Both the position numbers and the translations under genes were made by a program. The notes below the pieces were generated by a model that made no database searches, was not told where the DNA came from, and saw nothing but the letters and a program-made list of their open reading frames with translations. Source: Hymenobacter canadensis (GTDB lineage: Bacteria > Bacteroidota > Bacteroidia > Cytophagales > Hymenobacteraceae). Taken from it: a stretch of DNA of 64,000 nucleotides. Location of the stretch: positions 1,302,001 to 1,366,000 of the forward strand of contig NZ_CP114767.1 of NCBI RefSeq assembly GCF_027359925.1, written 5' to 3'. The stretch's first letter is position 1; every line of letters begins with the position of its first letter. This document shows positions 1-64,000 of this stretch, piece by piece.

Positions 1-1030
1 TACCTTTTTATACTTTATGTACTTTTATATGCCTTTGACTTATTATGCTATAAATTTGATAATAATCGCCTGCCTATACATCACTCGATAAAACTGGTAA
101 ATTATATACCACACTAATGTCGGGCGGGAGCAGGGCCTGGCGAGAGGTCTGAATAAGGTAGTGTAACGGCCTTAACTTGGTGTCCATAGAGTATTGACTA
201 GACCACAGGCAATTTTTGGCTGGTAATGAACTGCGGCTGCTACAAGCGTCAATATGATCCAGCAAGGCATGTCCGCACAAACGCCTGAGACGAACATTAC
301 ATTTCTGATGCACTAAGTAGGAGAGTGGAAACAGGGAAATTTAACCTGGGTAGGGTAGAAGACTATCTTCTTTCCCGACGAGACCTTCTTAACACAGTAG
401 AAATTAAGCCTGCAAAATGAAGTCCCATACGCTACTTAGTTTCGGCCGAAACTTGGGACCAATAAGAATTCAGTGCTGGTATGAAACCATACAGGTATCC
501 AGCCTAAGCTGGGTGGTACTTGATTTTGCCGGGGTTTGGGCCCTACACGTCAGCCGTGACCGGCCATCCGGAATCTGCGCATGCGTTCTGACACCCAGTG
601 CAACCATAGTCGTGGCGGATTTTCACAGCCGAGCCAGGGCCGACATTTCCAGCCAGCTACGTAGTTGCAGCACCGTCCGGCGTGCAGGACGGTGCGGACA
701 AATAGCGTACTCAACGCAGGATTACCCGCTACGGACACAGCCGTAGCTGCTGCTTCGCTTGTTCCTAATCGACGCTGGATTCATTTGCTGCAGTGGCTGA
801 AGCACTGGTAACTCCAGCTACTGAGTTTACTGCAGTAGCAGTCATACTATATGGTTTTACGCTCTCCTTGATCTTGTCCGTAATCAGCAGGCGTAAGTAT
901 AACAACAATGTATATCTACTATTTTCGTAAACTCAGTAATAGCTCAGATGTGGTTGAGTAACCATAAACGTGCTACCGAAAACGGCCGCTGCTTATTGTC
1001 TTATAATTTATATTATGTTAAGTAGAGTTT
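1..1030. other. gene-free AT-richer region
   Basis: No convincing gene is visible. The open frames on either strand (for example 74-313 minus, 417-746 plus and 550-738 minus) encode low-complexity, Cys/Arg/Ser-rich peptides with no recognisable motif. Base composition is visibly more AT-rich than the flanking housekeeping genes, so this could be a decayed gene, an old mobile-element scar or a long regulatory stretch. I see no tRNA, rRNA or clean terminal inverted repeats in it. Confidence 0.4.
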
Positions 1031-1033
1031 TGA

Positions 1034-1066
1034 AAAATCATCCCGGCGCATTGCCGGGATGATTTT
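1034..1066 (-). terminator. intrinsic terminator of TPR gene
   Basis: A perfect 14-bp stem (1034-1047 pairing with 1053-1066) with a 5-nt loop. Read on the minus strand it ends in a run of T, just after the stop codon of the TPR protein gene. Confidence 0.85.
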
Positions 1067-1101
1067 AGGGTACTTCCCTACTGCCCGAAGGTGCAGTAGA
1101 A

Positions 1102-2244
1102 TTACTTCTTCAAAGCATCAAGCTTGGCGTTCATTCGCTCAGCATCAGCATTGCGTCCGAGCTTGGTATATACCTTGCCCAACGAAGAAATAGTAGAACG
1201 GTCATCGGGCTGGGCGGCCAACGCTTTTTCGAAATACGGCAAGGACTCGGCGAAATACTTTTTGCCATCCGCCTCAAACTTCTTTCCTGACTTATTGTAG
1301 GTAGCCAAGTCCATCTTGCTGGCTTTGGTATACAAATCAGCCGCCTTGTTGTAGTTGTACACGCCCAGGTTGAAGTTGGCGTCAAAGTTGGTTGGCTCCG
1401 CTTCCACAGCCATGCGATACGCCTTCACGGCTTCTTCAGGCTGCTTAGCCCCGTCGAGCAATGAGCCTTTCACTGCGTACAGGTTGGCGTTCTTCGGGTC
1501 AGCGGCAATGGCTTTATCGATTTTAGCCAGTGCTTCCTTGCCGCGGCCAGCGCTCAGATCAGCATTCAAGTCTTCCAGCATGAACCCCTTGTTGTTTGGG
1601 TACGCCTGCAGTGCCTGCTGCAGCACTTTGGTAGCTTCGGCTTCGTTCTTTTCCTGCCGCGCAATCTGCAGCATGCGGCCGTACATCTGCGGCGACTTGT
1701 AATTCATGGCTATCAACTGGCCATACGTAGACTTTGCGGTGGCAAAATCGTTCTTGGCTTCCGCAGCATAAGCTGAGTACAGATACGCCGTGGTATCCTG
1801 CGGGCGAATCTGCTGAGCCATCTGGTACGACTTGATGGCCCCGTCGTAGTCTTTGCCGTTGTAGCTTTCCACACCGGCATTCAGCGCCATACCGTACAGG
1901 TTGTCGAGCTTGGCCGTAGCCTGCTTGCCGTACTCACCGTCTTTGCCTTCCAGCTCGATGGTTTTCTTGTACGACTCGAAGGCCACGCGTGTGCCTTCGC
2001 CGGCGCCCAGGGATTTGCCATAAATAGGGCTAGCGGCCATGGTCTCATAGATTTCACCCCGTGTATACCAGGTTTTGGCTTTGGTGGAGGTCTTTTCGTT
2101 GAGAACCGCTTTGTCGATATCAGTGCGGGCTTTGTCGAGCAGGCCCTGGCGCTGGTTCAGAATAGCGTTGGTAACGGCCGAAGTCTGAGCCGAAGCGGAA
2201 GTCAGTGCCGCCGCAGCGACAAGCGTCAGAAGGATCTTCTTCAT
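1102..2244 (-). CDS. secreted TPR-repeat protein
   Basis: About 380 aa with an N-terminal signal peptide (MKKILLTLVAAAALTSASAQ), so exported to the periplasm or outer envelope. The rest is tandem helical TPR-like units, for example 'Y-(x)-G-(x)-A-(x)4-A' segments around residues 110-140, 150-180 and 255-305 with typical spacing of small and aromatic residues. TPR proteins of this kind are scaffolds and no enzyme motif is visible. The start is placed at the Met directly before the Lys-Lys signal; an in-frame Met 9 codons upstream (2271) would spoil the signal peptide. The gene is monocistronic, with its own terminator just downstream. The specific partner is unknown. Confidence 0.8.
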   Translation of the reverse strand: MKKILLTLVAAAALTSASAQTSAVTNAILNQRQGLLDKARTDIDKAVLNEKTSTKAKTWYTRGEIYETMAASPIYGKSLGAGEGTRVAFESYKKTIELEGKDGEYGKQATAKLDNLYGMALNAGVESYNGKDYDGAIKSYQMAQQIRPQDTTAYLYSAYAAEAKNDFATAKSTYGQLIAMNYKSPQMYGRMLQIARQEKNEAEATKVLQQALQAYPNNKGFMLEDLNADLSAGRGKEALAKIDKAIAADPKNANLYAVKGSLLDGAKQPEEAVKAYRMAVEAEPTNFDANFNLGVYNYNKAADLYTKASKMDLATYNKSGKKFEADGKKYFAESLPYFEKALAAQPDDRSTISSLGKVYTKLGRNADAERMNAKLDALKK

Positions 2245-2354
2245 AGGGAGGTTTTTCTGAAGAATGGTCAAAAAAGGAAAAAGGAAAGAAATTTCAGGGG
2301 AAACGGGGAAATGGGACCCGAAGTTCAGCCGACCGCCGGGCCAGCCGGGAAAGC

Positions 2355-2382
2355 AAGAGGCTGGTCGCGAAACCAGCCTCTT
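2355..2382 (-). terminator. hairpin downstream of gyrA
   Basis: Perfect 11-bp stem (2355-2365 with 2372-2382), loop of 6, lying just beyond the gyrA stop codon. The T tract on the minus strand is interrupted, so termination strength is uncertain. Confidence 0.6.
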
Positions 2383-2400
2383 CCCTCCTTTTCTGCAAAT

Positions 2401-4965
2401 CTATTCGGTTGGAACCGAATCAGCTTCGTCAGTTGCTGCCAGATCCTCGTCCGTAGGGGCTGCTACGGCAGTATCCAGCGTAGCAGTTTCACCGATGAGG
2501 CCCTCTAGATCAGCTTCTTTCTCTTCGTCGGCCGCAACTTTGGCCACCGAGGAGATTTCATCGCCTTCGTTGATTTTGAGAAGCCGGACGCCCTGCGTGG
2601 CCCGCCCGATAATGCGCAGATCGGCCACCCGCAAACGAATGGTGAGGCCCGATTTGTTGATGATCATCAAGTCGTCGGTATCGTTGACGTCCTTGATGGC
2701 CACCAACGCCCCGGTTTTATCGGTGATTTTCATCGCCTGCACCCCTTTGCCACCACGGTTGGTAATGCGGTACTCTTCCAGCTCCGAGCGTTTGCCATAG
2801 CCGTTTTCCGAAACCACCAGCAGTTCCTGCGTGGGGTCCGAAACGCAGACCATGCCTACCACCCGGTCAGTGTCCGAGGCCAGCGTGATGCCGCGCACCC
2901 CGGCCGCCGTGCGGCCCATGGAGCGCACTTTGCCTTCGGGAAAACGTACGGCCCGGCCGGAACGCAGCGCTACCACAATTTCGGAGTTGCCGTTGGTCAG
3001 GCGCACGTCGAGCAGACGGTCGCCTTCGTTGATGGTAATGGCGTTGATACCCGCCGTCCGTGGGCGCGAGTACGCTTCGAGCGGAGTCTTTTTCACGGTG
3101 CCCTGCTCGGTGCAGAACATCAGGTAGGTATTTTCCAGGTAGTCCGGGTCACGCAGGCCGCGCACGTTCAGCACGGAGCGCACCGAATCTTCGCGCGGAA
3201 TTTCGATCAGGTTCTGAATCGGCCGGCCTTTGGCGTTCTTGCCGCCTTCCGGCACTTCGTACACCTTCAGCCAGAATACCCGGCCCAGCTCCGTGAAGAA
3301 CAGCAGGTACTCGTGCGTGGTAGCCACGAACAAGTGCTCCGTAAAGTCGTCCTGCTTGGAGCCGGCGCCCCGGGCACCCACGCCGCCGCGCCCCTGGGCC
3401 CGGTATTCGGCCAGCGGCGTGCGCTTGATGTAGCCGTCGTTGGAGATGGTAATGACCATGCTCTCGTCGGCAATCATGTCCTCCATCGAGAAGTCACCGC
3501 CGGCGTATTCAATCATGGTCCGACGCTTGTCGCCGTACCGCTCCCGAATATCGAGCAGCTCGTCCTTGATGATCTGGCGCTGCAACACTTCGGAGGCCAG
3601 CACCGACTTGAGGTAATCAACCAGCTTCATCAGCTCGTCGTATTCCTGCACAATCTTGTCGCGCTCCAGACCGGTGAGGCGCTGCAGACGCATATCGAGG
3701 ATGGCGCGGGCCTGCACCTCGCTCAGCGAGAACCGCTCGATGAGCTGGCCGCGGGCCACTTCGCCGTCGCGCGAGCCCCGGATCAGGGCAATCACCTCGT
3801 CGAGATGGTCGAGGGCAATGAGCAGACCTTCGAGGATGTGGGCGCGCTTCTGGGCTTCGGCCAGCTCGTAGCGCGTGCGGCGCACCACTACGTCGGCGCG
3901 GTGCTCCACGAAATAGTGGATCAGCTCCTTCAGGTTGAGCGTCATCGGGCGCCCTTTCACCAGGCACACGTTATTGACGCCGAACGACGACTGCAGCTGC
4001 GTGTAGCGGTAAAGCTGGTTGAGCACCACGTTGGGCATGGCGTCGCGCTTCAGGTCATACACGATGCGCATACCGTCGCGGTCCGACTCGTCGCGCAGGT
4101 CGGCAATGCCTTCGATCTTCTTATCGTTGATCAGAGCCGCCGTTTTCTCAATCATCGCCGCCTTGTTCACCATGTAGGGAATCTCAGTGATGATGATCTG
4201 CTCCTTGCCGCTGGGCAGGGTTTCGTAGTGCGCCTTGGCGCGTACTACCACCCGGCCCCGGCCGGTTTCGAAGGCCTGCTTGACACCTTCAAAGCCGTAA
4301 ATCGTGCCGCCGGTCGGGAAGTCCGGCGCCAGCACGTGCTCCATGAGCTCGGCAATGGTGATGTCCGAATTATCGAGGTAGGCAATGATGCCGCTCACCA
4401 CTTCGGTGAGGTTGTGGGGCGCCATGTTGGTGGCCATGCCCACGGCAATACCCGTGGTACCGTTCACGAGCAGGTTCGGGAACTTAGCGGGCATCACGCT
4501 CGGCTCTTCCAGCGAGTCGTCGAAGTTGGGCTGAAAGTCTACCGTGTCTTTGTCCAGGTCGCCGAGCAGCTCGTCGGCCAGGCGCTTGAGGCGAGCCTCC
4601 GTGTAGCGCATAGCCGCCGGCGAGTCGCCATCGACGGAGCCAAAGTTACCCTGGCCATCTACAAGCGGGTAGCGCAGGCTCCAGTCCTGGGCCATCCGCA
4701 CCATGGTGTCGTACACGGAGGAGTCGCCGTGCGGGTGGTACTTACCCAGCACCTCGCCCACGATACGGGCTGATTTCTTGTAGGACTTATTATAGGAGAC
4801 ACCCAGCTCGCTCATGCCGTAGAGCACGCGCCGGTGCACGGGCTTGAGGCCGTCGCGCACGTCGGGCAGCGCCCGGGAGATGATAACCGACATCGAGTAA
4901 TCGATGTAGGCGCCGCGCATCTCGTCTTCGATGTTAATCGGAATGATTTTTTCGCCTTCCGCCAT
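2401..4965 (-). CDS. gyrA: DNA gyrase subunit A
   Basis: 854 aa, normal length for GyrA, the breakage-reunion subunit of type II topoisomerase that introduces negative supercoils together with GyrB. The winged-helix/tower region starts at the N-terminus. The quinolone-resistance region reads [10 protein letters not shown] at residues 77-86, keeping the Ser (82) and Asp (86) equivalent to E. coli Ser83 and Asp87, which suggests no classic resistance substitution. The catalytic Tyr is Tyr121 in AAMRYTE. The C-terminal beta-pinwheel contains a GyrA box (QGRGGVG, around residue 550), which distinguishes gyrase from ParC. An acidic tail of about 40 residues rich in Glu, Asp and Ala ends the protein. 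It is transcribed alone; a candidate promoter lies at 5039-5069. Confidence 0.98.
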
Positions 4966-5038
4966 AGGGAGAACTTAGTCGGCCGGCTGCAACCCCAGGG
5001 GCCGCGCCGGCACTGTGAATGAAGGGTGCGTTAAGCCT

Positions 5039-5069
5039 GCAAGATAGGCAAAAAAGGCCGTTTTTCCAA
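5039..5069 (-). promoter_or_regulatory. candidate gyrA promoter
   Basis: On the minus strand TTGG (5069-5066) is followed after 19 bp by TATCTTGC (5046-5039), close to the Bacteroidota pattern TTG-N19-TAnnTTTG. It would give a leader of about 70 nt before gyrA. Confidence 0.45.
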
Positions 5070-5089
5070 CCGCTGGCCGCTCTTGCAGC

Positions 5090-5332
5090 CTACTTCAGCG
5101 TCTTGCTCTTATCGGCTTTGTGCTGGCCGGACCGGGGGGTATAGGTCTTGATTTTTTCGCCGACGGCCGGGTTCTGCTTCTTGAGCAGGGGCTGCCCCCG
5201 GTACTTCACGCCATCATGAAAATGCACCTTGCGGGTGTGGCACGAATTGATGGGACAGGTGCGGCAGGAAGCGGCCAGCAGCAGCACCAGCGCGGGCGCC
5301 AGCAGCCGGGAGTAAAACGAGCGGAATGTCAT
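5090..5332 (-). CDS. small lipoprotein, function unknown
   Basis: 80 aa. The start is the Met at 5332 because it is followed by a lipoprotein signal (hydrophobic LLAPALVLLLAASC, lipobox Cys about residue 22), so it is probably lipid-anchored. The mature part is short and basic, with a CRTCP-x3-CH motif followed by KVHFHDG; the Cys/His set could bind metal, but this is inference. I do not recognise a named family. The upstream in-frame extension to 5494 overlaps the neighbouring HD gene and has no signal peptide, so it is not used. Confidence 0.65.
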   Translation of the reverse strand: MTFRSFYSRLLAPALVLLLAASCRTCPINSCHTRKVHFHDGVKYRGQPLLKKQNPAVGEKIKTYTPRSGQHKADKSKTLK

Positions 5333-5447
5333 ACGACAAAGATGCGGGTTTCTCGTTGTTCGTGGTCTGTTATTCGGGCCACACAGTTCGTCGCCCACAA
5401 CCGGCTCTGCATCCCGCTGACACAGAAAGTAAAGCCCCTGCCCTCTT

Positions 5448-6107
5448 CTACCCCAGATCCTGCCCTTCCCACTCGCGCAGAAACTGCGCCACAAACGCTT
5501 CCATAAACGCGTGGCGCTGCTCAGCTACCCGCCGGGCAGCCGGCGTATGCAGCCGCTCCCGCAGATGTAGCAGCTTCTCGTAGAAATGGTTGAGTGTGGG
5601 CGCTACATTCTGCTTATAGCTGGCAAACGAGGCGTGCTCTATGGGCGGCACCGCCGGATCGTGCAGGGGCCGGCCCTTGTGGCCACCGTAGGCGAAGGCC
5701 CGCGCCACCCCGATGGCCCCGATGGCGTCAAGGCGGTCGGCATCCTGCACCAGCTCGCCTTCCAGCGTGCTCATGGGCGTGAGCACCCCCAGGCCTTTGA
5801 AGCTTACTTCGCGAATGATGATTTCCACGGCCTGAATGACGCTTTCGGCGACCTGCTGGCTTTCCAGCCAGGCGCGGGCTGCCCGCGGGCCAGCCTCCTC
5901 GTCGCCGTCGTGAAACTTCCAGTCGGCTACGTCGTGCAGCAGGGCGCCCAGCTCGGTGTGCAGCAGGTTGGCCTCGGGGGTGTCCTGCGCCAGGCCGCGG
6001 GCCACCTGCCACACCCGCCGGATATGCTCCCAGTCGTGGCCGGAACCTTCGTGTAAGAATTTTTCCCGAACGAAGTCGGCAGTGCGGCTAATGAGGGCAG
6101 TTTCCAA
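5448..6107 (-). CDS. HD-domain phosphohydrolase, YedJ-like
   Basis: About 219 aa. HD-superfamily metal-dependent hydrolase: first metal His and the HD pair are seen in SGHDWEHIRRVW and ALLHDVADWKF, followed by QDADRLDAIGAIG, the arrangement of E. coli YedJ-type proteins. These are predicted nucleotide/phosphate hydrolases of the cytoplasm; the substrate is not known. Start choice: an in-frame GTG exists at 6149, but a strong promoter -7 box ends at 6154, so that codon would lie at or before the transcript start. The TTG at 6107, beginning LETALISRTADFV, matches where relatives start. An intermediate TTG at 6134 is also possible. Confidence 0.85.
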   Translation of the reverse strand: METALISRTADFVREKFLHEGSGHDWEHIRRVWQVARGLAQDTPEANLLHTELGALLHDVADWKFHDGDEEAGPRAARAWLESQQVAESVIQAVEIIIREVSFKGLGVLTPMSTLEGELVQDADRLDAIGAIGVARAFAYGGHKGRPLHDPAVPPIEHASFASYKQNVAPTLNHFYEKLLHLRERLHTPAARRVAEQRHAFMEAFVAQFLREWEGQDLG

Positions 6108-6153
6108 AATCTGAGGGCAATGATGAAGCTGCAAAGCAACAACACCCACCGCA

Positions 6154-6182
6154 CAAAACTACGGTCCGCATCCGCCTTCCAA
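6154..6182 (-). promoter_or_regulatory. promoter of HD gene
   Basis: TAGTTTTG on the minus strand (6161-6154) fits TAnnTTTG exactly, with TTG (6182-6180) 18 bp upstream. It decides against the GTG start at 6149 of the HD gene. Confidence 0.6.
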
Positions 6183-6258
6183 CCCGCATCGGCAATAAAC
6201 TGAGACAAAACGAACTGGGAAAGCGGGCGTTACGCCCGCGCTCAGGCCGTGCGCGGCG

Positions 6259-6289
6259 TTGGATTCTGCGGCCACAATCCGTATCTTAT
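6259..6289 (+). promoter_or_regulatory. candidate promoter of L,D-transpeptidase gene
   Basis: TTG (6259-6261), 20 bp spacer, then TATCTTAT (6282-6289), one base from TAnnTTTG. It faces the gene starting at 6410 and is back to back with the HD gene promoter. Confidence 0.4.
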
Positions 6290-6409
6290 GGAAGCGTAGT
6301 GCCGGCGTCGGGGATTTAATACGGCCTGACACCGGAATACGCCAACTACCCTGCCGCACCGGGTGTCTGCTGTGTGGCAGTCCGGCTTGCTTCTCTACAG
6401 CCTACAGCG

Positions 6410-7888
6410 ATGAACCGGTTAAGAAGTGTTGTACGCATGACTGGCTGGTGGCTGCTGCTGACGGTATGGCTGCTGCTGCTGCCCCCCGCACATGCCGACG
6501 CCCACGCCAGACCCGGCCACCCACAGCCGGCCGGCCCGGAAGCCGTGGTATCGCTGCGGGCGCTGCTCGATACAGTAGCGCTGGGTCCCGCTGCCACGTA
6601 TGAAAAACTGGCCCTGAAAGCCGGATTGGCGGTCCAGGACTTCTATTTACAGCGCAACTTCGCGCCGGCCTGGACGCGCCCAGATTCCGGTTGGAACGCC
6701 CCCGCAAGGCAGGCGCTTTCTCTGCTGAAGCGCGCCCCCGAGTTCGGACTCAATCCCGATTCCTACGCCTGGCCGATCCTACAGACCCTCCCCGACTCGC
6801 TCCACCGCGCTTCCAGCGTAGCCGGGAGCCTGAGCGGGTTTGAGCTGCGCCTGACCGACGCGCTGCTACGCTACGCCGCCCACCTACGCTACGGCCGGCT
6901 TCAGCCATATACGACCACCCCGGCTTTCCTCAGTGGCCAGCCCGCGCAGGAAAGTATTACGCGGCTCGCCCAAGCGCTGGCTGCAACCGGGTTTGAGGAA
7001 GCGTTTCTGGAGTGCCAGCCCGCAAGCACCGCCTACCGAGCCCTGCAGCAGGCCTGGCGACGCACGCTCCCGCCCGATTCGGTTTTGGCCGGATTGCCCG
7101 GCCCGGCCACCGGCAACACCTCCGATTTCCGCCGGGTGGCGCTCAATCTGGAGCGGCTGCGCTGGGACGTCGCCCTGCCCGATTCGGAAGCCTATGCCCT
7201 GGTAAACATTGCGGCGTACTCCCTGCAGATTATCGAGCGGGGGCAACTCGTGCAGACGCACAGGGTGGTAGTGGGAAAACCCGACACCCCCACTCCTATT
7301 CTCAGCAGCCGGATTACGGTGTTTATGACGGCTCCGGAGTGGCGCGTGCCGCATAGCATTGCCGTGCGCGAGATTCTGCCCGAATTGCAGGACGACCCGG
7401 GCTTTCTGGCAGACAACAATTATCGGCTGTTTGATCCCCGCAACCGTCCGGTGAACCCGTGGCGGGTCCGCTGGAGCCGCGTCACCCCGCAGAACTTTGG
7501 CTATACCATCCGGCAGACAGCCGGCCGCCACAATGCGCTTGGCAACCTGGTGTTCTACTTTGCCAACCAGCATGCCATCTACCTCCACGATACCCCGGCC
7601 CGGGCACTGTTCCGGGAGCCGAAACGTGCGCGCAGCCACGGATGCATACGGGTGGAAAAACCCTTGGAACTGGCTACCTATCTGCTCCGGCGTGAAAACC
7701 AGCAAGCCGCCCTCCCGGATATCCGGCGCAACATCGCCACCCACACCACCTGCCGCTATGACCTCGCTCAGGGCCTGCCCATCTATGTGCGGTATACCAC
7801 TTGTGAGGCCCGTAATAACCGGCTCCTGTTCCACCCCGATATCTACTGCCTCGATGAAGACCTGGCAACCGTTTTAGCACTCCCCTGA
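6410..7888 (+). CDS. L,D-transpeptidase, YcbB/LdtD-type
   Basis: About 492 aa, exported through an N-terminal signal (MTGWWLLLTVWLLLL). L,D-transpeptidases cross-link peptidoglycan stems (3-3 links) in the periplasm. The N-terminal half carries the scaffold region seen in YcbB proteins (FYLQRNFAPAWT near residue 75). The YkuD catalytic domain follows at about 255-450, with catalytic Cys412 in SHGCIRVEKP and an upstream His in YLHD. The Met at 6410 is chosen because it starts the signal peptide; a GTG start at 6374 is possible. It is single, ends just before the tRNA gene, and is divergent from the HD gene. Confidence 0.92.
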   Translation: MNRLRSVVRMTGWWLLLTVWLLLLPPAHADAHARPGHPQPAGPEAVVSLRALLDTVALGPAATYEKLALKAGLAVQDFYLQRNFAPAWTRPDSGWNAPARQALSLLKRAPEFGLNPDSYAWPILQTLPDSLHRASSVAGSLSGFELRLTDALLRYAAHLRYGRLQPYTTTPAFLSGQPAQESITRLAQALAATGFEEAFLECQPASTAYRALQQAWRRTLPPDSVLAGLPGPATGNTSDFRRVALNLERLRWDVALPDSEAYALVNIAAYSLQIIERGQLVQTHRVVVGKPDTPTPILSSRITVFMTAPEWRVPHSIAVREILPELQDDPGFLADNNYRLFDPRNRPVNPWRVRWSRVTPQNFGYTIRQTAGRHNALGNLVFYFANQHAIYLHDTPARALFREPKRARSHGCIRVEKPLELATYLLRRENQQAALPDIRRNIATHTTCRYDLAQGLPIYVRYTTCEARNNRLLFHPDIYCLDEDLATVLALP

Positions 7889-7934
7889 TTCTGTGCGGGT
7901 TCTATAAAAATGCAATTCTTTTTTCGGTTCCGAC

Positions 7935-7964
7935 TTGAAAATCTAATTTTAGCCTCTAGTTTTG
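7935..7964 (+). promoter_or_regulatory. promoter of tRNA-Thr
   Basis: TTG (7935-7937), 19-bp spacer, TAGTTTTG (7957-7964): a full match to the Bacteroidota primary sigma pattern, placed 11 bp before the tRNA. Confidence 0.8.
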
Positions 7965-7975
7965 CACCACAATTC

Positions 7976-8048
<73 letters not shown>

Positions 8049-8069
8049 CTTCTATTCACTACCGGAATG

Positions 8070-8117
8070 CCCGGAAACTTGCTCCTCGCGCTGCGAAAGC
8101 TGGTTTCCGGGTTTTTT
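8070..8117 (+). terminator. terminator after tRNA-Thr
   Basis: A 9-bp stem (CCCGGAAAC at 8070-8078 with GTTTCCGGG at 8103-8111) followed immediately by six T residues. Confidence 0.8.
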
Positions 8118-8480
8118 GCGTCTGGGGGAATTGGTACTTCCGTCTCTTGTATCCGGTGCAACTACAATAACCCCGTGTAACGGAGGCAGCTAACCACTCA
8201 CGGTGCGCGGCGGCCTGCCCCCTCTTGGCCTACCGGGATTTGGGCTTGGGCGCGTGCCGCATACACGCTCCATATTCCGGACGGTCTTTCCGAAACATGG
8301 ACGGAAAAAGCTACCCTGAGCCACGCATCCGGCACTCACAGGAAGTTTAAGGAACAAAATCAACTTTGGCATAAGGCTGGCAGGCCGGCGACGGTATGCT
8401 GCCAGGAGCAACTCAGCAGTGCCGCCCCCATGTGCGGGATACCTGGGCCGCCATATGAGCCCCCCCGATGGTAAGGCAGT
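8118..8480. other. intergenic region, no gene seen
   Basis: About 360 bases between the tRNA terminator and the first hybrid kinase. The small minus-strand frame (8190-8411) has no family features. I see no clear promoter box, although the kinase promoter should lie here. Confidence 0.4.
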
Positions 8481-11400
8481 ATGCTGGCGGTGATGGCCCC
8501 TTGCTTTATACCCATGCTTGCTTTCGACTTACCGAACCTACACCAGTTCGCCGCTTTGCTACCCGATGGCCTGCTGCTACTGGCCCCCGATGGCACCATC
8601 CGGATTATCAACGCGGCGTATAGTGCCTTGTGGCCGGTACCCCACGACCCGATGGCCTGGCACGGGCGGCCCATAGCCGAGTTGGTGGCGGCCACAGGGA
8701 CGCTGCTGGCCAACCCAGCTGGCGGGTGGGGAAACCTGACCGCCCCGGCCGCTGCACCCTGGCAGCTGCCGCTGCAGAGTGGCCGCGTGCTGGAGCTGAG
8801 CTCAGCCAGGCTGCCGGAACCGGCGGCCGGCTGGCTGGTACGGGCCCGGGAGGTAACCGCTGAGTGCCAACTTCAGGCACCATTGCAAGACCTGGCCAGC
8901 ATTGCGGAACAGTCGCCTAACCTGGTGCTGCGCTTCAGCTCGCAGGGCCACCTGACGTATGCCAACGAAATAGCCCGGCAATTTCGCCACGGCCTGGAGC
9001 CGGCCGAATGGCACGCGCTGCAGGACCAGCTCCGGCAACTGGCCACCGCCAGCCTGCGGCCGGCCGGCCCATGCGAAGCCGGGCTAAGCGGCGGCGGGCG
9101 GCACTTCCGGCTGGTGGCCCGGCCCCGGCCCGCGTTGGGCTACACCACGCTTTACCTCAACGACATCACCGAACAGCACCAAGCCGAACGATACCTGACG
9201 CAGCAACAGGCCTTTTACAACTCCATTCTCAACGAGCTACCCGGCGACATTGCCGTTATCGGGCCCGACCGCCGCTACCAATACGCCAACCCGGCCGCCA
9301 TCCGCGACCCGGCAATCAGGGCCTGGATTGTGGGCAAAACGGACGCCGAATATTGCGTTTACCGCAACGCACCCATGGAACGGGCAGAGTTCCGGCGCAG
9401 CCTGTTCGACCAGGCGCTGGCCACGCGCACGGCCGTGGAATTTGAAGAGGCTATTCCGCACGCTGGGGGCACCTCCTACTTCCTGCGGCGCTTGCAGCCC
9501 GTATTCCGCCCCGATGGCGCGCTGGACTTTATCATCGGCTACGGCATGAACATCACGGACCGGCGGCTGGCCCAGGAGAAGCTCCGCGAAAGCGACCAGC
9601 TGCTGCGCGAACAACAGGCTTTTCAGCAGCTGGTCCTCGACGTGATACCGACCGCCGTGTACGTTCGGGAGCAGGGCCAGACCACCTTTGCCAACCGGGC
9701 CATGCAGGAGCTAATAGCCCAGACCCACGGCCTGGCGGAACTGGTGCGCCAGCACCCCGATGGCCCCGAAGCCCGGGCCGTGGCGGAGTACAGCCGCAGC
9801 GACGCCGAAGTGCTGGCAACTGGCCGGGAGGTGCAGGCGGAGGATTCCCTGACCCTGGATACCGGCGAGGTGCGCTGGTTCCAGACCGTGAAATACCCGT
9901 TTCCCCGGCCGGATGGCCAAGTGCTGGTACTCGGAGCCAGCACCGACGTGACGGCCAGCAAGCGGGCCCGCCTGCAACTGGAGCGCAGCGAGAAGCGCTA
10001 CCGCGACTTGCAGTACTATGCCCAGGCCCTCATCTACACCCACAACCTCGACGGGTGTCTGCTCACGGCCAACCCGGCCTGCGCCCGCCTGATGGGCTGC
10101 ACGGTGGCCGAGTTGACGGCCGCGCCGCTCACGCAGGTGCTGCCGCTTCGGCTCGCGCGGGAAGTGCCTCACTACCTAGGAGAGCTGGCCCGGGAAGGAG
10201 AATTCCGGGGCGTGCTGCAGGTGAATGCCGGGCCGGGCCGGCGGCGGTTTGTACTCTGCCACAGCCACGTAGTGCACGCCCCCGACGAGGCCCCGTACGT
10301 CATCGGCTACGGCCAGGACATCACCGACCTGATACTGGCCGAGCAGGAGATGCGGCGGGCCAAAAACGCGGCCGAAACCGCCGCCCAGGCCCGCACCACG
10401 TTCCTGGCCAACATGAGCCACGAAATCCGCACGCCCCTGAACGGGGTGCTGGGCATGGCCGCGCTGCTGGCCCGCACGGGCCTCTCGGGAGAGCAGCGCG
10501 AGCAGCTGGCCGTCATTCAGGCTTCGGGCCAGCACCTGCTGGGCGTCATCAACGACGTGCTGGACGTGGCCAAGATTACGGCCGGCAAGCTGGAGCTGGA
10601 ATTCACGCCCTTCAACCTGAGCGAGTCGGTGCAGCAGACGCTGGAGCCCCTGGCCCGGCAGGCGGCCGACAAGGGCCTGGCTTTCAGCCTGGACCTGCCC
10701 ACGGCCAGCCCCTGGGTGCTCGGCGACCCGTTCCGCCTGAACCAGATTCTGCTGAATCTGGCCGGCAATGCCCTCAAATTCACGCCCGCCGGCAGCGTGC
10801 GCGTCGCCTGCCAGCTGCTGGCCCACACCCCGCAGAGCCTGACGCTGGCCTTCAGCGTCTGCGACACGGGCATCGGCATTCCGCCCGATAAGCTGGCGCA
10901 CATCTTCGACAGCTTCACGCAGGCCAACGCCGACACCACCCGGCAGTTTGGGGGCACGGGCCTGGGCCTGAGCATCAGCCAGGCCCTAGTGCGCGAGTTT
11001 GGGGGCCAGCTGACCGTGGACTCGCTGCCGGGCCAGGGCAGCACCTTTGCTTTCCAAATCTCGCTGCCGGTGGCCGCCGCTCCCGCCCACGCCGCCGACC
11101 TGTACCTGGACGAGGAGCCCCTGCTGGGCCTGCGCGTGCTGCTGGTGGAAGATAATACCATCAACCGCCTGGTGGCCCGCGAGATGGTGGTGAGCTGGGG
11201 CGGCGTGGTAGATGAAGACCCCGACGGACCGGCGGCCGTGGCCCTGTTTGAGCAGCACGAGTACGACGTGGTGCTGATGGATATTCAGCTGCCGGGCATG
11301 AGTGGGCTGGAAGTGACGGCGCGGTTTCGCCAATACCTCGATGCGCGGCGGGCCCGCACCCCCATCCTGGCCCTCACGGCCAATGCCTACGTCTCGGATA

Positions 11401-11513
11401 TGCAACAATACCTGGCCGCCGGCATGAACGACTGCCTGGCCAAGCCCTTCGACGAAACCGAGCTTTGCCGCAAGCTGCAGGCGCTGCGCCCCACCCCGCC
11501 GGCCCCGGTGTAG
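8481..11513 (+). CDS. hybrid sensor histidine kinase (multi-PAS, HisKA, HATPase, REC)
   Basis: 1,010 aa with no signal peptide or membrane segment, so a cytoplasmic sensor. At least four PAS-like units are visible: LPDGLLLLAPDGTI near 30, AEQSPNLVLRFSSQGH near 145, ILNELPGDIAVIGPD near 250 and the VIPTAVYVREQGQ and YAQALIYTHNLDG units near 385 and 515. Dimerisation/phosphoacceptor His647 is in MSHEIRTPLNG. The ATPase has N (LLNLAGNALKF), G1 (DTGIGIP) and G2 (GTGLGLSI) boxes. The C-terminal receiver has Asp934 in LMDIQLPGMSG and the KPFDE lysine. The start at 8481 is the first ATG; 8514 is an alternative. It precedes a HPt gene and the polysaccharide locus and is a paralogue of the kinase at 29986-32655. 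The ligand is unknown. Confidence 0.93.
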   Translation: MLAVMAPCFIPMLAFDLPNLHQFAALLPDGLLLLAPDGTIRIINAAYSALWPVPHDPMAWHGRPIAELVAATGTLLANPAGGWGNLTAPAAAPWQLPLQSGRVLELSSARLPEPAAGWLVRAREVTAECQLQAPLQDLASIAEQSPNLVLRFSSQGHLTYANEIARQFRHGLEPAEWHALQDQLRQLATASLRPAGPCEAGLSGGGRHFRLVARPRPALGYTTLYLNDITEQHQAERYLTQQQAFYNSILNELPGDIAVIGPDRRYQYANPAAIRDPAIRAWIVGKTDAEYCVYRNAPMERAEFRRSLFDQALATRTAVEFEEAIPHAGGTSYFLRRLQPVFRPDGALDFIIGYGMNITDRRLAQEKLRESDQLLREQQAFQQLVLDVIPTAVYVREQGQTTFANRAMQELIAQTHGLAELVRQHPDGPEARAVAEYSRSDAEVLATGREVQAEDSLTLDTGEVRWFQTVKYPFPRPDGQVLVLGASTDVTASKRARLQLERSEKRYRDLQYYAQALIYTHNLDGCLLTANPACARLMGCTVAELTAAPLTQVLPLRLAREVPHYLGELAREGEFRGVLQVNAGPGRRRFVLCHSHVVHAPDEAPYVIGYGQDITDLILAEQEMRRAKNAAETAAQARTTFLANMSHEIRTPLNGVLGMAALLARTGLSGEQREQLAVIQASGQHLLGVINDVLDVAKITAGKLELEFTPFNLSESVQQTLEPLARQAADKGLAFSLDLPTASPWVLGDPFRLNQILLNLAGNALKFTPAGSVRVACQLLAHTPQSLTLAFSVCDTGIGIPPDKLAHIFDSFTQANADTTRQFGGTGLGLSISQALVREFGGQLTVDSLPGQGSTFAFQISLPVAAAPAHAADLYLDEEPLLGLRVLLVEDNTINRLVAREMVVSWGGVVDEDPDGPAAVALFEQHEYDVVLMDIQLPGMSGLEVTARFRQYLDARRARTPILALTANAYVSDMQQYLAAGMNDCLAKPFDETELCRKLQALRPTPPAPV

Positions 11514-11740
11514 CCGGCCGCCTCCACCACCTGGACGAGTGTCCGGAAAATAGACGATAGCGAGGCCGCACAACCGTTTAATAAATACTGATAGTCAATT
11601 ACTTACCTCACAAAAACAACATGGCATAACTCTGGCACTCCGGGAGTGTCGGATCTACCAAGCGGGTGAGAGAATTCTCTGGACCTGGGTAGCCTCCGGA
11701 CAGCACCCTTATTTCCCTACCCGGTTTACGCCCCTGTTTT

Positions 11741-12133
11741 ATGGCATCCATTGCTCCTGCCACCACTCCCGCTGCGACTGCCGCAGAAGTGCCATTGTAC
11801 CATTTCAACCGCTTGGGCCGGCTGGGTCAGAACCCGGGCTTTGTGCGCGAAATCAAGCAGCTGTTTGTGGGCCAGGTGCCGGAGCAACTGCTGGAGCTGC
11901 GCGCCGCCATTGCGGCCGCCGACTGGCCACAGGTAGCGCACCTGGCCCACAACCTGAAGGCCATGTTCGGCAACCTGGGCATGGAAGACGCGGTTTCCCA
12001 ACTGCGCCAGGTGGAGAGCCTGGCCCAGCAGGCCGCCGACCAGCGCCAGCAGCAGCTTATTGTGCGGGCCGTGGAAACCACCGCGACGGTGGTAGCGCAG
12101 CTGTTTACCCAGGATCTGCAGCAACCGACCTGA
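11741..12133 (+). CDS. HPt phosphotransfer protein
   Basis: 130 aa. A single histidine-phosphotransfer domain: the four-helix core carries AHNLKAMFGNLG, with phospho-accepting His70, close to the family pattern HxLKG-x5-G. HPt proteins shuttle phosphate between hybrid-kinase receivers and response regulators in the cytoplasm. It sits 227 bp after the hybrid kinase and only 3 bp before a glycosyltransferase gene, so it is probably co-transcribed with the polysaccharide genes. The likely partners are the receiver of the upstream kinase and the single-domain regulator at 14576; this pairing is inference from position. Confidence 0.88.
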   Translation: MASIAPATTPAATAAEVPLYHFNRLGRLGQNPGFVREIKQLFVGQVPEQLLELRAAIAAADWPQVAHLAHNLKAMFGNLGMEDAVSQLRQVESLAQQAADQRQQQLIVRAVETTATVVAQLFTQDLQQPT

Positions 12134-12136
12134 GGT

Positions 12137-13384
12137 ATGCAGCACCAGGACGTTATTATGCTCTGCCAGCAAAGCTGGGCGCTGCCGCTGGGCACCAATG
12201 CCCGCAGTCTGGCCCGGGAGTTTGCCCGGGCCAACCGGGTGCTGTACGTGCAGATGCCCCTGGACCTGCACGCCCTGCTCACGGGCCGCCACCGGCCCGA
12301 GGTGCAGCAGCACCTGCGCGTGCTGCGCGGCCAGGCCGAGGGACTGACGGAGGCGGAGCCCAACGTGTGGGTGCTCACCCCCGACTGCCTGGCGCTGTCG
12401 GTGAACCGGCTGCCGGTTGGGCGCGTGTTCGGGTGGGCCAACCAGCTCAATGCCTGGTGGCTGGCCCGCAGCATCGGGCGGGCGGCGCGGCGGCTGGGCT
12501 TCACGCAGCCCGTGCTGCTGCAGGATGGCATCATCTTTCAGGGCACGGAGCTCAAACGCCTGCTGCGCCCCCGCCACTTTGTGTACTACCTGCGCGACTA
12601 CATGCTGGACGTGCCCTATTTCCGGCGGCACGGGCCGGCCGTGGAGCAACGGCTGCTGCGCGAAGCCGACCTGGTGGCGGCCAACTCCGGCTATCTGGCC
12701 GACTACGCCCGCCGCCAGAACCCGAACAGCTGCGACATCGGGCAGGGCTGCGTGCTGGACCTGTACCAAGCCGATGCCGACCACCCCGAGCCCGCCGACC
12801 TGGCCCCCATTCTGCACCCGCGCATCGGCTACACCGGCTTCCTGACCACCGTGCGCCTAGACCTGCCTTTGCTGGAGCAGCTGGCCCGCCAACGCCCCGA
12901 CTGGCAGCTGGTGCTGGTGGGTCCCGAGGACGACGACTTCCGGCGCAGCCCGCTGCACCAGCTGCCCAACGTGCACTTTCTGGGCAACAAGCAGCCCGGC
13001 CAGCTGCCGGCCTACGTGCAGCACCTGGATGCCTGCATCAACCCGCAGCTCAACAACGCCACCACGGCCGGGAATTACCCGCTCAAAATCGACGAGTACC
13101 TGGCCATGGGCAAGCCCGTGGTAGCCACCCACACCCGCACCATGGACCTGTTTGCCGACCACGTTCTGCTGGCCGACCACGCCGACCAGTGGCCGGCGCT
13201 GCTGGAAGCCGCCCTGGCTGGCGAGGTGCCACAGCGGGCCGCCGCGGGTATTGCCTTTGCCCGCAGCCACACCTGGGCGGCCAGCGCCGGCCGCCTGTAC
13301 GCCGCCCTGGCCGCCCTGCCGGAGCCAGCGCCGGAGCTGGCCCCGGCTACCGCCTTCGCCCTCACTCCCGCCCGCCTCGCCTGA
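12137..13384 (+). CDS. GT4-type glycosyltransferase
   Basis: 415 aa, GT-B fold. The N-terminal half has sugar-acceptor-domain features (SWALPLGTNARSLAREFA). The C-terminal half has a nucleotide-sugar-binding region (QLVLVGPEDDDF, then VHFLGNKQPGQLPAYVQHLDACINP) and ends in the common EYLAMGKPVVAT motif of family 4 transferases, resembling TuaH-like polysaccharide enzymes. It transfers a sugar to a lipid-linked repeat unit on the cytoplasmic face of the membrane; donor and acceptor cannot be read from the sequence. The gene starts 3 bp after the HPt stop and ends 5 bp before the next glycosyltransferase, indicating tight co-transcription. Confidence 0.88.
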   Translation: MQHQDVIMLCQQSWALPLGTNARSLAREFARANRVLYVQMPLDLHALLTGRHRPEVQQHLRVLRGQAEGLTEAEPNVWVLTPDCLALSVNRLPVGRVFGWANQLNAWWLARSIGRAARRLGFTQPVLLQDGIIFQGTELKRLLRPRHFVYYLRDYMLDVPYFRRHGPAVEQRLLREADLVAANSGYLADYARRQNPNSCDIGQGCVLDLYQADADHPEPADLAPILHPRIGYTGFLTTVRLDLPLLEQLARQRPDWQLVLVGPEDDDFRRSPLHQLPNVHFLGNKQPGQLPAYVQHLDACINPQLNNATTAGNYPLKIDEYLAMGKPVVATHTRTMDLFADHVLLADHADQWPALLEAALAGEVPQRAAAGIAFARSHTWAASAGRLYAALAALPEPAPELAPATAFALTPARLA

Positions 13385-13389
13385 CCCAT

Positions 13390-14535
13390 ATGGCTGCTAA
13401 AACCCGAATTCTGCAAACCATCCGCCAGGGCCAGATTGGCGGCGGCGAAACCCACGTGCTGGACCTGGTGGCCCACCTCGATACGCGGCGGTTCGAGCCC
13501 GTGGTGCTTTCCTTCACGCCCGGCCCCATGGTGGAGCAACTGCGCGCCCGGGGCATAACCACCCACGTCATTCACACCGAGCGGCCGTTTGACGCACCCA
13601 ACTGGGGCCGCGTGGAGCAGCTGCTGCGCCAGGAACGCATTGATCTGGTGCACGCCCACGGCACGCGCGCCTTCAGCAATACCTGCTGGGCCGCCCGCCG
13701 GCTGCGCCTGCCCACTATGTATACCGTGCACGGCTGGTCGTTTCACCCGGACCAGCCCGCGCTGGTGCGCCGGTACCGGCAGCTGACCGAGCGGCTGCTC
13801 ATCAGCCAGGCCGATGTGACGGTGTGCGTATCGGAAAGCAACTACCAGGACGGGCGCACCTTCTGTAGCATGGACCGCGCCCAGGTTATCCGCAACGGCA
13901 TCAACCTGAGCCGGTTCAGCCCGCGCGAGCAGCCGCCGCGCCACATCCGGGCGGCGCTGGGCATCAGCGAAGACACCCTGCTGGTGGGCTTTCTGGCCCG
14001 CATGACGGCCCAGAAAGACCCGCTGACGCTGCTGCGCGCCGCCGCCCTGCTGCCCCGCGAGCTGCCGGTGAAATTCCTGCTGGTGGGCAGCGGCGACCTG
14101 CAGCCGGCCGTGCGCGCGGAAGTGCAGCGGCTGGGCCTGCAGGACCGCGTGGTGCTGGAAAACTTCCGCTCCGACGTGCCCGACGTGCTGCAGGCCCTGG
14201 ATGTGTACTGCCTGCCCTCGCTCTGGGAAGGCCTGCCGCTGGGCGTGCTCGAAGCCATGGCCATGGGCAAACCCGTGGTGGCCACTGCCATCGACGGCAC
14301 CTGCGAGGTGATTACGCCCGGCCACGACGGGCTGCTGGTGCCGCCCCGGCAGCCGCAGGCCCTGGCCGATGCGCTGCTGCTGCTGCTCACCAACGCGCCG
14401 CTCCGGGCCGAGATGGGCCGGCAGGCCCGGCGCACGGTGCAGGCCGAATTTGGGGCCGAAGCCATGGTGCGGCAGGTGGAAGCCCTCTACCAGCATCTGG
14501 CCGTACCTGCCGCCACCCTGGCCCTACCCTACTGA
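13390..14535 (+). CDS. GT4 family glycosyltransferase
   Basis: 381 aa, GT-B retaining transferase. The N-terminus has the GGGETHVLDLVAHL glycine loop and RIDLVHAHGTRA. The C-terminal half has VGFLARMTAQKDPLTLLRA, FLLVGSGDLQPAV and the E-x7-E motif (PSLWEGLPLGVLEAMAMG) typical of GT4 enzymes. The start is the ATG at 13390; the frame is open much further upstream (to 12367), but that part only overlaps the previous gene in another frame. Probably adds one sugar of the repeat unit. Co-transcribed with its upstream neighbour (5-bp gap). Confidence 0.92.
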   Translation: MAAKTRILQTIRQGQIGGGETHVLDLVAHLDTRRFEPVVLSFTPGPMVEQLRARGITTHVIHTERPFDAPNWGRVEQLLRQERIDLVHAHGTRAFSNTCWAARRLRLPTMYTVHGWSFHPDQPALVRRYRQLTERLLISQADVTVCVSESNYQDGRTFCSMDRAQVIRNGINLSRFSPREQPPRHIRAALGISEDTLLVGFLARMTAQKDPLTLLRAAALLPRELPVKFLLVGSGDLQPAVRAEVQRLGLQDRVVLENFRSDVPDVLQALDVYCLPSLWEGLPLGVLEAMAMGKPVVATAIDGTCEVITPGHDGLLVPPRQPQALADALLLLLTNAPLRAEMGRQARRTVQAEFGAEAMVRQVEALYQHLAVPAATLALPY

Positions 14536-14575
14536 TTTTACCCTTTTCCGGCCTTGCGGCCATTGTGCAGTTCGT

Positions 14576-14953
14576 ATGAAAAAAACGCTTCTCGTAGTAG
14601 ATGATGAGCAAGTCATTCAGCTTATCCTCCGGCGCTACTTCGCCCCCCACTACACGGTCATTACCCAGTCCAATGGGCTGGAAGCCATGCGCTGGCTGCA
14701 GGCCGGCAACTTCGTGGACGCCATTGTGGCCGACTACAACATGCCCGTGATGGACGGCCTCACCTTCATCCGGCAGCTACGCAGCAGCCTGCTGCACCAG
14801 CAGGTGCCGCTCATCATGCTCTCGGGCAAGGAAGAAACCAGCAACAAAATCCAGTGCCTGCGCCAGGGCGCCGACGACTACATGGTGAAGCCCTTCAACC
14901 CTGAAGAGCTGGAGTTGCGGCTGCAGATTATGCTGCGCAAAGTACTGATCTGA
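14576..14953 (+). CDS. single-domain response regulator
   Basis: 125 aa, receiver domain only: acidic pair Asp9-Asp10 in LLVVDDEQ, phosphoacceptor Asp53 in VADYNMPVMDG, the Ser of IMLSG and the Lys of MVKPF are all present, so it should be phosphorylatable. It has no DNA-binding or enzymatic output, so it acts by protein contact or as a phosphate relay or sink. It ends by overlapping the next gene by one base (TGATG), tying its translation to the initiating sugar transferase. It is a likely recipient of phosphate from the HPt protein and hybrid kinases of this locus, which is inference. Confidence 0.92.
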   Translation: MKKTLLVVDDEQVIQLILRRYFAPHYTVITQSNGLEAMRWLQAGNFVDAIVADYNMPVMDGLTFIRQLRSSLLHQQVPLIMLSGKEETSNKIQCLRQGADDYMVKPFNPEELELRLQIMLRKVLI

Positions 14954-16152
14954 TGCCGATGCAAGTTCGCAAAACCGTCGTTTACGTCTCGGCGGACCCG
15001 CGCGAGGCGGCCCGTTTCCAGCAGCAGTTCGCCGACGATCTGGCCGTGCTGCCGATAGGCAACGCCACCGAGCTGCTGGAGTTGTGCGAGCAGCGCCTGG
15101 GCTCCTTCGAGGCCATTCTTAACGCGGCACCCCTCAACTCGCCCCTCGGCCTGGGCCTGATCCGGACCCTGAAAAAAGACCGGCAGCTCCAGTGCCCCGT
15201 CTTTGTGCTGGCCGACCAGCCCGTGAGCACGCAGGCCCGGAGCCTGCTGCTGGAGGCCGGCGTGGCCGATATTCTGCCGCTGCGCCTGCCCCGCACCGAG
15301 CTGCTGACCCACCTGTACCTGCTGGCCCGTCCTGCGGGCGAGGTAGTGGCCACCCCGTTTGCGTTCCGGATGTCGCCGACCAAGCGGCTGCTGGATGTGG
15401 TACTGGCCGGCGCGGCCCTGCTGTGCCTCTCGCCACTGCTGCTGCTGGTGGCGGGCCTGATCAAGCTGGAGTCGCGCGGGCCGGTGCTGTACTACTCCCA
15501 CCGCGTGGGCACCGGCTACAAGGTATTCAGGTTCTGGAAGTTCCGCTCCATGCGCCCGGATGCCGACAAGCTGCTGGCCTCCATGAAAAACCTGAACCAG
15601 TACGCGGCCAAAGCCCCCGAACCGGGTGACGGCGCGGTGCTCACGGCGGCCACCGTGGTGCAGCTGGGGCTGTGCGAAAGCTGCGCCGCCAGCGGCTCGC
15701 AGTGCCAGCAGCTGCTGATTGACGGGCAGGGCGAGCTGATCTGCGAGAAGCTCTACCGCGACCGGAAAAAGGCGGAGGACGGGGCGGCTTTCGTCAAGAT
15801 TGCCAACGACCCGCGCATCACCCGCATCGGGCACTTCATCCGCAACACCAGCATCGACGAGCTGCCCCAGCTCTGGAACGTGCTCTGCGGCGACATGAGC
15901 ATCGTGGGCAACCGCCCGCTGCCGCTCTACGAGGCCGAGAAGATGATGACCGACCACTCGGCAGCCCGCTTCATTGCCCCGGCCGGCCTCACGGGCCTGT
16001 GGCAGGTGAGCAAGCGCGGCAAGGGCGGGGATATGTCGGAGCAGGAGCGCATTGCCCTCGACGTGGAATACGCCCGCCGCTATTCGCTCTGGGAAGATAT
16101 GCGCATCATTCTGCGCACCATTCCGGCCCTGTTTCAGAAAGAAAACGTGTGA
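14953..16152 (+). CDS. initiating sugar-phosphate transferase with receiver-like N-terminal domain
   Basis: 399 aa. Residues about 140-399 are a polyprenyl-phosphate hexose-1-phosphate transferase of the WcaJ/ExoY family: membrane hairpin LLDVVLAGAALLCLSPLLLLV, then FRFWKFRSMRPDADK, RITRIGHFIRNTSIDELPQ (split here in two), SIVGNRPLP and GLTGLWQVSKRG. It starts repeat-unit assembly on undecaprenyl phosphate. Residues about 8-125 look like a receiver fold (KTVVYVSADPR, then DILPLRLPRTELL) but lack the acidic pair and the phosphoacceptor Asp, which is replaced by ILNAAPLN. Between conserved blocks is a Cys insert, C241-x2-C244-x6-C251-x12-C264, perhaps binding a metal. It overlaps the response regulator by one base. 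Confidence 0.9.
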   Translation: MPMQVRKTVVYVSADPREAARFQQQFADDLAVLPIGNATELLELCEQRLGSFEAILNAAPLNSPLGLGLIRTLKKDRQLQCPVFVLADQPVSTQARSLLLEAGVADILPLRLPRTELLTHLYLLARPAGEVVATPFAFRMSPTKRLLDVVLAGAALLCLSPLLLLVAGLIKLESRGPVLYYSHRVGTGYKVFRFWKFRSMRPDADKLLASMKNLNQYAAKAPEPGDGAVLTAATVVQLGLCESCAASGSQCQQLLIDGQGELICEKLYRDRKKAEDGAAFVKIANDPRITRIGHFIRNTSIDELPQLWNVLCGDMSIVGNRPLPLYEAEKMMTDHSAARFIAPAGLTGLWQVSKRGKGGDMSEQERIALDVEYARRYSLWEDMRIILRTIPALFQKENV

Positions 16153-16192
16153 GCCCGCCCGGCTCCTCCCTTGCCTCCTTACCTGCCTGACT

Positions 16193-16936
16193 ATGCGTGT
16201 ACCAGTACTGTTGCTGTTGGCGCTGCTGCTTTGCGGCAGCGGCGCCCGCGCCCAGCCGACGGCCACCCCGGCCGCCGCCTGGACGACGGTGCTCTTCGAT
16301 GCCCCGGAGCAGGTGCTGCCCGTGCTGCTGGCGGCGGCCCTGCGCCACTCGCCCGAGCTGGAAGCCATGCAGACGGAGAAAGCCATGGCCCAGACCGACC
16401 TGCTGCTGGCGCGCCGGGTGCTGCTGAGCGGCGTTCAGCTCGCCGGCGGCTACGGCTACGGCAACGTGGCCAACCTGACGATGGCCGACCCGACGCTGCC
16501 CCGATCCTACTCTACTACGGCCTCTAGCCGCTACACCACCTCCCTGAACCTGAACCTGCCGCTGGACAAGCTGGTGAACCGCCGCCAGCTGGTGCAGCGC
16601 CAGCAGCTCCAGCTCCAGCAACTGGAGCACCTAAGCCGCGCCCGCCAGACCAGTATACGCCAGCGCGTGATTGACCAGTACCAGGAGGTGCGGCTGGCCC
16701 ACAAGGTGGTGACGCTGCGGCAGCAGGCGCTGCTCTCGGCCCAGCTCAACTACCAGATGGGCGAAAAGCAGTTCCGCAGCGGCGAGCTGGCGCTGGTGGA
16801 TATGTCGCAGCTGACCGACCGGCACGCGGCGGCGCTGGTGGACTACGAAACCGCCGACAGCCGCCTGGCCACGGGGCTGCTGCAGCTGGAGGAGTTGATT
16901 GGCGAAAAGGTGGCCGACCTGCTGCGCCAGCCATGA
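16193..16936 (+). CDS. TolC-like outer-membrane protein, short
   Basis: 247 aa with a signal peptide (VPVLLLLALLLCGSGARAQ). Sequence is that of an outer-membrane efflux family helical hairpin: LLAAALRHSPELEAMQTEKAMAQTDLLLARR, then a beta region (TSLNLNLPLDK) and long Gln/Leu/Arg helices with the SAQLNYQMGEKQFRSGEL repeat. It is about half of a full TolC (400-500 aa), so it probably carries one of the two structural repeats. It ends overlapping the Wzc-like gene by four bases (ATGA). In this context it may help carry the polymer across the outer membrane, but it is not a Wza. Start at the signal peptide Met, 16193. Confidence 0.75.
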   Translation: MRVPVLLLLALLLCGSGARAQPTATPAAAWTTVLFDAPEQVLPVLLAAALRHSPELEAMQTEKAMAQTDLLLARRVLLSGVQLAGGYGYGNVANLTMADPTLPRSYSTTASSRYTTSLNLNLPLDKLVNRRQLVQRQQLQLQQLEHLSRARQTSIRQRVIDQYQEVRLAHKVVTLRQQALLSAQLNYQMGEKQFRSGELALVDMSQLTDRHAAALVDYETADSRLATGLLQLEELIGEKVADLLRQP

Positions 16937-19086
16937 GCCTGGCCGAAGTACTGCGCCTGCTGCTGCGCCACTGGAAGCTGCTGCTGGCCGTGCCGCTGGT
17001 GCTGGGCACCACGGCCTTCCTGCTCACGCGCCACGAGAAGAAAACCTATACCTCCGAAACCACCCTCTACACCGGCATTGCCTCGGGCTACACGCTCAAG
17101 GGCAACGCCGAAACCGACTTCTTCTCCACCAACAACGCCTTCGATAACCTGCTCAACCTCATCAAGTCGCGCGAAACCAAGGAAGAAGTAGCCTACCAGC
17201 TGCTCACCCATCACCTGCAGATGAAAGACCACCTCGACCCGGCCCGGCTCAACTGGAACTCGCTCATGCGGCTGCACGCGCTGCTGCCCGCCGCACTGCG
17301 CCAGCAGCTCACCGGCCCCACCCAGGCCGAAACCCTGGCGCGGGTGCGCGCCTACGCCGGCGCCAACGACACCAACGAGCTGTACCTCCTGCTCAACTCC
17401 TTCGACCCTACCTACTCGGTGGACGCGCTGGGCCACGTGAATGCCTCCCGCATTCAGTCCAGCGACCTGGTGAAGCTGGACTACGAAGCCGAGGACCCGG
17501 CCATCTGCCGCCACACACTGGAGCTCACCACCCAGGTGTTCAGCGAGAAGTACCGCGGCCTGCGCATGGACCAGACGGCCACCGTCATCAAGTACTACGA
17601 GGTAGAAACGGCCCGGGCGCTGGTGCTGCTCAACACGGCCGAGGACAAGTTTCTGGCCTTCAACCGCGACAACAACATCATCAACTACTACGAGCAGACC
17701 AAATACATTGCCGGCGAGCGGGAAGGCCTCTACGCCGACATCACCAAGATTCAGATGCAGTACGCAGCCGCCAAAGCCCGGCTGGCCGCCATCGAGCTGA
17801 AGCTGGCCGGCCGCAACCGGGCGCTACTCAGTACCGGCGAGCTGCTGCAGCAGCGCCGCGAGCTGGAGCAGCTGCAGGCCGGCCTGGCCAACCAGCAGCT
17901 CTACGGCCGGCTGCGCGAGCCGGGCACGCCCACCGATGCGCCGCGGCTGCAGGCCCGCATCGGGGAGCTCACCGAGGCCATGCGCACCACCCTCAACGAC
18001 CACTACAGCCAGCTCAACTCGGTAGAGGGCATCCCCAGCAAGGGCCTGATTGACGAGTGGCTGCGCAACATGCTGGAATGCAGCGACAACAAGGCCAAGC
18101 TGGAGGTGATGCTGCAGCGCAAGCAGGAGTTTATGGAAGAGTACCACAAGATGGCGCCGCTCGGGGCCACGCTCAAGCGCATTGAGCGCGAAATCGAGCT
18201 GACCCAGAAGACCTACCTCGCGCTGCTGACCAGCCTCAACGACAGCCGCGCCTCGCAGCAGAACAACGAGCTGACCACCGACCTGAAGGTGGTGGCCCCG
18301 CCCTTCCTGCCCCTGCACGCCAAGGGCGGCAAACGCCTTATGCTGGTGGCGGGCGGCTCGTTCGGGGGCTTCTTCTTCGTGGCCGCCACCCTGCTGGGGC
18401 TGGGGCTGCTGGACAAGTCGTTGCGCAAGCCCAGCGTGGCCGCGTCCCAGACCGGGCTGCCAGTGCTGGGCGTGCTGCCCCCGCCCTCAGCCACGCCCCC
18501 CGCCCCCGGCAGCTACGCCGATACGGCCCTCGACCACCTGGCCCGCCAAGTGGTGCGCCGCGCCGGCACCCAGGGCGCCCCCACGCCCTTTGTAGTGGGC
18601 CTGGTGAGCACGCGCCGCCACGAAGGCAAAACCCAGCTGCTGCAGGCCCTGGCCATCAAGTGCCGGGCCCTGGGCCTGGAGGTGCTCACCGTCTGCCCCG
18701 AGGGCACCGACGCCGGCCCCGACGCCACCTATTACCCGCCCGCGCTGGCCGTGGTGCAGCGCTGGCCGCTGGCCCGCCTCACCCAGGGCCAGGCCGCCCA
18801 CGTGGTGCTGCTGGAGCTGCCCGCGCTGCTGGAAGACACCTACCCGGTGGCCCCGCTGACCGAGGTGCACCTGCTGCTGCTGGCCCTGAAAAACACCCGC
18901 ACCTGGGAGCCCAAGGACGCCCAGGCGCTGCAGGATCTGCGCAGCCTCACGATGGCCCCCGTGGAAGCGGTGCTCTGCGGCGTGCAGGCCTACGAGAGCC
19001 GGGAGCTGCTGGTGCAGCACGAGCCCGTGCGCCGCCGGCCGCGCCTGCGCCTGGCCTTCTGGCGCCGCCGCGCCGCTACCGCTTAG
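16933..19086 (+). CDS. Wzc/GumC-like polysaccharide chain-length protein
   Basis: 717 aa. N-terminal membrane segment (LLLAVPLVLGTTAFLL, residues 14-30), a large periplasmic coiled region (roughly 35-465, heavy in Glu, Leu, Gln), and a second membrane segment near 475-495 (MLVAGGSFGGFFFVAATLL). The cytoplasmic part resembles a bacterial tyrosine kinase but is degenerate: a Walker-A-like STRRHEGKT (559-567, Lys566), a weak Walker-B-like VVLLELPALL, and no C-terminal Tyr cluster (the tail is Arg-rich). It probably sets chain length with the polymerase while lacking normal autokinase control. Overlaps the TolC-like gene by 4 bp. Confidence 0.85.
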   Translation: MSLAEVLRLLLRHWKLLLAVPLVLGTTAFLLTRHEKKTYTSETTLYTGIASGYTLKGNAETDFFSTNNAFDNLLNLIKSRETKEEVAYQLLTHHLQMKDHLDPARLNWNSLMRLHALLPAALRQQLTGPTQAETLARVRAYAGANDTNELYLLLNSFDPTYSVDALGHVNASRIQSSDLVKLDYEAEDPAICRHTLELTTQVFSEKYRGLRMDQTATVIKYYEVETARALVLLNTAEDKFLAFNRDNNIINYYEQTKYIAGEREGLYADITKIQMQYAAAKARLAAIELKLAGRNRALLSTGELLQQRRELEQLQAGLANQQLYGRLREPGTPTDAPRLQARIGELTEAMRTTLNDHYSQLNSVEGIPSKGLIDEWLRNMLECSDNKAKLEVMLQRKQEFMEEYHKMAPLGATLKRIEREIELTQKTYLALLTSLNDSRASQQNNELTTDLKVVAPPFLPLHAKGGKRLMLVAGGSFGGFFFVAATLLGLGLLDKSLRKPSVAASQTGLPVLGVLPPPSATPPAPGSYADTALDHLARQVVRRAGTQGAPTPFVVGLVSTRRHEGKTQLLQALAIKCRALGLEVLTVCPEGTDAGPDATYYPPALAVVQRWPLARLTQGQAAHVVLLELPALLEDTYPVAPLTEVHLLLLALKNTRTWEPKDAQALQDLRSLTMAPVEAVLCGVQAYESRELLVQHEPVRRRPRLRLAFWRRRAATA

Positions 19087-19133
19087 TCTGTTTTCTCCGT
19101 TTTCACCGCTCGTTTTCCATCCCCTCCGCTCCC

Positions 19134-20621
19134 ATGAATTTCTCCCCCACGTCCTGGCTTACACCGGCGCAGGCCCGGCAGCTGCTGCTGCCGGGGGCCG
19201 TGCTGCTGGCGGCCGGGGCCGGCGTGCTCACGGCCCGGATGGGGATGCTGATTCCGGGGGTACTGATTGGGCTGCCGGTGGCAGCTTTCTGCCTCACGGT
19301 GCTGTTTCAGGTGCCGAGGGTGGGCGTGGTGGCCTTCATCGTGTACTGCTTTCTGGTGATGACCATCAACCGCCACCTGAAGGGCGCCCCCTTTGGGCTG
19401 GGCATGGATGGGCTGCTGCTGCTGCTGTGGCTGGCGCTGGCGTATCACCGCAACCGCCAGGTGGTGCACTGGCCCCGCCTCAACAACGACCTTTGCAAGC
19501 TGGGGCTGATCTGGTTTCTCATCAACATCCTGGAAATCGGGAATCCGGCCGGGGCCAGCATCCTGGGCTGGTACTACGAGATGCGCGGCACCACCTTCTA
19601 CTGGGCCCTGAGCACGCCGCTGGTGTTCATGCTGTTCTACCGCCCCCGCGACCTGAACCTGTTCCTGATGCTGGTCATCTTCTTCTCGGTGGCCGGGGCC
19701 TACTACGGCATCAAGCAGAAAATCATCGGGCCCGACGCGGCCGAGCAGCTGTGGCTAGACACGGGCGCGGCCAAAACCCACGTGCTGTTTGGGGTGCTGC
19801 GGGTGTTTTCCTTCTACAGCGAGGCGGCCCAGTTCGGGGCCTCCCAGGCGCACATTGCCGTGGTGTGCCTGGCTCTGGCCACCGGCCCGTTCCGCTGGTG
19901 GAAGCGCCTGATTTTTGGGTTTGTCTCGGCCAGCACCCTCTACGGCATGCTGATTTCGGGTACCCGCGGGGCCATGTTCGTGCTGGTGGCGGGCATTTTC
20001 ATGCACCTGGTGCTGAGCAAGCAGCTGAAGGTGCTGGTGCTGGGCGGGCTGCTGGCCGGCGGCGCGTTCGGCATCCTCAAATACACCACCATCGGCAACA
20101 ACAACCCCAGCGTGGCGCGCATGCGCACCTCCCTCGACCCCAACGACCCCTCGCTGCTGGTGCGCCTGCGCAACCAGGCCAAGCTGCGCGAGTACCTGGC
20201 CTCACGGCCGCTGGGTGGCGGCGTGGGCGTGATTGGCATGTGGGGCGAGAAGTACAACGGCGACAAGTACCTCTCCACCATCGCGCCCGACAGCTACTTC
20301 GTGAAGATCTGGGCCGAGTACGGCATCGTGGGCTTCCTGATCTGGTTTGGCATGATGCTCTACATTCTGGGCAAGAGCTGCGGCATTGTGTGGCGCACCC
20401 GCAACCCGCTGCTGCGCCAGAAGCTGCTGGCCCTCACGGCCGGCTACTGCGGCATTCTGATGGCCAGCTACGGCAACGAAGTCATCAACCAGATGCCGTC
20501 GGCCATGATTGTGTACCTGGGCTGGGGCTTCGTGTTTCTGGGGCCGCGCCTCGACACGCCGCTGCCGGAGCCGGCGGCGGAATCCGCGCCGGCCGCCCCG
20601 CCCCTGGCGCTTACAGCTTAG
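19134..20621 (+). CDS. O-antigen ligase/polymerase family membrane protein
   Basis: 495 aa, polytopic with about ten hydrophobic helices. The Wzy_C-type signature appears late: RPLGGGVGVIGMWGEKY, then PDSYFVKIWAEYGIVGFLIWF, where the large periplasmic loop lies between helices. It probably polymerises or ligates the lipid-linked repeat units in the periplasm. The start at 19134 (MNFSPTSW) follows the Wzc-like stop by 47 bp; the frame is open far upstream but that part only overlaps the Wzc-like gene. Family membership is clear, but whether it is the polymerase or a ligase cannot be decided from sequence. Confidence 0.85.
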   Translation: MNFSPTSWLTPAQARQLLLPGAVLLAAGAGVLTARMGMLIPGVLIGLPVAAFCLTVLFQVPRVGVVAFIVYCFLVMTINRHLKGAPFGLGMDGLLLLLWLALAYHRNRQVVHWPRLNNDLCKLGLIWFLINILEIGNPAGASILGWYYEMRGTTFYWALSTPLVFMLFYRPRDLNLFLMLVIFFSVAGAYYGIKQKIIGPDAAEQLWLDTGAAKTHVLFGVLRVFSFYSEAAQFGASQAHIAVVCLALATGPFRWWKRLIFGFVSASTLYGMLISGTRGAMFVLVAGIFMHLVLSKQLKVLVLGGLLAGGAFGILKYTTIGNNNPSVARMRTSLDPNDPSLLVRLRNQAKLREYLASRPLGGGVGVIGMWGEKYNGDKYLSTIAPDSYFVKIWAEYGIVGFLIWFGMMLYILGKSCGIVWRTRNPLLRQKLLALTAGYCGILMASYGNEVINQMPSAMIVYLGWGFVFLGPRLDTPLPEPAAESAPAAPPLALTA

Positions 20622-20669
20622 CCCGTTTTTCTCCGCTACTGCCGGCCCCGGCAGCTTTTCTCTCCTCCC

Positions 20670-21608
20670 ATGACCCCGCTTGTTTCCATCATCAGCGTCA
20701 ACTACGACCAGCCCGAGGTGACGTGCGCGATGCTCGCCTCGCTGCGGCAGCTCACCTATCCGCGGGTGGAAATCATCGTGGTCGATAACGCCTCGCCCAC
20801 CCGCGACCCGGCCCCCATTGCCGCGCAGTTTCCGGAAGTGCGGCTGCTGCGCTCGGCCCGCAACCTGGGCTTTGCCGGCGGCAACAACCTGGGCATCCGG
20901 GTGGCGCGGGGCGAGTACGTGCTATTCCTCAACAACGACACCGAGGTGGAGCCGGGTTTGCTGGAGCCGCTGCTGGCCGCGTTCAGGCAGCACCCACGGG
21001 CCGGCATTGTGTCGCCCAAAATCATCTACCACCACTCGGCCAACCGCCTGATTCAGTACGCCGGCTGCGCGGGCATCAACCCCTGGACCGGCCGCGGGCG
21101 CACCATCGGCAGCCAGCAGCCCGACCAGGGCCAGCACGATGGCAGCTACCGCACGGGCCTGGCCCACGGCGCGGCCATGCTGCTGCCCATGGCCGTCATC
21201 CGGCAGGTGGGCCTGATGCCGGAGCAGTACTTTCTGTACTACGAGGAGCACGACTGGTGCCAGATGGTGCAGCGCGCCGGCTACGAGTGCCACTACGTGG
21301 GCAGCACCACGGTGTATCATAAGGAGTCGGTGTCGGTGGGGCGGGCCTCGGTGCTGCAGACGCACTACCAGTACCGCAACCGCCTGCTGTACATGCGCCG
21401 CAACCTGCGCGGGGTGCAGTTCTGGGTGGGGGCCCTGTACTTCCTGCTGGTGGCCGTGCCCCGCCACGCGCTGCGCTTTGCCCTGGCCCGGCAGTGGAAG
21501 CACCTGCGGGCCCTCTGGCGCGGCCTGCGCTGGCACCTGCAGGCCCGCCAGGTGCACCACAACCAATGGCTGGCCGCCCCGGCCCGGCCCGCTACCCTGG
21601 CCGCCTGA
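20670..21608 (+). CDS. GT2 glycosyltransferase, rhamnosyltransferase-like
   Basis: 312 aa, GT-A fold. N-terminal VSIISVNYDQPEVT, nucleotide-binding IIVVDNASPT, the NLGFAGGNNLGIR segment, and a metal-binding LNNDTEVEPG around residues 87-95 in place of the usual DxD. The C-terminus has YEEHDWCQMVQRAGY and two hydrophobic segments (VGALYFLLVAVPRHAL). This arrangement is typical of WbbL-like rhamnosyltransferases; the actual sugar is unknown. Adds a sugar to the growing repeat unit at the membrane. Part of the long plus-strand run. Confidence 0.9.
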   Translation: MTPLVSIISVNYDQPEVTCAMLASLRQLTYPRVEIIVVDNASPTRDPAPIAAQFPEVRLLRSARNLGFAGGNNLGIRVARGEYVLFLNNDTEVEPGLLEPLLAAFRQHPRAGIVSPKIIYHHSANRLIQYAGCAGINPWTGRGRTIGSQQPDQGQHDGSYRTGLAHGAAMLLPMAVIRQVGLMPEQYFLYYEEHDWCQMVQRAGYECHYVGSTTVYHKESVSVGRASVLQTHYQYRNRLLYMRRNLRGVQFWVGALYFLLVAVPRHALRFALARQWKHLRALWRGLRWHLQARQVHHNQWLAAPARPATLAA

Positions 21609-21649
21609 GCGGCGTTTCGTTTCCCCACCCGGCCTTTTCGCTTTCTACG

Positions 21650-22354
21650 ATGACAACAACAACTACCCTTTCCCCGGCTTCGATTTCTGCCGCCGCCGCG
21701 CCCAGCCTGCGGGGGGTGCTGCGGCAGCGCTGGCAGCAGGTGGCCGCGCGCTACCCCCACCGGGGCCCGGCCGGCCGGCTGCTGGCCCTGGCCCTGGATG
21801 GGCTGCAGGGCAGCCTGCGCCTGCTCAGCACCGCCCTGTTTCTGCCGGGCGTACACCGGGGCCGGCTGGTATCGGTGCGGGGGCGGCCGCTGGTGCGCAA
21901 CGAGGGCCGCATCGAGCTGGGCCACCGCGTGCGGGTCTGGTCGCACGTGAGCCGGGTGAAGCTGTTTGTGGGGCCTGGGGCCGTGCTGCGCGTGGGCGAC
22001 GACACCCGCCTGAACGGGGTGCACATTTCCGTAAGCTGCCAGGTCACCATCGGCCACCACGTCCGCCTGGGGCCCAATGTGGTGATTCTCGACGATGACT
22101 TCCACGACGCCGCCCAGCACAATGCCGCCGGCCAGCGCGCCCCGGTCTGCATCCACGACCACGCCTGGATTGCCATGAACGCCCTGATTCTGCAGGGCGT
22201 GACCATCGGCGAAGGTGCGGCCGTGGCAGCCGGGGCCGTGGTAACCCGCGACGTGCCGCCCTACACGCTGGTGGCCGGCGTACCGGCCCGCATTATCCGC
22301 GAGCTGCCCCGCCCGGCTCACTTCACTTCCCCCGTTAACGCTGCCTCCCGATGA
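21650..22354 (+). CDS. hexapeptide-repeat acyltransferase
   Basis: 234 aa. Left-handed beta-helix built from hexapeptide repeats starting near residue 90: GRIELGHRVRVWSHV, AVLRVGDDTRLNGVHI, CQVTIGHHVRLGPNV, then ILDDDFHD with the conserved Asp/His, AWIAMNALILQGVTIGEGAAVAAGAVVTRDVPPY and the VAGVPARIIRE end motif. Such WcaF/maltose-acetyltransferase-like proteins O-acetylate sugars using acetyl-CoA. The substrate is presumably the exopolysaccharide repeat. The start is the ATG at 21650; the reading frame extends upstream only as a shadow. Overlaps the next gene by 4 bp. Confidence 0.88.
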   Translation: MTTTTTLSPASISAAAAPSLRGVLRQRWQQVAARYPHRGPAGRLLALALDGLQGSLRLLSTALFLPGVHRGRLVSVRGRPLVRNEGRIELGHRVRVWSHVSRVKLFVGPGAVLRVGDDTRLNGVHISVSCQVTIGHHVRLGPNVVILDDDFHDAAQHNAAGQRAPVCIHDHAWIAMNALILQGVTIGEGAAVAAGAVVTRDVPPYTLVAGVPARIIRELPRPAHFTSPVNAASR

Positions 22355-23628
22355 ACGACCTCCTCCTTGGGCTGACCGACGTCCTGGTGGCGGCCGGCTG
22401 GCTGCTGCAGCTCGTGCTGAACGGGGCGCTGCAACTGCTGGGCCTCTACCTGCTGGGCAACGTGCTCTACCTGCTGTTTTTTGCCTTAGCCGGGCACCGC
22501 CGGGCCCGCGTGCTGCCGCCCGCGCCGGCAGCGCCGGCCGCGCCCCGCCGCATGTGCGTGCTGCTGCCCGCTTACCAGGCCGACGCCGTGATTCTGCAGA
22601 CGGCCCCCGCCGCCCTGGCCCACGCCTACGCCGGCGCTCTGACTGTGTGCGTGGTGGCCGACGGACTGCAACCCACTACCGTGGCCGCGCTACGCACCCA
22701 AGGTGCCCAGGTGGTGGAAGTGCGGTTTGCGCGCAGCACCAAAGGCCAGGCGCTGCAGGCGGCTTTGGCCACCCTGCCCGCTACCGCCTACGACGTGGCC
22801 GTGGTGCTCGATGTGGACAACGTCATGGCCCCCGGGTTTCTGGCCCGCGTGAACGAGGCCTTTGCGGCTGGCTACCAGGTGGTGCAGGGCCACCGCACGG
22901 CCAAGAACCTGGACTCGCCCTTCGCCGTACTCGACGCCTGCAACGAGGCCATCAACAACCACATCTTCCGGCTGGGCCACGCCCGCCTGGGCATGTCGGC
23001 CTCGCTCATCGGCTCGGGCATGGCCTTCGACTACACCTATCTGCAGCAGTTGCTGCACAACATCGGCGAAACGGCCGGCGAGGACAAGGAAATCGACTTC
23101 CGCATCCTGCGCGACGGGGTGCCCATCGGCTACCTGCCCGAGGCCGACGTCTACGACGAGAAGATTGCCAACGCCGGCGTATTCGGCACCCAGCGCACCC
23201 GCTGGATGGCCGCGCAGCTGGAGTTTCTGCGCAAATACGGCCCCGAGGCGCTCAGCCAGCTGCGCCGGGGCCGCCTGGAGTTCGTGGATAAGATTGTGCA
23301 GTCGGCCTTGCTGCCGCGGGTGCTGCTGCTGGGGCTGCTGACGCTGCTGCTGGGGCTGGCCCTGCTGCTGCCCGCCGGCTGGGGGCCGCCGCCCGCGTGG
23401 TGGGCCGGGCTGCTGGCCGGCACCGCGCTGGCCCTGCTGCTGGCGTTGCCCCGCCGCTTCTACTCGCGGCCGGTGGCCACGGCCCTGCTGCACCTGCCGC
23501 TGGCGCTGCTGGCTATGACGCGGGCTTTAAGCCGGCTGGGCCGGGCCCGGGGCACCTTCCTGCCCACGCCCCACGCGGCCCACGCCCCGCAACCTCCCGA
23601 ACCGGCCGCTGCGCCGCTCCCCTCCTGA
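22351..23628 (+). CDS. membrane-bound processive-type GT2 glycosyltransferase
   Basis: 425 aa. N-terminal membrane segment (about 10-48), catalytic GT-A domain with VLLPAYQAD, DxD-type Asp154/Asp156 in VLDVDNVM, GEDKEIDF (catalytic Asp region, 243-250) and QRTRW at 281-285, which is the QxxRW motif of processive transferases such as cellulose and hyaluronan synthases. Two or three C-terminal membrane helices and a Pro/Ala tail end it. QxxRW enzymes usually build polymers or transfer through the membrane. It could extend a linear backbone in parallel to the Wzy route, or simply add one sugar; the sequence cannot tell. Confidence 0.87.
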   Translation: MNDLLLGLTDVLVAAGWLLQLVLNGALQLLGLYLLGNVLYLLFFALAGHRRARVLPPAPAAPAAPRRMCVLLPAYQADAVILQTAPAALAHAYAGALTVCVVADGLQPTTVAALRTQGAQVVEVRFARSTKGQALQAALATLPATAYDVAVVLDVDNVMAPGFLARVNEAFAAGYQVVQGHRTAKNLDSPFAVLDACNEAINNHIFRLGHARLGMSASLIGSGMAFDYTYLQQLLHNIGETAGEDKEIDFRILRDGVPIGYLPEADVYDEKIANAGVFGTQRTRWMAAQLEFLRKYGPEALSQLRRGRLEFVDKIVQSALLPRVLLLGLLTLLLGLALLLPAGWGPPPAWWAGLLAGTALALLLALPRRFYSRPVATALLHLPLALLAMTRALSRLGRARGTFLPTPHAAHAPQPPEPAAAPLPS

Positions 23629-23638
23629 TTACACTGCC

Positions 23639-23758
23639 ATGCCCTGGGAAATCATTGCCTTGCCCGCGCTGCTGAGCTTGCTGCTGGGTATCCGCAGCGG
23701 CCTGCGCGCCGCCGCCGCACCCCCGCCGCCCGACTTTCATCCGCCGCCCCGCCCCTGA
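23639..23758 (+). CDS. putative 39-residue membrane peptide
   Basis: A small open frame starting MPWEIIALPALLSLLLGIR, with a single hydrophobic helix and a Pro-rich tail ending PPPRP. It fits between the two genes with an 11-bp gap upstream and 27 bp downstream, in the same orientation. I recognise no family. It could be a real small membrane protein co-translated with its neighbours or chance. Confidence 0.4.
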   Translation: MPWEIIALPALLSLLLGIRSGLRAAAAPPPPDFHPPPRP

Positions 23759-23785
23759 TCTGTTCCGCGCTTCACTTCCCGTTCC

Positions 23786-24454
23786 ATGTCTCTCGCTTCT
23801 ACTCCCGATTCTGCCGCCGAAGCGGCCCCGGCCGCCCGTAGTTCCGGCCTGGCCGCCCGCATCAAAAGCAGCCCGCAGCTGAAAAAGCTGGCCGCCTGGC
23901 TGCTGTTTCAGCCCCGCCGCTCCCGGCCCCGCTTCTGGGTGAAGTGGCTGGCCAACCCCTTCGTGCACAAGTATGCCCCCGGCTCGCTGGTGCGCCGCGC
24001 CCGCCGCGACCTGGTGCCCTTCCACGCCTTCGAGCTGGGCCGCGACTCCATCCTGGAGGACTACGTGACGGTGGCCAACGGCATGGGCGGCATCCACATC
24101 GGCGACCGGACGCTCATCGGCATCGGCGACGTGCTCATCGGGCCCGTGCGCATCGGCCACCACGTCATTCTGGCCCAGCACGTGGTGCTCTCGGGCCTCA
24201 ACCACGGCTACCAGGACCCCAGCCGCCCCATCCGCGACCAGCCCTGCACGGCGGCCGAGATTGTGGTGGAGGACGAGGTCTGGATCGGGGCCAACGCCGT
24301 GGTGACGGCCGGCGTGCGCATCGGCCGGCACGCGGTGGTGGCCGGCGGCAGCGTGGTCACCAAAGACGTGCCGCCCTACTCGGTGGTGGCCGGCAACCCC
24401 GCCCGGGTACTGCGCCAGCTCAACCCCGCCACCGGCCAGTGGGAACGGGTGTAG
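23786..24454 (+). CDS. hexapeptide-repeat acyltransferase, WcaF-like
   Basis: 222 aa. Left-handed beta-helix with repeats from about residue 80: [61 protein letters not shown] (catalytic His in NHGY), [44 protein letters not shown]. This is the standard sugar O-acetyltransferase layout. A second acyltransferase in the locus suggests the repeat unit is acylated at two positions or on two sugars. It is the last gene before the heptameric repeat island. Confidence 0.88.
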
Positions 24455-24459
24455 GTTTT

Positions 24460-24576
24460 GGTTGTCAGTTGCTGGTTGTCAGTTGTCAGAAACACTGTCA
24501 CTATATGTCCAATCAACTAACAACCGACAACTGCCGACAACTACCAACTGACAACCGACAACTACCAACTGACAAC
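24460..24576. repeat. heptameric repeat island (TTGTCAG type)
   Basis: Left arm 24461-24488 consists of tandem 7-mers (GTTGTCA, GTTGCTG, GTTGTCA, GTTGTCA). The right arm repeats the reverse complement in heptads and contains two perfect adjacent 21-bp copies (24535-24555 and 24556-24576), i.e. three heptads each. Together the arms form an imperfect inverted repeat. It is the only large gap inside the polysaccharide run. Confidence 0.8.
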
Positions 24577-24586
24577 TAAAAAACTC

Positions 24587-25750
24587 ATGCTGACAACTCT
24601 TTTCTGGCTGTTTCTGGCCGTAGTACTGTACACTTATCTGGGCTACGGCCTGGTGGTGTGGGTGTGGGCCCGCCTGCGCCCCGGGGTACGCCCCGAACTG
24701 CAGCGCGACTTCACGCCGCCCGTGACGGTGGTAGTGCCGGCCTATAACGAGGCCGATATTCTCGATGCCAAAATCCAGGACTGCCTGGCCCAGGACTACC
24801 CTGCCGACCGCCTGCGCATCCTGGTTATCACCGATGGCAGCACCGACCACTCGGCCCAGGTACTGGCCCGGTATCCGCAGGTGCGCCACCTGCACCAGCC
24901 CCAGCGGGCCGGCAAGTCGATGGCTGAAAACCGCGCCATTCTGTTCGTGGACACGCCTTTCGTGGCCTTCACCGACTGCAACACCCTACTCAACCCCGAG
25001 GCCGTGCGCCGCCTGGTGCGCCACTACGCCGACCCGCTGGTGGGCGCCGTGTCGGGCGAGAAGCGCGTGCAGGCCGACGGCAGCACCGCCGGCGCCGGCG
25101 AGGGCCTGTACTGGCGCTACGAATCCCTGCTCAAGCGCTGCGACTCGGCCATCAGCAGCCTGATGGGGGCCGCCGGCGAACTGGTGTCCTTTCGCACGGC
25201 CCTGTTCAAGCCCCTCGAAGCCGACACCATCCTCGACGACTTCGTGCAGTCCATGCGCATTGTGGGCGAGGGCTACCGGGTGGTGTATGAGCCGGGGGCC
25301 TACGCCACCGAGCCGCCGTCGTTTTCGCTCAAGGAGGAGATGAAGCGCAAGGTGCGCATCTGTGCCGGCGGCTGGCAGGCCATGACGCGCCTGCCGGGTT
25401 TGCTCAACCCGCTGCGGCAGCCGGTGGTCACGTTTCTGTACGGCTCGCACCGGGTGCTGCGCTGGAGCCTGACGCCGCTGCTGCTGGCGTTGCTGCTGCC
25501 CCTGAGCGCGGCGCTGGCCGCCACCCAGGGCGGGGTGTACGCGCTGGCGCTGGCCGGGCAGCTGGCCTTCTACGCGGCAGCCGGCCTGGGCTGGTCGCTG
25601 GCCAGCCGGGGCCGCCCGGCGGGGCGGCTGCTGGTGCCGCTGTACTTCACGCTCATGAACGTGGCCGTGTTCCAGGGTTTCTGGCGCTTTGTGCGCCGCG
25701 CCCAGCCCGCCGCCTGGGACAAGGCCCAGCGGGCGGCCGTGGCCGCCTGA
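24587..25750 (+). CDS. GT2 glycosyltransferase with membrane anchors
   Basis: 387 aa. N-terminal membrane helix (LFWLFLAVVLYTYLGYGLVVWV), then a GT-A domain with VTVVVPAYNEADIL, ITDGSTDHSA, AFTDCNTLLNPEAV as the metal-binding segment and ILDDFVQSMRI for the catalytic Asp. The C-terminal KRKVRICAGGWQAM and several hydrophobic helices resemble poly-N-acetylglucosamine/cellulose synthase-like enzymes. It probably adds or polymerises a sugar at the inner membrane. It starts 10 bp after the heptameric repeat island. Confidence 0.88.
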   Translation: MLTTLFWLFLAVVLYTYLGYGLVVWVWARLRPGVRPELQRDFTPPVTVVVPAYNEADILDAKIQDCLAQDYPADRLRILVITDGSTDHSAQVLARYPQVRHLHQPQRAGKSMAENRAILFVDTPFVAFTDCNTLLNPEAVRRLVRHYADPLVGAVSGEKRVQADGSTAGAGEGLYWRYESLLKRCDSAISSLMGAAGELVSFRTALFKPLEADTILDDFVQSMRIVGEGYRVVYEPGAYATEPPSFSLKEEMKRKVRICAGGWQAMTRLPGLLNPLRQPVVTFLYGSHRVLRWSLTPLLLALLLPLSAALAATQGGVYALALAGQLAFYAAAGLGWSLASRGRPAGRLLVPLYFTLMNVAVFQGFWRFVRRAQPAAWDKAQRAAVAA

Positions 25751-25804
25751 GGCCCGGCCAGCCCCGCTCCGCATACCGGCTTTTCGCCCTTTTTAGCTCC
25801 CCTG

Positions 25805-27157
25805 ATGCACTTCCGTCAACTCGCGCCCAACCTGCGCAACAACCAGTTTTTGTCGCTGGCCGGCAACGTGGCGGCCTCGGGCCTCACGGTGGTATCGGTG
25901 TCGCTGCTGTTCCGGGGCCTGCCCACGGCGGCCATTGGCGCCTGGGTGTTTTTCCTGTCGATGCTGGGGCTGGGCGAGGCCTTCCGGCAGGGCTGCCTGA
26001 CCACGGGCTTCATCCGGGCCTACGCCGGCGCCGACGCCCCGCGCCGGGCCGAGGTCCTGGGCTCGGCCTGGGCCCTGGGCTTGCTGATTACGGTGGCTCT
26101 GAGCAGCCTGGGGCTGCTGGCACAGGCAGTTCCGGCGCTGGCGGCCAGCCCCAGCCTGGGGCTGTTTCTGCGGTGGTTTCCGCTGCTGTTTCTGCTCACG
26201 CTGCCGGCCTTTATGGCCACCTGCCTGCAGCAGGCCGAGGAGCACTTCGCCCGGCTGCTGCGGCTGCGGCTGCTGATGCAGGGCGCGTTTATCGTGGGCA
26301 TTACGGGGCTGCTGCTGCTGCACCAGCTCACGCTGCTGCGGGTGGTGTACTGCTACCTGGGCGCGGCCGGCCTGACCAGCGCACTCACGCTGCTGCTGGG
26401 CTGGAGCTTCCCCTCGGCGCTGCGCCACCGCTCGGCTGCCACCATGCGTGAGCTGGGTCACTTTGGCAAGTACAGCGTGGGCAGCTACATCGGGGCCTAC
26501 CTGCTGCGCAGCTCCGACACGGTGCTCATCAACTTTCTGCTGGGGCCGGCCGCGCTGGCCGTCTACAACCTGGCCCAGCGCTTCATGGAAATCATTGAGA
26601 TTCCGCTGCGCAGCCTCATGGCCACGGCTATGCCACGGCTGGCGGCGGCCGTCAATCAGCAAAACCGGCCCCTGCTGGCCCACCTGTTTGAGCAGAACGC
26701 CGGCCTGCTTACCTGGCTGCTGCTGCCCGTGGTCATCGGTACGGTGCTGCTGGCCGAGGTGCCGGTGTACCTGGTGGGCGGCAGCCACTACGTGAACACG
26801 GAGGCCGCCAACGTGCTGCGCATTGCCGTGTCGATGGCCCTGCTCTACCCCATCGACCGGTTTACCGGCGTGGCCCTGGACGTACTGGGCAACCCGCGGC
26901 TGAACCTGTACAAGGTGCTGCTGATGCTGGCCGTGAACGTGGCCGGCGACTGGGTGGGCATTCACTTCACCCACAGCATCTACGGCGTGGCGCTGGCCAG
27001 CCTGCCTACCATCCTCACGGGCTTCCTGTTCGGGTATTTGCTGCTGAAACGGTCCTTACCCATCACCATAGCCGGCACGCTGCGCGTGGGGCTGGCCGAA
27101 GTGCGGGCCCTGCTACGCCGCTTCGGGCCGGCTGCGCCCGTCTCCGTCCGCGCCTGA
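25805..27157 (+). CDS. Wzx-type polysaccharide flippase (MOP superfamily)
   Basis: 450 aa with about twelve hydrophobic segments spread over the whole length (for example FLSLAGNVAASGLTVVSVSLLF, LLLVVIGTVLLAEVPVYLVGG-like stretches). The layout matches oligosaccharide flippases that move undecaprenyl-linked repeat units from cytoplasm to periplasm. RNNQFLSLAGN near the start and GHFGKYSVGSYIGAYLLRSSD in the middle are typical of this family. It completes the Wzx/Wzy route together with the ligase/polymerase at 19134. Confidence 0.85.
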   Translation: MHFRQLAPNLRNNQFLSLAGNVAASGLTVVSVSLLFRGLPTAAIGAWVFFLSMLGLGEAFRQGCLTTGFIRAYAGADAPRRAEVLGSAWALGLLITVALSSLGLLAQAVPALAASPSLGLFLRWFPLLFLLTLPAFMATCLQQAEEHFARLLRLRLLMQGAFIVGITGLLLLHQLTLLRVVYCYLGAAGLTSALTLLLGWSFPSALRHRSAATMRELGHFGKYSVGSYIGAYLLRSSDTVLINFLLGPAALAVYNLAQRFMEIIEIPLRSLMATAMPRLAAAVNQQNRPLLAHLFEQNAGLLTWLLLPVVIGTVLLAEVPVYLVGGSHYVNTEAANVLRIAVSMALLYPIDRFTGVALDVLGNPRLNLYKVLLMLAVNVAGDWVGIHFTHSIYGVALASLPTILTGFLFGYLLLKRSLPITIAGTLRVGLAEVRALLRRFGPAAPVSVRA

Positions 27158-27193
27158 ACATCTGCTTTTTCCTTCTTCTCAGCCACTCGCCTT

Positions 27194-28093
27194 ATGCGTA
27201 TTGCCCATTTGATCATGGCCCACCGGGCCCCGGCCCAGCTGGTGCGCCAGCTCAGGGGCCTGCATCACCCCCAAGCCGACTGCTTTATTCATCTGGATAC
27301 CAAGGCTGATCTGTCGGTGTTTTCCTTTCTGGGAACCCTGCCGCAGGTGCAGTTTGTGCGGCGGCGCTTTGCCATCAACTGGGGCGGGTTTGGCTTCACG
27401 GAGGCCCTGCTGGCCAGCCTGCGCGAGCTGCTGGCCCACCCGGCCCGCTACGAGTTCATCAACCTGCTCAGCGGCCAGGACTACCCGCTGCGCCCGGCCG
27501 AGGAGCTGCACGCCTACCTGGCCGCGCACCCGGGCCGCTCGTTTGTGGAAGCCGAGCCCATGGGCTCGCCCTGGTGGCAGGCCAACCGCTCCCGCCTGGA
27601 GCGCTACCACCTCACCGACGCCCCCGCGCTGCCCGGCCGCTACGCCGTGCAGCGCGCCCTGAACGCCGTGCTGCCGCGCCGACAGTTTCCGCTGGGCGGC
27701 TACGTGGTGTACGGCGGCAACATGAGCTGCTGGTACACGCTCAGCCGCACCGCCGCCGAGTATTTGGTCAACTTCTTTACCCTGCACCCGGAGCTGCACC
27801 GGTTCGGGCGGCTGAGCTGGGGCTCCGATGAGTTTCTGGTGGCCACGGTGCTCTACAACTCGCCCCTGCGCGAAACCCTGCTCAACAACAGCCTGCGCTA
27901 CATCGACTGGAGCCAGGGCGGGGCCCACCCCAAGCTGCTGACCACCGCCGACCTGCCGGCCCTGCTGGCCTCGGGCCGGTTCTGGGGCCGCAAGTTCGAC
28001 CTCGACACCGATACGGCCGTGCTGGATGAGCTGGATGCCCGGCACCAGAACCGCCTCCAGACGGCGGCCCGCCCCGGCCTGCCGGTTGATTAA
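27194..28093 (+). CDS. GT14 (core-2/I-branching) family glycosyltransferase
   Basis: 299 aa. Begins MRIAHLIMAHRAPAQ and shows FIHLDTKADLS, NWGGFGFTEALLASL, EFINLLSGQDYPLRP, FVEAEPMG, MSCWYTLSRTAAEYL and WGSDEFLVATVLYNSP, the order of blocks in the bacterial branch of the beta-1,6-N-acetylglucosaminyltransferase family (GT14, like xylosyltransferases). It likely adds a branch sugar, often GlcNAc or xylose; the donor here is not known. Unlike eukaryotic members there is no signal anchor, so it is cytoplasmic. 21 bp separate it from the DUF4184 gene. Confidence 0.88.
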   Translation: MRIAHLIMAHRAPAQLVRQLRGLHHPQADCFIHLDTKADLSVFSFLGTLPQVQFVRRRFAINWGGFGFTEALLASLRELLAHPARYEFINLLSGQDYPLRPAEELHAYLAAHPGRSFVEAEPMGSPWWQANRSRLERYHLTDAPALPGRYAVQRALNAVLPRRQFPLGGYVVYGGNMSCWYTLSRTAAEYLVNFFTLHPELHRFGRLSWGSDEFLVATVLYNSPLRETLLNNSLRYIDWSQGGAHPKLLTTADLPALLASGRFWGRKFDLDTDTAVLDELDARHQNRLQTAARPGLPVD

Positions 28094-28114
28094 GCCCCGC
28101 GCTACGCCCTACTT

Positions 28115-28855
28115 ATGCCCTTCACCCTGGCCCATACGGCCGCCGTGCTGCCACTGCTGCGCCGCCGGGGCCTCTCGGCTACCGGCCTGCTGGTGGGCAG
28201 TATCGCCCCGGACTTCGAGAAGTTTGCCCGCATGGGCCTGCACAACGGCCATAGCCACACCTGGCTCAGCATCGGGTATTTCAGTTTGCCGGTGGGAGTT
28301 GCGCTGGCGTTTACGTTCCACCTGCTCGTGCGTGATGCCCTGCTGGCGCACCTGCCCGCCCCGCTCTACCAGCGGCTGGCCGCCGTCAGGCGCCTGCGCT
28401 GGCGCCCGTATTTCCGGCGGCACTACGGCGCCGTGCTGCTCAGTATCGGCCTCGGGGCCGCCACGCATCTGCTCTGGGACGGCCTCACCCACCGGCGGCC
28501 CCTGCTGGTGCGCTACCTGCCGCAGCTGCTGGGGCCGGTGCCGGGGCTGCCCGGCGCGGTGCCGGTGTATAAGGTGCTGGAGCTGCTAAGTTCGGGCCTG
28601 GGTACGGCCCTGGTGCTGGCCCTGATTTTGCGCCTGCCCCGCCTGCCGTTGCCGCTCCCGCTCACCCGTGGGGCCCGCCGCCGCTACTGGGGGCTGGCGG
28701 CCGGCACGGCCACCGGGTTGTGGGCGGCCCGGGTGCTGCCGGCCCTGCCAGCGCTTGCCCCCTGGGATGCGGTGGTGAGTGCCCTTTCCGCCGGGCTGCT
28801 GGGGCTAGTGGCGGCCTCCGTGTACTATCCCGGGTCGTTGGCCCGGTCGCGCTGA
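28115..28855 (+). CDS. DUF4184 family membrane protein
   Basis: 246 aa. The DUF4184 signature is at the N-terminus: MPFTLAHTAAVLPL, then LLVGSIAPDFEKFA and GHSHTWLSIGYFSLP. His residues and hydrophobic helices recur (LLSIGLGAATHLLWDGLTHR). These bacterial membrane proteins are uncharacterised; the His/Asp placement is reminiscent of integral-membrane hydrolases of the LexA-independent YdjM/metal-dependent hydrolase group, but this is only a resemblance. It lies between two glycosyltransferases inside the locus. Confidence 0.85.
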   Translation: MPFTLAHTAAVLPLLRRRGLSATGLLVGSIAPDFEKFARMGLHNGHSHTWLSIGYFSLPVGVALAFTFHLLVRDALLAHLPAPLYQRLAAVRRLRWRPYFRRHYGAVLLSIGLGAATHLLWDGLTHRRPLLVRYLPQLLGPVPGLPGAVPVYKVLELLSSGLGTALVLALILRLPRLPLPLPLTRGARRRYWGLAAGTATGLWAARVLPALPALAPWDAVVSALSAGLLGLVAASVYYPGSLARSR

Positions 28856-28903
28856 ACGCCTGACCGCGCCTCTGGGGCGGCTTTATCTTTCTCCTCTTTT
28901 CTT

Positions 28904-29893
28904 ATGACATACCTCACGCTGCTTTCCTACGGCTGCGCCGCCGAGTACCGCCGGGCCATCGGCACCATTCTGAGCTTCTACGCCCACTACCACGAGCCGG
29001 CCCGGGTAGCTACCGTCCTGTTCACCGACAACCCGGAGTTCTTCCGCCCCTACCTGGCCGGCCTGCCGGTGGACTACGTGCTGCTGACTGATGAGCGCCG
29101 CCGGGCCATGTACGGGCCCCACAACTACGCGTTCCGGGTGAAAATCGGGATTCTGGCCGAGCTGATGCAGCGCCAGCCGGGGGCCGATGTACTCTACCTC
29201 GACTCCGATACCTTCTTTCTGGACAATCCGGCCTCGCTGCTGCGCGAGCTGGCCGCCGGCGTGGCCTTCATGCACCAGCCGGAATACACCTTTGCGGAGG
29301 CCGTGATTCAGTACGCTGCCCGCCCGGATGCCGCCGCCCCGCGCCGGCTGGTGGAGCTGCTGGAACGCCAGATTTTTTTGGTAAACGGCCAGCTGCGGCA
29401 CTTTACGGCCACGCAGAAGGGCTGGAACTCGGGGGTGCTGGGGCTGCCCGCCGCCGCCGCCGCCCTGCTGCCCGACGTATTTGCCCTCACCGACGCCTTT
29501 TACGCCGGCTCCGGCTGGTTTACCAGCGAGCAGCTGGCGTTTTCGCTGGCCCTGCCCGTGCGGTTTCCCCTGCGCCGCGCCGACGCCTACGTGTGCCACT
29601 ACTGGAGCCCCGGCCAGAAAACCCACATGGATGCCTGCCTCACCCCGCTCATCACCCCGGCCCTGGCCAGCCAGCCCCTGGCCATTCGCTTGGCCGCCGT
29701 GGCGGCCCGCACCAGCGGCTGGCACCGCCAGCTGGCCCTGGAAAAGCTGCACGAAGGCGCGCTGTACGCAGCCAGCCGGGGCCGCCTGGTGCCGGCGCTC
29801 AAGTACGCCCTCAAAGCCCTGGCCCGTGCCCCGTTTGACCTGGCGTTTATGCGCCGCCTCACGCAGGTGCTGCGCGCCCAGCCGGCCCCGTAG
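28904..29893 (+). CDS. GT8-like nucleotide-sugar transferase
   Basis: 329 aa. Starts MTYLTLLSYGCAAEYRRAIGTILSFYAHY, then TVLFTDNPEFFRPYL and a clear DxD metal site in VLYLDSDTFFLDNP (about residues 100-106). Later blocks WNSGVLGLPAAA and HYWSPGQKTHMD fit a GT-A fold of the GT8-type or related capsular transferases. The C-terminal tail has a short amphipathic stretch. It is the last gene of the polysaccharide run and converges on the second hybrid kinase across a hairpin. Confidence 0.82.
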   Translation: MTYLTLLSYGCAAEYRRAIGTILSFYAHYHEPARVATVLFTDNPEFFRPYLAGLPVDYVLLTDERRRAMYGPHNYAFRVKIGILAELMQRQPGADVLYLDSDTFFLDNPASLLRELAAGVAFMHQPEYTFAEAVIQYAARPDAAAPRRLVELLERQIFLVNGQLRHFTATQKGWNSGVLGLPAAAAALLPDVFALTDAFYAGSGWFTSEQLAFSLALPVRFPLRRADAYVCHYWSPGQKTHMDACLTPLITPALASQPLAIRLAAVAARTSGWHRQLALEKLHEGALYAASRGRLVPALKYALKALARAPFDLAFMRRLTQVLRAQPAP

Positions 29894-29924
29894 CAGCCCT
29901 AGAAGGCACACTATACACCAAAAC

Positions 29925-29960
29925 CCAGAGGGGCCGCCGAAGATTCGGCGGCCCCTCTGG
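29925..29960. terminator. bidirectional terminator hairpin
   Basis: Perfect 16-bp stem (29925-29940 with 29945-29960) and a 4-nt loop between two convergent genes. A short run of T follows on the minus strand only, so it serves at least the hybrid kinase. Confidence 0.8.
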
Positions 29961-29985
29961 CTTGTAGGACGGCAGGCGATGGCCG

Positions 29986-32655
<2,670 letters not shown>

Positions 32656-33108
32656 AAAAACATGATCAGGAGATGCGGCACCGGGGTTGGGGCGTGCCGT
32701 TGGTGGGCCGGTTGCACTTCCTGTGCCAGGCTGCCGACCCTGAGCGGCGGCGGCGACGGCAGCCTGGCACGTACCCGCCCAGACCTCTGCGCAGCGGGTA
32801 TTCTGCTTTGTTACGGCCCTCGTCCCCTGGCAGGCGCGGCATTTTTTTTCTGGCGCGGGCCCGCCGACGGGTGGCGGCGGCAGCCGGCAGCTCCAGATAC
32901 TGTAACCCGAATCCAGGAGCTGGACCCAGCCGGGCAGCTGCGCCACCTTGTTTCTCAGGTCAAAAGCCAATAAAACCACTCCATCACCTGCTAAACAAGG
33001 CATTGCATTGCCTTCCACTGTAGGCTGCCTGGCCTTGGCAGGATATTGTCCTGCCTGGCAGCCGGCCCGGCCAGCGCGTCCGGGCATCTTCTTCATCTTG
33101 CCAGCCCT
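32656..33108. other. divergent intergenic region, no gene seen
   Basis: About 450 bases between the divergent hybrid kinase and surface-protein genes, so both promoters should lie here. A small hairpin (GGCAGGA-TATTG-TCCTGCC) occurs near 33040-33060 upstream of the surface-protein start. I could not place a convincing TAnnTTTG box. Confidence 0.4.
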
Positions 33109-36100
33109 ATGCCTCTATTCGTACTACTCCGCCTGAGCGCTGCCCTGACTGGTTTGGCGACGGGGGGAATGCTACTGTTTTCGCTGCCCCCGGCCGCCAG
33201 CCGGCCGGCCGCACGACCAGCCACCACGGCGCCCGTCGCCCTCGACGACCACCTGACCCGCTCCTACACGGCAGCTACCGACCTGGATATTCTCGGCAAC
33301 GACCAGGCCGGCAACGCGGCCCTGAATCCCGCCTCCGTGGTGCTACTGGGCCCTGTCACCAGCGGCACCACCGATGTGGCCGGCACCGGGGGCACGTTTT
33401 CGGTGGCGCCTACCGGACTGCTGAGTGCCCGCGTGCCCGCCTTCAACGGGGCCAGCACGGTGGCTTCCATCCGTTACACCGTGCAGGACCAGGCCGGGGA
33501 AACCTCGGCGCCCGCTACCCTTCACCTGACCCTCACGAACGCGCCGCCCCAGGCCCAGCCCGACGCCGCTACCACGGCCACCAACACGCCCGTTATGCTG
33601 GCCGTGGCCAGCAACGACAGCGATGCCGACGGCCCCACCACCCTGCGCCCCGCTACCGTGGTCCTGACTTCCGAGGCAGGCACCAATGGCGGCGGCAGCT
33701 TCCACGCCGATGGCAACGGCACGGTCACGTTCACGCCGGCGGGCGGCTTTAGCGGCACCAGCAGCACCAGCTACACCATTCGCGACGAGCAGGGCCTGGC
33801 CTCGGCCCCGGCCCTGCTGACCGTGACCGTGAGCAACGCCACCCCGGTTGCCGTGCGCGACGTGGCCGCCACCCTGGCCGGCACCCCCGTGCAGGTGGCC
33901 GTGCTGCTGAACGACAGCGACGACAACGGCTACGGCACGCTGGTCCCGGGCAGCGTGGTGCTCAGCCCCGGCAACGGCCTTACCAGTGGCGGGCAGTTTT
34001 CGGTGGATGCCGCCACCGGCGTGGTCACCTTCGTGCCGGCGATTGGCTCCACCGGGGCCACCATCGGCTACCGGGTGCGCGATACTCAGGGCGCACTCTC
34101 CAACTCCGCCAACCTGACCGTGAGCATTACCACCGTCAGCGCCGACGTACAGGCCACGCTGCGCGGCCCGGCAACCACGCCGGCCGGGGGCTTCGCCGAG
34201 TACACGCTCACGCTCAACAACCAGGGCAGCGTGGCGGCCACGGGGGTGCAGGGCCGGGTGCGGCTGCCGGCCTACCTGAGCCAGGTGACGGCCTCACACA
34301 ACGCCGTGTACCTCGCCAGCACCGGGGCAGTGGCGTTTCCGGCCGCCGACCTGCCCGCGGCTGGCACCCGCGTGCACACCGTGCGCTTTCTGATGCCGGC
34401 CCGCGCCAGCGTCGCGGCCCTGGGCTTCAGCACGGCTTCGGCCGCCGACCTCGTTATCGAGAACAACAACGGCAGCCAGGCTAACGCTGCCGCCAGCACC
34501 GCTCCCACTCAGGTGGCCGACGTGGTAGCGGTGGGCACGGGTCCGGCCACCGCCTCGGCCTCCGGAAGCGTGAGCTACCAGCTGATGGCCGTGAACTACG
34601 GGCCTTCGGTGGCTACCGACGTCAGCCTGGGCGCCCAGCTGCCGGCCAACCTGAGCGGCGTAACGGTATCGGGCGGCGGCAGTTACGATGCCGGCTCCGG
34701 CCGCGTGACTTTGCCGCCCGTCCCGGCACTGGCGGCCCGGGCCGGCTTAAGCTGCCAGGTGAGCTTTGATGTGCCCCCGGCTAGCACCACCCTGGCCGGC
34801 CAGGTCTGGGCCACTTCCGGCACGGCCGACGGCGACCCGGCCCCGGCCAACAACGACGGCAGCAGCCCGCTGGCCGCGCTCCGCACCACCTTCAGCGGGC
34901 CGGTGGCCAGCACCTACTGCGCGGGCCCGGCCACGCTGGACGCCACCACCACCGGCGGCCAGCTGCTGAACGCGTATTACCCCGGCCTGGGCACCACCAC
35001 CGGCACCAACGTGTCCGTAGGCCCGGCCCTGAGCCCGGTGGAAGCCGCGCCCATTCAGGCCGGCGACCTGGTGCTGGTGATGCAGATGCAGGGGGCCGAC
35101 CTGGACTATGCCAACACCGCCGCCTACGGCGACGGGGCAGCCCACGACGACATCCCGGCCAACGGCAACCTGCTAACCAACTTCAGCGCCGGCCTCTACG
35201 AATACCGCTACGTGACCCTGTCCAACGTGACCCCGACCGGGGGCGGCACGCTGGTGCTGGCCTCGGCCCTCACCAACACCTACACCAACGCCGAGGCCAC
35301 GAACAGCACCGGCGCCCGCCGCTACCAGGTGCTGCGGGTGCCGCGCTTCCGCCACCTCACGCTGGGGGCCGACCTGCGCCCCGCGCCCTGGAACGGCCGC
35401 ACCGGCGGGGTGCTGGCGTTGCAGGCCGAAGGCGCGCTCGATCTGGCCGGCTACCGGCTCGATGCCCGGGGCTGCGGCTTCCGGGGCGGCGGCAGCTACC
35501 TCCAGGGCGGCCCCGGCCCCGCCAGCACCAGCACCACCGACTGGGCCATGGGCTGGGGCAATGCCGTGCACGCCTCCAAAGGCGAAGGGCTGGCCGGCAG
35601 TCCGCGCCTGGTTAACCAGGGGGGCGTGCTGCTCAATACCGGGGCCGAAGGGTATCCGGGCGGCTCCATGGGCCGCGGTGCGCCCGGCAACGCCGGCGGC
35701 GGCGGCACCGACGGCAGCGTGCTCACCAACCAGAACAATACAGGCGGCGGCGGCGGCTCGAACGGCGGCTTTGGCGGGCAGGGCGGCAATGCCTGGTTTC
35801 TGGGCAATGCCACCGGCGGCAGCGGTGGGGCGCCGTTTCTGGCCGCCCACCCCGGCCGGGTGGTGCTGGGCGGCGGCGGCGGGGCCGGCTCCTCCAACAA
35901 CGGCACCGGCGGCCTCGGCCAGGCCATCACCGTCAACAACGGCTTCAACTCCAGCGGGGGTGCCGGGGGCGGTATTGTGCTGCTGAGCGCGGGCCAGGTG
36001 ACCGGGCCGGGCACCATTGATGTCAGCGGTACCTCGGTTACGCTGCCGGTCGACAACGACGGCGGTGGCGGCGGCGGCGGCAGCGGAAGCGTGGTAGTGC

Positions 36101-36951
36101 TCAGCAGCAGCAGCCTGGCGGGCCTGACAGTGGTGGCCAACGGCGGCCGGGGCGGCGACGACAACCTGACCGTGACGGCGCCGCACGGACCGGGCGGCGG
36201 CGGCTCGGCCGGCGTGGTGTTTGCCTCCGGGCCCCTCAACGCGGCCTCGCAGGCACTGCCGGGCAGCAATGGCCTGACCGGCTCCACCAACGGCCCCGGT
36301 GCCTTCGGCGCTACACCCGGCACCCAGTTGCCGTTTCAGTGGCGCACCAACCTGGTACCGGCCGAGGTACCGCTGCCCGCCGAGTGCCAGCTGGTGCCGC
36401 TGCCGGTGTCGCTCATCCGCTTTGACGCGGCGGCAAACGGCGCGGCCGTGGAGCTGACGTGGGCCACGGCTCAGGAAGTGAACAGTGCCCGCTTTGAGGT
36501 GGAGCGCAGCCCCGATGGCCGCCGGTTTGCCCGCGTGGGCCGCCGCGCGGCCGCCGGGCACAGCACAAGCCCGCGCACCTACGCCTTCACCGATTTGCCT
36601 GCCGCGGCCGCGGCCAACGGCCTGCTCTACTACCGCCTGCGGTTGCTGGACCTAGACAGCAGCGCGACCCTCACTCCGGTGCGGGTGGTGCAGTTCCGGC
36701 CGACAACACAGGCTCAGCCAACTGTTTTCCCCAATCCTACATCGGCCGGCACCACGCTGGATTTGACGACCCTGCCCGCCGCCACGTATTCCGTGGCTCT
36801 GTTCAACCTGCTGGGGCAGCGCCTACAGCAGTACGAGCCGGCCACCAACCAGCGCGTGCAACTGAACACCCGCCCGCTGCCCCCCGGCATCTACCTGCTG
36901 CAGATCAGCGCGCCCGGCTACCGCTGGTGCCAGAAGCTGATCCGACAGTAA
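33109..36951 (+). CDS. T9SS-exported surface protein with cadherin-like, DUF11 and Gly-rich regions
   Basis: 1,280 aa. Signal peptide at the start (MPLFVLLRLSAALTGLATGG). Residues about 45-345: three Ig/cadherin-like repeats with recurring NDSD and a shared VVL...G pattern. About 350-600: two DUF11-type repeats (ADVQATLRGPATT, ADVVAVGTGPATA). A middle region with PYY-type beta segments, then a strongly Gly/Ser/Asn-rich stretch around 785-1065. The C-terminus has an Fn3-like block (RFEVERSPDGRRFA) and a T9SS type A sorting signal (VFPNPTSAGTT, then GIYLLQI near the end). It should be exported by the type IX system and attached outside; adhesion or matrix role is inference. Confidence 0.88.
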   Translation: MPLFVLLRLSAALTGLATGGMLLFSLPPAASRPAARPATTAPVALDDHLTRSYTAATDLDILGNDQAGNAALNPASVVLLGPVTSGTTDVAGTGGTFSVAPTGLLSARVPAFNGASTVASIRYTVQDQAGETSAPATLHLTLTNAPPQAQPDAATTATNTPVMLAVASNDSDADGPTTLRPATVVLTSEAGTNGGGSFHADGNGTVTFTPAGGFSGTSSTSYTIRDEQGLASAPALLTVTVSNATPVAVRDVAATLAGTPVQVAVLLNDSDDNGYGTLVPGSVVLSPGNGLTSGGQFSVDAATGVVTFVPAIGSTGATIGYRVRDTQGALSNSANLTVSITTVSADVQATLRGPATTPAGGFAEYTLTLNNQGSVAATGVQGRVRLPAYLSQVTASHNAVYLASTGAVAFPAADLPAAGTRVHTVRFLMPARASVAALGFSTASAADLVIENNNGSQANAAASTAPTQVADVVAVGTGPATASASGSVSYQLMAVNYGPSVATDVSLGAQLPANLSGVTVSGGGSYDAGSGRVTLPPVPALAARAGLSCQVSFDVPPASTTLAGQVWATSGTADGDPAPANNDGSSPLAALRTTFSGPVASTYCAGPATLDATTTGGQLLNAYYPGLGTTTGTNVSVGPALSPVEAAPIQAGDLVLVMQMQGADLDYANTAAYGDGAAHDDIPANGNLLTNFSAGLYEYRYVTLSNVTPTGGGTLVLASALTNTYTNAEATNSTGARRYQVLRVPRFRHLTLGADLRPAPWNGRTGGVLALQAEGALDLAGYRLDARGCGFRGGGSYLQGGPGPASTSTTDWAMGWGNAVHASKGEGLAGSPRLVNQGGVLLNTGAEGYPGGSMGRGAPGNAGGGGTDGSVLTNQNNTGGGGGSNGGFGGQGGNAWFLGNATGGSGGAPFLAAHPGRVVLGGGGGAGSSNNGTGGLGQAITVNNGFNSSGGAGGGIVLLSAGQVTGPGTIDVSGTSVTLPVDNDGGGGGGGSGSVVVLSSSSLAGLTVVANGGRGGDDNLTVTAPHGPGGGGSAGVVFASGPLNAASQALPGSNGLTGSTNGPGAFGATPGTQLPFQWRTNLVPAEVPLPAECQLVPLPVSLIRFDAAANGAAVELTWATAQEVNSARFEVERSPDGRRFARVGRRAAAGHSTSPRTYAFTDLPAAAAANGLLYYRLRLLDLDSSATLTPVRVVQFRPTTQAQPTVFPNPTSAGTTLDLTTLPAATYSVALFNLLGQRLQQYEPATNQRVQLNTRPLPPGIYLLQISAPGYRWCQKLIRQ

Positions 36952-36981
36952 GCGGCGGCCGTTTGCGTGCGTGGTCTGCAG

Positions 36982-37022
36982 GGCGCCTGTCTGCTTCCGA
37001 ACTGCGGAAGCAAACAGGCGCC
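36982..37022. terminator. terminator-like hairpin
   Basis: 18-bp stem with one mismatch (36982-36999 with 37005-37022) and a 5-nt loop between the convergent surface protein and ASCH-domain genes. No T run follows on either strand. Confidence 0.6.
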
Positions 37023-37054
37023 TTGCTGCTACAACCAAAAGCCCCGCCGCTGCA

Positions 37055-37564
37055 TCAGGACAACCGCTCAAATTCCAGCACCCATACCCATTCGTTGCGG
37101 GCCCAGGCCGCCGGGTAGATGGACTCAAACAGCTCCTGAAACGCGCCTACCGCACTGTCGTGCCACTGAAGCCCATCCACAGCCTGGGCATCGGGCGCTA
37201 CGCCGCCCCATTGCACGCGCCCCCGCTGGCGCCGGGCTCTGACGCCCTCCAGCCGGGCCTGGGCCTCGGTTATGCTCCCAACCTGCTCCACCCGAATGCC
37301 CACTACCCGCAGCAGGCAATCCGGGGCTTCCTGCACGCGCAGCACTGCGCCGGCCGGCCCGAAGGGACATGGCACCGGGGGCAGCATCTGCCCCGGCTCC
37401 TGCCGGTCCTCAAACCAGGCACCCGACCCCGTCAGGCGCCGGAAGCAGTAGCGCCCGGGCTCCTGCTGAACCGGCAGCAGCGGGGAAAGCCGGCGGCGGG
37501 TGACGGTTTTGTGGCCGGCCAGCACGGCGGCCAGCATGGCCGGGTTGAAGGAAATACTATCCAT
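37055..37564 (-). CDS. ASCH-domain protein, phage-type
   Basis: 169 aa. N-terminal FNPAMLAAVLAGHKTVTRR is the ASCH-domain start seen in phage and prophage proteins, where a Lys-Thr-x-Thr-Arg core contributes to RNA or base binding. Mid-protein PCPFGPAGAVLRVQEAP and GIRVEQVGSITEAQARLEGV, and the C-terminal WARNEWVWVLEFERL, match the family layout. Related YqfB hydrolyses N4-acetylcytidine, but the activity here is unknown. The start at 37564 is preferred over 37585 as relatives begin at this Met. It converges on the surface-protein gene. Confidence 0.75.
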   Translation of the reverse strand: MDSISFNPAMLAAVLAGHKTVTRRRLSPLLPVQQEPGRYCFRRLTGSGAWFEDRQEPGQMLPPVPCPFGPAGAVLRVQEAPDCLLRVVGIRVEQVGSITEAQARLEGVRARRQRGRVQWGGVAPDAQAVDGLQWHDSAVGAFQELFESIYPAAWARNEWVWVLEFERLS

Positions 37565-37606
37565 CAGCTTAGCACAAACAGGCAACCTCGGCCCTGGAAT
37601 GGCATG

Positions 37607-38485
37607 TTACTGGACCGGCCCGTTATCGGTGCCGGCTTCCAGCACCTGCTGCACCGCCGAAGGCACAGCAGAAAGCAGGTCGAGGCCAGTCGCCTCCTCA
37701 ATGGCATCGACGCTGGTACGGTACTGGCCCCAGCTGGTGCTCAGGCTGTTATCATTGGGGGTATTAATGGCGATTACGCGGGTGGCGGTCGTCACGCGGC
37801 TGGCGTCAGACTCGCCAACGGGCAGCACCACCACGACTTTCCAGATGCGGGCCGGCACCGTCACGCGGCCTTGGTCGAGGGTGGTTTTAGCCCCCGCCGA
37901 ACCAATGCCGCCCGTGCCGTACTGCCCCATAATAACGTACAGCTCATTGCCGGAGCTCAGCAACGAGCGGGTGTAGTCTTCCAGATTGGCCCAGGTCTGC
38001 TGATTGTTGCGCGGCGCCTGCGGAATCATGTTGGTCATGAAAAACGTAGCCGAGTTGTCGGGTACGGTGTTGGTGCGGTCGGCGCTGGGGCAGTTGTGGC
38101 CGCGGTCGAAGCCGGAGCCCGAGTAGCTGGTGGCCTGCACCTGGTACCAGCCGGCCGGCAGGGTGGCATCGGGCCGGAAATCGTCCTGGCGGGCGGCAGA
38201 ACCGCGCCAGCTCTGGTCGAGGTGCCAGCTCACCCAGTTCGGAATACCCCGCTCCCGGTGGTAGCTAAGCGCGTACTGCGGCTTGCTGAGCAGGAAGTTG
38301 GTGGGCTGGGTTGGGTCGTCGGTGGCGCCGCTAGGGTTGCCGAGCGTCAGGTGCTCGGGCAGCGGCTGGGCCGGCGTGACGACTACCGGCGGGGTGGGTA
38401 CTGGGTCTTTGGTACTGGAGCAGGAGGCCACGGTGAGCAGCCCCATCAGCCCGAAAACGGGCAAACGGAAGGAACGGTACAACAT
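37607..38485 (-). CDS. DNA/RNA non-specific endonuclease, lipoprotein
   Basis: About 292 aa. N-terminal lipoprotein signal (LLTVASC, lipobox Cys near residue 22), so it is exported and lipid-anchored. The body is a Serratia-nuclease type (beta-beta-alpha-metal) enzyme: the DRGHNCPSADR motif carries the catalytic His, followed by MTNMIPQAPRNNQQTW with the metal-binding Asn. It cleaves DNA and RNA outside the cell, perhaps for nutrient recovery or defence. Start: a TACCTTTG box at 38528-38535 puts the transcript start near 38522, so the upstream Met at 38530 cannot be used and 38485 is chosen. Confidence 0.9.
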   Translation of the reverse strand: MLYRSFRLPVFGLMGLLTVASCSSTKDPVPTPPVVVTPAQPLPEHLTLGNPSGATDDPTQPTNFLLSKPQYALSYHRERGIPNWVSWHLDQSWRGSAARQDDFRPDATLPAGWYQVQATSYSGSGFDRGHNCPSADRTNTVPDNSATFFMTNMIPQAPRNNQQTWANLEDYTRSLLSSGNELYVIMGQYGTGGIGSAGAKTTLDQGRVTVPARIWKVVVVLPVGESDASRVTTATRVIAINTPNDNSLSTSWGQYRTSVDAIEEATGLDLLSAVPSAVQQVLEAGTDNGPVQ

Positions 38486-38527
38486 CAGAAGAAATAAGGC
38501 AATGGTGTGTAGCAGAGAGCGGAAGCA

Positions 38528-38535
38528 CAAAGGTA
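38528..38535 (-). promoter_or_regulatory. -7 box of nuclease gene
   Basis: TACCTTTG on the minus strand, an exact TAnnTTTG match. Transcript start near 38522 supports the nuclease start at 38485. No convincing TTG lies at the expected distance upstream. Confidence 0.55.
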
Positions 38536-38652
38536 GCCAATTGAAAATCGGACTTGCCTGCCCCCTTGGCTTGCCGCCGAAACGCTCCGGCCCGCCAACA
38601 CTACCCGCCCAACTGCGTATTCCCTGCTACTTACCATCACTAGCTCTGCCGG

Positions 38653-39675
38653 ATGAAGCCCTCCACCGCCTGCCCCTTACAACCCGGTGCCCCCGCCCCG
38701 GCCGCCCTGCTGCCCGACGGCACTGCCCTCTCGGCGCTGCGCGGCCGGCCCGTGGTGCTGGCCTTTGCCCCCGACGAATGGAACCCCGGGCACGCCCACC
38801 AGAGTGCCCTGTTTGCCCAACTGCTCCACGATTTCGGCGCCGAAGTAGCCTTCGTCGATACGGCCGGTGAGGGCTGGCACTCGCTGGACTGGCGCGGCAC
38901 GCTGGCCGGGCAGTTTGGCGTGGCCGGCCGGCGGGCGCTGTTTCTGCTAGATGAGCAGGGCGTGGTGCGCTGGAGTGCGGTGGTAGATGCCACCACCGAC
39001 ATCCGCCCCGGCCAAGTGCTGGCGGCGCTGGAGACCCTGAAAAACCCGGCGGAGACGGCCGCCGGCCAACCGGCTGCCGGCGGCGTGTCGCGGCGCACGT
39101 TCGTGACGGCGCTGCTGGCCACCGTGGCCCTGCTGCTGCTGCCTGGCACCGACGCGGCCGCCGCCGAAGCAGCCCCGGCCGCTACTGCCCCGCCGGCTCC
39201 GGCGGCGGCCGCCGACACCGTGCCCGTAACCCTGCGCATCAACGGCCGGACGCACCGCCTGCAGCTGGAGCCGCGCGTGGCGCTGCTGGATGCGCTGCGC
39301 GAAAACCTGCACCTCACGGGCACCAAGAAAGGCTGCGACCATGGCCAGTGCGGCGCCTGCACCGTGCACCTCGACGGCCAGAGCGCCCTGTCCTGCCTGC
39401 GGCTGGCCGTGATGAGCCAGGGCCAGGAAATCACCACCATCGAGGGCCTGGCCACCGGCGAAACCCTGCACCCCATGCAGGCCGCCTTCGTGAAGCACGA
39501 CGCCTTCCAGTGCGGTTACTGCACGCCGGGCCAGATCATGGCGGCCACCGCTCTGCTCCAGGACAAGCAGCCACGCTCGGCCGTGGAAATCCGGGAAGCC
39601 ATGAGCGGCAACCTGTGCCGCTGCGCCGCTTACCCCAACATCATTGCCGCCATCGAAGACGCCCAGCGCGCTTAA
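38653..39675 (+). CDS. peroxiredoxin-like domain fused to [2Fe-2S] oxidoreductase subunit
   Basis: 340 aa. Residues 1-130: AhpC/redoxin-like fold (LRGRPVVLAFAPDEWNPGH, then DEQGVVRWSAVVD), but the peroxidatic Cys position is His47, so it should not be a peroxidase. Residues 146-165: an internal twin-Arg-like signal, S146-R147-R148-T-F followed by a hydrophobic stretch (TALLATVALLLLPG). Residues about 190-340: [2Fe-2S] subunit of the xanthine oxidase family, with GCDHGQCGACTVHLDG and CGYCTPGQ/CRC ligands, very like E. coli PaoA. The fusion is unusual: PaoA alone carries the Tat signal at its N-terminus. First gene of a three-gene operon; 9 bp precede the FAD subunit. Confidence 0.88.
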   Translation: MKPSTACPLQPGAPAPAALLPDGTALSALRGRPVVLAFAPDEWNPGHAHQSALFAQLLHDFGAEVAFVDTAGEGWHSLDWRGTLAGQFGVAGRRALFLLDEQGVVRWSAVVDATTDIRPGQVLAALETLKNPAETAAGQPAAGGVSRRTFVTALLATVALLLLPGTDAAAAEAAPAATAPPAPAAAADTVPVTLRINGRTHRLQLEPRVALLDALRENLHLTGTKKGCDHGQCGACTVHLDGQSALSCLRLAVMSQGQEITTIEGLATGETLHPMQAAFVKHDAFQCGYCTPGQIMAATALLQDKQPRSAVEIREAMSGNLCRCAAYPNIIAAIEDAQRA

Positions 39676-39684
39676 TTCCCGCCT

Positions 39685-40737
39685 ATGAACCCTTTTCAAT
39701 ACCAGCGGGCCGGCAGCGCTGCCGAAGCCGTTGCCCTGGTGGCCCAGGACCCGGCCGCCACGTTCATTGCCGGTGGCACTTCCGAAGTAGATCTGCTGAA
39801 AGAAGGCGTGCATCAGCCCAGCCGGCTGGTAGACCTGGCGGGACTGCCGCCCGGCACCATTGCGCCGCTTAACGGCGGGCTACGCCTTGGAGCCAGCGTG
39901 AGCAACAGCGCGGCCGCCCTCCACCCCGAAATCCGGCAGCGCTACACCGCCGTGAGCGAGGCCCTTCTGGCGGGCGCCTCCACCCAGATCCGTAACATGG
40001 CCACCATGGCCGGCAATCCGCTGCAGCGCACCCGCTGCCCCTATTTCCGCGACTCAGGCCAGCCCTGCAACAAGCGCACGCCCGGCAGCGGCTGCGCCGC
40101 CCTCGGGGGCCTCAACCGGGTGCACGCCATCTTCGGGGCCTCGTCCAGCTGCGTGGCCACTCAGCCCAGCGACCTGGCCGTGGCCTTGGCCGCCCTCGAC
40201 GCACAGGTGCAGACCACCGGCCCCGGCGGCAGCCGCACCATCGCCTTCCCCGACCTGCACCGCCTGCCCGGAGACACCCCGCACCGGGATACGGTGCTGG
40301 AGCACGGCGAACTGATTACCGCCATCGACCTGCCCGCCTTCACCGGCCGCTCGCATTACCTCAAGGTGCGCGAGCGGGCCTCCTACGCCTACGCGCTGGT
40401 GTCGTGCGCCGTGGCGCTGGAAATGGATGGGACCCGCATCCGGCGGGCCCGGATTGCGCTGGGCGGCGTGGCACATAAGCCCTGGCGGGTACCGGCCGCC
40501 GAAGCCCTGCTGGCCGGCCGCAAGCCCACCGAAAAGCTTTTTCTGGCCGCTGCCGAACGCGCCTTCGCCGATGCCAAACCGCTGGAGCACAACGGCTATA
40601 AAGTACCGATGGGCCGCAGCCTGCTACTGCGGGCGCTGCTGGAAACCAGCGGCCTGCAGCCGCTGGCGGGCCCGGCCGGCACAGCCTTCGCGGCCAGCGT
40701 GGGCGGCGTGGCCGGCCTTGTTTCTTCTCCCCGCTAA
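39685..40737 (+). CDS. FAD-binding subunit of molybdenum aldehyde/xanthine oxidoreductase, PaoB-like
   Basis: 350 aa. CO-dehydrogenase-type flavoprotein: FAD-binding FIAGGTSEVDLLKEG near residue 25, then ASTQIRNMATMAGNPLQRTRCPY (two segments). It keeps the extra Cys set of E. coli PaoB (RCPYFRDSGQPCNKRTPGSGC, then SSSC), which in PaoB holds an additional [4Fe-4S] cluster. It passes electrons from the molybdenum site through the iron-sulfur clusters. Start 9 bp after the [2Fe-2S] subunit and 15 bp before the large subunit. The acceptor is unknown; periplasmic export is expected with its partner. Confidence 0.92.
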   Translation: MNPFQYQRAGSAAEAVALVAQDPAATFIAGGTSEVDLLKEGVHQPSRLVDLAGLPPGTIAPLNGGLRLGASVSNSAAALHPEIRQRYTAVSEALLAGASTQIRNMATMAGNPLQRTRCPYFRDSGQPCNKRTPGSGCAALGGLNRVHAIFGASSSCVATQPSDLAVALAALDAQVQTTGPGGSRTIAFPDLHRLPGDTPHRDTVLEHGELITAIDLPAFTGRSHYLKVRERASYAYALVSCAVALEMDGTRIRRARIALGGVAHKPWRVPAAEALLAGRKPTEKLFLAAAERAFADAKPLEHNGYKVPMGRSLLLRALLETSGLQPLAGPAGTAFAASVGGVAGLVSSPR

Positions 40738-40752
40738 TTTTTCAGGATTGCT

Positions 40753-43011
40753 ATGACAGTATCGGAAGCCACCGGCCAGCCCCTCGACCGGGTAGATGGC
40801 CGGCTGAAGGTGATGGGCGGCGCCCGCTACACCGCCGAATGGGACGTGCCGGGCCTGGTATACGGCGCGGTGGTCGTCAGCACGATTGCCCACGGCACCA
40901 TCCGCACGCTGGATACGGCAGCAGCCCTGCGCGCGCCGGGCGTGCGGGCCGTGCTCACCCACGACAACGCCCCACGCCTGCAGCCCCTGCCCGAGAAAGT
41001 GGGCGAAACGCTGTTTCGGGGCGAGGGTGGCATCACGGAAACGCGCCAGCCCCTGCAGGATGCCACCGTGGAATATGCCGGCCAGCCCATCGCCCTGGTG
41101 GTGGCCGACACCCACGAGCAGGCCCGCCACGCCGCCTCGCTCGTGCGCGTGACCTACGAGGAGCGCCCGCCGCAGCTCGACCAGCATACCGCGGCCCGAC
41201 AAAGCAAGCCGGAGTCCTTTCTGGGCAGCAAGGAAGAAAAGCTACAGGTCACCATCGGCGACCCTAAAGCGGCGCTGGCGGCGGCGCCCGTGCAGGTGCA
41301 GCAGGTATACGAATCCGGCATCACCCACCACAGCCCCATCGAGCAGGTAGCCACCATTGCCCACTGGGAACAGCGCGGCGGCACCGACTTCCTAACCCTC
41401 TACGACACCACCCGCGGCCTCGACAACACCCAGGCCGTAGCGGCGCTGTCGCTGGGGCTGCCCAAGGAGCGGGTGCGCGTCATTTGCCCGTTCGTGGGCG
41501 GGGCGTTTGGGGCCAAGGGCTGGCTGTTTGCGCCTGTGCTGCTGGCAGCCATGGCCGCCCGCGTGGTGAAGCGCCCCGTGAAGCTGGAATGGCGCCGGCA
41601 GGAGATGTTTACGGTGGCCGGCCAGCGCGCCGCCACCCGCCAGACCCTGGCCCTGGGCGCCACCCGCGACGGCAAGCTCACGGCCCTGCAGCACGACACG
41701 CACACCCATTCCTCGCTGTCGAGCGGGTTTACGGAGCCGTGCGCGCGCGTGTCGCGGATGATGTACGCCGTGCCCAACCTGGGTTTCTCGCACCAGCTGG
41801 CCCACCTGAACCTGCCCTCGCCGTGCCCCATGCGCGGCCCCGGCGAAACCGTGGGCGGCTGGGCCCTGGAGTGCGCCCTCGACGAGCTGGCCACCGAGCT
41901 GAACTTGGACCCCGTGGAGCTGCGCCTGCGCAACTACGCCGAGAAAAACCCCGAAACCGGCAAACCCTGGTCGAGCAAAAACCTGCGCGAGTGCTACGCC
42001 CGCGGCAAGGCCCTCATCGGTTGGGACGCCCGCAACCCTAAGCCCCGCTCCATGCGCGAAGGCCGCGAGCTGATCGGCTACGGCATGGCTACTACTATGT
42101 ACCCGGCCGGCCGGCGCAAGGCCGCCGCCAAAGCCACCATTTTCGCTGATGGCCGCGCCCTGGTGCAGAGTGCCACCCACGAGCTGGGCAACGGCGCCTA
42201 CACCATTTTCCGCCAGATTGGGGCCGACGGGCTGGGGCTGCCCGTGGAGCAGGTGCGGTTCGAGCTGGGCGACTCCGCTTTGCCCACCACGCCTACCGCG
42301 GGTGGCTCCGTCACTACGGCCACCGTGGGCCCGGCCGTGCTGCAGGCCGCCCGGGCCGCCGTGCGCGCCCTGCAGCAGCTGGCCGCCCGCGACGCGAAGT
42401 CGCCGCTGTACGGGGCAGCCCCGGAGGCCGTGGAAGCCCGCGCCGGCCGGCTGCAGCTCAAGGCCACGCCCGCTACCGGCGAAACCTACGCCGCTATTCT
42501 GAAACGCGCCGGCCTGCCTTCCATCGTTGGCACCGACGAGGCCCAGCCCGGCGCCGAGCGGGAGCAATACTCGTTCTATTCCTTCGGAGCGGTGTTTGCC
42601 CAGGTGCGGGTAGATGAGGCCAGCGGCACGGTTCGGGTGGCCCGGCTCTGCGGCGTGTACGACGTCGGCCGGCTGATGAACCCCAAAACGGCCCATTCCC
42701 AGATTATCGGGGGCATGACGATGGGCCTGGGCGCTACCTTGATGGAGGAAACCTCCTACGACCCGCGCAATGGCCGCGCCGTGGTGCGCAACTTCGCCGA
42801 CTACCACATGCCCAGCATGGCCGACACGCCCGACATTCAGGTGGAATGGCTCAATATCCCCGACCCCTTCATCAGTGAGCTGGGAGCCCGTGGCATTGGC
42901 GAAATTGGCTGCGTGGGCACCCCGGCGGCCATCACCAACGCCGTATTCCACGCTACCGGCCGCCGCCTGCGCTCCTTGCCACTCACCCCCGACAAATTTT
43001 TCAGCGCCTAA
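40753..43011 (+). CDS. molybdopterin-binding large subunit of aldehyde/xanthine oxidoreductase, PaoC-like
   Basis: 752 aa, the size of PaoC (about 730). MoCo-binding subunit of the xanthine oxidase family: N-terminal LDRVDGRLKVMGGARYTAEW, middle CPFVGGAFGAKG, cofactor segment PMRGPGETVGGWALE, and the C-terminal GARGIGEIGCVGTPAAITNA containing the catalytic Glu. It likely oxidises aldehydes or aromatic heterocycles; the substrate is not readable. No chaperone (XdhC/PaoD) gene is seen beside it, so cofactor insertion is supplied elsewhere. Last gene of the operon, followed by a long perfect hairpin. Confidence 0.93.
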   Translation: MTVSEATGQPLDRVDGRLKVMGGARYTAEWDVPGLVYGAVVVSTIAHGTIRTLDTAAALRAPGVRAVLTHDNAPRLQPLPEKVGETLFRGEGGITETRQPLQDATVEYAGQPIALVVADTHEQARHAASLVRVTYEERPPQLDQHTAARQSKPESFLGSKEEKLQVTIGDPKAALAAAPVQVQQVYESGITHHSPIEQVATIAHWEQRGGTDFLTLYDTTRGLDNTQAVAALSLGLPKERVRVICPFVGGAFGAKGWLFAPVLLAAMAARVVKRPVKLEWRRQEMFTVAGQRAATRQTLALGATRDGKLTALQHDTHTHSSLSSGFTEPCARVSRMMYAVPNLGFSHQLAHLNLPSPCPMRGPGETVGGWALECALDELATELNLDPVELRLRNYAEKNPETGKPWSSKNLRECYARGKALIGWDARNPKPRSMREGRELIGYGMATTMYPAGRRKAAAKATIFADGRALVQSATHELGNGAYTIFRQIGADGLGLPVEQVRFELGDSALPTTPTAGGSVTTATVGPAVLQAARAAVRALQQLAARDAKSPLYGAAPEAVEARAGRLQLKATPATGETYAAILKRAGLPSIVGTDEAQPGAEREQYSFYSFGAVFAQVRVDEASGTVRVARLCGVYDVGRLMNPKTAHSQIIGGMTMGLGATLMEETSYDPRNGRAVVRNFADYHMPSMADTPDIQVEWLNIPDPFISELGARGIGEIGCVGTPAAITNAVFHATGRRLRSLPLTPDKFFSA

Positions 43012-43062
43012 ACAACGGATGATCATGCCGGGCTCATCGGAAATTAGTGGGCCTTTAACTTT

Positions 43063-43133
43063 CCAATCAGCTTATAAGCTAAACAGGTGCCTATACAATG
43101 TATAGGCACCTGTTTAGCTTATAAGCTGATTGG
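43063..43133. repeat. perfect 33-bp-arm hairpin
   Basis: 43063-43095 pairs perfectly with 43101-43133 across the loop CAATG. Each arm holds the 12-bp palindrome AGCTTATAAGCT. It is AT-rich against the GC-rich surroundings and ends the oxidoreductase operon, 52 bp after its stop. No T run follows, so it is not a standard terminator; it may be an element remnant or a cruciform. Confidence 0.85.
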
Positions 43134-43330
43134 CATTATCGGGTAGCCTTAATCTACCAGGACACAGTACGGAGTTTCATACTATCAATGCACTTATAAT
43201 GAGCCACTCACGTGCGCGACATTTACAGATTATCAATCCCTTAATTCGCCTTGCCCCTGTTTTTTCTTGTGTAAGCTTATTTTTTTATTGCGCTGATTAA
43301 TTAATAAAATTCGTAGCCTACTCTATGAAT

Positions 43331-43362
43331 TTAGCGTAATGAGAATTATTCTGGTAGGTTTG
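43331..43362 (+). promoter_or_regulatory. candidate promoter of small AT-hook-like gene
   Basis: TAGGTTTG (43355-43362) matches TAnnTTTG exactly, with TTA at 43331-43333 about 21 bp upstream. It leads to the gene starting at 43411. Confidence 0.5.
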
Positions 43363-43410
43363 TACTCTTCAGTTTTCCTACACGCTTTTCACCTCTAAAA
43401 TACGTACACC

Positions 43411-43668
43411 ATGGCCTTGGACATCAGCCAGCTTGAAGAAGTAATTAAGAACGCTAAAAACAGCGACATCGTAAAGAAAGACCTGCGCAAAGCACTCCGC
43501 AGCGTTTCGGCTGCAATTCGCACGCTCAACCAGGCAGTGGAAGATATGGATGCTATTCTGGCCGACGACTACCAGCCAGCCGTGAAAGAGCGTAAGGCCC
43601 GTACCGTAACACCAGGTGGCGCTAAGCGGGGCCGCAAGCCAAAAAATGCCGTGCCTGCCGGCGAGTAG
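43411..43668 (+). CDS. small basic protein with AT-hook-like tail
   Basis: 85 aa. The N-terminal two thirds are predicted coiled helices (LEEVIKNAKNSDIVKKDLRKALRS, split by charge; then SAAIRTLNQAVEDMDAI). The tail is basic with GAKRGRKPK, close to the AT-hook core (GRP) that binds the minor groove of AT-rich DNA. No other domain is seen. It could be a nucleoid-associated protein, but the evidence is only composition. It lies in an AT-rich intergenic region with its own promoter and terminator, so it is monocistronic. Confidence 0.75.
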   Translation: MALDISQLEEVIKNAKNSDIVKKDLRKALRSVSAAIRTLNQAVEDMDAILADDYQPAVKERKARTVTPGGAKRGRKPKNAVPAGE

Positions 43669-43691
43669 TCTTACTGCTCCTGACAGAAAAT

Positions 43692-43721
43692 AAAAAAGCC
43701 TCGCTAACGCGGGGCTTTTTT
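43692..43721 (+). terminator. terminator of AT-hook-like gene
   Basis: 13-bp stem with one G-T pair (43692-43704 with 43709-43721), loop TAAC, followed by T residues. Bidirectional in appearance. Confidence 0.85.
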
Positions 43722-43960
43722 ATTTTCCATTTCCGCGGCCTTACTACCAGCAATTCTGCGGTACCTCGCTCGCAAAAAATAAAACACAGCAACCGAAACC
43801 ATAAGCGCCCCCTCTCTGCTCCCCAATCAACCCCTGAGATTCCGGCTCGCGCTGCACTATATCAGCCAGCCCGCTGGGTTCTATAAGCAGATCTTCAGAC
43901 CCGCAATATCAGGAGGCATTTACAGTAGTCAGCCTGATCTTAAACGCCTGATTAGCGCAG

Positions 43961-44002
43961 AAAAGGAGGGCTCCGGTAAATTACCGGAGCCCTCCTTTTT
44001 TT
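43961..44002. terminator. terminator of DUF349 gene
   Basis: Long stem (43961-43979 with 43981-43999) flanked by A and T runs, directly after the minus-strand DUF349 stop. It can act in both directions. Confidence 0.85.
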
Positions 44003-44023
44003 ATGGCAGTCGTGAAGCAAAGT

Positions 44024-46426
44024 CTAGCTACGCACGACGCGCAATTGCTTTTTCAGGCCCTCAATGCGGCCTTGTGCCTCGTCGATGCGGCCCTGGTATT
44101 CTTCGCGCAGTTGGGTGGCGTTTTTGGAACGGGCGAAAAACTCCAGGTTCGTTTTCAGCGTGGAAATATCATTTTCCAGCTCGTTGATTTCGCGGCGCAA
44201 CGCCTGCTCCTTTTTATAGAGCTGCTGCTGAGCGTCGGGGCTGGATTTGAGGCGCTCTATCTGCAGGTTGAACAGCAGATCCGTTCGCTCGTCGTAGGCC
44301 AGGCCCGGCACCGTATCAAGGTACTTGCCCATCACGCTCTGGAACCGCTCGTCGGCGCGGCTGTCGGCCCCGAAGGCCTGCCACTCCTGCACGTGCTGCC
44401 GGAAGCCGTCGAGCGTGCCTGGCTGGTCGGCGCTGAGGCCGGCGGTGCTGGCGGCCAGCTGGTCGAGGTAGGTGGCCTGCTCCTGGCTGAGCTGCTGCAC
44501 CCGCTCGTGGCGCTGCTTCTGCTCCTGGTTTTTGCGGTCGAAGAACGAGTCGCAGGCGGTGCGGAACCGGTTCCAGACCTTGTCCGACTGCTTCTCGGGC
44601 ACGCGGCCGATGGTTTTCCAGTCTTTCTGCAGCCGGATGACCACCTCGCGGCCCTGCTCCCAGTCGGGGTTGGCCAGCGCAGCTTCGGCCTGCTCAATCA
44701 GCTCCAGCTTGCGCTTGAGGTTGCCGTTCTTCTCTTCGTCGAGGGCTTTGAAATACTGATTTTTGCGCTGGAAAAAGCCTTTATAGGCACCCCAGAACTG
44801 CTTGTTCATGTTCTCGGCCTTGTCGCGGGGCACGAGGCCGGCAGCATCCCACTCTTCCTTGAGCTTCTGAAGTTCGTCGGTTTTGGCCCGCCACTCGTTT
44901 ACGCGCTCCGTCTGGAAGTCGCCGAATGGGCGCAGCTGCTCCAGCAGCGCCGCTTTGCGGGTCATGTTGGCGTTTTCCTGGGTTGAACGCGTGTCCAGAA
45001 ACTCCTTTTTGCGGTTGTGCACCAGCTCCGACGCCTGCAGGAAGCGCTGCCACAGCGGCTCGCGCTGCTCGTTGGGCACCGGCCCGATGTGCTTCCACTC
45101 TTCGTGCAGCTGGCGCAGGTCGGTCAGGGCTTTGTTGATGCTCGACTGCCCGGCCAACGCCTCGGCCCGCACAATCAGGGCCTCTTTGGCCTCCAGGTTG
45201 CGGCGGCGGTCCAGCTCCTTCATCTCGAAGAACAGGCCGCGGTTGTTATAAAAGATGTCGAGCAGCGCGTGGTAGGAGTTCCACAGCTCCTGCGTGTCTT
45301 TCTGCGGCACCGGGCCGGTCGCCTTCCAGTCGTTCTGCAGCGCCTTGATGCGGGCCGAGCTGTCCTTGGTTTCGGCCGATTCTACCAGCAGGCGCAGCTG
45401 CGAGAGCAGATGCTGCTTGTGCAGCAGGTTGCGGGCGCGCTGCTCGTCTTCGGCTTTGGCGTCGCGCACGCGGCTCTCACGGAACTCCTGCATGCCTTTG
45501 CTCAACTCCTGGTAGCCGTCGGGGCCGGAGTAGGCAAAGTCGTCGCCTTCGTTGCCGGCTTCGGTGAAGCGCTGGCGGGCGGTGGTGCGGTCGGCCTGCA
45601 CGGCCGTGTCGTACTGCCGGTAGAGGTCGGTAATCTGCTTGCGGTTCTGGCGGGCATCGGGGCGGCGCAGCAAGGCCAGCAGGTGCGTCGTCTGGGCCGG
45701 CAGGTCGAGGGTGGTGAAATCGGGGGCCGGCGTTTCGGGCACGAACTCCTCTTCCTCCTCGTGCGCAGCACCCGTTTCCAGGGGCGGCGTCTCCGACGAG
45801 GTTGGCAGGGTGGCCAGGGCTTCGGGGGCCGTTTCCAGCTCGGCCGCCGCGTGAATATCCGCCACGGGCAGCTCGGCGTCCGGCGACTCAGCCACCGACT
45901 CGCTGGCACCGGTCAGCGCTTCGGGCTCGGGCGACACGGGTTCGGCGGGCGCCTCGGTCAGGGCTTCGGGCTCGGGCGTTACGGCGGGCACCGGCTCGGC
46001 AGCCGCCACGTGGTCCGGCGCAGAATCGACAGCGCCGGCCTCCTGGGCCTGGGCACTTACCACCCCGGGGGTGCTGGTGCCATAGTGGCTTTCGGCGCGG
46101 GCCTGGGTGTCGGAAATGGCGGGGCTATGCGCGGGGGGCGCTACCGAAACCGGCGTCGCTGGTACCACAGCGGGCGTTTCGGCGGTGCCGGCTTCCTCGG
46201 GCTGGCCGGGCTGGGGGTGTGTTTCGGTGGCGGGACGTTCGGTTATATCGTCATCGGCGGCCGGCGCCGGGGCGGGCGTGGCAGCCACCGGGGCGTTGCC
46301 CGCAGTATCGGTAGCGTCGGGCTGCTGGGAGCGGATTTCAGCCAGCCGGCGCTCCAGAATGCTCATCGGCGACTCGGAGTCGGCAGCAGAGCCGGCGGGG
46401 GCGGCGTTATCGTTTTCGGGTAGCAT
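44024..46426 (-). CDS. DUF349 repeat protein
   Basis: 800 aa. The first 270 residues are low-complexity, rich in Ala, Glu, Pro and Thr (a disordered leader). The rest has about five DUF349 helical repeats, each with a W-K-x2-G-P/T-V-P core (NDWKATGPVPQKDTQELW, EEWKHIGPVPNEQREPLW, EEWDAAGLVPRDKAENM, QKDWKTIGRVPEKQSDKVW). The protein is fully helical, ending in coiled coil (ALRREINELENDIS). DUF349 proteins are widespread in Bacteroidota and their role is not settled; helical scaffolding or nucleic-acid contact is inference. It follows YqgE by 68 bp on the same strand and has its own terminator. Confidence 0.88.
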   Translation of the reverse strand: MLPENDNAAPAGSAADSESPMSILERRLAEIRSQQPDATDTAGNAPVAATPAPAPAADDDITERPATETHPQPGQPEEAGTAETPAVVPATPVSVAPPAHSPAISDTQARAESHYGTSTPGVVSAQAQEAGAVDSAPDHVAAAEPVPAVTPEPEALTEAPAEPVSPEPEALTGASESVAESPDAELPVADIHAAAELETAPEALATLPTSSETPPLETGAAHEEEEEFVPETPAPDFTTLDLPAQTTHLLALLRRPDARQNRKQITDLYRQYDTAVQADRTTARQRFTEAGNEGDDFAYSGPDGYQELSKGMQEFRESRVRDAKAEDEQRARNLLHKQHLLSQLRLLVESAETKDSSARIKALQNDWKATGPVPQKDTQELWNSYHALLDIFYNNRGLFFEMKELDRRRNLEAKEALIVRAEALAGQSSINKALTDLRQLHEEWKHIGPVPNEQREPLWQRFLQASELVHNRKKEFLDTRSTQENANMTRKAALLEQLRPFGDFQTERVNEWRAKTDELQKLKEEWDAAGLVPRDKAENMNKQFWGAYKGFFQRKNQYFKALDEEKNGNLKRKLELIEQAEAALANPDWEQGREVVIRLQKDWKTIGRVPEKQSDKVWNRFRTACDSFFDRKNQEQKQRHERVQQLSQEQATYLDQLAASTAGLSADQPGTLDGFRQHVQEWQAFGADSRADERFQSVMGKYLDTVPGLAYDERTDLLFNLQIERLKSSPDAQQQLYKKEQALRREINELENDISTLKTNLEFFARSKNATQLREEYQGRIDEAQGRIEGLKKQLRVVRS

Positions 46427-46494
46427 AGTTCAGGGGAAAAGGCCCGGCCGGCAGTCGAAAAACGACGGCACGGGCGACGGAGGAAGAAATCAGG

Positions 46495-47064
46495 TCAGTT
46501 GAGGCGGGGGTCCAGCGGGTAGTTGGACAGGGCGCGGTAGCGGCCACCTTTCTCGCGCAGAATGGCCTGCCAGAAGGCATCATGGTCCAAAGTAAAGACT
46601 TTCCCGGCATCATTCGGGTGCACAATCCAAACATTTTCGTTGACTTCGGCCGCCAGCTGCCCGGTAGTCCAGCCGGAGTAACCGGCGTAGAAGCGTACGG
46701 TTTCGGGCGTTAGCTCGCCGTTGAGCAGGCGTTCCAGCAAAACGCTAAAATCGCCGCCCCAGTATACCGCATGGCCCAGATCCAGCGCCCCGGGAATAGT
46801 GGGGCACTGGTGCAGGAAATGCAGCGTATCGGGCTGCACGGGGCCGCCCATCAGCAGTGGCGCCTGGGCCAGCGGGCCGGCGTCGGCTGGTTCGGGCAGC
46901 TCCAGCACGTCGCCCAGGCGCAGAGCCGTCGGGCGGTTGAGCACTAGCCCGAAGGTGCCGTCCTCGTCGTCGTGGCGGCAGAGCAGCACCACGGTCCGCT
47001 CGAAGTTGGGGTCACCCAGAAAGGGCTGGGAAATCAGAAGATTACCGGGGCGGAGGCGGGGCAT
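46495..47064 (-). CDS. YqgE/AlgH family protein
   Basis: 189 aa. YqgE/AlgH domain: GNLLISQPFLGDPNFERTVVLLCRHDD, GLVLNRPT, then MGGPVQPDTLHFLHQ and GYSGWTTGQLAAEV. The biochemical function of the family is unclear, AlgH in Pseudomonas being linked to alginate regulation by genetics. The start at 47064 (MPRLRPGN) matches relatives; an in-frame upstream start (47115) adds a basic non-homologous tail. It is upstream of the DUF349 gene and divergent from pdxH. Confidence 0.9.
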   Translation of the reverse strand: MPRLRPGNLLISQPFLGDPNFERTVVLLCRHDDEDGTFGLVLNRPTALRLGDVLELPEPADAGPLAQAPLLMGGPVQPDTLHFLHQCPTIPGALDLGHAVYWGGDFSVLLERLLNGELTPETVRFYAGYSGWTTGQLAAEVNENVWIVHPNDAGKVFTLDHDAFWQAILREKGGRYRALSNYPLDPRLN

Positions 47065-47177
47065 GGCAACAGGGCTTGGCAAACAAAAGCAACGCCCAAC
47101 CCGTTGCCGACCCACCGGCCGGCGCCGGTGGGGGCCCTGCTAAACTACCTGCAGTACGTCAGCTGCCCCAACTCAGG

Positions 47178-47207
47178 TTCCGCCAAGTTCGCATTATGCT
47201 ACCTTGC
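47178..47207 (+). promoter_or_regulatory. candidate pdxH promoter
   Basis: TACCTTGC (47200-47207), one base off TAnnTTTG, with TTC 19 bp upstream. The same TAnCTTGC variant is seen before gyrA, so it may be a genuine form here. Confidence 0.35.
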
Positions 47208-47270
47208 GGCCGATTTGGGCCGGAAATAGCGGCCCGCATCCTTTTTTTCCTTCCTCCTTCCCTACTCGCC

Positions 47271-47921
47271 ATGCTCGATCCGCAACTGGCCGATTTGCGC
47301 AAAACCTACGCTCAGCGCACTCTTTCGGAAACCGACGTTCTGCCGCTGGCCGTGCCGCAGTTCCGGCGCTGGCTGGACGAGGCCCTAGCCGCCCAGCTCG
47401 ACGAGCCCACGGCCATGACCTTGGCCACCGTGAGCGAAACCGGCCAGCCCTCGGCGCGGGTAGTGCTGCTGAAAGGCCTGCCCGACGAGGCCAGCTTCCT
47501 GTTTTATACCAACTACGAGTCGCGCAAGGGCCAGGAGCTGGCGGCGCGCCCGCTGGCGGCCCTCACGTTTTTCTGGCCGGGCCTGGAGCGGCAGGTGCGC
47601 GTGGAAGGCCGCGTAGAAAAAGCCCCCGCCAGCCTCTCCGACGAATACTTCCAGAGCCGCCCCCGGGCCAGCCAGATCGGGGCCTGGGCCTCGCCGCAGA
47701 GCCAGACGATTGAGAATCGGGAGCAACTGGAGCAGCGCGAGGCCGCTTTGCTGGACCAGTTTGCCGATCAGGACCCGCTGCCGCGCCCCGAGAACTGGGG
47801 CGGCTACATTCTGCGGCCGCACCGCGTGGAGTTCTGGCAGGGCCGCCCCAGCCGCCTCCACGACCGGATAGTGTACGAGCTGGAAGGCGACGCCTGGCGC
47901 CTGAGCCGCCTGGCACCCTAG
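47271..47921 (+). CDS. pdxH: pyridoxamine 5'-phosphate oxidase
   Basis: 216 aa, standard length. FMN-dependent oxidation of pyridoxine/pyridoxamine 5'-phosphate to pyridoxal phosphate, the last step of vitamin B6 synthesis. Motifs: PTAMTLATVSETGQPSARVVLLKG, NYESRKGQELAARP, FFWPGLERQVRVEGRVEK and the C-terminal SRPRASQIGAWASPQS and EFWQGRPSRLHDR, with the conserved Arg/His for substrate. The start at 47271 is the ATG preceding MLDPQLADLR; further upstream sequence is not homologous. Its own promoter is upstream. Confidence 0.97.
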   Translation: MLDPQLADLRKTYAQRTLSETDVLPLAVPQFRRWLDEALAAQLDEPTAMTLATVSETGQPSARVVLLKGLPDEASFLFYTNYESRKGQELAARPLAALTFFWPGLERQVRVEGRVEKAPASLSDEYFQSRPRASQIGAWASPQSQTIENREQLEQREAALLDQFADQDPLPRPENWGGYILRPHRVEFWQGRPSRLHDRIVYELEGDAWRLSRLAP

Positions 47922-47931
47922 CGCTGCGCGC

Positions 47932-48037
47932 AATTAAAAATTAAGAATTATGAATTGGCGGATTCCTGAAACGGGCATTCGCCAATTTAAGCCGAAGACT
48001 CCACTGTCGGACAATTCTTAATTCCTAATTCTTAATT
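47932..48037. repeat. heptameric repeat island (AATTAAG type)
   Basis: 26-bp imperfect inverted arms (47932-47957 with 48012-48037), each of 7-mers such as AATTAAG, AATTATG and the complement TAATTCC/TAATTCT. The middle has an inner hairpin (AATTGGCG/CGCCAATT). It lies between pdxH and the DUF1015 gene. Confidence 0.8.
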
Positions 48038-48048
48038 CCCCCTTTCCT

Positions 48049-49374
48049 TTGGCTGAAATTCAACCCCTACGTGGCTGGCGCTACAATGCAACGCTGAGCC
48101 AGAACATCGATGACTATGTTTCGCCGCTGTTTGATGTAGTGTCGGCGCGGCAGCGGGAGGCGCTCTACCGCAACCCGCTCAACAGCATCCATTTGTCGGT
48201 GCCGCGCGGCGAGGATGCGGCCGGCGCGGCCCAACTCCGGCTGAGCGAGTGGCAGCAGGCCGGCGTGCTGCGCCAGGATGAGTTGCCGGGCATCTACGCC
48301 TACTACCAGTATTTCCGGCTGCCAGGCAGCACCCGCGAGTACTGCCGCAAGGGCTTCATGTGCCACATCCGGGCCTACGACTGGGCCGAGGACGTGGTGC
48401 TGCGCCACGAAAACACGCTGCCGGCGGCCGTCAACGACCGGGCCGAACTGCTGGCCCGCACCGAGTTCCAGACCAGCGCCACTCACGGCCTCTACCGCGA
48501 CGACGACTTCGAGCTGGAGCGCTACCTCGACGAGGCCATCCTGACGCCGCTCTACCAGACCGAGGAAGACTACCAGGGTGCCCGCGACGTGCTGGCCGTG
48601 ATTCAGGATGCGGCGGTTATCAAGCGGTTTCAGCAGGTGCTGGCGGCGCGGCAGGTGATTCTGGCCGACGGCCACCACCGCTACGAAGGCTCGCTGGCCT
48701 ACCGGCAGGCGAGCCAGGCTGCCGAGCCGGCCGCCACCGGCCAGGAAGGCTGGAACTTCCACCTGATGTACCTCACCAACTCGGCCGCCGACGACCTGCG
48801 CATTCTGCCCACGCACCGGCTGCTGCTGGAGCTGCCCGATGGCCTCCGCAACGAGGAGCTGCTGGCGCGGCTGGAAACGTATTTTCTGGTGATGCCCAAG
48901 GAAGACCCTTACGACCTGCCCGAGCTGATTGCCGGCAAGCCCTGGGCCTTTGGGCTGTATCTGGGTGAGGGCCAGGCCTACAAGCTCCGGCTGCGGCCCG
49001 AGGTGCACGCCCAGCTCGACTGGGACACCACGCCCGAGGTAAAAGCGCTGGATTTGACGGTGCTGCACTTTTTCGTGCTGGAAAAGGTGCTCGGTATTAT
49101 CGGGCCCAATGCGCAGCGGCAGTGGCCGGGCGTGGCCTACGTGCGCAATTTCCCCGAGTGCCTGCAGCGGGTGGAGCACGGCGAGGCCCGCGCCGCCTTC
49201 ATCACCAGCGAAGTAACCATGGACGAAGTGGAGCGGGTCTGCCACTCGGGCGCCGTGATGCCGCCCAAGTCCACGTTTTTTTATCCCAAAACCATCGGCG
49301 GTTTCCTGTTCAGCAGCATCCGCGCCGACGAAACCCAGCACCCGTTTATGCGGGAGTTTTCTGTTCCTCTCTAA
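48049..49374 (+). CDS. DUF1015 family protein
   Basis: 441 aa. DUF1015 domain: starts MAEIQPLRGWRYN (read from TTG 48049), with DYVSPLFDVVSARQREALY near residue 25, and central ILADGHHRYEGSLAYR, the conserved HHRYE motif. C-terminal CHSGAVMPPKSTFFYPK is also characteristic. The function of the family is not established, though members often lie next to serine biosynthesis genes. TTG is used as start because the next Met is well inside. The stop is immediately adjacent to the Maf gene start, indicating co-translation. Confidence 0.9.
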   Translation: MAEIQPLRGWRYNATLSQNIDDYVSPLFDVVSARQREALYRNPLNSIHLSVPRGEDAAGAAQLRLSEWQQAGVLRQDELPGIYAYYQYFRLPGSTREYCRKGFMCHIRAYDWAEDVVLRHENTLPAAVNDRAELLARTEFQTSATHGLYRDDDFELERYLDEAILTPLYQTEEDYQGARDVLAVIQDAAVIKRFQQVLAARQVILADGHHRYEGSLAYRQASQAAEPAATGQEGWNFHLMYLTNSAADDLRILPTHRLLLELPDGLRNEELLARLETYFLVMPKEDPYDLPELIAGKPWAFGLYLGEGQAYKLRLRPEVHAQLDWDTTPEVKALDLTVLHFFVLEKVLGIIGPNAQRQWPGVAYVRNFPECLQRVEHGEARAAFITSEVTMDEVERVCHSGAVMPPKSTFFYPKTIGGFLFSSIRADETQHPFMREFSVPL

Positions 49375-49959
49375 ATGAAGCTCGTTCTGGCCTCCAATTC
49401 GCCGCGCCGCCGGCAGCTGCTCTCCGACCTGGGCCTGGCCTACACCGTGCGCCTGCAGGAAGTAGATGAGTCGTTTCCACCGCACCTACGCCGCGCCGAA
49501 GTAGCCGAGTACCTAGCCGCCCACAAAGCCGCCGCCTACCGCGCTGGCTTGGCCCCCGACGAGGTGGTGCTCACCGCCGACACCATCGTGTGCCTCGACG
49601 AGGACGTGCTCAACAAACCCGCCGACGAGGCCGAAGCCATCCGGATGCTACAACGCCTGCAGGGCCGCACCCACGACGTCTTCACCGGCGTCTGTCTGCT
49701 CGGCGGCGACGGCCGGCAGGTGGTTTTCTCCGACCAGACTCGGGTAACTTTCCGCGAATTATCCCTCTCGGAAATAGAACATTACGTTAGCCAGCATCAA
49801 CCACTGGATAAGGCCGGCGCCTACGGGGCACAGGACTGGATTGGGATGGTAGCCGTGACCCGGCTGGAGGGCTCCTACTTCAACGTGATGGGCCTGCCGG
49901 TGCACCGCGTGTGGGAAGAACTGTCGCGCCTGACCGGCGCCAGCCTGCTGGCTGATTAA
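49375..49959 (+). CDS. maf: Maf family nucleotide pyrophosphatase
   Basis: 194 aa. Maf/YhdE family: LASNSPRRRQLLSDLGL at the N-terminus, catalytic ADTIVCLD and NKPADEAEAIRMLQRLQGRTHDVFTGV, then DKAGAYGAQDWIG, as in house-cleaning nucleotide pyrophosphatases that remove non-canonical nucleotides. Cytoplasmic. The start codon follows the DUF1015 stop with no gap (TAA then ATG). Confidence 0.94.
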   Translation: MKLVLASNSPRRRQLLSDLGLAYTVRLQEVDESFPPHLRRAEVAEYLAAHKAAAYRAGLAPDEVVLTADTIVCLDEDVLNKPADEAEAIRMLQRLQGRTHDVFTGVCLLGGDGRQVVFSDQTRVTFRELSLSEIEHYVSQHQPLDKAGAYGAQDWIGMVAVTRLEGSYFNVMGLPVHRVWEELSRLTGASLLAD

Positions 49960-50000
49960 GCGGGCCGCTTTCTTTTTTGGCTGATTTCCCTGCTGCCCGT

Positions 50001-51752
50001 ATGCGCGTTTTTGCTCCTGTTCCGGTCCGCGCCCTGCTGGCGTTTGGGCTGCTGTGCCTGTTGGCCGGCAGCGTGTGGCTACTGCTGATTTTTGGGCCGG
50101 CCGCCTACGCCAGGGTGCAGGCCCTGGGCCACGTCACGTACCACGAGGGCAGTTACCGGCACCTGCGCCTGACCCTGACCCCGGCCCGCTACCTGGCCCT
50201 GCGCGGCGGGCTGCTGGCCGCGGCTTTGCTCAGTGGTAGCGGCCTGTGGCTGCTGAGCCGGCAGCGGCCTGGGCTGCTGCGCCGGGAAGGGCAGCACCTG
50301 AGGCAGGAGTTCGGGCGCTTCGGCAGCAGCATGCGCAGCACCTGGCAGCAGCTGGGGCGGGGGCAGCAGCTCGTGTTCGGGGGGCTACTGCTGGCGCTGC
50401 TGCTCGTGCGGCTGTGGTACTTGGTCTACTACCCCATCAGCACCGATGAGGCGGCCTCGTTTGATTACTTCATTCACGAGGGACCGGTGGCTATCAGCAG
50501 CTTCTACCCCATTCCCAACAACCACCTGCTGTTCAACTTTATGTGCTGGCCGCTGAGCTGTTTGAGCACTGACCTGCACGTGGTGATGCGCCTGCCCACG
50601 CTGCTGCTCGCTACGGTGGGCTCGGCCGGCTGCTACCTGCTGCTGACGCGCCAGCTGGGTTTCCGGGGCGCCACGCTGGGCACCGGCCTGTTCAGCTTTA
50701 CGCCATTGGGGCTGTACTACGCGGTGGCGGGCCGAGGCTATTTTCTGCAGCTAGTGCTGCTGCTAGCGGTGTTTTTCGCGGCCCTGACGCTGTGGCGGCA
50801 GCCATTGCGGCAGCGACTAGCCTGGGTGGTATTTGTGGGCGGCAGCATTCTGGGCTTATACACCATCCCGACATTTGTGTACCCGCTGGCGGCGCTGGGG
50901 CTGGGTTTGTTGCTGCGCTTCGGTGGGCAGCGGCAGTGGCCGGCGGTGGGCCGGCTGGTGCTGGCCGGCACCCTGATTGTGGCCGCCACCGGGCTGCTCT
51001 ACGCGCCGGTAATTGCCGTATCGGGGCTGCCGCGGCTGCTGGGCAACCGTTACGTAGAGCCGTTGAGCGCGGCGGTGTTCTGGCCCCGCTTCGCTGGCCA
51101 CCTGCGCGTGCTGGCCGACATGCTGGCCGGCAATGGCCGCCTGGGTTTGCTGGGCGGCGCGGGCCTAGTGGCGGTGTGGCCGCTGCTCTGGTGGCAGCTT
51201 CCGCGCCAGCGGGCCGTGCTGGCCCTGGCCGGCCTGCTGCTGGCCGTGCCGCTGCTGCTGATGGCGCTGCAGCAGGTGCTCACCCCGGCCCGGGTACTGC
51301 TATTCATGGCCTGCTTCGGCAGCATCCTGGCGGGGTTGGCGGCCCCGGTGCTACTCGGCTGGCTGCGGGTGCCGGCCCGCGCGCAGCTGGCGCTGTTTCT
51401 GCTGCTGATTGGCGGCTACGAGGTGTACCAATTCCGGCGGCAGCTGACGCCGTGGCGGGCGGAGCATCGCCAGGAGCAGCTGATGGAGGCGTCGTACCGC
51501 TGGCTTACCCGTCACGGGGCACGGCAGGTGTTTCTGGCCTCGCCGCAGCACGAGCTGTTCATGCACCACTACGCCCTGCTGGAAAGTCGCCCGCCGGCCC
51601 TCGCCACGCGCGCCGACCCACGCCAGACCTACGATTTCGTGGTGCTGGAGCGCGACGCCAAGAACCCACCCGCCTGGACCCAGCCGCCCTTCTACACCCC
51701 GGCGTATCAGGACAGGTACGTGGTAATTTATAGCCGGGCCACGCAGCCGTAA
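50001..51752 (+). CDS. ArnT/PMT-like membrane glycosyltransferase
   Basis: 583 aa, GT-C type with about ten or more membrane helices. The first large periplasmic loop carries YYPISTDEAASFDYF, whose Asp-Glu pair is the catalytic motif of lipid-linked sugar transferases (ArnT/PMT family), followed by IPNNHLLFNFMCWPLS. Transfers a sugar from a polyprenyl carrier to lipid A, protein or glycan in the periplasm; the acceptor is not known. Start at ATG 50001; a TTG at 49977 gives a short extra leader. It ends at a hairpin shared with the convergent EamA gene. Confidence 0.83.
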   Translation: MRVFAPVPVRALLAFGLLCLLAGSVWLLLIFGPAAYARVQALGHVTYHEGSYRHLRLTLTPARYLALRGGLLAAALLSGSGLWLLSRQRPGLLRREGQHLRQEFGRFGSSMRSTWQQLGRGQQLVFGGLLLALLLVRLWYLVYYPISTDEAASFDYFIHEGPVAISSFYPIPNNHLLFNFMCWPLSCLSTDLHVVMRLPTLLLATVGSAGCYLLLTRQLGFRGATLGTGLFSFTPLGLYYAVAGRGYFLQLVLLLAVFFAALTLWRQPLRQRLAWVVFVGGSILGLYTIPTFVYPLAALGLGLLLRFGGQRQWPAVGRLVLAGTLIVAATGLLYAPVIAVSGLPRLLGNRYVEPLSAAVFWPRFAGHLRVLADMLAGNGRLGLLGGAGLVAVWPLLWWQLPRQRAVLALAGLLLAVPLLLMALQQVLTPARVLLFMACFGSILAGLAAPVLLGWLRVPARAQLALFLLLIGGYEVYQFRRQLTPWRAEHRQEQLMEASYRWLTRHGARQVFLASPQHELFMHHYALLESRPPALATRADPRQTYDFVVLERDAKNPPAWTQPPFYTPAYQDRYVVIYSRATQP

Positions 51753-51756
51753 TGCC

Positions 51757-51812
51757 GCAGGCCGCCCGACGCCGGACAAGTGCAAACTATCATCCGGCGT
51801 CGGGCGGCCTGC
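51757..51812. terminator. bidirectional hairpin between convergent genes
   Basis: Perfect 20-bp stem (51757-51776 with 51793-51812) and a 16-nt loop, 5 bp after the glycosyltransferase stop. There is no T run, so it is a likely but unproven terminator. Confidence 0.65.
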
Positions 51813-51842
51813 TCAGCATTTCCCTTCTCAAACAGAACCCGG

Positions 51843-52277
51843 CTAGTGCCCGCGGGCCAGCAGCGCAATGCCGCCTACGATGAGCAGCAGGCCCAGCGCC
51901 TGGGGCCAGCCCAGCGTTTCGCGCAGCACCAGCACGCCCAGCAGGGCCGTCAGCAGCACCGAGCCGCCCACAATCAGTGGGGTACCCACCGAGGCCGGCG
52001 CGCCGCGGCTATACACCGCAAACGTCAGAATCTCGGCCAGCCCGATGCCCACGCCGGCCAGCGCCGCCAGCGTGAGGCCGCGGCTGGTGGCCAGCACCGG
52101 CGGCAGCGCACCGCGCAGGTACAGCACTAGCAGCAGGCTTGCCCCCACCAATGCGGCCACCACCTGCAGCACCACGGCGCCCACCATTTCGTGCACCTGC
52201 CCGGCCGAGGCCTTGATCAGCAGGTTGTAGAGCGCCATGCACACGGCGGCGCAGGCCGCCAGCAACAGCCAGTTCAT
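51843..52277 (-). CDS. EamA/DMT-type small transporter
   Basis: 144 aa with four or five hydrophobic helices: LLLAACAAVCMALYNLLIKA, VVAALVGASLLLVLYL, LTLAALAGVGIGLAEIL and SVLLTALLGVLVLRE. This is the half-length EamA layout of the drug/metabolite superfamily. Substrate is unknown. The C-terminal GHA-type end lies close to the hairpin. It starts 6 bp after the stop of the DUF4259 gene on the same strand and is likely co-transcribed with it. Confidence 0.8.
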   Translation of the reverse strand: MNWLLLAACAAVCMALYNLLIKASAGQVHEMVGAVVLQVVAALVGASLLLVLYLRGALPPVLATSRGLTLAALAGVGIGLAEILTFAVYSRGAPASVGTPLIVGGSVLLTALLGVLVLRETLGWPQALGLLLIVGGIALLARGH

Positions 52278-52283
52278 CAGCCG

Positions 52284-52712
52284 CTACGCTTCGTCGTCGT
52301 CGGCTTCGCCGTCCTCGTCGTGGAGGCGGGCCAGCAGGTCCTGCTGCAGCTGCTGCCAGCTGGCATAGTCCTCCGACTCCGCCCACCGCTCCTGCAGCTC
52401 CGAGCTCTTCAGCACGGCCGCTACGGCGTCTTCGGCCAGCTCGCGCAGGTCTTCACTGTCGGCGGCGTCGAGGTGGGCGACGGCGGGCAGCAGGCCGGGC
52501 GGGAAGTCGGCGGCGGGCTTGCCCAGGATGGCGGCCACGATTTCGGCCGCGGCCAGTGCCTCACTAGCGGCATCAATTTCCAGGTTGCCTTCCTCCTCGG
52601 CCGCCGTGGCCAGCGCCTCGTAGAGTGCGGCCTCGTTGGGCGTTTCGCGGAAACTCTCGCCGAGGTCGGCGGCGGCGTCATTGTCGAAGTTGTGGTAGTC
52701 CCAGGTGCTCAT
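52284..52712 (-). CDS. DUF4259 protein
   Basis: 142 aa, strongly acidic (DDDEA tail). N-terminal STWDYHNFDNDAAADLGE is the DUF4259 start, followed by helical Ala/Glu-rich repeats (ALYEALATAAEEEG). Function of the family is unknown. The gene lies between gpsA and the EamA transporter, on the minus strand, with only 6 bp before the transporter. Confidence 0.85.
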   Translation of the reverse strand: MSTWDYHNFDNDAAADLGESFRETPNEAALYEALATAAEEEGNLEIDAASEALAAAEIVAAILGKPAADFPPGLLPAVAHLDAADSEDLRELAEDAVAAVLKSSELQERWAESEDYASWQQLQQDLLARLHDEDGEADDDEA

Positions 52713-52767
52713 GAATGAGTGGCGTTGGATGATGATGTGTCAGTTGATTAGCAAACGCGCTGACGGT

Positions 52768-53757
52768 TTACCGGAACTTCTCTTTCAGCAATTCGATTTC
52801 CACGGCCGGCGAAATCTTCTCGTAGAGAATGTGGTATGCGGCCGACGTGATGGGCATGGGCACTTGCAGGCGCTTATTTATCTCGTAGATGCTCTTCACG
52901 GCGTAGTAGCCCTCGGCCACCATGTTCATCTCCATCTGCGCCGACTTCACCGAGTAGCCGCGGCCCACCATGTTGCCGAAGGTACGGTTGCGCGAAAACT
53001 GCGAGTAGGCCGTCACCAGCAGGTCGCCGAGGTAGGCCGAGCCCGATAGGTCGCGGGGCGTGGGGTTGAGGGCGTGCACGAAGCGGCGCATTTCCTGCAC
53101 CGCATTGCTCACCAGCACCGCCTGGAAGTTGTCGCCGTAGCCGAGGCCGTGGGCAATGCCGCTGGTCAGGGCAATGATGTTTTTCATGACGGCAAAGTAT
53201 TCGATGCCGTCGAGGTCCTGGGCGGGGTTGGCCTTCACGTAGCGGTTGCGCAACAGGCGGCAGAAGTCCTCGGCCAGCGTGGAGTCGGGCGAGCCGATGG
53301 TGAGGTAGCTCTGCTTTTCCAGCGCCACTTCCTCGGCGTGGCAGGGCCCCGCCACCACGCCCAGGCGCGAGGGCGGCAGCCGGAACCGGTCGGCCACATA
53401 GTCGGTTACCAGCACATTCTTGCCCGGAATCATGCCCTTGATGGCCGAAATCACCCGCTTGTTCTTCAGCGCGTCGCGGTCCAGCTTATCGAGCACGCCC
53501 TGCACGAAGGCGGCCGGCACGCCCAGCACCAGCCAGTCGGCCTCTTCCACCACTTCCTGCAGGTTCGTGGACGGAAACACGCGCGTGAGGTCGTGGGCCA
53601 CCGACGAGAGGTAGCGCGGGTTGTGGCGCGTGGTGCGCAGGTGCTGCACGTCGTCTTTGGAGCGCAGCCACCAGCCCACCCGGGACCCGTTTTCGGCCAG
53701 AATCTTGGTGAGAGCAGTGGCCCAGGAGCCGCCGCCGAGCATGGCTATTTTTTCCAA
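52768..53757 (-). CDS. gpsA: glycerol-3-phosphate dehydrogenase [NAD(P)+]
   Basis: 329 aa. Reduces dihydroxyacetone phosphate to sn-glycerol 3-phosphate for phospholipid synthesis. N-terminal dinucleotide motif MLGGGSWATALTKIL, then NPRYLSSV, LVLGVPAAFVQGVLD, and the catalytic block FAVMKNIIALTSGIAHGLGYGDN with SAYLGDLLVTAYSQFSRNR. Full-length, starting MEKIAMLGGG. Directly upstream is a run of heptameric repeats, so the promoter must overlap or lie beyond it. Confidence 0.97.
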   Translation of the reverse strand: MEKIAMLGGGSWATALTKILAENGSRVGWWLRSKDDVQHLRTTRHNPRYLSSVAHDLTRVFPSTNLQEVVEEADWLVLGVPAAFVQGVLDKLDRDALKNKRVISAIKGMIPGKNVLVTDYVADRFRLPPSRLGVVAGPCHAEEVALEKQSYLTIGSPDSTLAEDFCRLLRNRYVKANPAQDLDGIEYFAVMKNIIALTSGIAHGLGYGDNFQAVLVSNAVQEMRRFVHALNPTPRDLSGSAYLGDLLVTAYSQFSRNRTFGNMVGRGYSVKSAQMEMNMVAEGYYAVKSIYEINKRLQVPMPITSAAYHILYEKISPAVEIELLKEKFR

Positions 53758-53760
53758 CTA

Positions 53761-53799
53761 GGTAACAGGTGAGAGGTGATGAGGTGACAGGTGACAAGG
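53761..53799. repeat. heptameric tandem repeat (GGTGACA type)
   Basis: Five tandem near-identical units: GGTAACA, GGTGAGA, GGTGATGA, GGTGACA, GGTGACA (one of 8 bp), directly upstream of the gpsA start codon. Confidence 0.75.
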
Positions 53800-53879
53800 A
53801 GCCGGGGCTGTTTTCGGCCAGCGCAGCCGCCCGCGCCCTGGATAGCCTGTCCTCAAAAGTGCGAAGTTTCCATTACAAA

Positions 53880-53911
53880 CAAGCCCCTGCCGCGCGAACG
53901 ACAGGGGCTTG
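53880..53911 (-). terminator. terminator of adaptor-TolC operon
   Basis: 10-bp stem (CAAGCCCCTG at 53880-53889 with CAGGGGCTTG at 53902-53911), loop of 12. The minus-strand T tract is broken, so moderate strength. Confidence 0.65.
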
Positions 53912-53991
53912 GCTGCTATAGGAGGTTGGCGGACAGCGGAGAACAAATAGCGGCCACCGGGCCCGAACCATCCCAAAATGCGGCTGCGAGG

Positions 53992-55419
53992 CTATTTGGC
54001 GTCAGCGGGGCCTTCTTTCAGGGCTTCCTTGTCAAGGCTTTGAGCGTCCTTCACTACCACCCGCTCGCCGGGCTTCAGGGTTTTGGCCACGGCCCGGAAC
54101 GGTCCGCTGACCACTTCGTCGCCGGGCTTCAGGCCGCTCAGGATTTCGATGTTCTGGAAGTCGCTGATGCCGGTTTTCACGGGCGTAATCATGGCCTGGC
54201 CGTCGCGGATGATGAATACCACTTCCTGCACGTCGGTGACTTTCTTGGCGCTGGCGGCTTCGGTAGCGGCGCTATTGCCGCGCCCGCCTACGCCGCCCAC
54301 CCGCACGCGGGGGCCGGCGCTGCCAGCCGCGCCGGTGGCGGCCGTCATGGCGCTGTCGGAGCGGGTTGTGACGGCGGCCAGCGGCACGCTCAGCACGCCG
54401 GTTTTGCGGTCGGTGATGATGTCGACGGAAGCCGTCATGCCGGGGCGGAACGGTACCACGGTGCGGCCGTTGACGGTGCGCAGCAGATGGCGGTACGAGT
54501 CGGGCAGCAGACGGATGCGCACCTCAAACTCCGTCACGGCTTCGGCCGTGAGGGCATCTTTGGCGGTATTAGCAATGCTGGTCACGAGGCCGCGGAACTT
54601 CTCGTCCTTGCTGGCATAGGAGTCCACTTCCACCACCACTGAGTCGCCGAGGTGCACGTTGATGATATCGTTTTCATTCACGTTCACTCGCACCTCCATG
54701 GAGTTGAGGTTGGCGATGCGCATGATTTCGGTGCCCGACATCTGCGACGTACCCACTACCCGCTCGCCTTTCTCCACGTTGAGCTTGCTGATGGTGCCGC
54801 TCACGGGGGCGTAGATGGTGGTTTTGTTGAGGTTACGGCGGGCGTCATCGAGGCCGGCCTGGGCGCTCTGCACGCTGCTCTGCGCCGAGCGGATGCCGGC
54901 CCGGGCGCTGTTGAGCTCCTCCTGGGAGGCGTCGTAGGCAGCTTTGGCTCCTTCGTACTCGGCCTGCGAAATCACCTTCTGCTTGAACAGCGAGGCATTG
55001 CGGCGGTAGGTCAGCTCGGTTTGCTTGGCATTGGCAATCAGCTGCTGCAGGCGCGCCTGGGTCTGGCCCACGTTGGCGCGCTGGGCATTCACCACCGCCG
55101 ACTGCTGGTTAACCAGGGCCTGGTAGTTGTCGGGGCGGATGCGCAGCAGCAGCTGGCCTTTCTTCACTGAGTCGCCTTCCTGCACATACAACTCCGTGAT
55201 TTCGCCCGATACGTCGGGCGAAATTTTCACTTCCGTTTCCGGCTGCACCTTGCCCGAGGCGCTTACCTGCTCCACGATATTGACGGTACCGGCCTTGGCC
55301 GCCGTTACTTCGGTACCGGCCGGCTTGCCGACCCAGCCCTGTTTTTTACCGATGGCGTAGCCCCCGATTCCCAACAGCACGACGGCCAGCAGAATGTAGA
55401 GTAAGCGGTTGTTTTTCAT
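53992..55419 (-). CDS. HlyD/RND-family periplasmic adaptor
   Basis: 475 aa. N-terminal membrane anchor (LLYILLAVVLLGIGGYAIG), then the lipoyl half-motif (EQVSASGKVQPETEVKISPDVSGEITELYVQEGDSVKKGQLLLRI, in segments), a coiled-coil hairpin (residues about 100-200), the second lipoyl half (IYAPVSGTISKLNVEKGERV), and beta-barrel/membrane-proximal domains. Typical MacA/HlyD adaptor that links an inner-membrane pump to TolC. It is preceded by its TolC, with a 45-bp gap, but no pump gene is next to it. Drug, peptide or metabolite export is the usual role. Confidence 0.92.
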   Translation of the reverse strand: MKNNRLLYILLAVVLLGIGGYAIGKKQGWVGKPAGTEVTAAKAGTVNIVEQVSASGKVQPETEVKISPDVSGEITELYVQEGDSVKKGQLLLRIRPDNYQALVNQQSAVVNAQRANVGQTQARLQQLIANAKQTELTYRRNASLFKQKVISQAEYEGAKAAYDASQEELNSARAGIRSAQSSVQSAQAGLDDARRNLNKTTIYAPVSGTISKLNVEKGERVVGTSQMSGTEIMRIANLNSMEVRVNVNENDIINVHLGDSVVVEVDSYASKDEKFRGLVTSIANTAKDALTAEAVTEFEVRIRLLPDSYRHLLRTVNGRTVVPFRPGMTASVDIITDRKTGVLSVPLAAVTTRSDSAMTAATGAAGSAGPRVRVGGVGGRGNSAATEAASAKKVTDVQEVVFIIRDGQAMITPVKTGISDFQNIEILSGLKPGDEVVSGPFRAVAKTLKPGERVVVKDAQSLDKEALKEGPADAK

Positions 55420-55464
55420 AGTTATGTCTTGGATTCTTGTCGGACTTGGGAACGTGGCAACCGG

Positions 55465-57006
55465 CTAGAGCGCCAGCGGGCGGCCTTGGTAGAAGTCCAG
55501 CACCTTACGGCGGAACGTGTACTCGTACTTGGCCTGAATCATGGTTGATTCGGCGGCGGCGAGGTTGTTTTTGGCGATGTTGAACTCGGTACCGTTGAGC
55601 AGGCCGTTGTTGAAGCGGATTTCGGCGTTGCGGTAGGCTGTGGTCAGGGCTTCGGTCTGGCGCTTGGCCGAGGCGAACTTCCGCTGGGCAGCCAACGCAT
55701 CGGCGGCGGCCTGCTGGATGTTCTGGCGCAGCGTGAGGCGGGTCTGCTCGGCGCGCAGCTCAGCCTGGCGGGTGGCTACCTGGGCCCGCTGCACGTTGGT
55801 GCGGGCCTGGAAACCGTTGAGAATTGGAATGTTGAGGTTGAACTGCAGCTGCCGACCGATGTTGTCCTTGATCTGGTCGGCGAACTTAGTTGGCAGAAAC
55901 TCCGGAATGGCCTGCGCCGGCTGCAGCACCGCAAACGTGGTGGGCACCGGCTGGCCATTCACGTACTGCACCACCGGAATCGGAATAACCGACGTGGAGT
56001 CGCCGTTGAACACACGCGCCAGCCGCGACGAGGAGAAACCGGTGAATACACCGGCCCCAAAAGTTAGGCGCGGCAGGTAGGCCCCGCGGGCCACATCGAT
56101 GCCCAGCTGGCTGGAGCGCACGCGCAGGTCGGCAGCCCGGATTTCGGGCATCACGCCCTGCGCCGTCTCGAAGATAGTGGCCGGATCAGCGTCGTAAGCG
56201 GCATTTTCGTCGGGGTCGGGCACCTGGGGCATGTCAATCCGGAAGGCGGCCGCACCGGCCGCATCCAGGTTGAGTAGCTGAATGAGCTGCAGGCGCGCCA
56301 GGTCGCGCTGGTTCTGGGCCGTCACTACGTTCAGCTCGTCGGAGGCCAGCTGAGCCCGGCTGTCGAGCAACTGGCTTTCGGCCACGGCACCGGCCTTGAG
56401 CAGTTTTTCGGTGCGCGAAATCTGCTGCTGGCTGCTGTTCACGCGGGTCTGGTTGGCCCGGATCAGCTCCTCAGCCAGCACGTACTGCAGGTACACTGAG
56501 GCCACGTTCAGCGACAAGTCGTTACGGGCCTGCTCGATATCCACCAAGGCGGCTTGGTAATCCAGCGCATTGCGCTTCACAGTGTTGCGCAGCTGGAACC
56601 CGGAAAACAGGGTAATCTGGGAAAAGGCCGAGAAGTTATTGGACCGGATGGTCTGACTCACGAAGTCGTTGGTGAGCGGGTCGAGGCCGGTACCGTAGTT
56701 CCAGGTCTGGCTGCCGCTCAGGTTGGCCGTGGGCAGCAGCGCCCCGCGACCGGCGCGCTGCGTCACGTCGCTGAGCTCGGCATTGAGCTGGCTCTGGCGC
56801 ACGTTCAGGTTGTTTTTCACCGCGTAGTCCACGGCCTGCTGCAGCGTGAAGGGTGTGCCGGCCACTGCCGGCGCTTGGGCCAGCGCCGTGCCCGGCGGCT
56901 GGGCGGGCGGCGTAGTCTGAGCCGCAGCGGGGCGGACCGCAACCAGCAGCAGGGCCGTGGAGCCAGCCAGAGCCAGCGCACGGGGCAGAGTAGCAGGTAT
57001 TTTCAT
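55465..57006 (-). CDS. TolC family outer-membrane channel
   Basis: 513 aa with a signal peptide (ALALAGSTALLLVAVRPAAAQ). Two outer-membrane-efflux repeats: FTLQQAVDYAVKNNLNVRQ and beta-barrel entry GTGLDPLTNDFVSQTIRSNNFS at the front, then a second half beginning GNIG-like/IPILNGFQARTNVQRAQ near 370. Full-length TolC. It is the first gene of a two-gene minus-strand operon with the adaptor 45 bp downstream. Confidence 0.92.
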   Translation of the reverse strand: MKIPATLPRALALAGSTALLLVAVRPAAAQTTPPAQPPGTALAQAPAVAGTPFTLQQAVDYAVKNNLNVRQSQLNAELSDVTQRAGRGALLPTANLSGSQTWNYGTGLDPLTNDFVSQTIRSNNFSAFSQITLFSGFQLRNTVKRNALDYQAALVDIEQARNDLSLNVASVYLQYVLAEELIRANQTRVNSSQQQISRTEKLLKAGAVAESQLLDSRAQLASDELNVVTAQNQRDLARLQLIQLLNLDAAGAAAFRIDMPQVPDPDENAAYDADPATIFETAQGVMPEIRAADLRVRSSQLGIDVARGAYLPRLTFGAGVFTGFSSSRLARVFNGDSTSVIPIPVVQYVNGQPVPTTFAVLQPAQAIPEFLPTKFADQIKDNIGRQLQFNLNIPILNGFQARTNVQRAQVATRQAELRAEQTRLTLRQNIQQAAADALAAQRKFASAKRQTEALTTAYRNAEIRFNNGLLNGTEFNIAKNNLAAAESTMIQAKYEYTFRRKVLDFYQGRPLAL

Positions 57007-57108
57007 ATAGTAGGCAGAGGAAACGAAAAGCAGAACGACAGACCTGCGCCAGTATTTCAGGCCAAATATGCAGAAACGCGAATTAATGACCGATTGGCTT
57101 TACCAACT

Positions 57109-57789
57109 CTAATCGATGGTGGGAATGTAGGTAACGCGGCGCACCCAGCTGAGCTGGCGCAGGTATTCGAGCGTAATTTCCTTGATGCCCGAGTCGATTT
57201 CAATGAACTGCCGGGCCACGTCGTTTTTGCCTTTCCGCGACACGAGCATGGTGGCAATGTTGCAGTCGTCGTGGGCAATGACCGAGGCAATGAAGGCAAT
57301 GGAGCCCTTGGCGTCGTCGGCGTCGAGGATGAGCGTGTGCAGGCTGCCCGAAAAGTCGGAGGGAAAGCCATCCACCTCCACAATCCGGATGACGCCGCCG
57401 CCCCGGCTCTGCCCGATAACTTCCACGGCGTGGCCCGTGCGCTCGTCGCGCAGCTGCAGCCGGATGGTGTTGGGATGCATGGTCGAGGCATTGCCGACGC
57501 CCTGGAACGAGTACTGCAAGCCGGCCTCCTTGGCGTGGTCGAAGGCCTCGCGGATGCGCACGTCGTCGGTGGCCATGCCCAGCAGGCCGGCCACGATGGC
57601 GCGGTCGGAGCCGTGGCCCTCGTAGGTGCGGGCAAACGAGTTATAGAAGGTAATGACGGCATGCGTGGGCGTACCGCCCAGAATGCGGATGGCGGCGCGG
57701 GCAATACGCACCACGCCGGCGGTGTGCGACGAGCTGGGCCCGATCATCACCGGCCCAATCATGTCGAAGATGCTGCTTTTCTCGGCCAT
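57109..57789 (-). CDS. sdaAB: L-serine dehydratase beta subunit
   Basis: 226 aa. Iron-sulfur L-serine ammonia-lyase beta chain: FDMIGPVMIGPSSSHTAGVVRIARAA near the N-terminus, RTYEGHGSDRAIVAGLLG, and the C-terminal ACT domain (SIAFIASVIAHDDCNIATMLVSR, in pieces). It deaminates serine to pyruvate and ammonia together with the alpha subunit, which is not in this window. The start at 57789 fits the family and lies only a few bases after a candidate promoter, so the message is nearly leaderless; a longer in-frame start (57930) is not homologous. Confidence 0.92.
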   Translation of the reverse strand: MAEKSSIFDMIGPVMIGPSSSHTAGVVRIARAAIRILGGTPTHAVITFYNSFARTYEGHGSDRAIVAGLLGMATDDVRIREAFDHAKEAGLQYSFQGVGNASTMHPNTIRLQLRDERTGHAVEVIGQSRGGGVIRIVEVDGFPSDFSGSLHTLILDADDAKGSIAFIASVIAHDDCNIATMLVSRKGKNDVARQFIEIDSGIKEITLEYLRQLSWVRRVTYIPTID

Positions 57790-57797
57790 ATACGGGG

Positions 57798-57827
57798 TAA
57801 AGGTAGAAGTATTGGCGGATTTGTGAA
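57798..57827 (-). promoter_or_regulatory. candidate sdaAB promoter
   Basis: TACCTTTA (57805-57798) on the minus strand, one base from TAnnTTTG, with TTC 19 bp upstream (57827-57825). It would start transcription within a few bases of the start codon. Confidence 0.4.
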
Positions 57828-57856
57828 GTAGTGAGTTTGTGGATTTATGGGGCCCT

Positions 57857-57965
57857 GTCATCCTGCCCCTGCGAAAGACCTTGTGCGCTAAGAATACCTT
57901 TCTTGTCAGCGACTCGTTCTCATTGCACAAGGTCCTGCGCAGGCGGACGCCAGATCAGGGATGAC
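57857..57965. repeat. inverted-repeat intergenic element
   Basis: Inner 19-bp arms (57868-57886 and 57925-57943) match at 17 of 19 bases. Outer arms GTCATCCTG (57857-57865) and CAGGGATGAC (57956-57965) also pair nearly. Resembles a small non-autonomous repeat; it lies between divergent genes sdaAB and the tryptophan dioxygenase family gene. Confidence 0.65.
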
Positions 57966-58092
57966 CGGGCACCACCACCCGCGTAAGGATGCCGGCGCTG
58001 GCGCCGGGGTTGCCTGCGGCTGGCAGTTTCGGCGGCTTTTTCGTTCCTTGTGGCCGGATTCCCACCCTGTTTCCTCCCACACCCACCCGCCC

Positions 58093-59073
58093 ATGCCCAC
58101 CCCCGAGGACGAGTTTTCGCCCGCCGTTTACGAGCAGCTGCGGCTGCTGCAGCAGAAGTACGCCGCCGACAACCAGGACCTGGCCGCCTACCTCGAAGGC
58201 CTCTACCACGCCGACTACGTCAACTACTGGGACTACATCAGCCTGGACACGCTGCTGAGTTTGCAGCGCCCGCTCACGCTTATTCCCGATGAGCGGATCT
58301 TCATCATGTACCACCAGATTACGGAGCTGTACTTCAAGCTCTGCCTCTGCGAGTACGAGCAGCTGGGGGAGCTGCAGACGCCTACGCTGCAGGAGCTGGT
58401 GCTGCGCCTGGGCCGCATCAACCGCTACTTCGAGAACCTGATCGACTCGTTCGACGTGATGGTGGACGGCATGGACAAGCAGCAGTTTCTGCAGTTCCGC
58501 ATGTCGCTGATGCCGGCTTCGGGCTTTCAGAGCGTGCAGTACCGCATGATTGAAATTGCCAGCACCGACCTGAGCAACCTGCTCGACAAGGAAAAGCGCC
58601 GCCTGCTGGGCGAGGCCGCCGCCCACGACGAGCTGATGGGCTGCATCTACTGGAAGGCCGGCGCCACCGTAGAAGACACTGGCGCAAAAGCGCTTACCCT
58701 CATTCAGTTCGAGCAGAAGTACACCCAGCAGCTCACGGCCCACGCCGCCCACTACCAGCACCGCAACGTGTGGAGCGTGGTGCAGCGCCTGCCCCCCGAG
58801 GACCAGCAGCACCCGCGCCTGCTGCGCCAGCTCAAGCAGCTCGACATCAACGTGAACGTGAACTGGCCGCTGATGCACTTCAAGTCGGCGGTGCGCTACC
58901 TGGAGCGGCACCCCACGGCCGTGGCGGCCACCGGCGGCACCAACTGGAAGAAGTACCTGCCTCCCAAGTTCCAGCGCCGCATCTTCTACCCCCAGCTCTG
59001 GACCGCGCAGGAGCTCGAAGACTGGGGCAAAGGCTGGGTGGAAAGCGTGCTGGGCGAAGCCGGGCAGTCGTAA
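58093..59073 (+). CDS. tryptophan 2,3-dioxygenase family protein
   Basis: 326 aa. Heme dioxygenase family for tryptophan (kynurenine pathway): DYISLDTLLSLQ, then DERIFIMYHQITELYFKLCLCE with a His, LMPASGFQSVQYRMIE with the substrate-site Arg/Gln region, and GGTNWKKYL near 290, where the classical enzyme has GTGGSSG. It is longer than typical bacterial TDO (about 280) and the GGTNW replaces GGSSG, so activity on tryptophan is not certain. The start at 58093 begins MPTPEDEFSP. Downstream is a small membrane protein gene after a 3-bp gap. Confidence 0.83.
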   Translation: MPTPEDEFSPAVYEQLRLLQQKYAADNQDLAAYLEGLYHADYVNYWDYISLDTLLSLQRPLTLIPDERIFIMYHQITELYFKLCLCEYEQLGELQTPTLQELVLRLGRINRYFENLIDSFDVMVDGMDKQQFLQFRMSLMPASGFQSVQYRMIEIASTDLSNLLDKEKRRLLGEAAAHDELMGCIYWKAGATVEDTGAKALTLIQFEQKYTQQLTAHAAHYQHRNVWSVVQRLPPEDQQHPRLLRQLKQLDINVNVNWPLMHFKSAVRYLERHPTAVAATGGTNWKKYLPPKFQRRIFYPQLWTAQELEDWGKGWVESVLGEAGQS

Positions 59074-59076
59074 TAT

Positions 59077-59364
59077 ATGTACCGTACCCGGAAATGGCTG
59101 GCCGATAACACTGGCCTCATTATAGCCGCAGTGGCTGGTTTTCTGCTACTCAGTGGCGCAGTTGGCTACTGGCGCGGCATCACGGAGGCGCCAGGCAAAT
59201 ATGGAAAGCCGCAGCCAGTCTGGCTGCTATTCGTTGTGGGCCTTGTCCTCTTGTGGATAGCAAGAAAGGTCAGACAGCCGAATACTCGCCCGCGTAAGCC
59301 GGCAGCTGACCTCAGTCCGACACCCGGCGGAAAGAGGCCCAAGGCAAAAAAGAAATTAGGCTGA
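59077..59364 (+). CDS. small membrane protein, unknown
   Basis: 95 aa. Two hydrophobic helices (GLIIAAVAGFLLLSGAVGYW and WLLFVVGLVLLWIA) and a basic, Pro-rich tail ending GGKRPKAKKKLG. No family recognised. It starts 3 bp after the tryptophan dioxygenase family gene and so is likely co-translated with it. Confidence 0.65.
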   Translation: MYRTRKWLADNTGLIIAAVAGFLLLSGAVGYWRGITEAPGKYGKPQPVWLLFVVGLVLLWIARKVRQPNTRPRKPAADLSPTPGGKRPKAKKKLG

Positions 59365-59406
59365 CTGCATTTTACCTTACTACTCATCCCCAACCTATCT
59401 GTACCC

Positions 59407-60150
59407 ATGCGCAACACCTTATTGCTGGCGGCCGCACTGCTGCCGCTGGCTGCCACCGCTCAGAAAACCACTAAAGTGGTAGTCAAACAGTCTAATCCTT
59501 GGAGCCAGGAAACCTACTACGTGCTGCAGGACAACAAAAATGTGAAGCACGGACCCTACCTGCAGCAAAGCAACAGCTTGCGCGCCCAGCCTATTCAGCA
59601 GGGCTTCTACAAGCAGGGCCAGCGCGACAGCACCTGGATTGAATACGGCTGGAACGGCCAGCGGCAGGGCACCGGCGCCTACCGCAACGACCAGAAAACG
59701 GGCACCTGGAGCTACTACGCCGCCGGCGACACCCTGGAACAGCGCTACAACCACTCCACCCGGACCCTGGAATTTACCCGCATCCGGCCCGCCGACCAGC
59801 AGAAGCAATACACCGTTGTGGAGGGCGCTGGCTCCCGGCAGGTTTCCCTGGACCGGCCGCCACTCTACATCGGTGGGCAGCAGGCCATGAACCAGGCCGT
59901 TGGCACCTCCGTGCGCTATCCGGCGCTGGCCCTGCGCAACCGCGCCGGCGGCGACGTGGTGATTGAGTTTCTGGTAGATGAGCAGGGCCGCGCCAGCGGA
60001 CACCGCGTGAAATCCGGCGTTGGCTACGGCTGCGACGAGGAAGCGCTACGCGCCGTGCAGCAGCTGCCAGCTGGCTGGTTGCCCGGCGTGCTGGCCGGCC
60101 AGCCGATAGCCGCCTTAATGGAAGTCCCCGTCAAGTTCCGGATTCGGTAA
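59407..60150 (+). CDS. TonB C-terminal domain protein with MORN-like N-terminus
   Basis: 247 aa with a signal peptide (LLLAAALLPLAATAQ). Residues about 60-120 hold repeated GFYKQGQRDSTWIEYGWNGQ, then GTGAYRNDQKTGTWSYYAAGD, a MORN-like tandem. The C-terminus (about 160-247) has a TonB-like fold: YPALALRNRAGGDVVIEFLVDEQGRASGHRVKSG, then EEALRAVQQLPAGW. A secreted TonB-C protein without an N-terminal transmembrane anchor and Pro-rich linker cannot energise receptors as TonB does, so its role is unclear. Terminated by a hairpin. Confidence 0.82.
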   Translation: MRNTLLLAAALLPLAATAQKTTKVVVKQSNPWSQETYYVLQDNKNVKHGPYLQQSNSLRAQPIQQGFYKQGQRDSTWIEYGWNGQRQGTGAYRNDQKTGTWSYYAAGDTLEQRYNHSTRTLEFTRIRPADQQKQYTVVEGAGSRQVSLDRPPLYIGGQQAMNQAVGTSVRYPALALRNRAGGDVVIEFLVDEQGRASGHRVKSGVGYGCDEEALRAVQQLPAGWLPGVLAGQPIAALMEVPVKFRIR

Positions 60151-60172
60151 CCTAGCCCAGCCCCACCTACAT

Positions 60173-60220
60173 AAACCGGCCGCCGCCTCTGCCCTGAAAA
60201 GCAGAAACGGCGGCCGGTTT
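60173..60220. terminator. bidirectional terminator
   Basis: 13-bp stem (AAACCGGCCGCCG at 60173-60185 with CGGCGGCCGGTTT at 60208-60220), loop 22, between the convergent TonB-C and DUF2911 genes. Confidence 0.75.
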
Positions 60221-60248
60221 GCGTTCGGCAGCTAGCCCGATGAAGGTG

Positions 60249-60767
60249 TTACTTCACCGTGAAGGCCGCCTGCGTGTTGTCCCACATCAGGGTTACCACG
60301 CCGGCTTTGTCGGCCGAGATGGTGAACTGCTCCACGGGAGCGGCGGTTTTGGTGGGCTTGGCCTGCACGCGCAGCGCGTCGTCGGCCTGCTTGTACTCGT
60401 AGGCGCCCCACTGCTTGGCGGTTTTGTTGAAGATGATGGTCCACTCCTTCTCGCCGGGGATGGTGAACAGGGCGTAGGTACCGGCGGCCAGGGCCTGGCC
60501 GTTGATTTTCACGGCTTTGGTGGTCGTGAAGGTGGTAGCCTCATTGGCACCGGTGCGCCACACTTTGCCGTAGGGCTCCAGGCCCCCGAAGGCTTTGCGG
60601 CCTTTCAGCGAAGGGCGGCTGTAGTCGATGGTGAAGCCGGGGCCAGTGACGGTGGCCGGCGGGCTGGGGCGCTTGCTCTTGTCTTCGGGCTTTTTGGCTT
60701 GCGCCATGGCCTGGCCGGCCAGCAGCAGGCCGCAGAACACGAACAGCAGGGTGAGAATCTTTTTCAT
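60249..60767 (-). CDS. DUF2911 protein, secreted
   Basis: 172 aa. Signal peptide MKKILTLLFVFCGLLLAGQAMAQ, then DUF2911 blocks: TIDYSRPSLKGRKAFGGLEPYGKVWRTGANEATTF, with the usual KVWRTGAN motif, and AAGTYALFTIPGEKEWTIIFN and WGAYEY. It is a periplasmic beta-sandwich domain of unknown role in Bacteroidota. Start at 60767 is the signal-peptide Met, 51 bp inside a longer frame. It lies just downstream of the broken transporter gene on the same strand. Confidence 0.88.
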   Translation of the reverse strand: MKKILTLLFVFCGLLLAGQAMAQAKKPEDKSKRPSPPATVTGPGFTIDYSRPSLKGRKAFGGLEPYGKVWRTGANEATTFTTTKAVKINGQALAAGTYALFTIPGEKEWTIIFNKTAKQWGAYEYKQADDALRVQAKPTKTAAPVEQFTISADKAGVVTLMWDNTQAAFTVK

Positions 60768-60857
60768 GAGAAACGGGAAAAGGTGAGTGTGGAAGAAAAG
60801 TAACAAACCGAGCCGCAACGTTGCGCGGCACCTCAGAACCGGCCCTACCCGAAAAGG

Positions 60858-62151
60858 TTAGCCGGCCGCCGTATCCATGCGTGAGGTGTCGCGGGTGTCG
60901 GGCATGCGCAGGTACACCACCAGCGAAATGGCGGCGCAGGCCGTCACGTACCAGTAAAACCAGCTTTCCACGCCCTGGCTTTTGGCCAGCAGTGCCACGT
61001 ACTCGGCTGTACCGCCGAAAATGGCCACCGTGAGAGCATACGGCAGCCCCACGCCCAGCGCCCAGCGCCCGGATTTCCGTTGGGAACAGCTCGGCCTTCA
61101 CCACGGCGTTGATGGACGTGTAGCCGCTCACGATAGTCAGGGCCAGCACCAGTAGCCCGAACGCCACGCCGGGGCTGGGAGCCGCGCCTAGCCACGTCAT
61201 CAGCGGCACGGTGCCCAGCGTGGCGCCCACCCCAAAAAACAGCAGCACCGGCCGCCGCCCCACCCTGTCCGACAACGCTCCGAGCAGCGGCTGCAGCAGC
61301 ATAGCCACGCCCAGCGCCCCAAACGATACCAGCGTGGCCTGGCCCTTGGTGAAGCCGGTGGTGTTCACCAGAAACTTCTGGGTGTAGGTGGTGAAGGTGT
61401 AGAACACCACGGTGCCGCCCAGCGTGAGGCCCACCACCGTCAGCACCTCGCGCGGGTAGCGCAGCAGCAGCCGGAGCTTGCCGGGCTGCGGCACGGCAGC
61501 GGCGTTGTCGGCGGCGGTTTGGTGGGTGAAGGCGTCGGTTTCTTCCATGGTGCGCCGCAGATACAGCGCCACCACGGCCGCGGCGGCCCCAATCCCGAAC
61601 GGCACGCGCCAGCCCCAGGCCTGCAGTTCGGCGGCGCTCAGCACCTGCTGCAAACCCAGCTGCACCAGCAGCGCCAGCAGTTGCCCCGCAATCAGGGTCA
61701 CGTATTGAAAGCTGGAAAAGAAGCCCCGGTTGCGCTGGTCGGCCATTTCGCTCAGGTAAGTGGCCGAGGTGCCGTACTCGCCGCCCACGCTCAAACCCTG
61801 CAGCAGCCGCGCCAGCACCAGCAGCACCGGCGCCGCCACCCCAATCTGGGCGTAGGTGGGCGTGAGGGCAATCAGCAGCGAGCCACCGCACATGAGCAGC
61901 ACCGAGGCCATAAGGGCCGCCTTGCGCCCGGCGCGGTCGGCGTACAGCCCCAGCAGCCAGCCGCCCAGCGGCCGCATCAGAAAGCCCACCGCAAAAATGG
62001 CGGCCGTGTTGAGCAGCTGCGCCGTCTGGCTGCCCTGCGGGAAAAACGAGGGCGCGAAGTACAGGGCAAACGCCGAGTACACGTACCAGTCGTACCACTC
62101 GACGAGGTTGCCGACGGAGCCGCTGAAGATGGAGCGGATGCGGGAAGCCAT
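60858..62151 (-). pseudogene. MFS (MHS family) transporter, frameshifted
   Basis: A metabolite/H+ symporter-family MFS gene interrupted near its end. The N-terminal four fifths (from 62151 downwards) is intact: SVGNLVEWYDWYVYSAF, GRKAALMASVLLMCGG, YGTSATYLSEMADQRNRG. The C-terminal part (VGLPYALTVAIFGGTAEYVAL and onward, ending at 60858) lies in another frame. The break is at a tandem 7-bp duplication, GCCCAGC at 61053-61059 and 61060-61066; removing one copy restores RALGVGLPYAL. The substrate class (citrate, proline, dicarboxylate) is unknown. The ATG at 62184 is an alternative start. Confidence 0.88.
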
Positions 62152-62344
62152 GCTGCGGCCGCCCGGCACGGGATAAGTTTGCATGCCGCAAAGTAGCACG
62201 TGGCCGCGTGTAGCACGGGCTTCAGCCCGTAGCTCTGCGGCGGCGGCGGTATGGCAAGCAGCCCGGCCGGCGCGGCCGCGCCCACGCTACATTCCGCCCC
62301 TTCCCCTACCTTCGCCCCGCTGTTCTCTGGTCGATTTCCAGTCA

Positions 62345-62522
62345 GACGGCGGAAGGTTCCGGGGTAATACCTGGATTAATAGGGAACCGGGTGCGAATCC
62401 CGGACAGACGCGCTACTGTAAGTCCCGCGCAGTTTTCACCACATCAGGTTCATTGGCCGGCTTCGGGCGGGCTGAGAAGGACGGTGAAAATGGGACAAGT
62501 CAGGAGACCTGCCTTCCGCTGC
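62345..62522 (+). ncRNA. cobalamin (B12) riboswitch
   Basis: Hallmarks in order: P1 strand (62346-62356, pairing with 62511-62520), TTAATAGGGAACC after GGTTCC (62355 onward), GGTGCGAATCCCGGACAGACG, CGCTACTGTAAG and the B12-box CAAGTCAGGAGACCTGCC (62495-62513). Adenosylcobalamin or related corrinoid binding represses downstream expression in this class. It lies on the plus strand upstream of a thioesterase gene rather than a B12 uptake or synthesis gene. Confidence 0.93.
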
Positions 62523-62713
62523 ATTGATGAGGCTGCCTTCGCGAAAAAGGATCTTATCGGGTGTTTGTGCGCTGCCATCGGGCGGGCGGCTGCGGCTGGC
62601 CGGTGCCGGGGCGGCGCGTGGGTGGCCGGTAGCATACCGTAGCGCAGGGCGGGTTTCTCGGAATCGGACAGGCAGGCTTCGTTTCCTTCCTTCTTCCCCC
62701 TTTTTCTGCCATC
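62523..62713. other. riboswitch-to-gene interval
   Basis: Holds a GC-rich leader between the riboswitch and the thioesterase start. A plus-strand frame from 62527 runs through into the thioesterase region but looks non-homologous. I see no clear terminator hairpin in the expression platform, so the regulatory mode is not readable. Confidence 0.4.
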
Positions 62714-63109
62714 ATGGACCTTGCCGCCAAAATTGCCGCCGCCGAAACGCGCATCTTCAAAGCCGTGTTTCCCAACACCACCAACCACTATGACACCCTG
62801 TTCGGGGGCACCACGCTGCACATGATGGACGAGGTAGCCTTCATCACGGCCACCCGCTTTTCGCGCCTCAAAATGGTCACCGTCTCGTCCGACAAGGTCG
62901 ATTTCACCCATCCCATTCCCGGCGGCACGCTCGTGGAGCTGATTGGCAACGTTGAACACGTGGGCAACACCAGCCTGAAGGTGCGGGTGGAGCTGTTTGT
63001 GGAGCAGATGTACTCCGAGGAGCGCGTGAAGGCTGTTTCGGGCCTGTTTACGTTCGTGGCCATCGACCACGAGAAGCGGCCGGTGCGCATCCTGCCCGCC
63101 GCCGTGTAA
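62714..63109 (+). CDS. acyl-CoA thioesterase (hotdog fold)
   Basis: 131 aa. Hotdog-fold thioesterase: N-terminal helix MDLAAKIAAAETRIF, NHYDTLFGGTTLHMMDEVAFITATRF with the conserved Gly-Gly and Asp, then VDFTHPIPGGTLVELIGNV. It hydrolyses acyl-CoA to free acid and CoA, as in the YciA/cytosolic group. Its placement about 190 nt after a cobalamin riboswitch suggests B12-responsive control, or that the original B12 gene has been lost and this one moved in. Only sequence position supports either. Confidence 0.88.
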   Translation: MDLAAKIAAAETRIFKAVFPNTTNHYDTLFGGTTLHMMDEVAFITATRFSRLKMVTVSSDKVDFTHPIPGGTLVELIGNVEHVGNTSLKVRVELFVEQMYSEERVKAVSGLFTFVAIDHEKRPVRILPAAV

Positions 63110-63270
63110 TATTTTGGCAATCGTTGCCAGCAGCTTGCAAATGTCCCCGCAATACATAACCCCGGCCGCAAAATACCGTTTCCCCTATTTTGCTATTTTC
63201 TTCGTCTGAACTTTTTGGCATTTGCCAGGGGTTTAGGCGACTACCCACAACCCGACTTCTTCTCTTGGCA

Positions 63271-63591
63271 ATGGATCAGCAGCAGAATGATAACATCACC
63301 GCCCGATTGGAACAATCATTTAAAGATGCCGACCAGGCCCGTGAGGACCTCACCGAGTCGATGTCGAACTCGATAGCCGCCAACTCTGACCTGCTGCACC
63401 ACGGTTTGGTAAGCGCCAAAGGGCTGGAAACCACCACCGAAATGTACCGGCATATGCTGGGGCAGCTGTTGCGCCATAGCTCCGGCGAAGTGCGGGCCCA
63501 GACGCTGCTGGCCTTCAACCAGTCCATGGAGAAGTTCTGGCCCCGCAAACCACTGCAGAACGACTCCCAGGGCCGACCGGACAACGCCTGA
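63271..63591 (+). CDS. hypothetical helical protein
   Basis: 106 aa, start MDQQQNDNITARL. Mostly helical, acidic and basic patches, with no signal peptide or membrane segment. No family recognised. The in-frame upstream codons lack homology, so the Met at 63271 is chosen. The gene has a candidate weak -7 box (near 63187-63194) and a downstream hairpin, so it is monocistronic. Confidence 0.65.
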   Translation: MDQQQNDNITARLEQSFKDADQAREDLTESMSNSIAANSDLLHHGLVSAKGLETTTEMYRHMLGQLLRHSSGEVRAQTLLAFNQSMEKFWPRKPLQNDSQGRPDNA

Positions 63592-63614
63592 TCCTGCCCT
63601 GGCCGTCGTTGCGT

Positions 63615-63644
63615 CCGCCCCTTCGGTAGCTACCGGAGGGGCGG
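63615..63644 (+). terminator. terminator of helical protein gene
   Basis: 15-16-bp stem with one mismatch (63615-63629 with 63630-63644) followed by a short T run. Confidence 0.7.
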
Positions 63645-63687
63645 CCGTGTTTTAGGGGCTACTGAAGGGCATGCCCGCGCGGCTGCG

Positions 63688-63695
63688 TACCTTTG
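63688..63695 (+). promoter_or_regulatory. -7 box of oxidoreductase gene
   Basis: TACCTTTG, an exact TAnnTTTG match, about 60 bp before the start of the next gene. No convincing TTG lies at the expected distance upstream. Confidence 0.55.
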
Positions 63696-63755
63696 CAGCC
63701 CTTATTATAGGCTTTCGCTTAAAGGATAAAAGGATAACCACCTTTCCCCTGTTTC

Positions 63756-64000
63756 ATGTCTGCTCCCTTCCGTGAGATTGAAGTGCTGCTGCCGCCGGCC
63801 GTAGCCTACGACGAATTTGCCCGCTACGAGGCCCTGCTGCACGCCGCCGGCCTGCAGCCCGGCCAGGCCGATTTTGTGCACCTGCGTAAGCGCTCCATTG
63901 ATGCGCGCGGCCGCAGCCCCCAGGTACGCCTGCGCGCCGACATCTACCAGATGCCGCCACCCGCCAGCCTGTTCGGCCCCTGGTTCCGCTACCCCGATGT
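63756..64000 (+). CDS. FAD-dependent oxidoreductase, partial (N-terminus)
   Basis: The first 81 residues are present and the gene runs off the window. The start reads MSAPFREIEVLLPPAV, with VHLRKRSIDARGRSPQVRLR, the usual N-terminal domain of Bacteroidota NAD(P)/FAD-dependent oxidoreductases of the COG2509 type, whose FAD-binding part follows later. Function of the family is not well defined. Preceded by its own -7 box. Confidence 0.75.
   Translation, partial: MSAPFREIEVLLPPAVAYDEFARYEALLHAAGLQPGQADFVHLRKRSIDARGRSPQVRLRADIYQMPPPASLFGPWFRYPD

What the first reader, a model, noticed from the sequence alone, without database searches (positions are those of the whole stretch)
8481..32655. Phosphorelay genes woven into an exopolysaccharide assembly locus
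A multi-PAS hybrid kinase, an HPt protein, a single-domain response regulator and a sugar transferase with a receiver-like domain are all inside or at the edge of a Wzx/Wzy-type locus, with short or overlapping junctions (3 bp HPt to GT; 1 bp regulator to transferase). A second hybrid kinase closes the other end. The regulator has no DNA-binding output, so control would be by protein contact on the assembly enzymes rather than by transcription. This is a plausible undescribed direct signalling link to polysaccharide initiation.
Basis: partly seen in the sequence, partly recalled or inferred. Interest (0 to 1): 0.75.

Follow-up and report, generated by a model that had tools for sequence, protein, structure and literature searches.

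The report
Phosphorelay switch for polysaccharide initiation enzyme
Next to the enzyme that starts building a surface sugar polymer, this bacterium and its relatives keep a signalling switch protein, and the enzyme itself carries a worn-out copy of such a switch, so signals probably control sugar production by direct contact rather than through gene expression.

Summary
A hybrid kinase, an HPt protein, a lone response regulator (RR) and an initiating phosphoglycosyl transferase (PGT) with a receiver-like N-domain lie inside a Wzx/Wzy-type locus. In 101 same-genus genomes, all 28 RR copies sit beside this PGT and 28 of 29 PGT copies have the RR; 0 of 60 loci of two other PGT families do. The pair recurs across the phylum (82 of 92 sampled loci). 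In 22 of 28 same-genus stretches a fused kinase-receiver-HPt lies upstream; in 4 the HPt is separate, as in the window. The PGT N-domain has a receiver fold without a working phosphorylation site; its two most conserved positions match the D101/R115 pair of OmpR/PhoB-type receiver dimers. Most likely RR~P docks on this pseudoreceiver and controls the PGT. The principle was reported in 2025 for Myxococcus EpsW/EpsZ (PMC12802240); the Bacteroidota form, with pseudoreceiver and phosphorelay, is a new variant. Contact, phosphotransfer and sign of control are inferred. Against: 21 of 30 PGTs lacking the pseudoreceiver keep the RR.

The parts
8481..11513 (+). HK1, hybrid histidine kinase (3 PAS_4 stretches, HisKA, HATPase_c, C-terminal receiver; no HPt)
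   Evidence: 74% identical orthologue upstream of HPt in L125
11741..12133 (+). Free-standing HPt protein (130 aa) with H-N-L-K at the phosphoacceptor place
12137..13384 (+). Glycosyltransferase GTa (GT group 1)
13390..14535 (+). Glycosyltransferase GTb (TIGR03088-like, below cut-off)
14576..14953 (+). RR: single-domain response regulator, 125 aa, D9 D10 D53 S83 K105 present, no output domain
   Evidence: co-occurrence
14953..16152 (+). PGT: initiating phosphoglycosyl transferase, 399 aa (397 from the ATG at 14959), DX12P (D148, P161) and DE dyad (D302 E303)
14968..15327 (+). Pseudoreceiver domain of the PGT (about residues 6-125), (beta-alpha)5; phospho-Asp position is Asn; low-confidence linker follows
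15673..15744 (+). Four-cysteine insert in the PGT catalytic domain: C241-x2-C244-x6-C251-x12-C264
   Evidence: invariant in 31 of 31 aligned sequences
16193..16936 (+). TolC-like outer membrane protein (OEP, 247 aa; start read by eye)
   Evidence: neighbour in relatives
16933..19086 (+). Wzz-type co-polymerase with a degenerate BY-kinase-like C-terminal part
19134..20621 (+). Wzy-type multi-pass membrane protein
   Evidence: PF04932 40.1 bits over cut-off 31.7
20670..21608 (+). GT2 glycosyltransferase
21494..22354 (+). Hexapeptide acyltransferase-like ORF (true start probably later, overlaps GT2)
22351..23628 (+). GT2 glycosyltransferase
23786..24454 (+). Hexapeptide acyltransferase-like
24587..25750 (+). 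GT2 glycosyltransferase
25805..27157 (+). Wzx-type flippase
27194..28093 (+). Core-2/I-branching-type glycosyltransferase
29986..33096 (-). HK2, second hybrid kinase (PAS, HisKA, HATPase_c, receiver; no HPt); true start may be later
   Evidence: 56% identical orthologue at the same end in L126, L219, L220, L222

Best explanation
A multistep phosphorelay ends on the enzyme that starts the polysaccharide. HK1 (and probably HK2) autophosphorylates and passes phosphate from its own receiver to the HPt protein, which phosphorylates the lone RR. RR~P then binds the PGT directly and switches its activity, mainly by pairing with the PGT's N-terminal pseudoreceiver through the alpha4-beta5-alpha5 face that OmpR/PhoB receivers use to dimerise. 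Shown here: the genes, the receiver fold of the N-domain, loss of its phosphorylation site, intact sites in the RR, tight RR-PGT co-occurrence, fused and split forms of the relay. Inferred: direction of phosphate flow, the physical contact, the interface, and that the effect is activation.
Against: 21 of 30 PGTs without the N-domain still have the RR, so the pseudoreceiver is not required for whatever the RR does. On the PGT tree the N-domain changes state 7 times and the RR 4 times, and their correlation is not significant after kinship. The window protein itself has His at the R115 position. D101 is also common in kinase receivers (15 of 19), so only R115 is telling. The pair could instead serve PGT homodimers or packing. 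A kinase directly upstream was recognised in only 6 of 15 stretches from other genera or higher groups (L233 has one divergent). One same-genus PGT locus (G097, L117 = L144) lacks the RR though a fused kinase remains. No complex could be predicted; pTM of the monomer is 0.47, so domain arrangement is undefined.
Confidence: 0.68

Rival explanations
1. The pseudoreceiver only dimerises the PGT with itself (as the WbaP DUF hairpin does), and the RR acts on another part of the enzyme, e.g. the catalytic domain, as EpsW is modelled to touch both DUF and catalytic domain of EpsZ.
For: RR kept in 21 of 30 PGTs that lack the N-domain; the R115/D101 pair is self-complementary, so it fits a homodimer as well; PMC12802240 models EpsW on DUF plus catalytic domain (discussion read).
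Against: 61 of 62 N-domain PGTs have the RR; the RR itself keeps the same OmpR-type face (R or K at 115 in 58 of 62, D101 in 60 of 62).
Confidence: 0.2
2. The RR is a phosphate sink or feedback partner of the kinase and does not touch the PGT; adjacency is inherited operon order.
For: Single-domain RRs can be sinks (DifD in Myxococcus, introduction of PMC12802240); in the genus a kinase-HPt is usually next door.
Against: In 9 of 15 stretches from other genera or higher groups no kinase was recognised directly upstream but the RR-PGT pair stays; the RR tracks the PGT even in the two genomes with two copies, G012 and G021.
Confidence: 0.08
3. The signalling genes control transcription of the locus or another output (second messenger, motility) through an unlinked protein, and their place in the locus is only for co-expression.
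For: The RR has no output domain, so an unlinked partner is possible; a sigma54-like site precedes the HPt operon, so transcription may be regulated separately.
Against: Immediate adjacency to the PGT from genus to phylum; a receiver-derived domain is fused to the PGT itself.
Confidence: 0.08

Closest known systems
EpsW/EpsZ of Myxococcus xanthus (PMC12802240, mBio 2025)
   Same: Single-domain RR encoded in a Wzx/Wzy EPS locus; target is the initiating monotopic PGT; control at the first step by contact.
   Different: EpsZ is a large monoPGT with a TM-helix bundle and a DUF; here the PGT is of the small type with a pseudoreceiver and a four-Cys insert. EpsW is phosphorylated by the Dif chemosensory kinase DifE; here kinase-receiver-HPt relays are next door. 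Different phylum; the RR is immediately upstream of the PGT.
Small monoPGTs with fused receiver domains, reported by O'Toole et al. 2021 (not held; known only through the discussion of PMC12802240)
   Same: Receiver-type domain on a small monoPGT.
   Different: Whether those receivers are degenerate or paired with a separate RR could not be checked; here the fused domain has lost its site and is paired with a separate intact RR.
OmpR/PhoB-type receiver dimers (PMC4511772, PMC10609481, passages read)
   Same: Top NCBIfam matches of the RR are RpaB, PhoB and OmpR (receiver part only, far below the full-length cut-offs); K/R91, D101, E111, R115 are conserved.
   Different: No DNA-binding domain; proposed partner is a degenerate receiver on an enzyme (heterodimer).

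Membership tests
EpsW/EpsZ-type RR-controlled PGT | Single-domain RR with intact phospho-site encoded in the locus | tested here: met
EpsW/EpsZ-type RR-controlled PGT | PGT is a large monoPGT (TM bundle plus DUF); NCBIfam EpsZ equivalog | tested here: not met
   one hydrophobic segment; NF041877 158 bits against cut-off 800
EpsW/EpsZ-type RR-controlled PGT | RR~P binds and stimulates the PGT | not testable with these tools
   needs binding and activity assays
Monotopic PGT, small (PglC) type | PF02397 catalytic domain with DX12P and DE dyad | tested here: met
   top Foldseek match PglC 8e37
Monotopic PGT, small (PglC) type | Catalytic domain only | tested here: not met
   N-terminal pseudoreceiver and four-Cys insert
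Receiver domain (PF00072) for the PGT N-domain | Receiver fold | tested here: met
   Pfam itself hits 11 of 39 N-domains at E 0.01, not the window's
Receiver domain (PF00072) for the PGT N-domain | Phosphorylatable Asp with acidic pair and Lys | tested here: not met
   0 of 63 N-domains keep the full site
Multistep phosphorelay (His-Asp-His-Asp) | Kinase, receiver, HPt and terminal RR all present | tested here: met
Multistep phosphorelay (His-Asp-His-Asp) | Phosphate actually flows HK to HPt to RR | not testable with these tools
   in vitro phosphotransfer needed
Wzx/Wzy-dependent polysaccharide locus | PGT, GTs, Wzx, Wzz and Wzy in one locus | tested here: met
   Wzy_C PF04932 over cut-off
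Wzx/Wzy-dependent polysaccharide locus | OPX (Wza, PF02563) in the locus | tested here: not met
   three PF02563 places in the genome, none in the window; TolC-like OEP present instead

The most novel reading that the evidence does not exclude
Across Bacteroidota, small initiating PGTs carry a dead receiver as a dedicated docking partner for a live, separately encoded receiver: a live-dead receiver heterodimer that gates a membrane enzyme at the first step of polysaccharide synthesis, fed by a phosphorelay whose HPt has been split from or fused to the kinase at least twice.
Probability: 0.45. Interest if true: 0.76.

Novelty: new variant of a known kind. Interest (0 to 1): 0.64.

Why it matters
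How bacteria decide when to commit scarce lipid carrier and sugar nucleotides to an exported polysaccharide is mostly known at the level of transcription. Direct RR control of the initiating PGT was reported in 2025 for one myxobacterium, whose authors proposed that it might be wider (PMC12802240). Here the same logic appears in another phylum on a different PGT type, with a receiver-derived domain built into the enzyme. That makes the general question testable with soluble single-domain proteins (RR and N-domain) and suggests a switchable PGT.

Tried and rejected
Leader RNA: the region upstream of HPt or RR was compared across loci. No shared element was found; matches are few and between relatives, and Rfam has no hit there. 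Sigma70-type promoters: none found in 8300-17200. The receiver-like domain as a usual phosphoacceptor: rejected. ORF 19427-20788 as Wzy: rejected, shadow frame; identities given for it are by-products of the overlapping real gene. Correlation of N-domain and RR presence on a tree: not significant (4 independent pairs on starred branches; 2 with corrected labels and without controls; fewer than 6 informative pairs cannot reach 0.05). RR-PGT gene fusion as proof of partnership: not found among the hits I looked at; a 958-aa PGT (L304) has a receiver-like stretch by eye but no Pfam receiver. A complex could not be modelled because the structure tool takes single chains.

Limits of the counts. The 92 loci are those that four searches returned as loci (cap 30 each), best scores first, not all hits: one search listed 58 places in 56 of 200 genomes, 106 of 291 genomes, 45 of 395 genomes. 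each searched 101 genomes; 55 of the no-match rows were not printed, and I take the two sets as the same because every handle shown is G000-G100. The class with N-domain is by length (100 or more residues before the catalytic motif), not by a receiver hit in each. The 60 control loci are the best 30 of each search, about 1.5 kb to each side. Three RRs count as incomplete: L188 and L202 have Glu at 53 and a late start, and one further row is short. Kinase receivers: 19 kinases chosen by hand. L009, L010 and L011 are the same places as L125, G191 (L153) and L152 and were not counted; L144 equals L117.

Papers: PMC12802240 (abstract, introduction, discussion, passages); PMC4511772 and PMC10609481 (passages); O'Toole 2021 not held. 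Searches without a description of the Bacteroidota system in their listings: (open-licence library only). The sigma54 consensus, HPt motif, GT-A motif and BY-kinase motifs are recalled.

Full report
What is there. The window lies in a 5.09-Mb genome of 4 contigs; the closest named hit of its PGT is from Hymenobacter rigui (78%). From 8481 to 33096 it holds a Wzx/Wzy-type locus: HK1, HPt, two glycosyltransferases, a lone response regulator (RR), the initiating phosphoglycosyl transferase (PGT), a TolC-like outer membrane protein, Wzz, Wzy (PF04932), GT2 enzymes, two hexapeptide acyltransferase-like proteins, Wzx, a branching enzyme, and on the minus strand HK2. Junctions are tight: HPt to GTa 3 bp, RR to PGT 1 bp overlap or 5 bp gap depending on the ATG, OEP to Wzz 4 bp overlap.

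The RR and the PGT go together. In 101 genomes of the genus the PGT subfamily (E at most 3e-98) is in 27 genomes in 29 copies. The RR (E at most 1e-25) is in 26 genomes in 28 copies, and each copy lies beside a PGT copy. The two genomes with two PGT copies have two RRs. The exception is G097 (L117/L144), where a fused kinase and the PGT remain without the RR. As a control I took 30 loci each of two other PGT families from the same genus: 0 of 60 has a receiver ORF within about 1.5 kb, against 25 of 26 for this subfamily. Over genus, family, order and phylum, 82 of 92 sampled loci have a lone REC ORF directly upstream. Gaps run from overlaps to about 120 bp; the strongly negative ones reflect over-long ORF starts.

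The relay is a unit that splits and fuses. I fetched 28 same-genus stretches from 26 genomes. In 22 the nearest recognised gene upstream of the RR (in L144, of the PGT, the RR being absent) encodes HisKA, HATPase, receiver and HPt in one chain (21 pass the HPt cut-off, L145 does not). Four (L125, L126, L127, L152) have a separate HPt followed by GTa, GTb and then the RR, as in the window. Two (L129, L149) show neither; L129 has a PA14 protein there and L149 is a short contig. In other genera L224, L225, L227, L228 and L230 are fused (no HisKA was detected in L224) and L226 is split in another way, kinase-receiver plus PAS-HPt. The wiring kinase to HPt to RR is therefore read from gene fusion and fission, not from assay. 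Among the separate-HPt loci an HK1 orthologue stands next to the HPt only in L125 (74%), whereas HK2 at the far end has a 56% identical orthologue in G021, G028, G191 and G169, so HK2 may be the older partner of the free HPt. Farther out the kinase next door is often not seen: 6 of 15 stretches from other genera or higher groups have one recognised directly upstream; the RR-PGT pair is in all 15.

What the dead receiver keeps. After clade weighting (about 32 effective clades at 50% identity, my choice) the two most conserved of 124 N-domain columns are those aligned with RR R115 and D101, while the five site positions rank 49 to 120; unweighted they rank 1 and 5. In the OmpR/PhoB family these positions are partners at the alpha4-beta5-alpha5 dimer face (passages of PMC4511772: D97-R111 in RegX3, PhoB R115D partly rescued by D101R, though that text maps D101 to RegX3 Asp96 where the offset gives Asp97; PMC10609481: Arg115-Asp101 bonds in MtrA). 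R115 is Arg in 56 of 63 N-domains and R or K in 58 of 62 RRs, but Arg in 1 of 19 kinase receivers. This is what a receiver kept for pairing, not for phosphorylation, should look like. Cautions: D101 is also common in kinase receivers (15 of 19), the window's own N-domain has His at the R115 place, and a homodimer would use the same pair.

How it most likely works. A signal sensed by PAS-bearing kinases drives phosphate through HPt to the RR; RR~P pairs with the pseudoreceiver and alters the PGT, probably activating it. The precedent is Myxococcus EpsW/EpsZ, where RR~P acts after translation and stimulates the PGT when both are expressed in Salmonella (PMC12802240: abstract, introduction, discussion and passages read). 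That paper notes, from O'Toole 2021 (not held), that some small monoPGTs include receiver domains, and suggests receivers may regulate PGTs elsewhere. Its main text has no word beginning with bacteroid.

Against the simple form. 21 of 30 PGTs without the N-domain still have the RR, and on the PGT tree the N-domain changes state 7 times and the RR 4 times (9 and 4 before two mislabelled rows were corrected). Thus the RR association is more stable than the pseudoreceiver, and the RR may also touch the catalytic domain, as EpsW is modelled to do. The presence correlation is not significant once kinship is allowed for.

Membership. It works like EpsW/EpsZ but is not a member: the PGT fails the EpsZ model by a wide margin (158 against 800 bits) and shows one hydrophobic segment instead of a helix bundle. 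It is a small-type monoPGT with two additions, the pseudoreceiver and a four-cysteine insert invariant in 31 of 31.

Verdict. I rate it a new variant of a known kind, interest 0.64.

Noticed in passing
window 16193-16936: The outer-membrane slot is a short TolC-like OEP and no OPX/Wza gene is in the window. OEP and Wzz matches follow the PGT in 26 of 28 same-genus stretches, and an OEP match lies by the PGT in 10 of 15 wider ones. Export without a local OPX protein looks worth its own study.
   Followed up: partly
window 16933-19086 (C-terminal third): Wzz carries a BY-kinase-like region with a Walker-A-like stretch but, by eye, no Walker A'/B aspartates and no tyrosine tail, so tyrosine-kinase control of polymerisation is probably absent.
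   Followed up: partly
window 15673-15744: Four invariant cysteines (C-x2-C-x6-C-x12-C) inserted in the PGT catalytic domain suggest a metal site; function unknown.
   Followed up: partly
window 11622-11637, upstream of HPt: Sigma54-like site TGGCAT-N5-TGGCA (mononucleotide-shuffle p 0.015); similar sites upstream of HPt in L125, L126, L127 (p 0.055, 0.015, below 0.005) and weaker in L152 (0.135); 2 of 23 leaders of other loci reach p below 0.05.
   Followed up: partly
L188, L202: Two RRs beside N-domain PGTs carry Glu instead of the phospho-Asp (T-E-L), possibly locked on.
   Followed up: no
L304:3253-6129 (-): 958-aa protein with a PF02397 PGT at its end, no Cys insert, a receiver-like stretch by eye before it, and a long N-terminal part without Pfam hit.
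   Followed up: no
window 28904-29893: 329-aa protein without Pfam hit but with a DSD motif as in GT-A glycosyltransferases (recalled), probably another transferase.
   Followed up: no
window 28115-28855: DUF4184 protein (zinc-dependent phospholipase C-like) also appears beside the locus in 8 of 28 same-genus stretches; role unknown.
   Followed up: no
window 7976-8049: tRNA-Thr just upstream of HK1.
   Followed up: no
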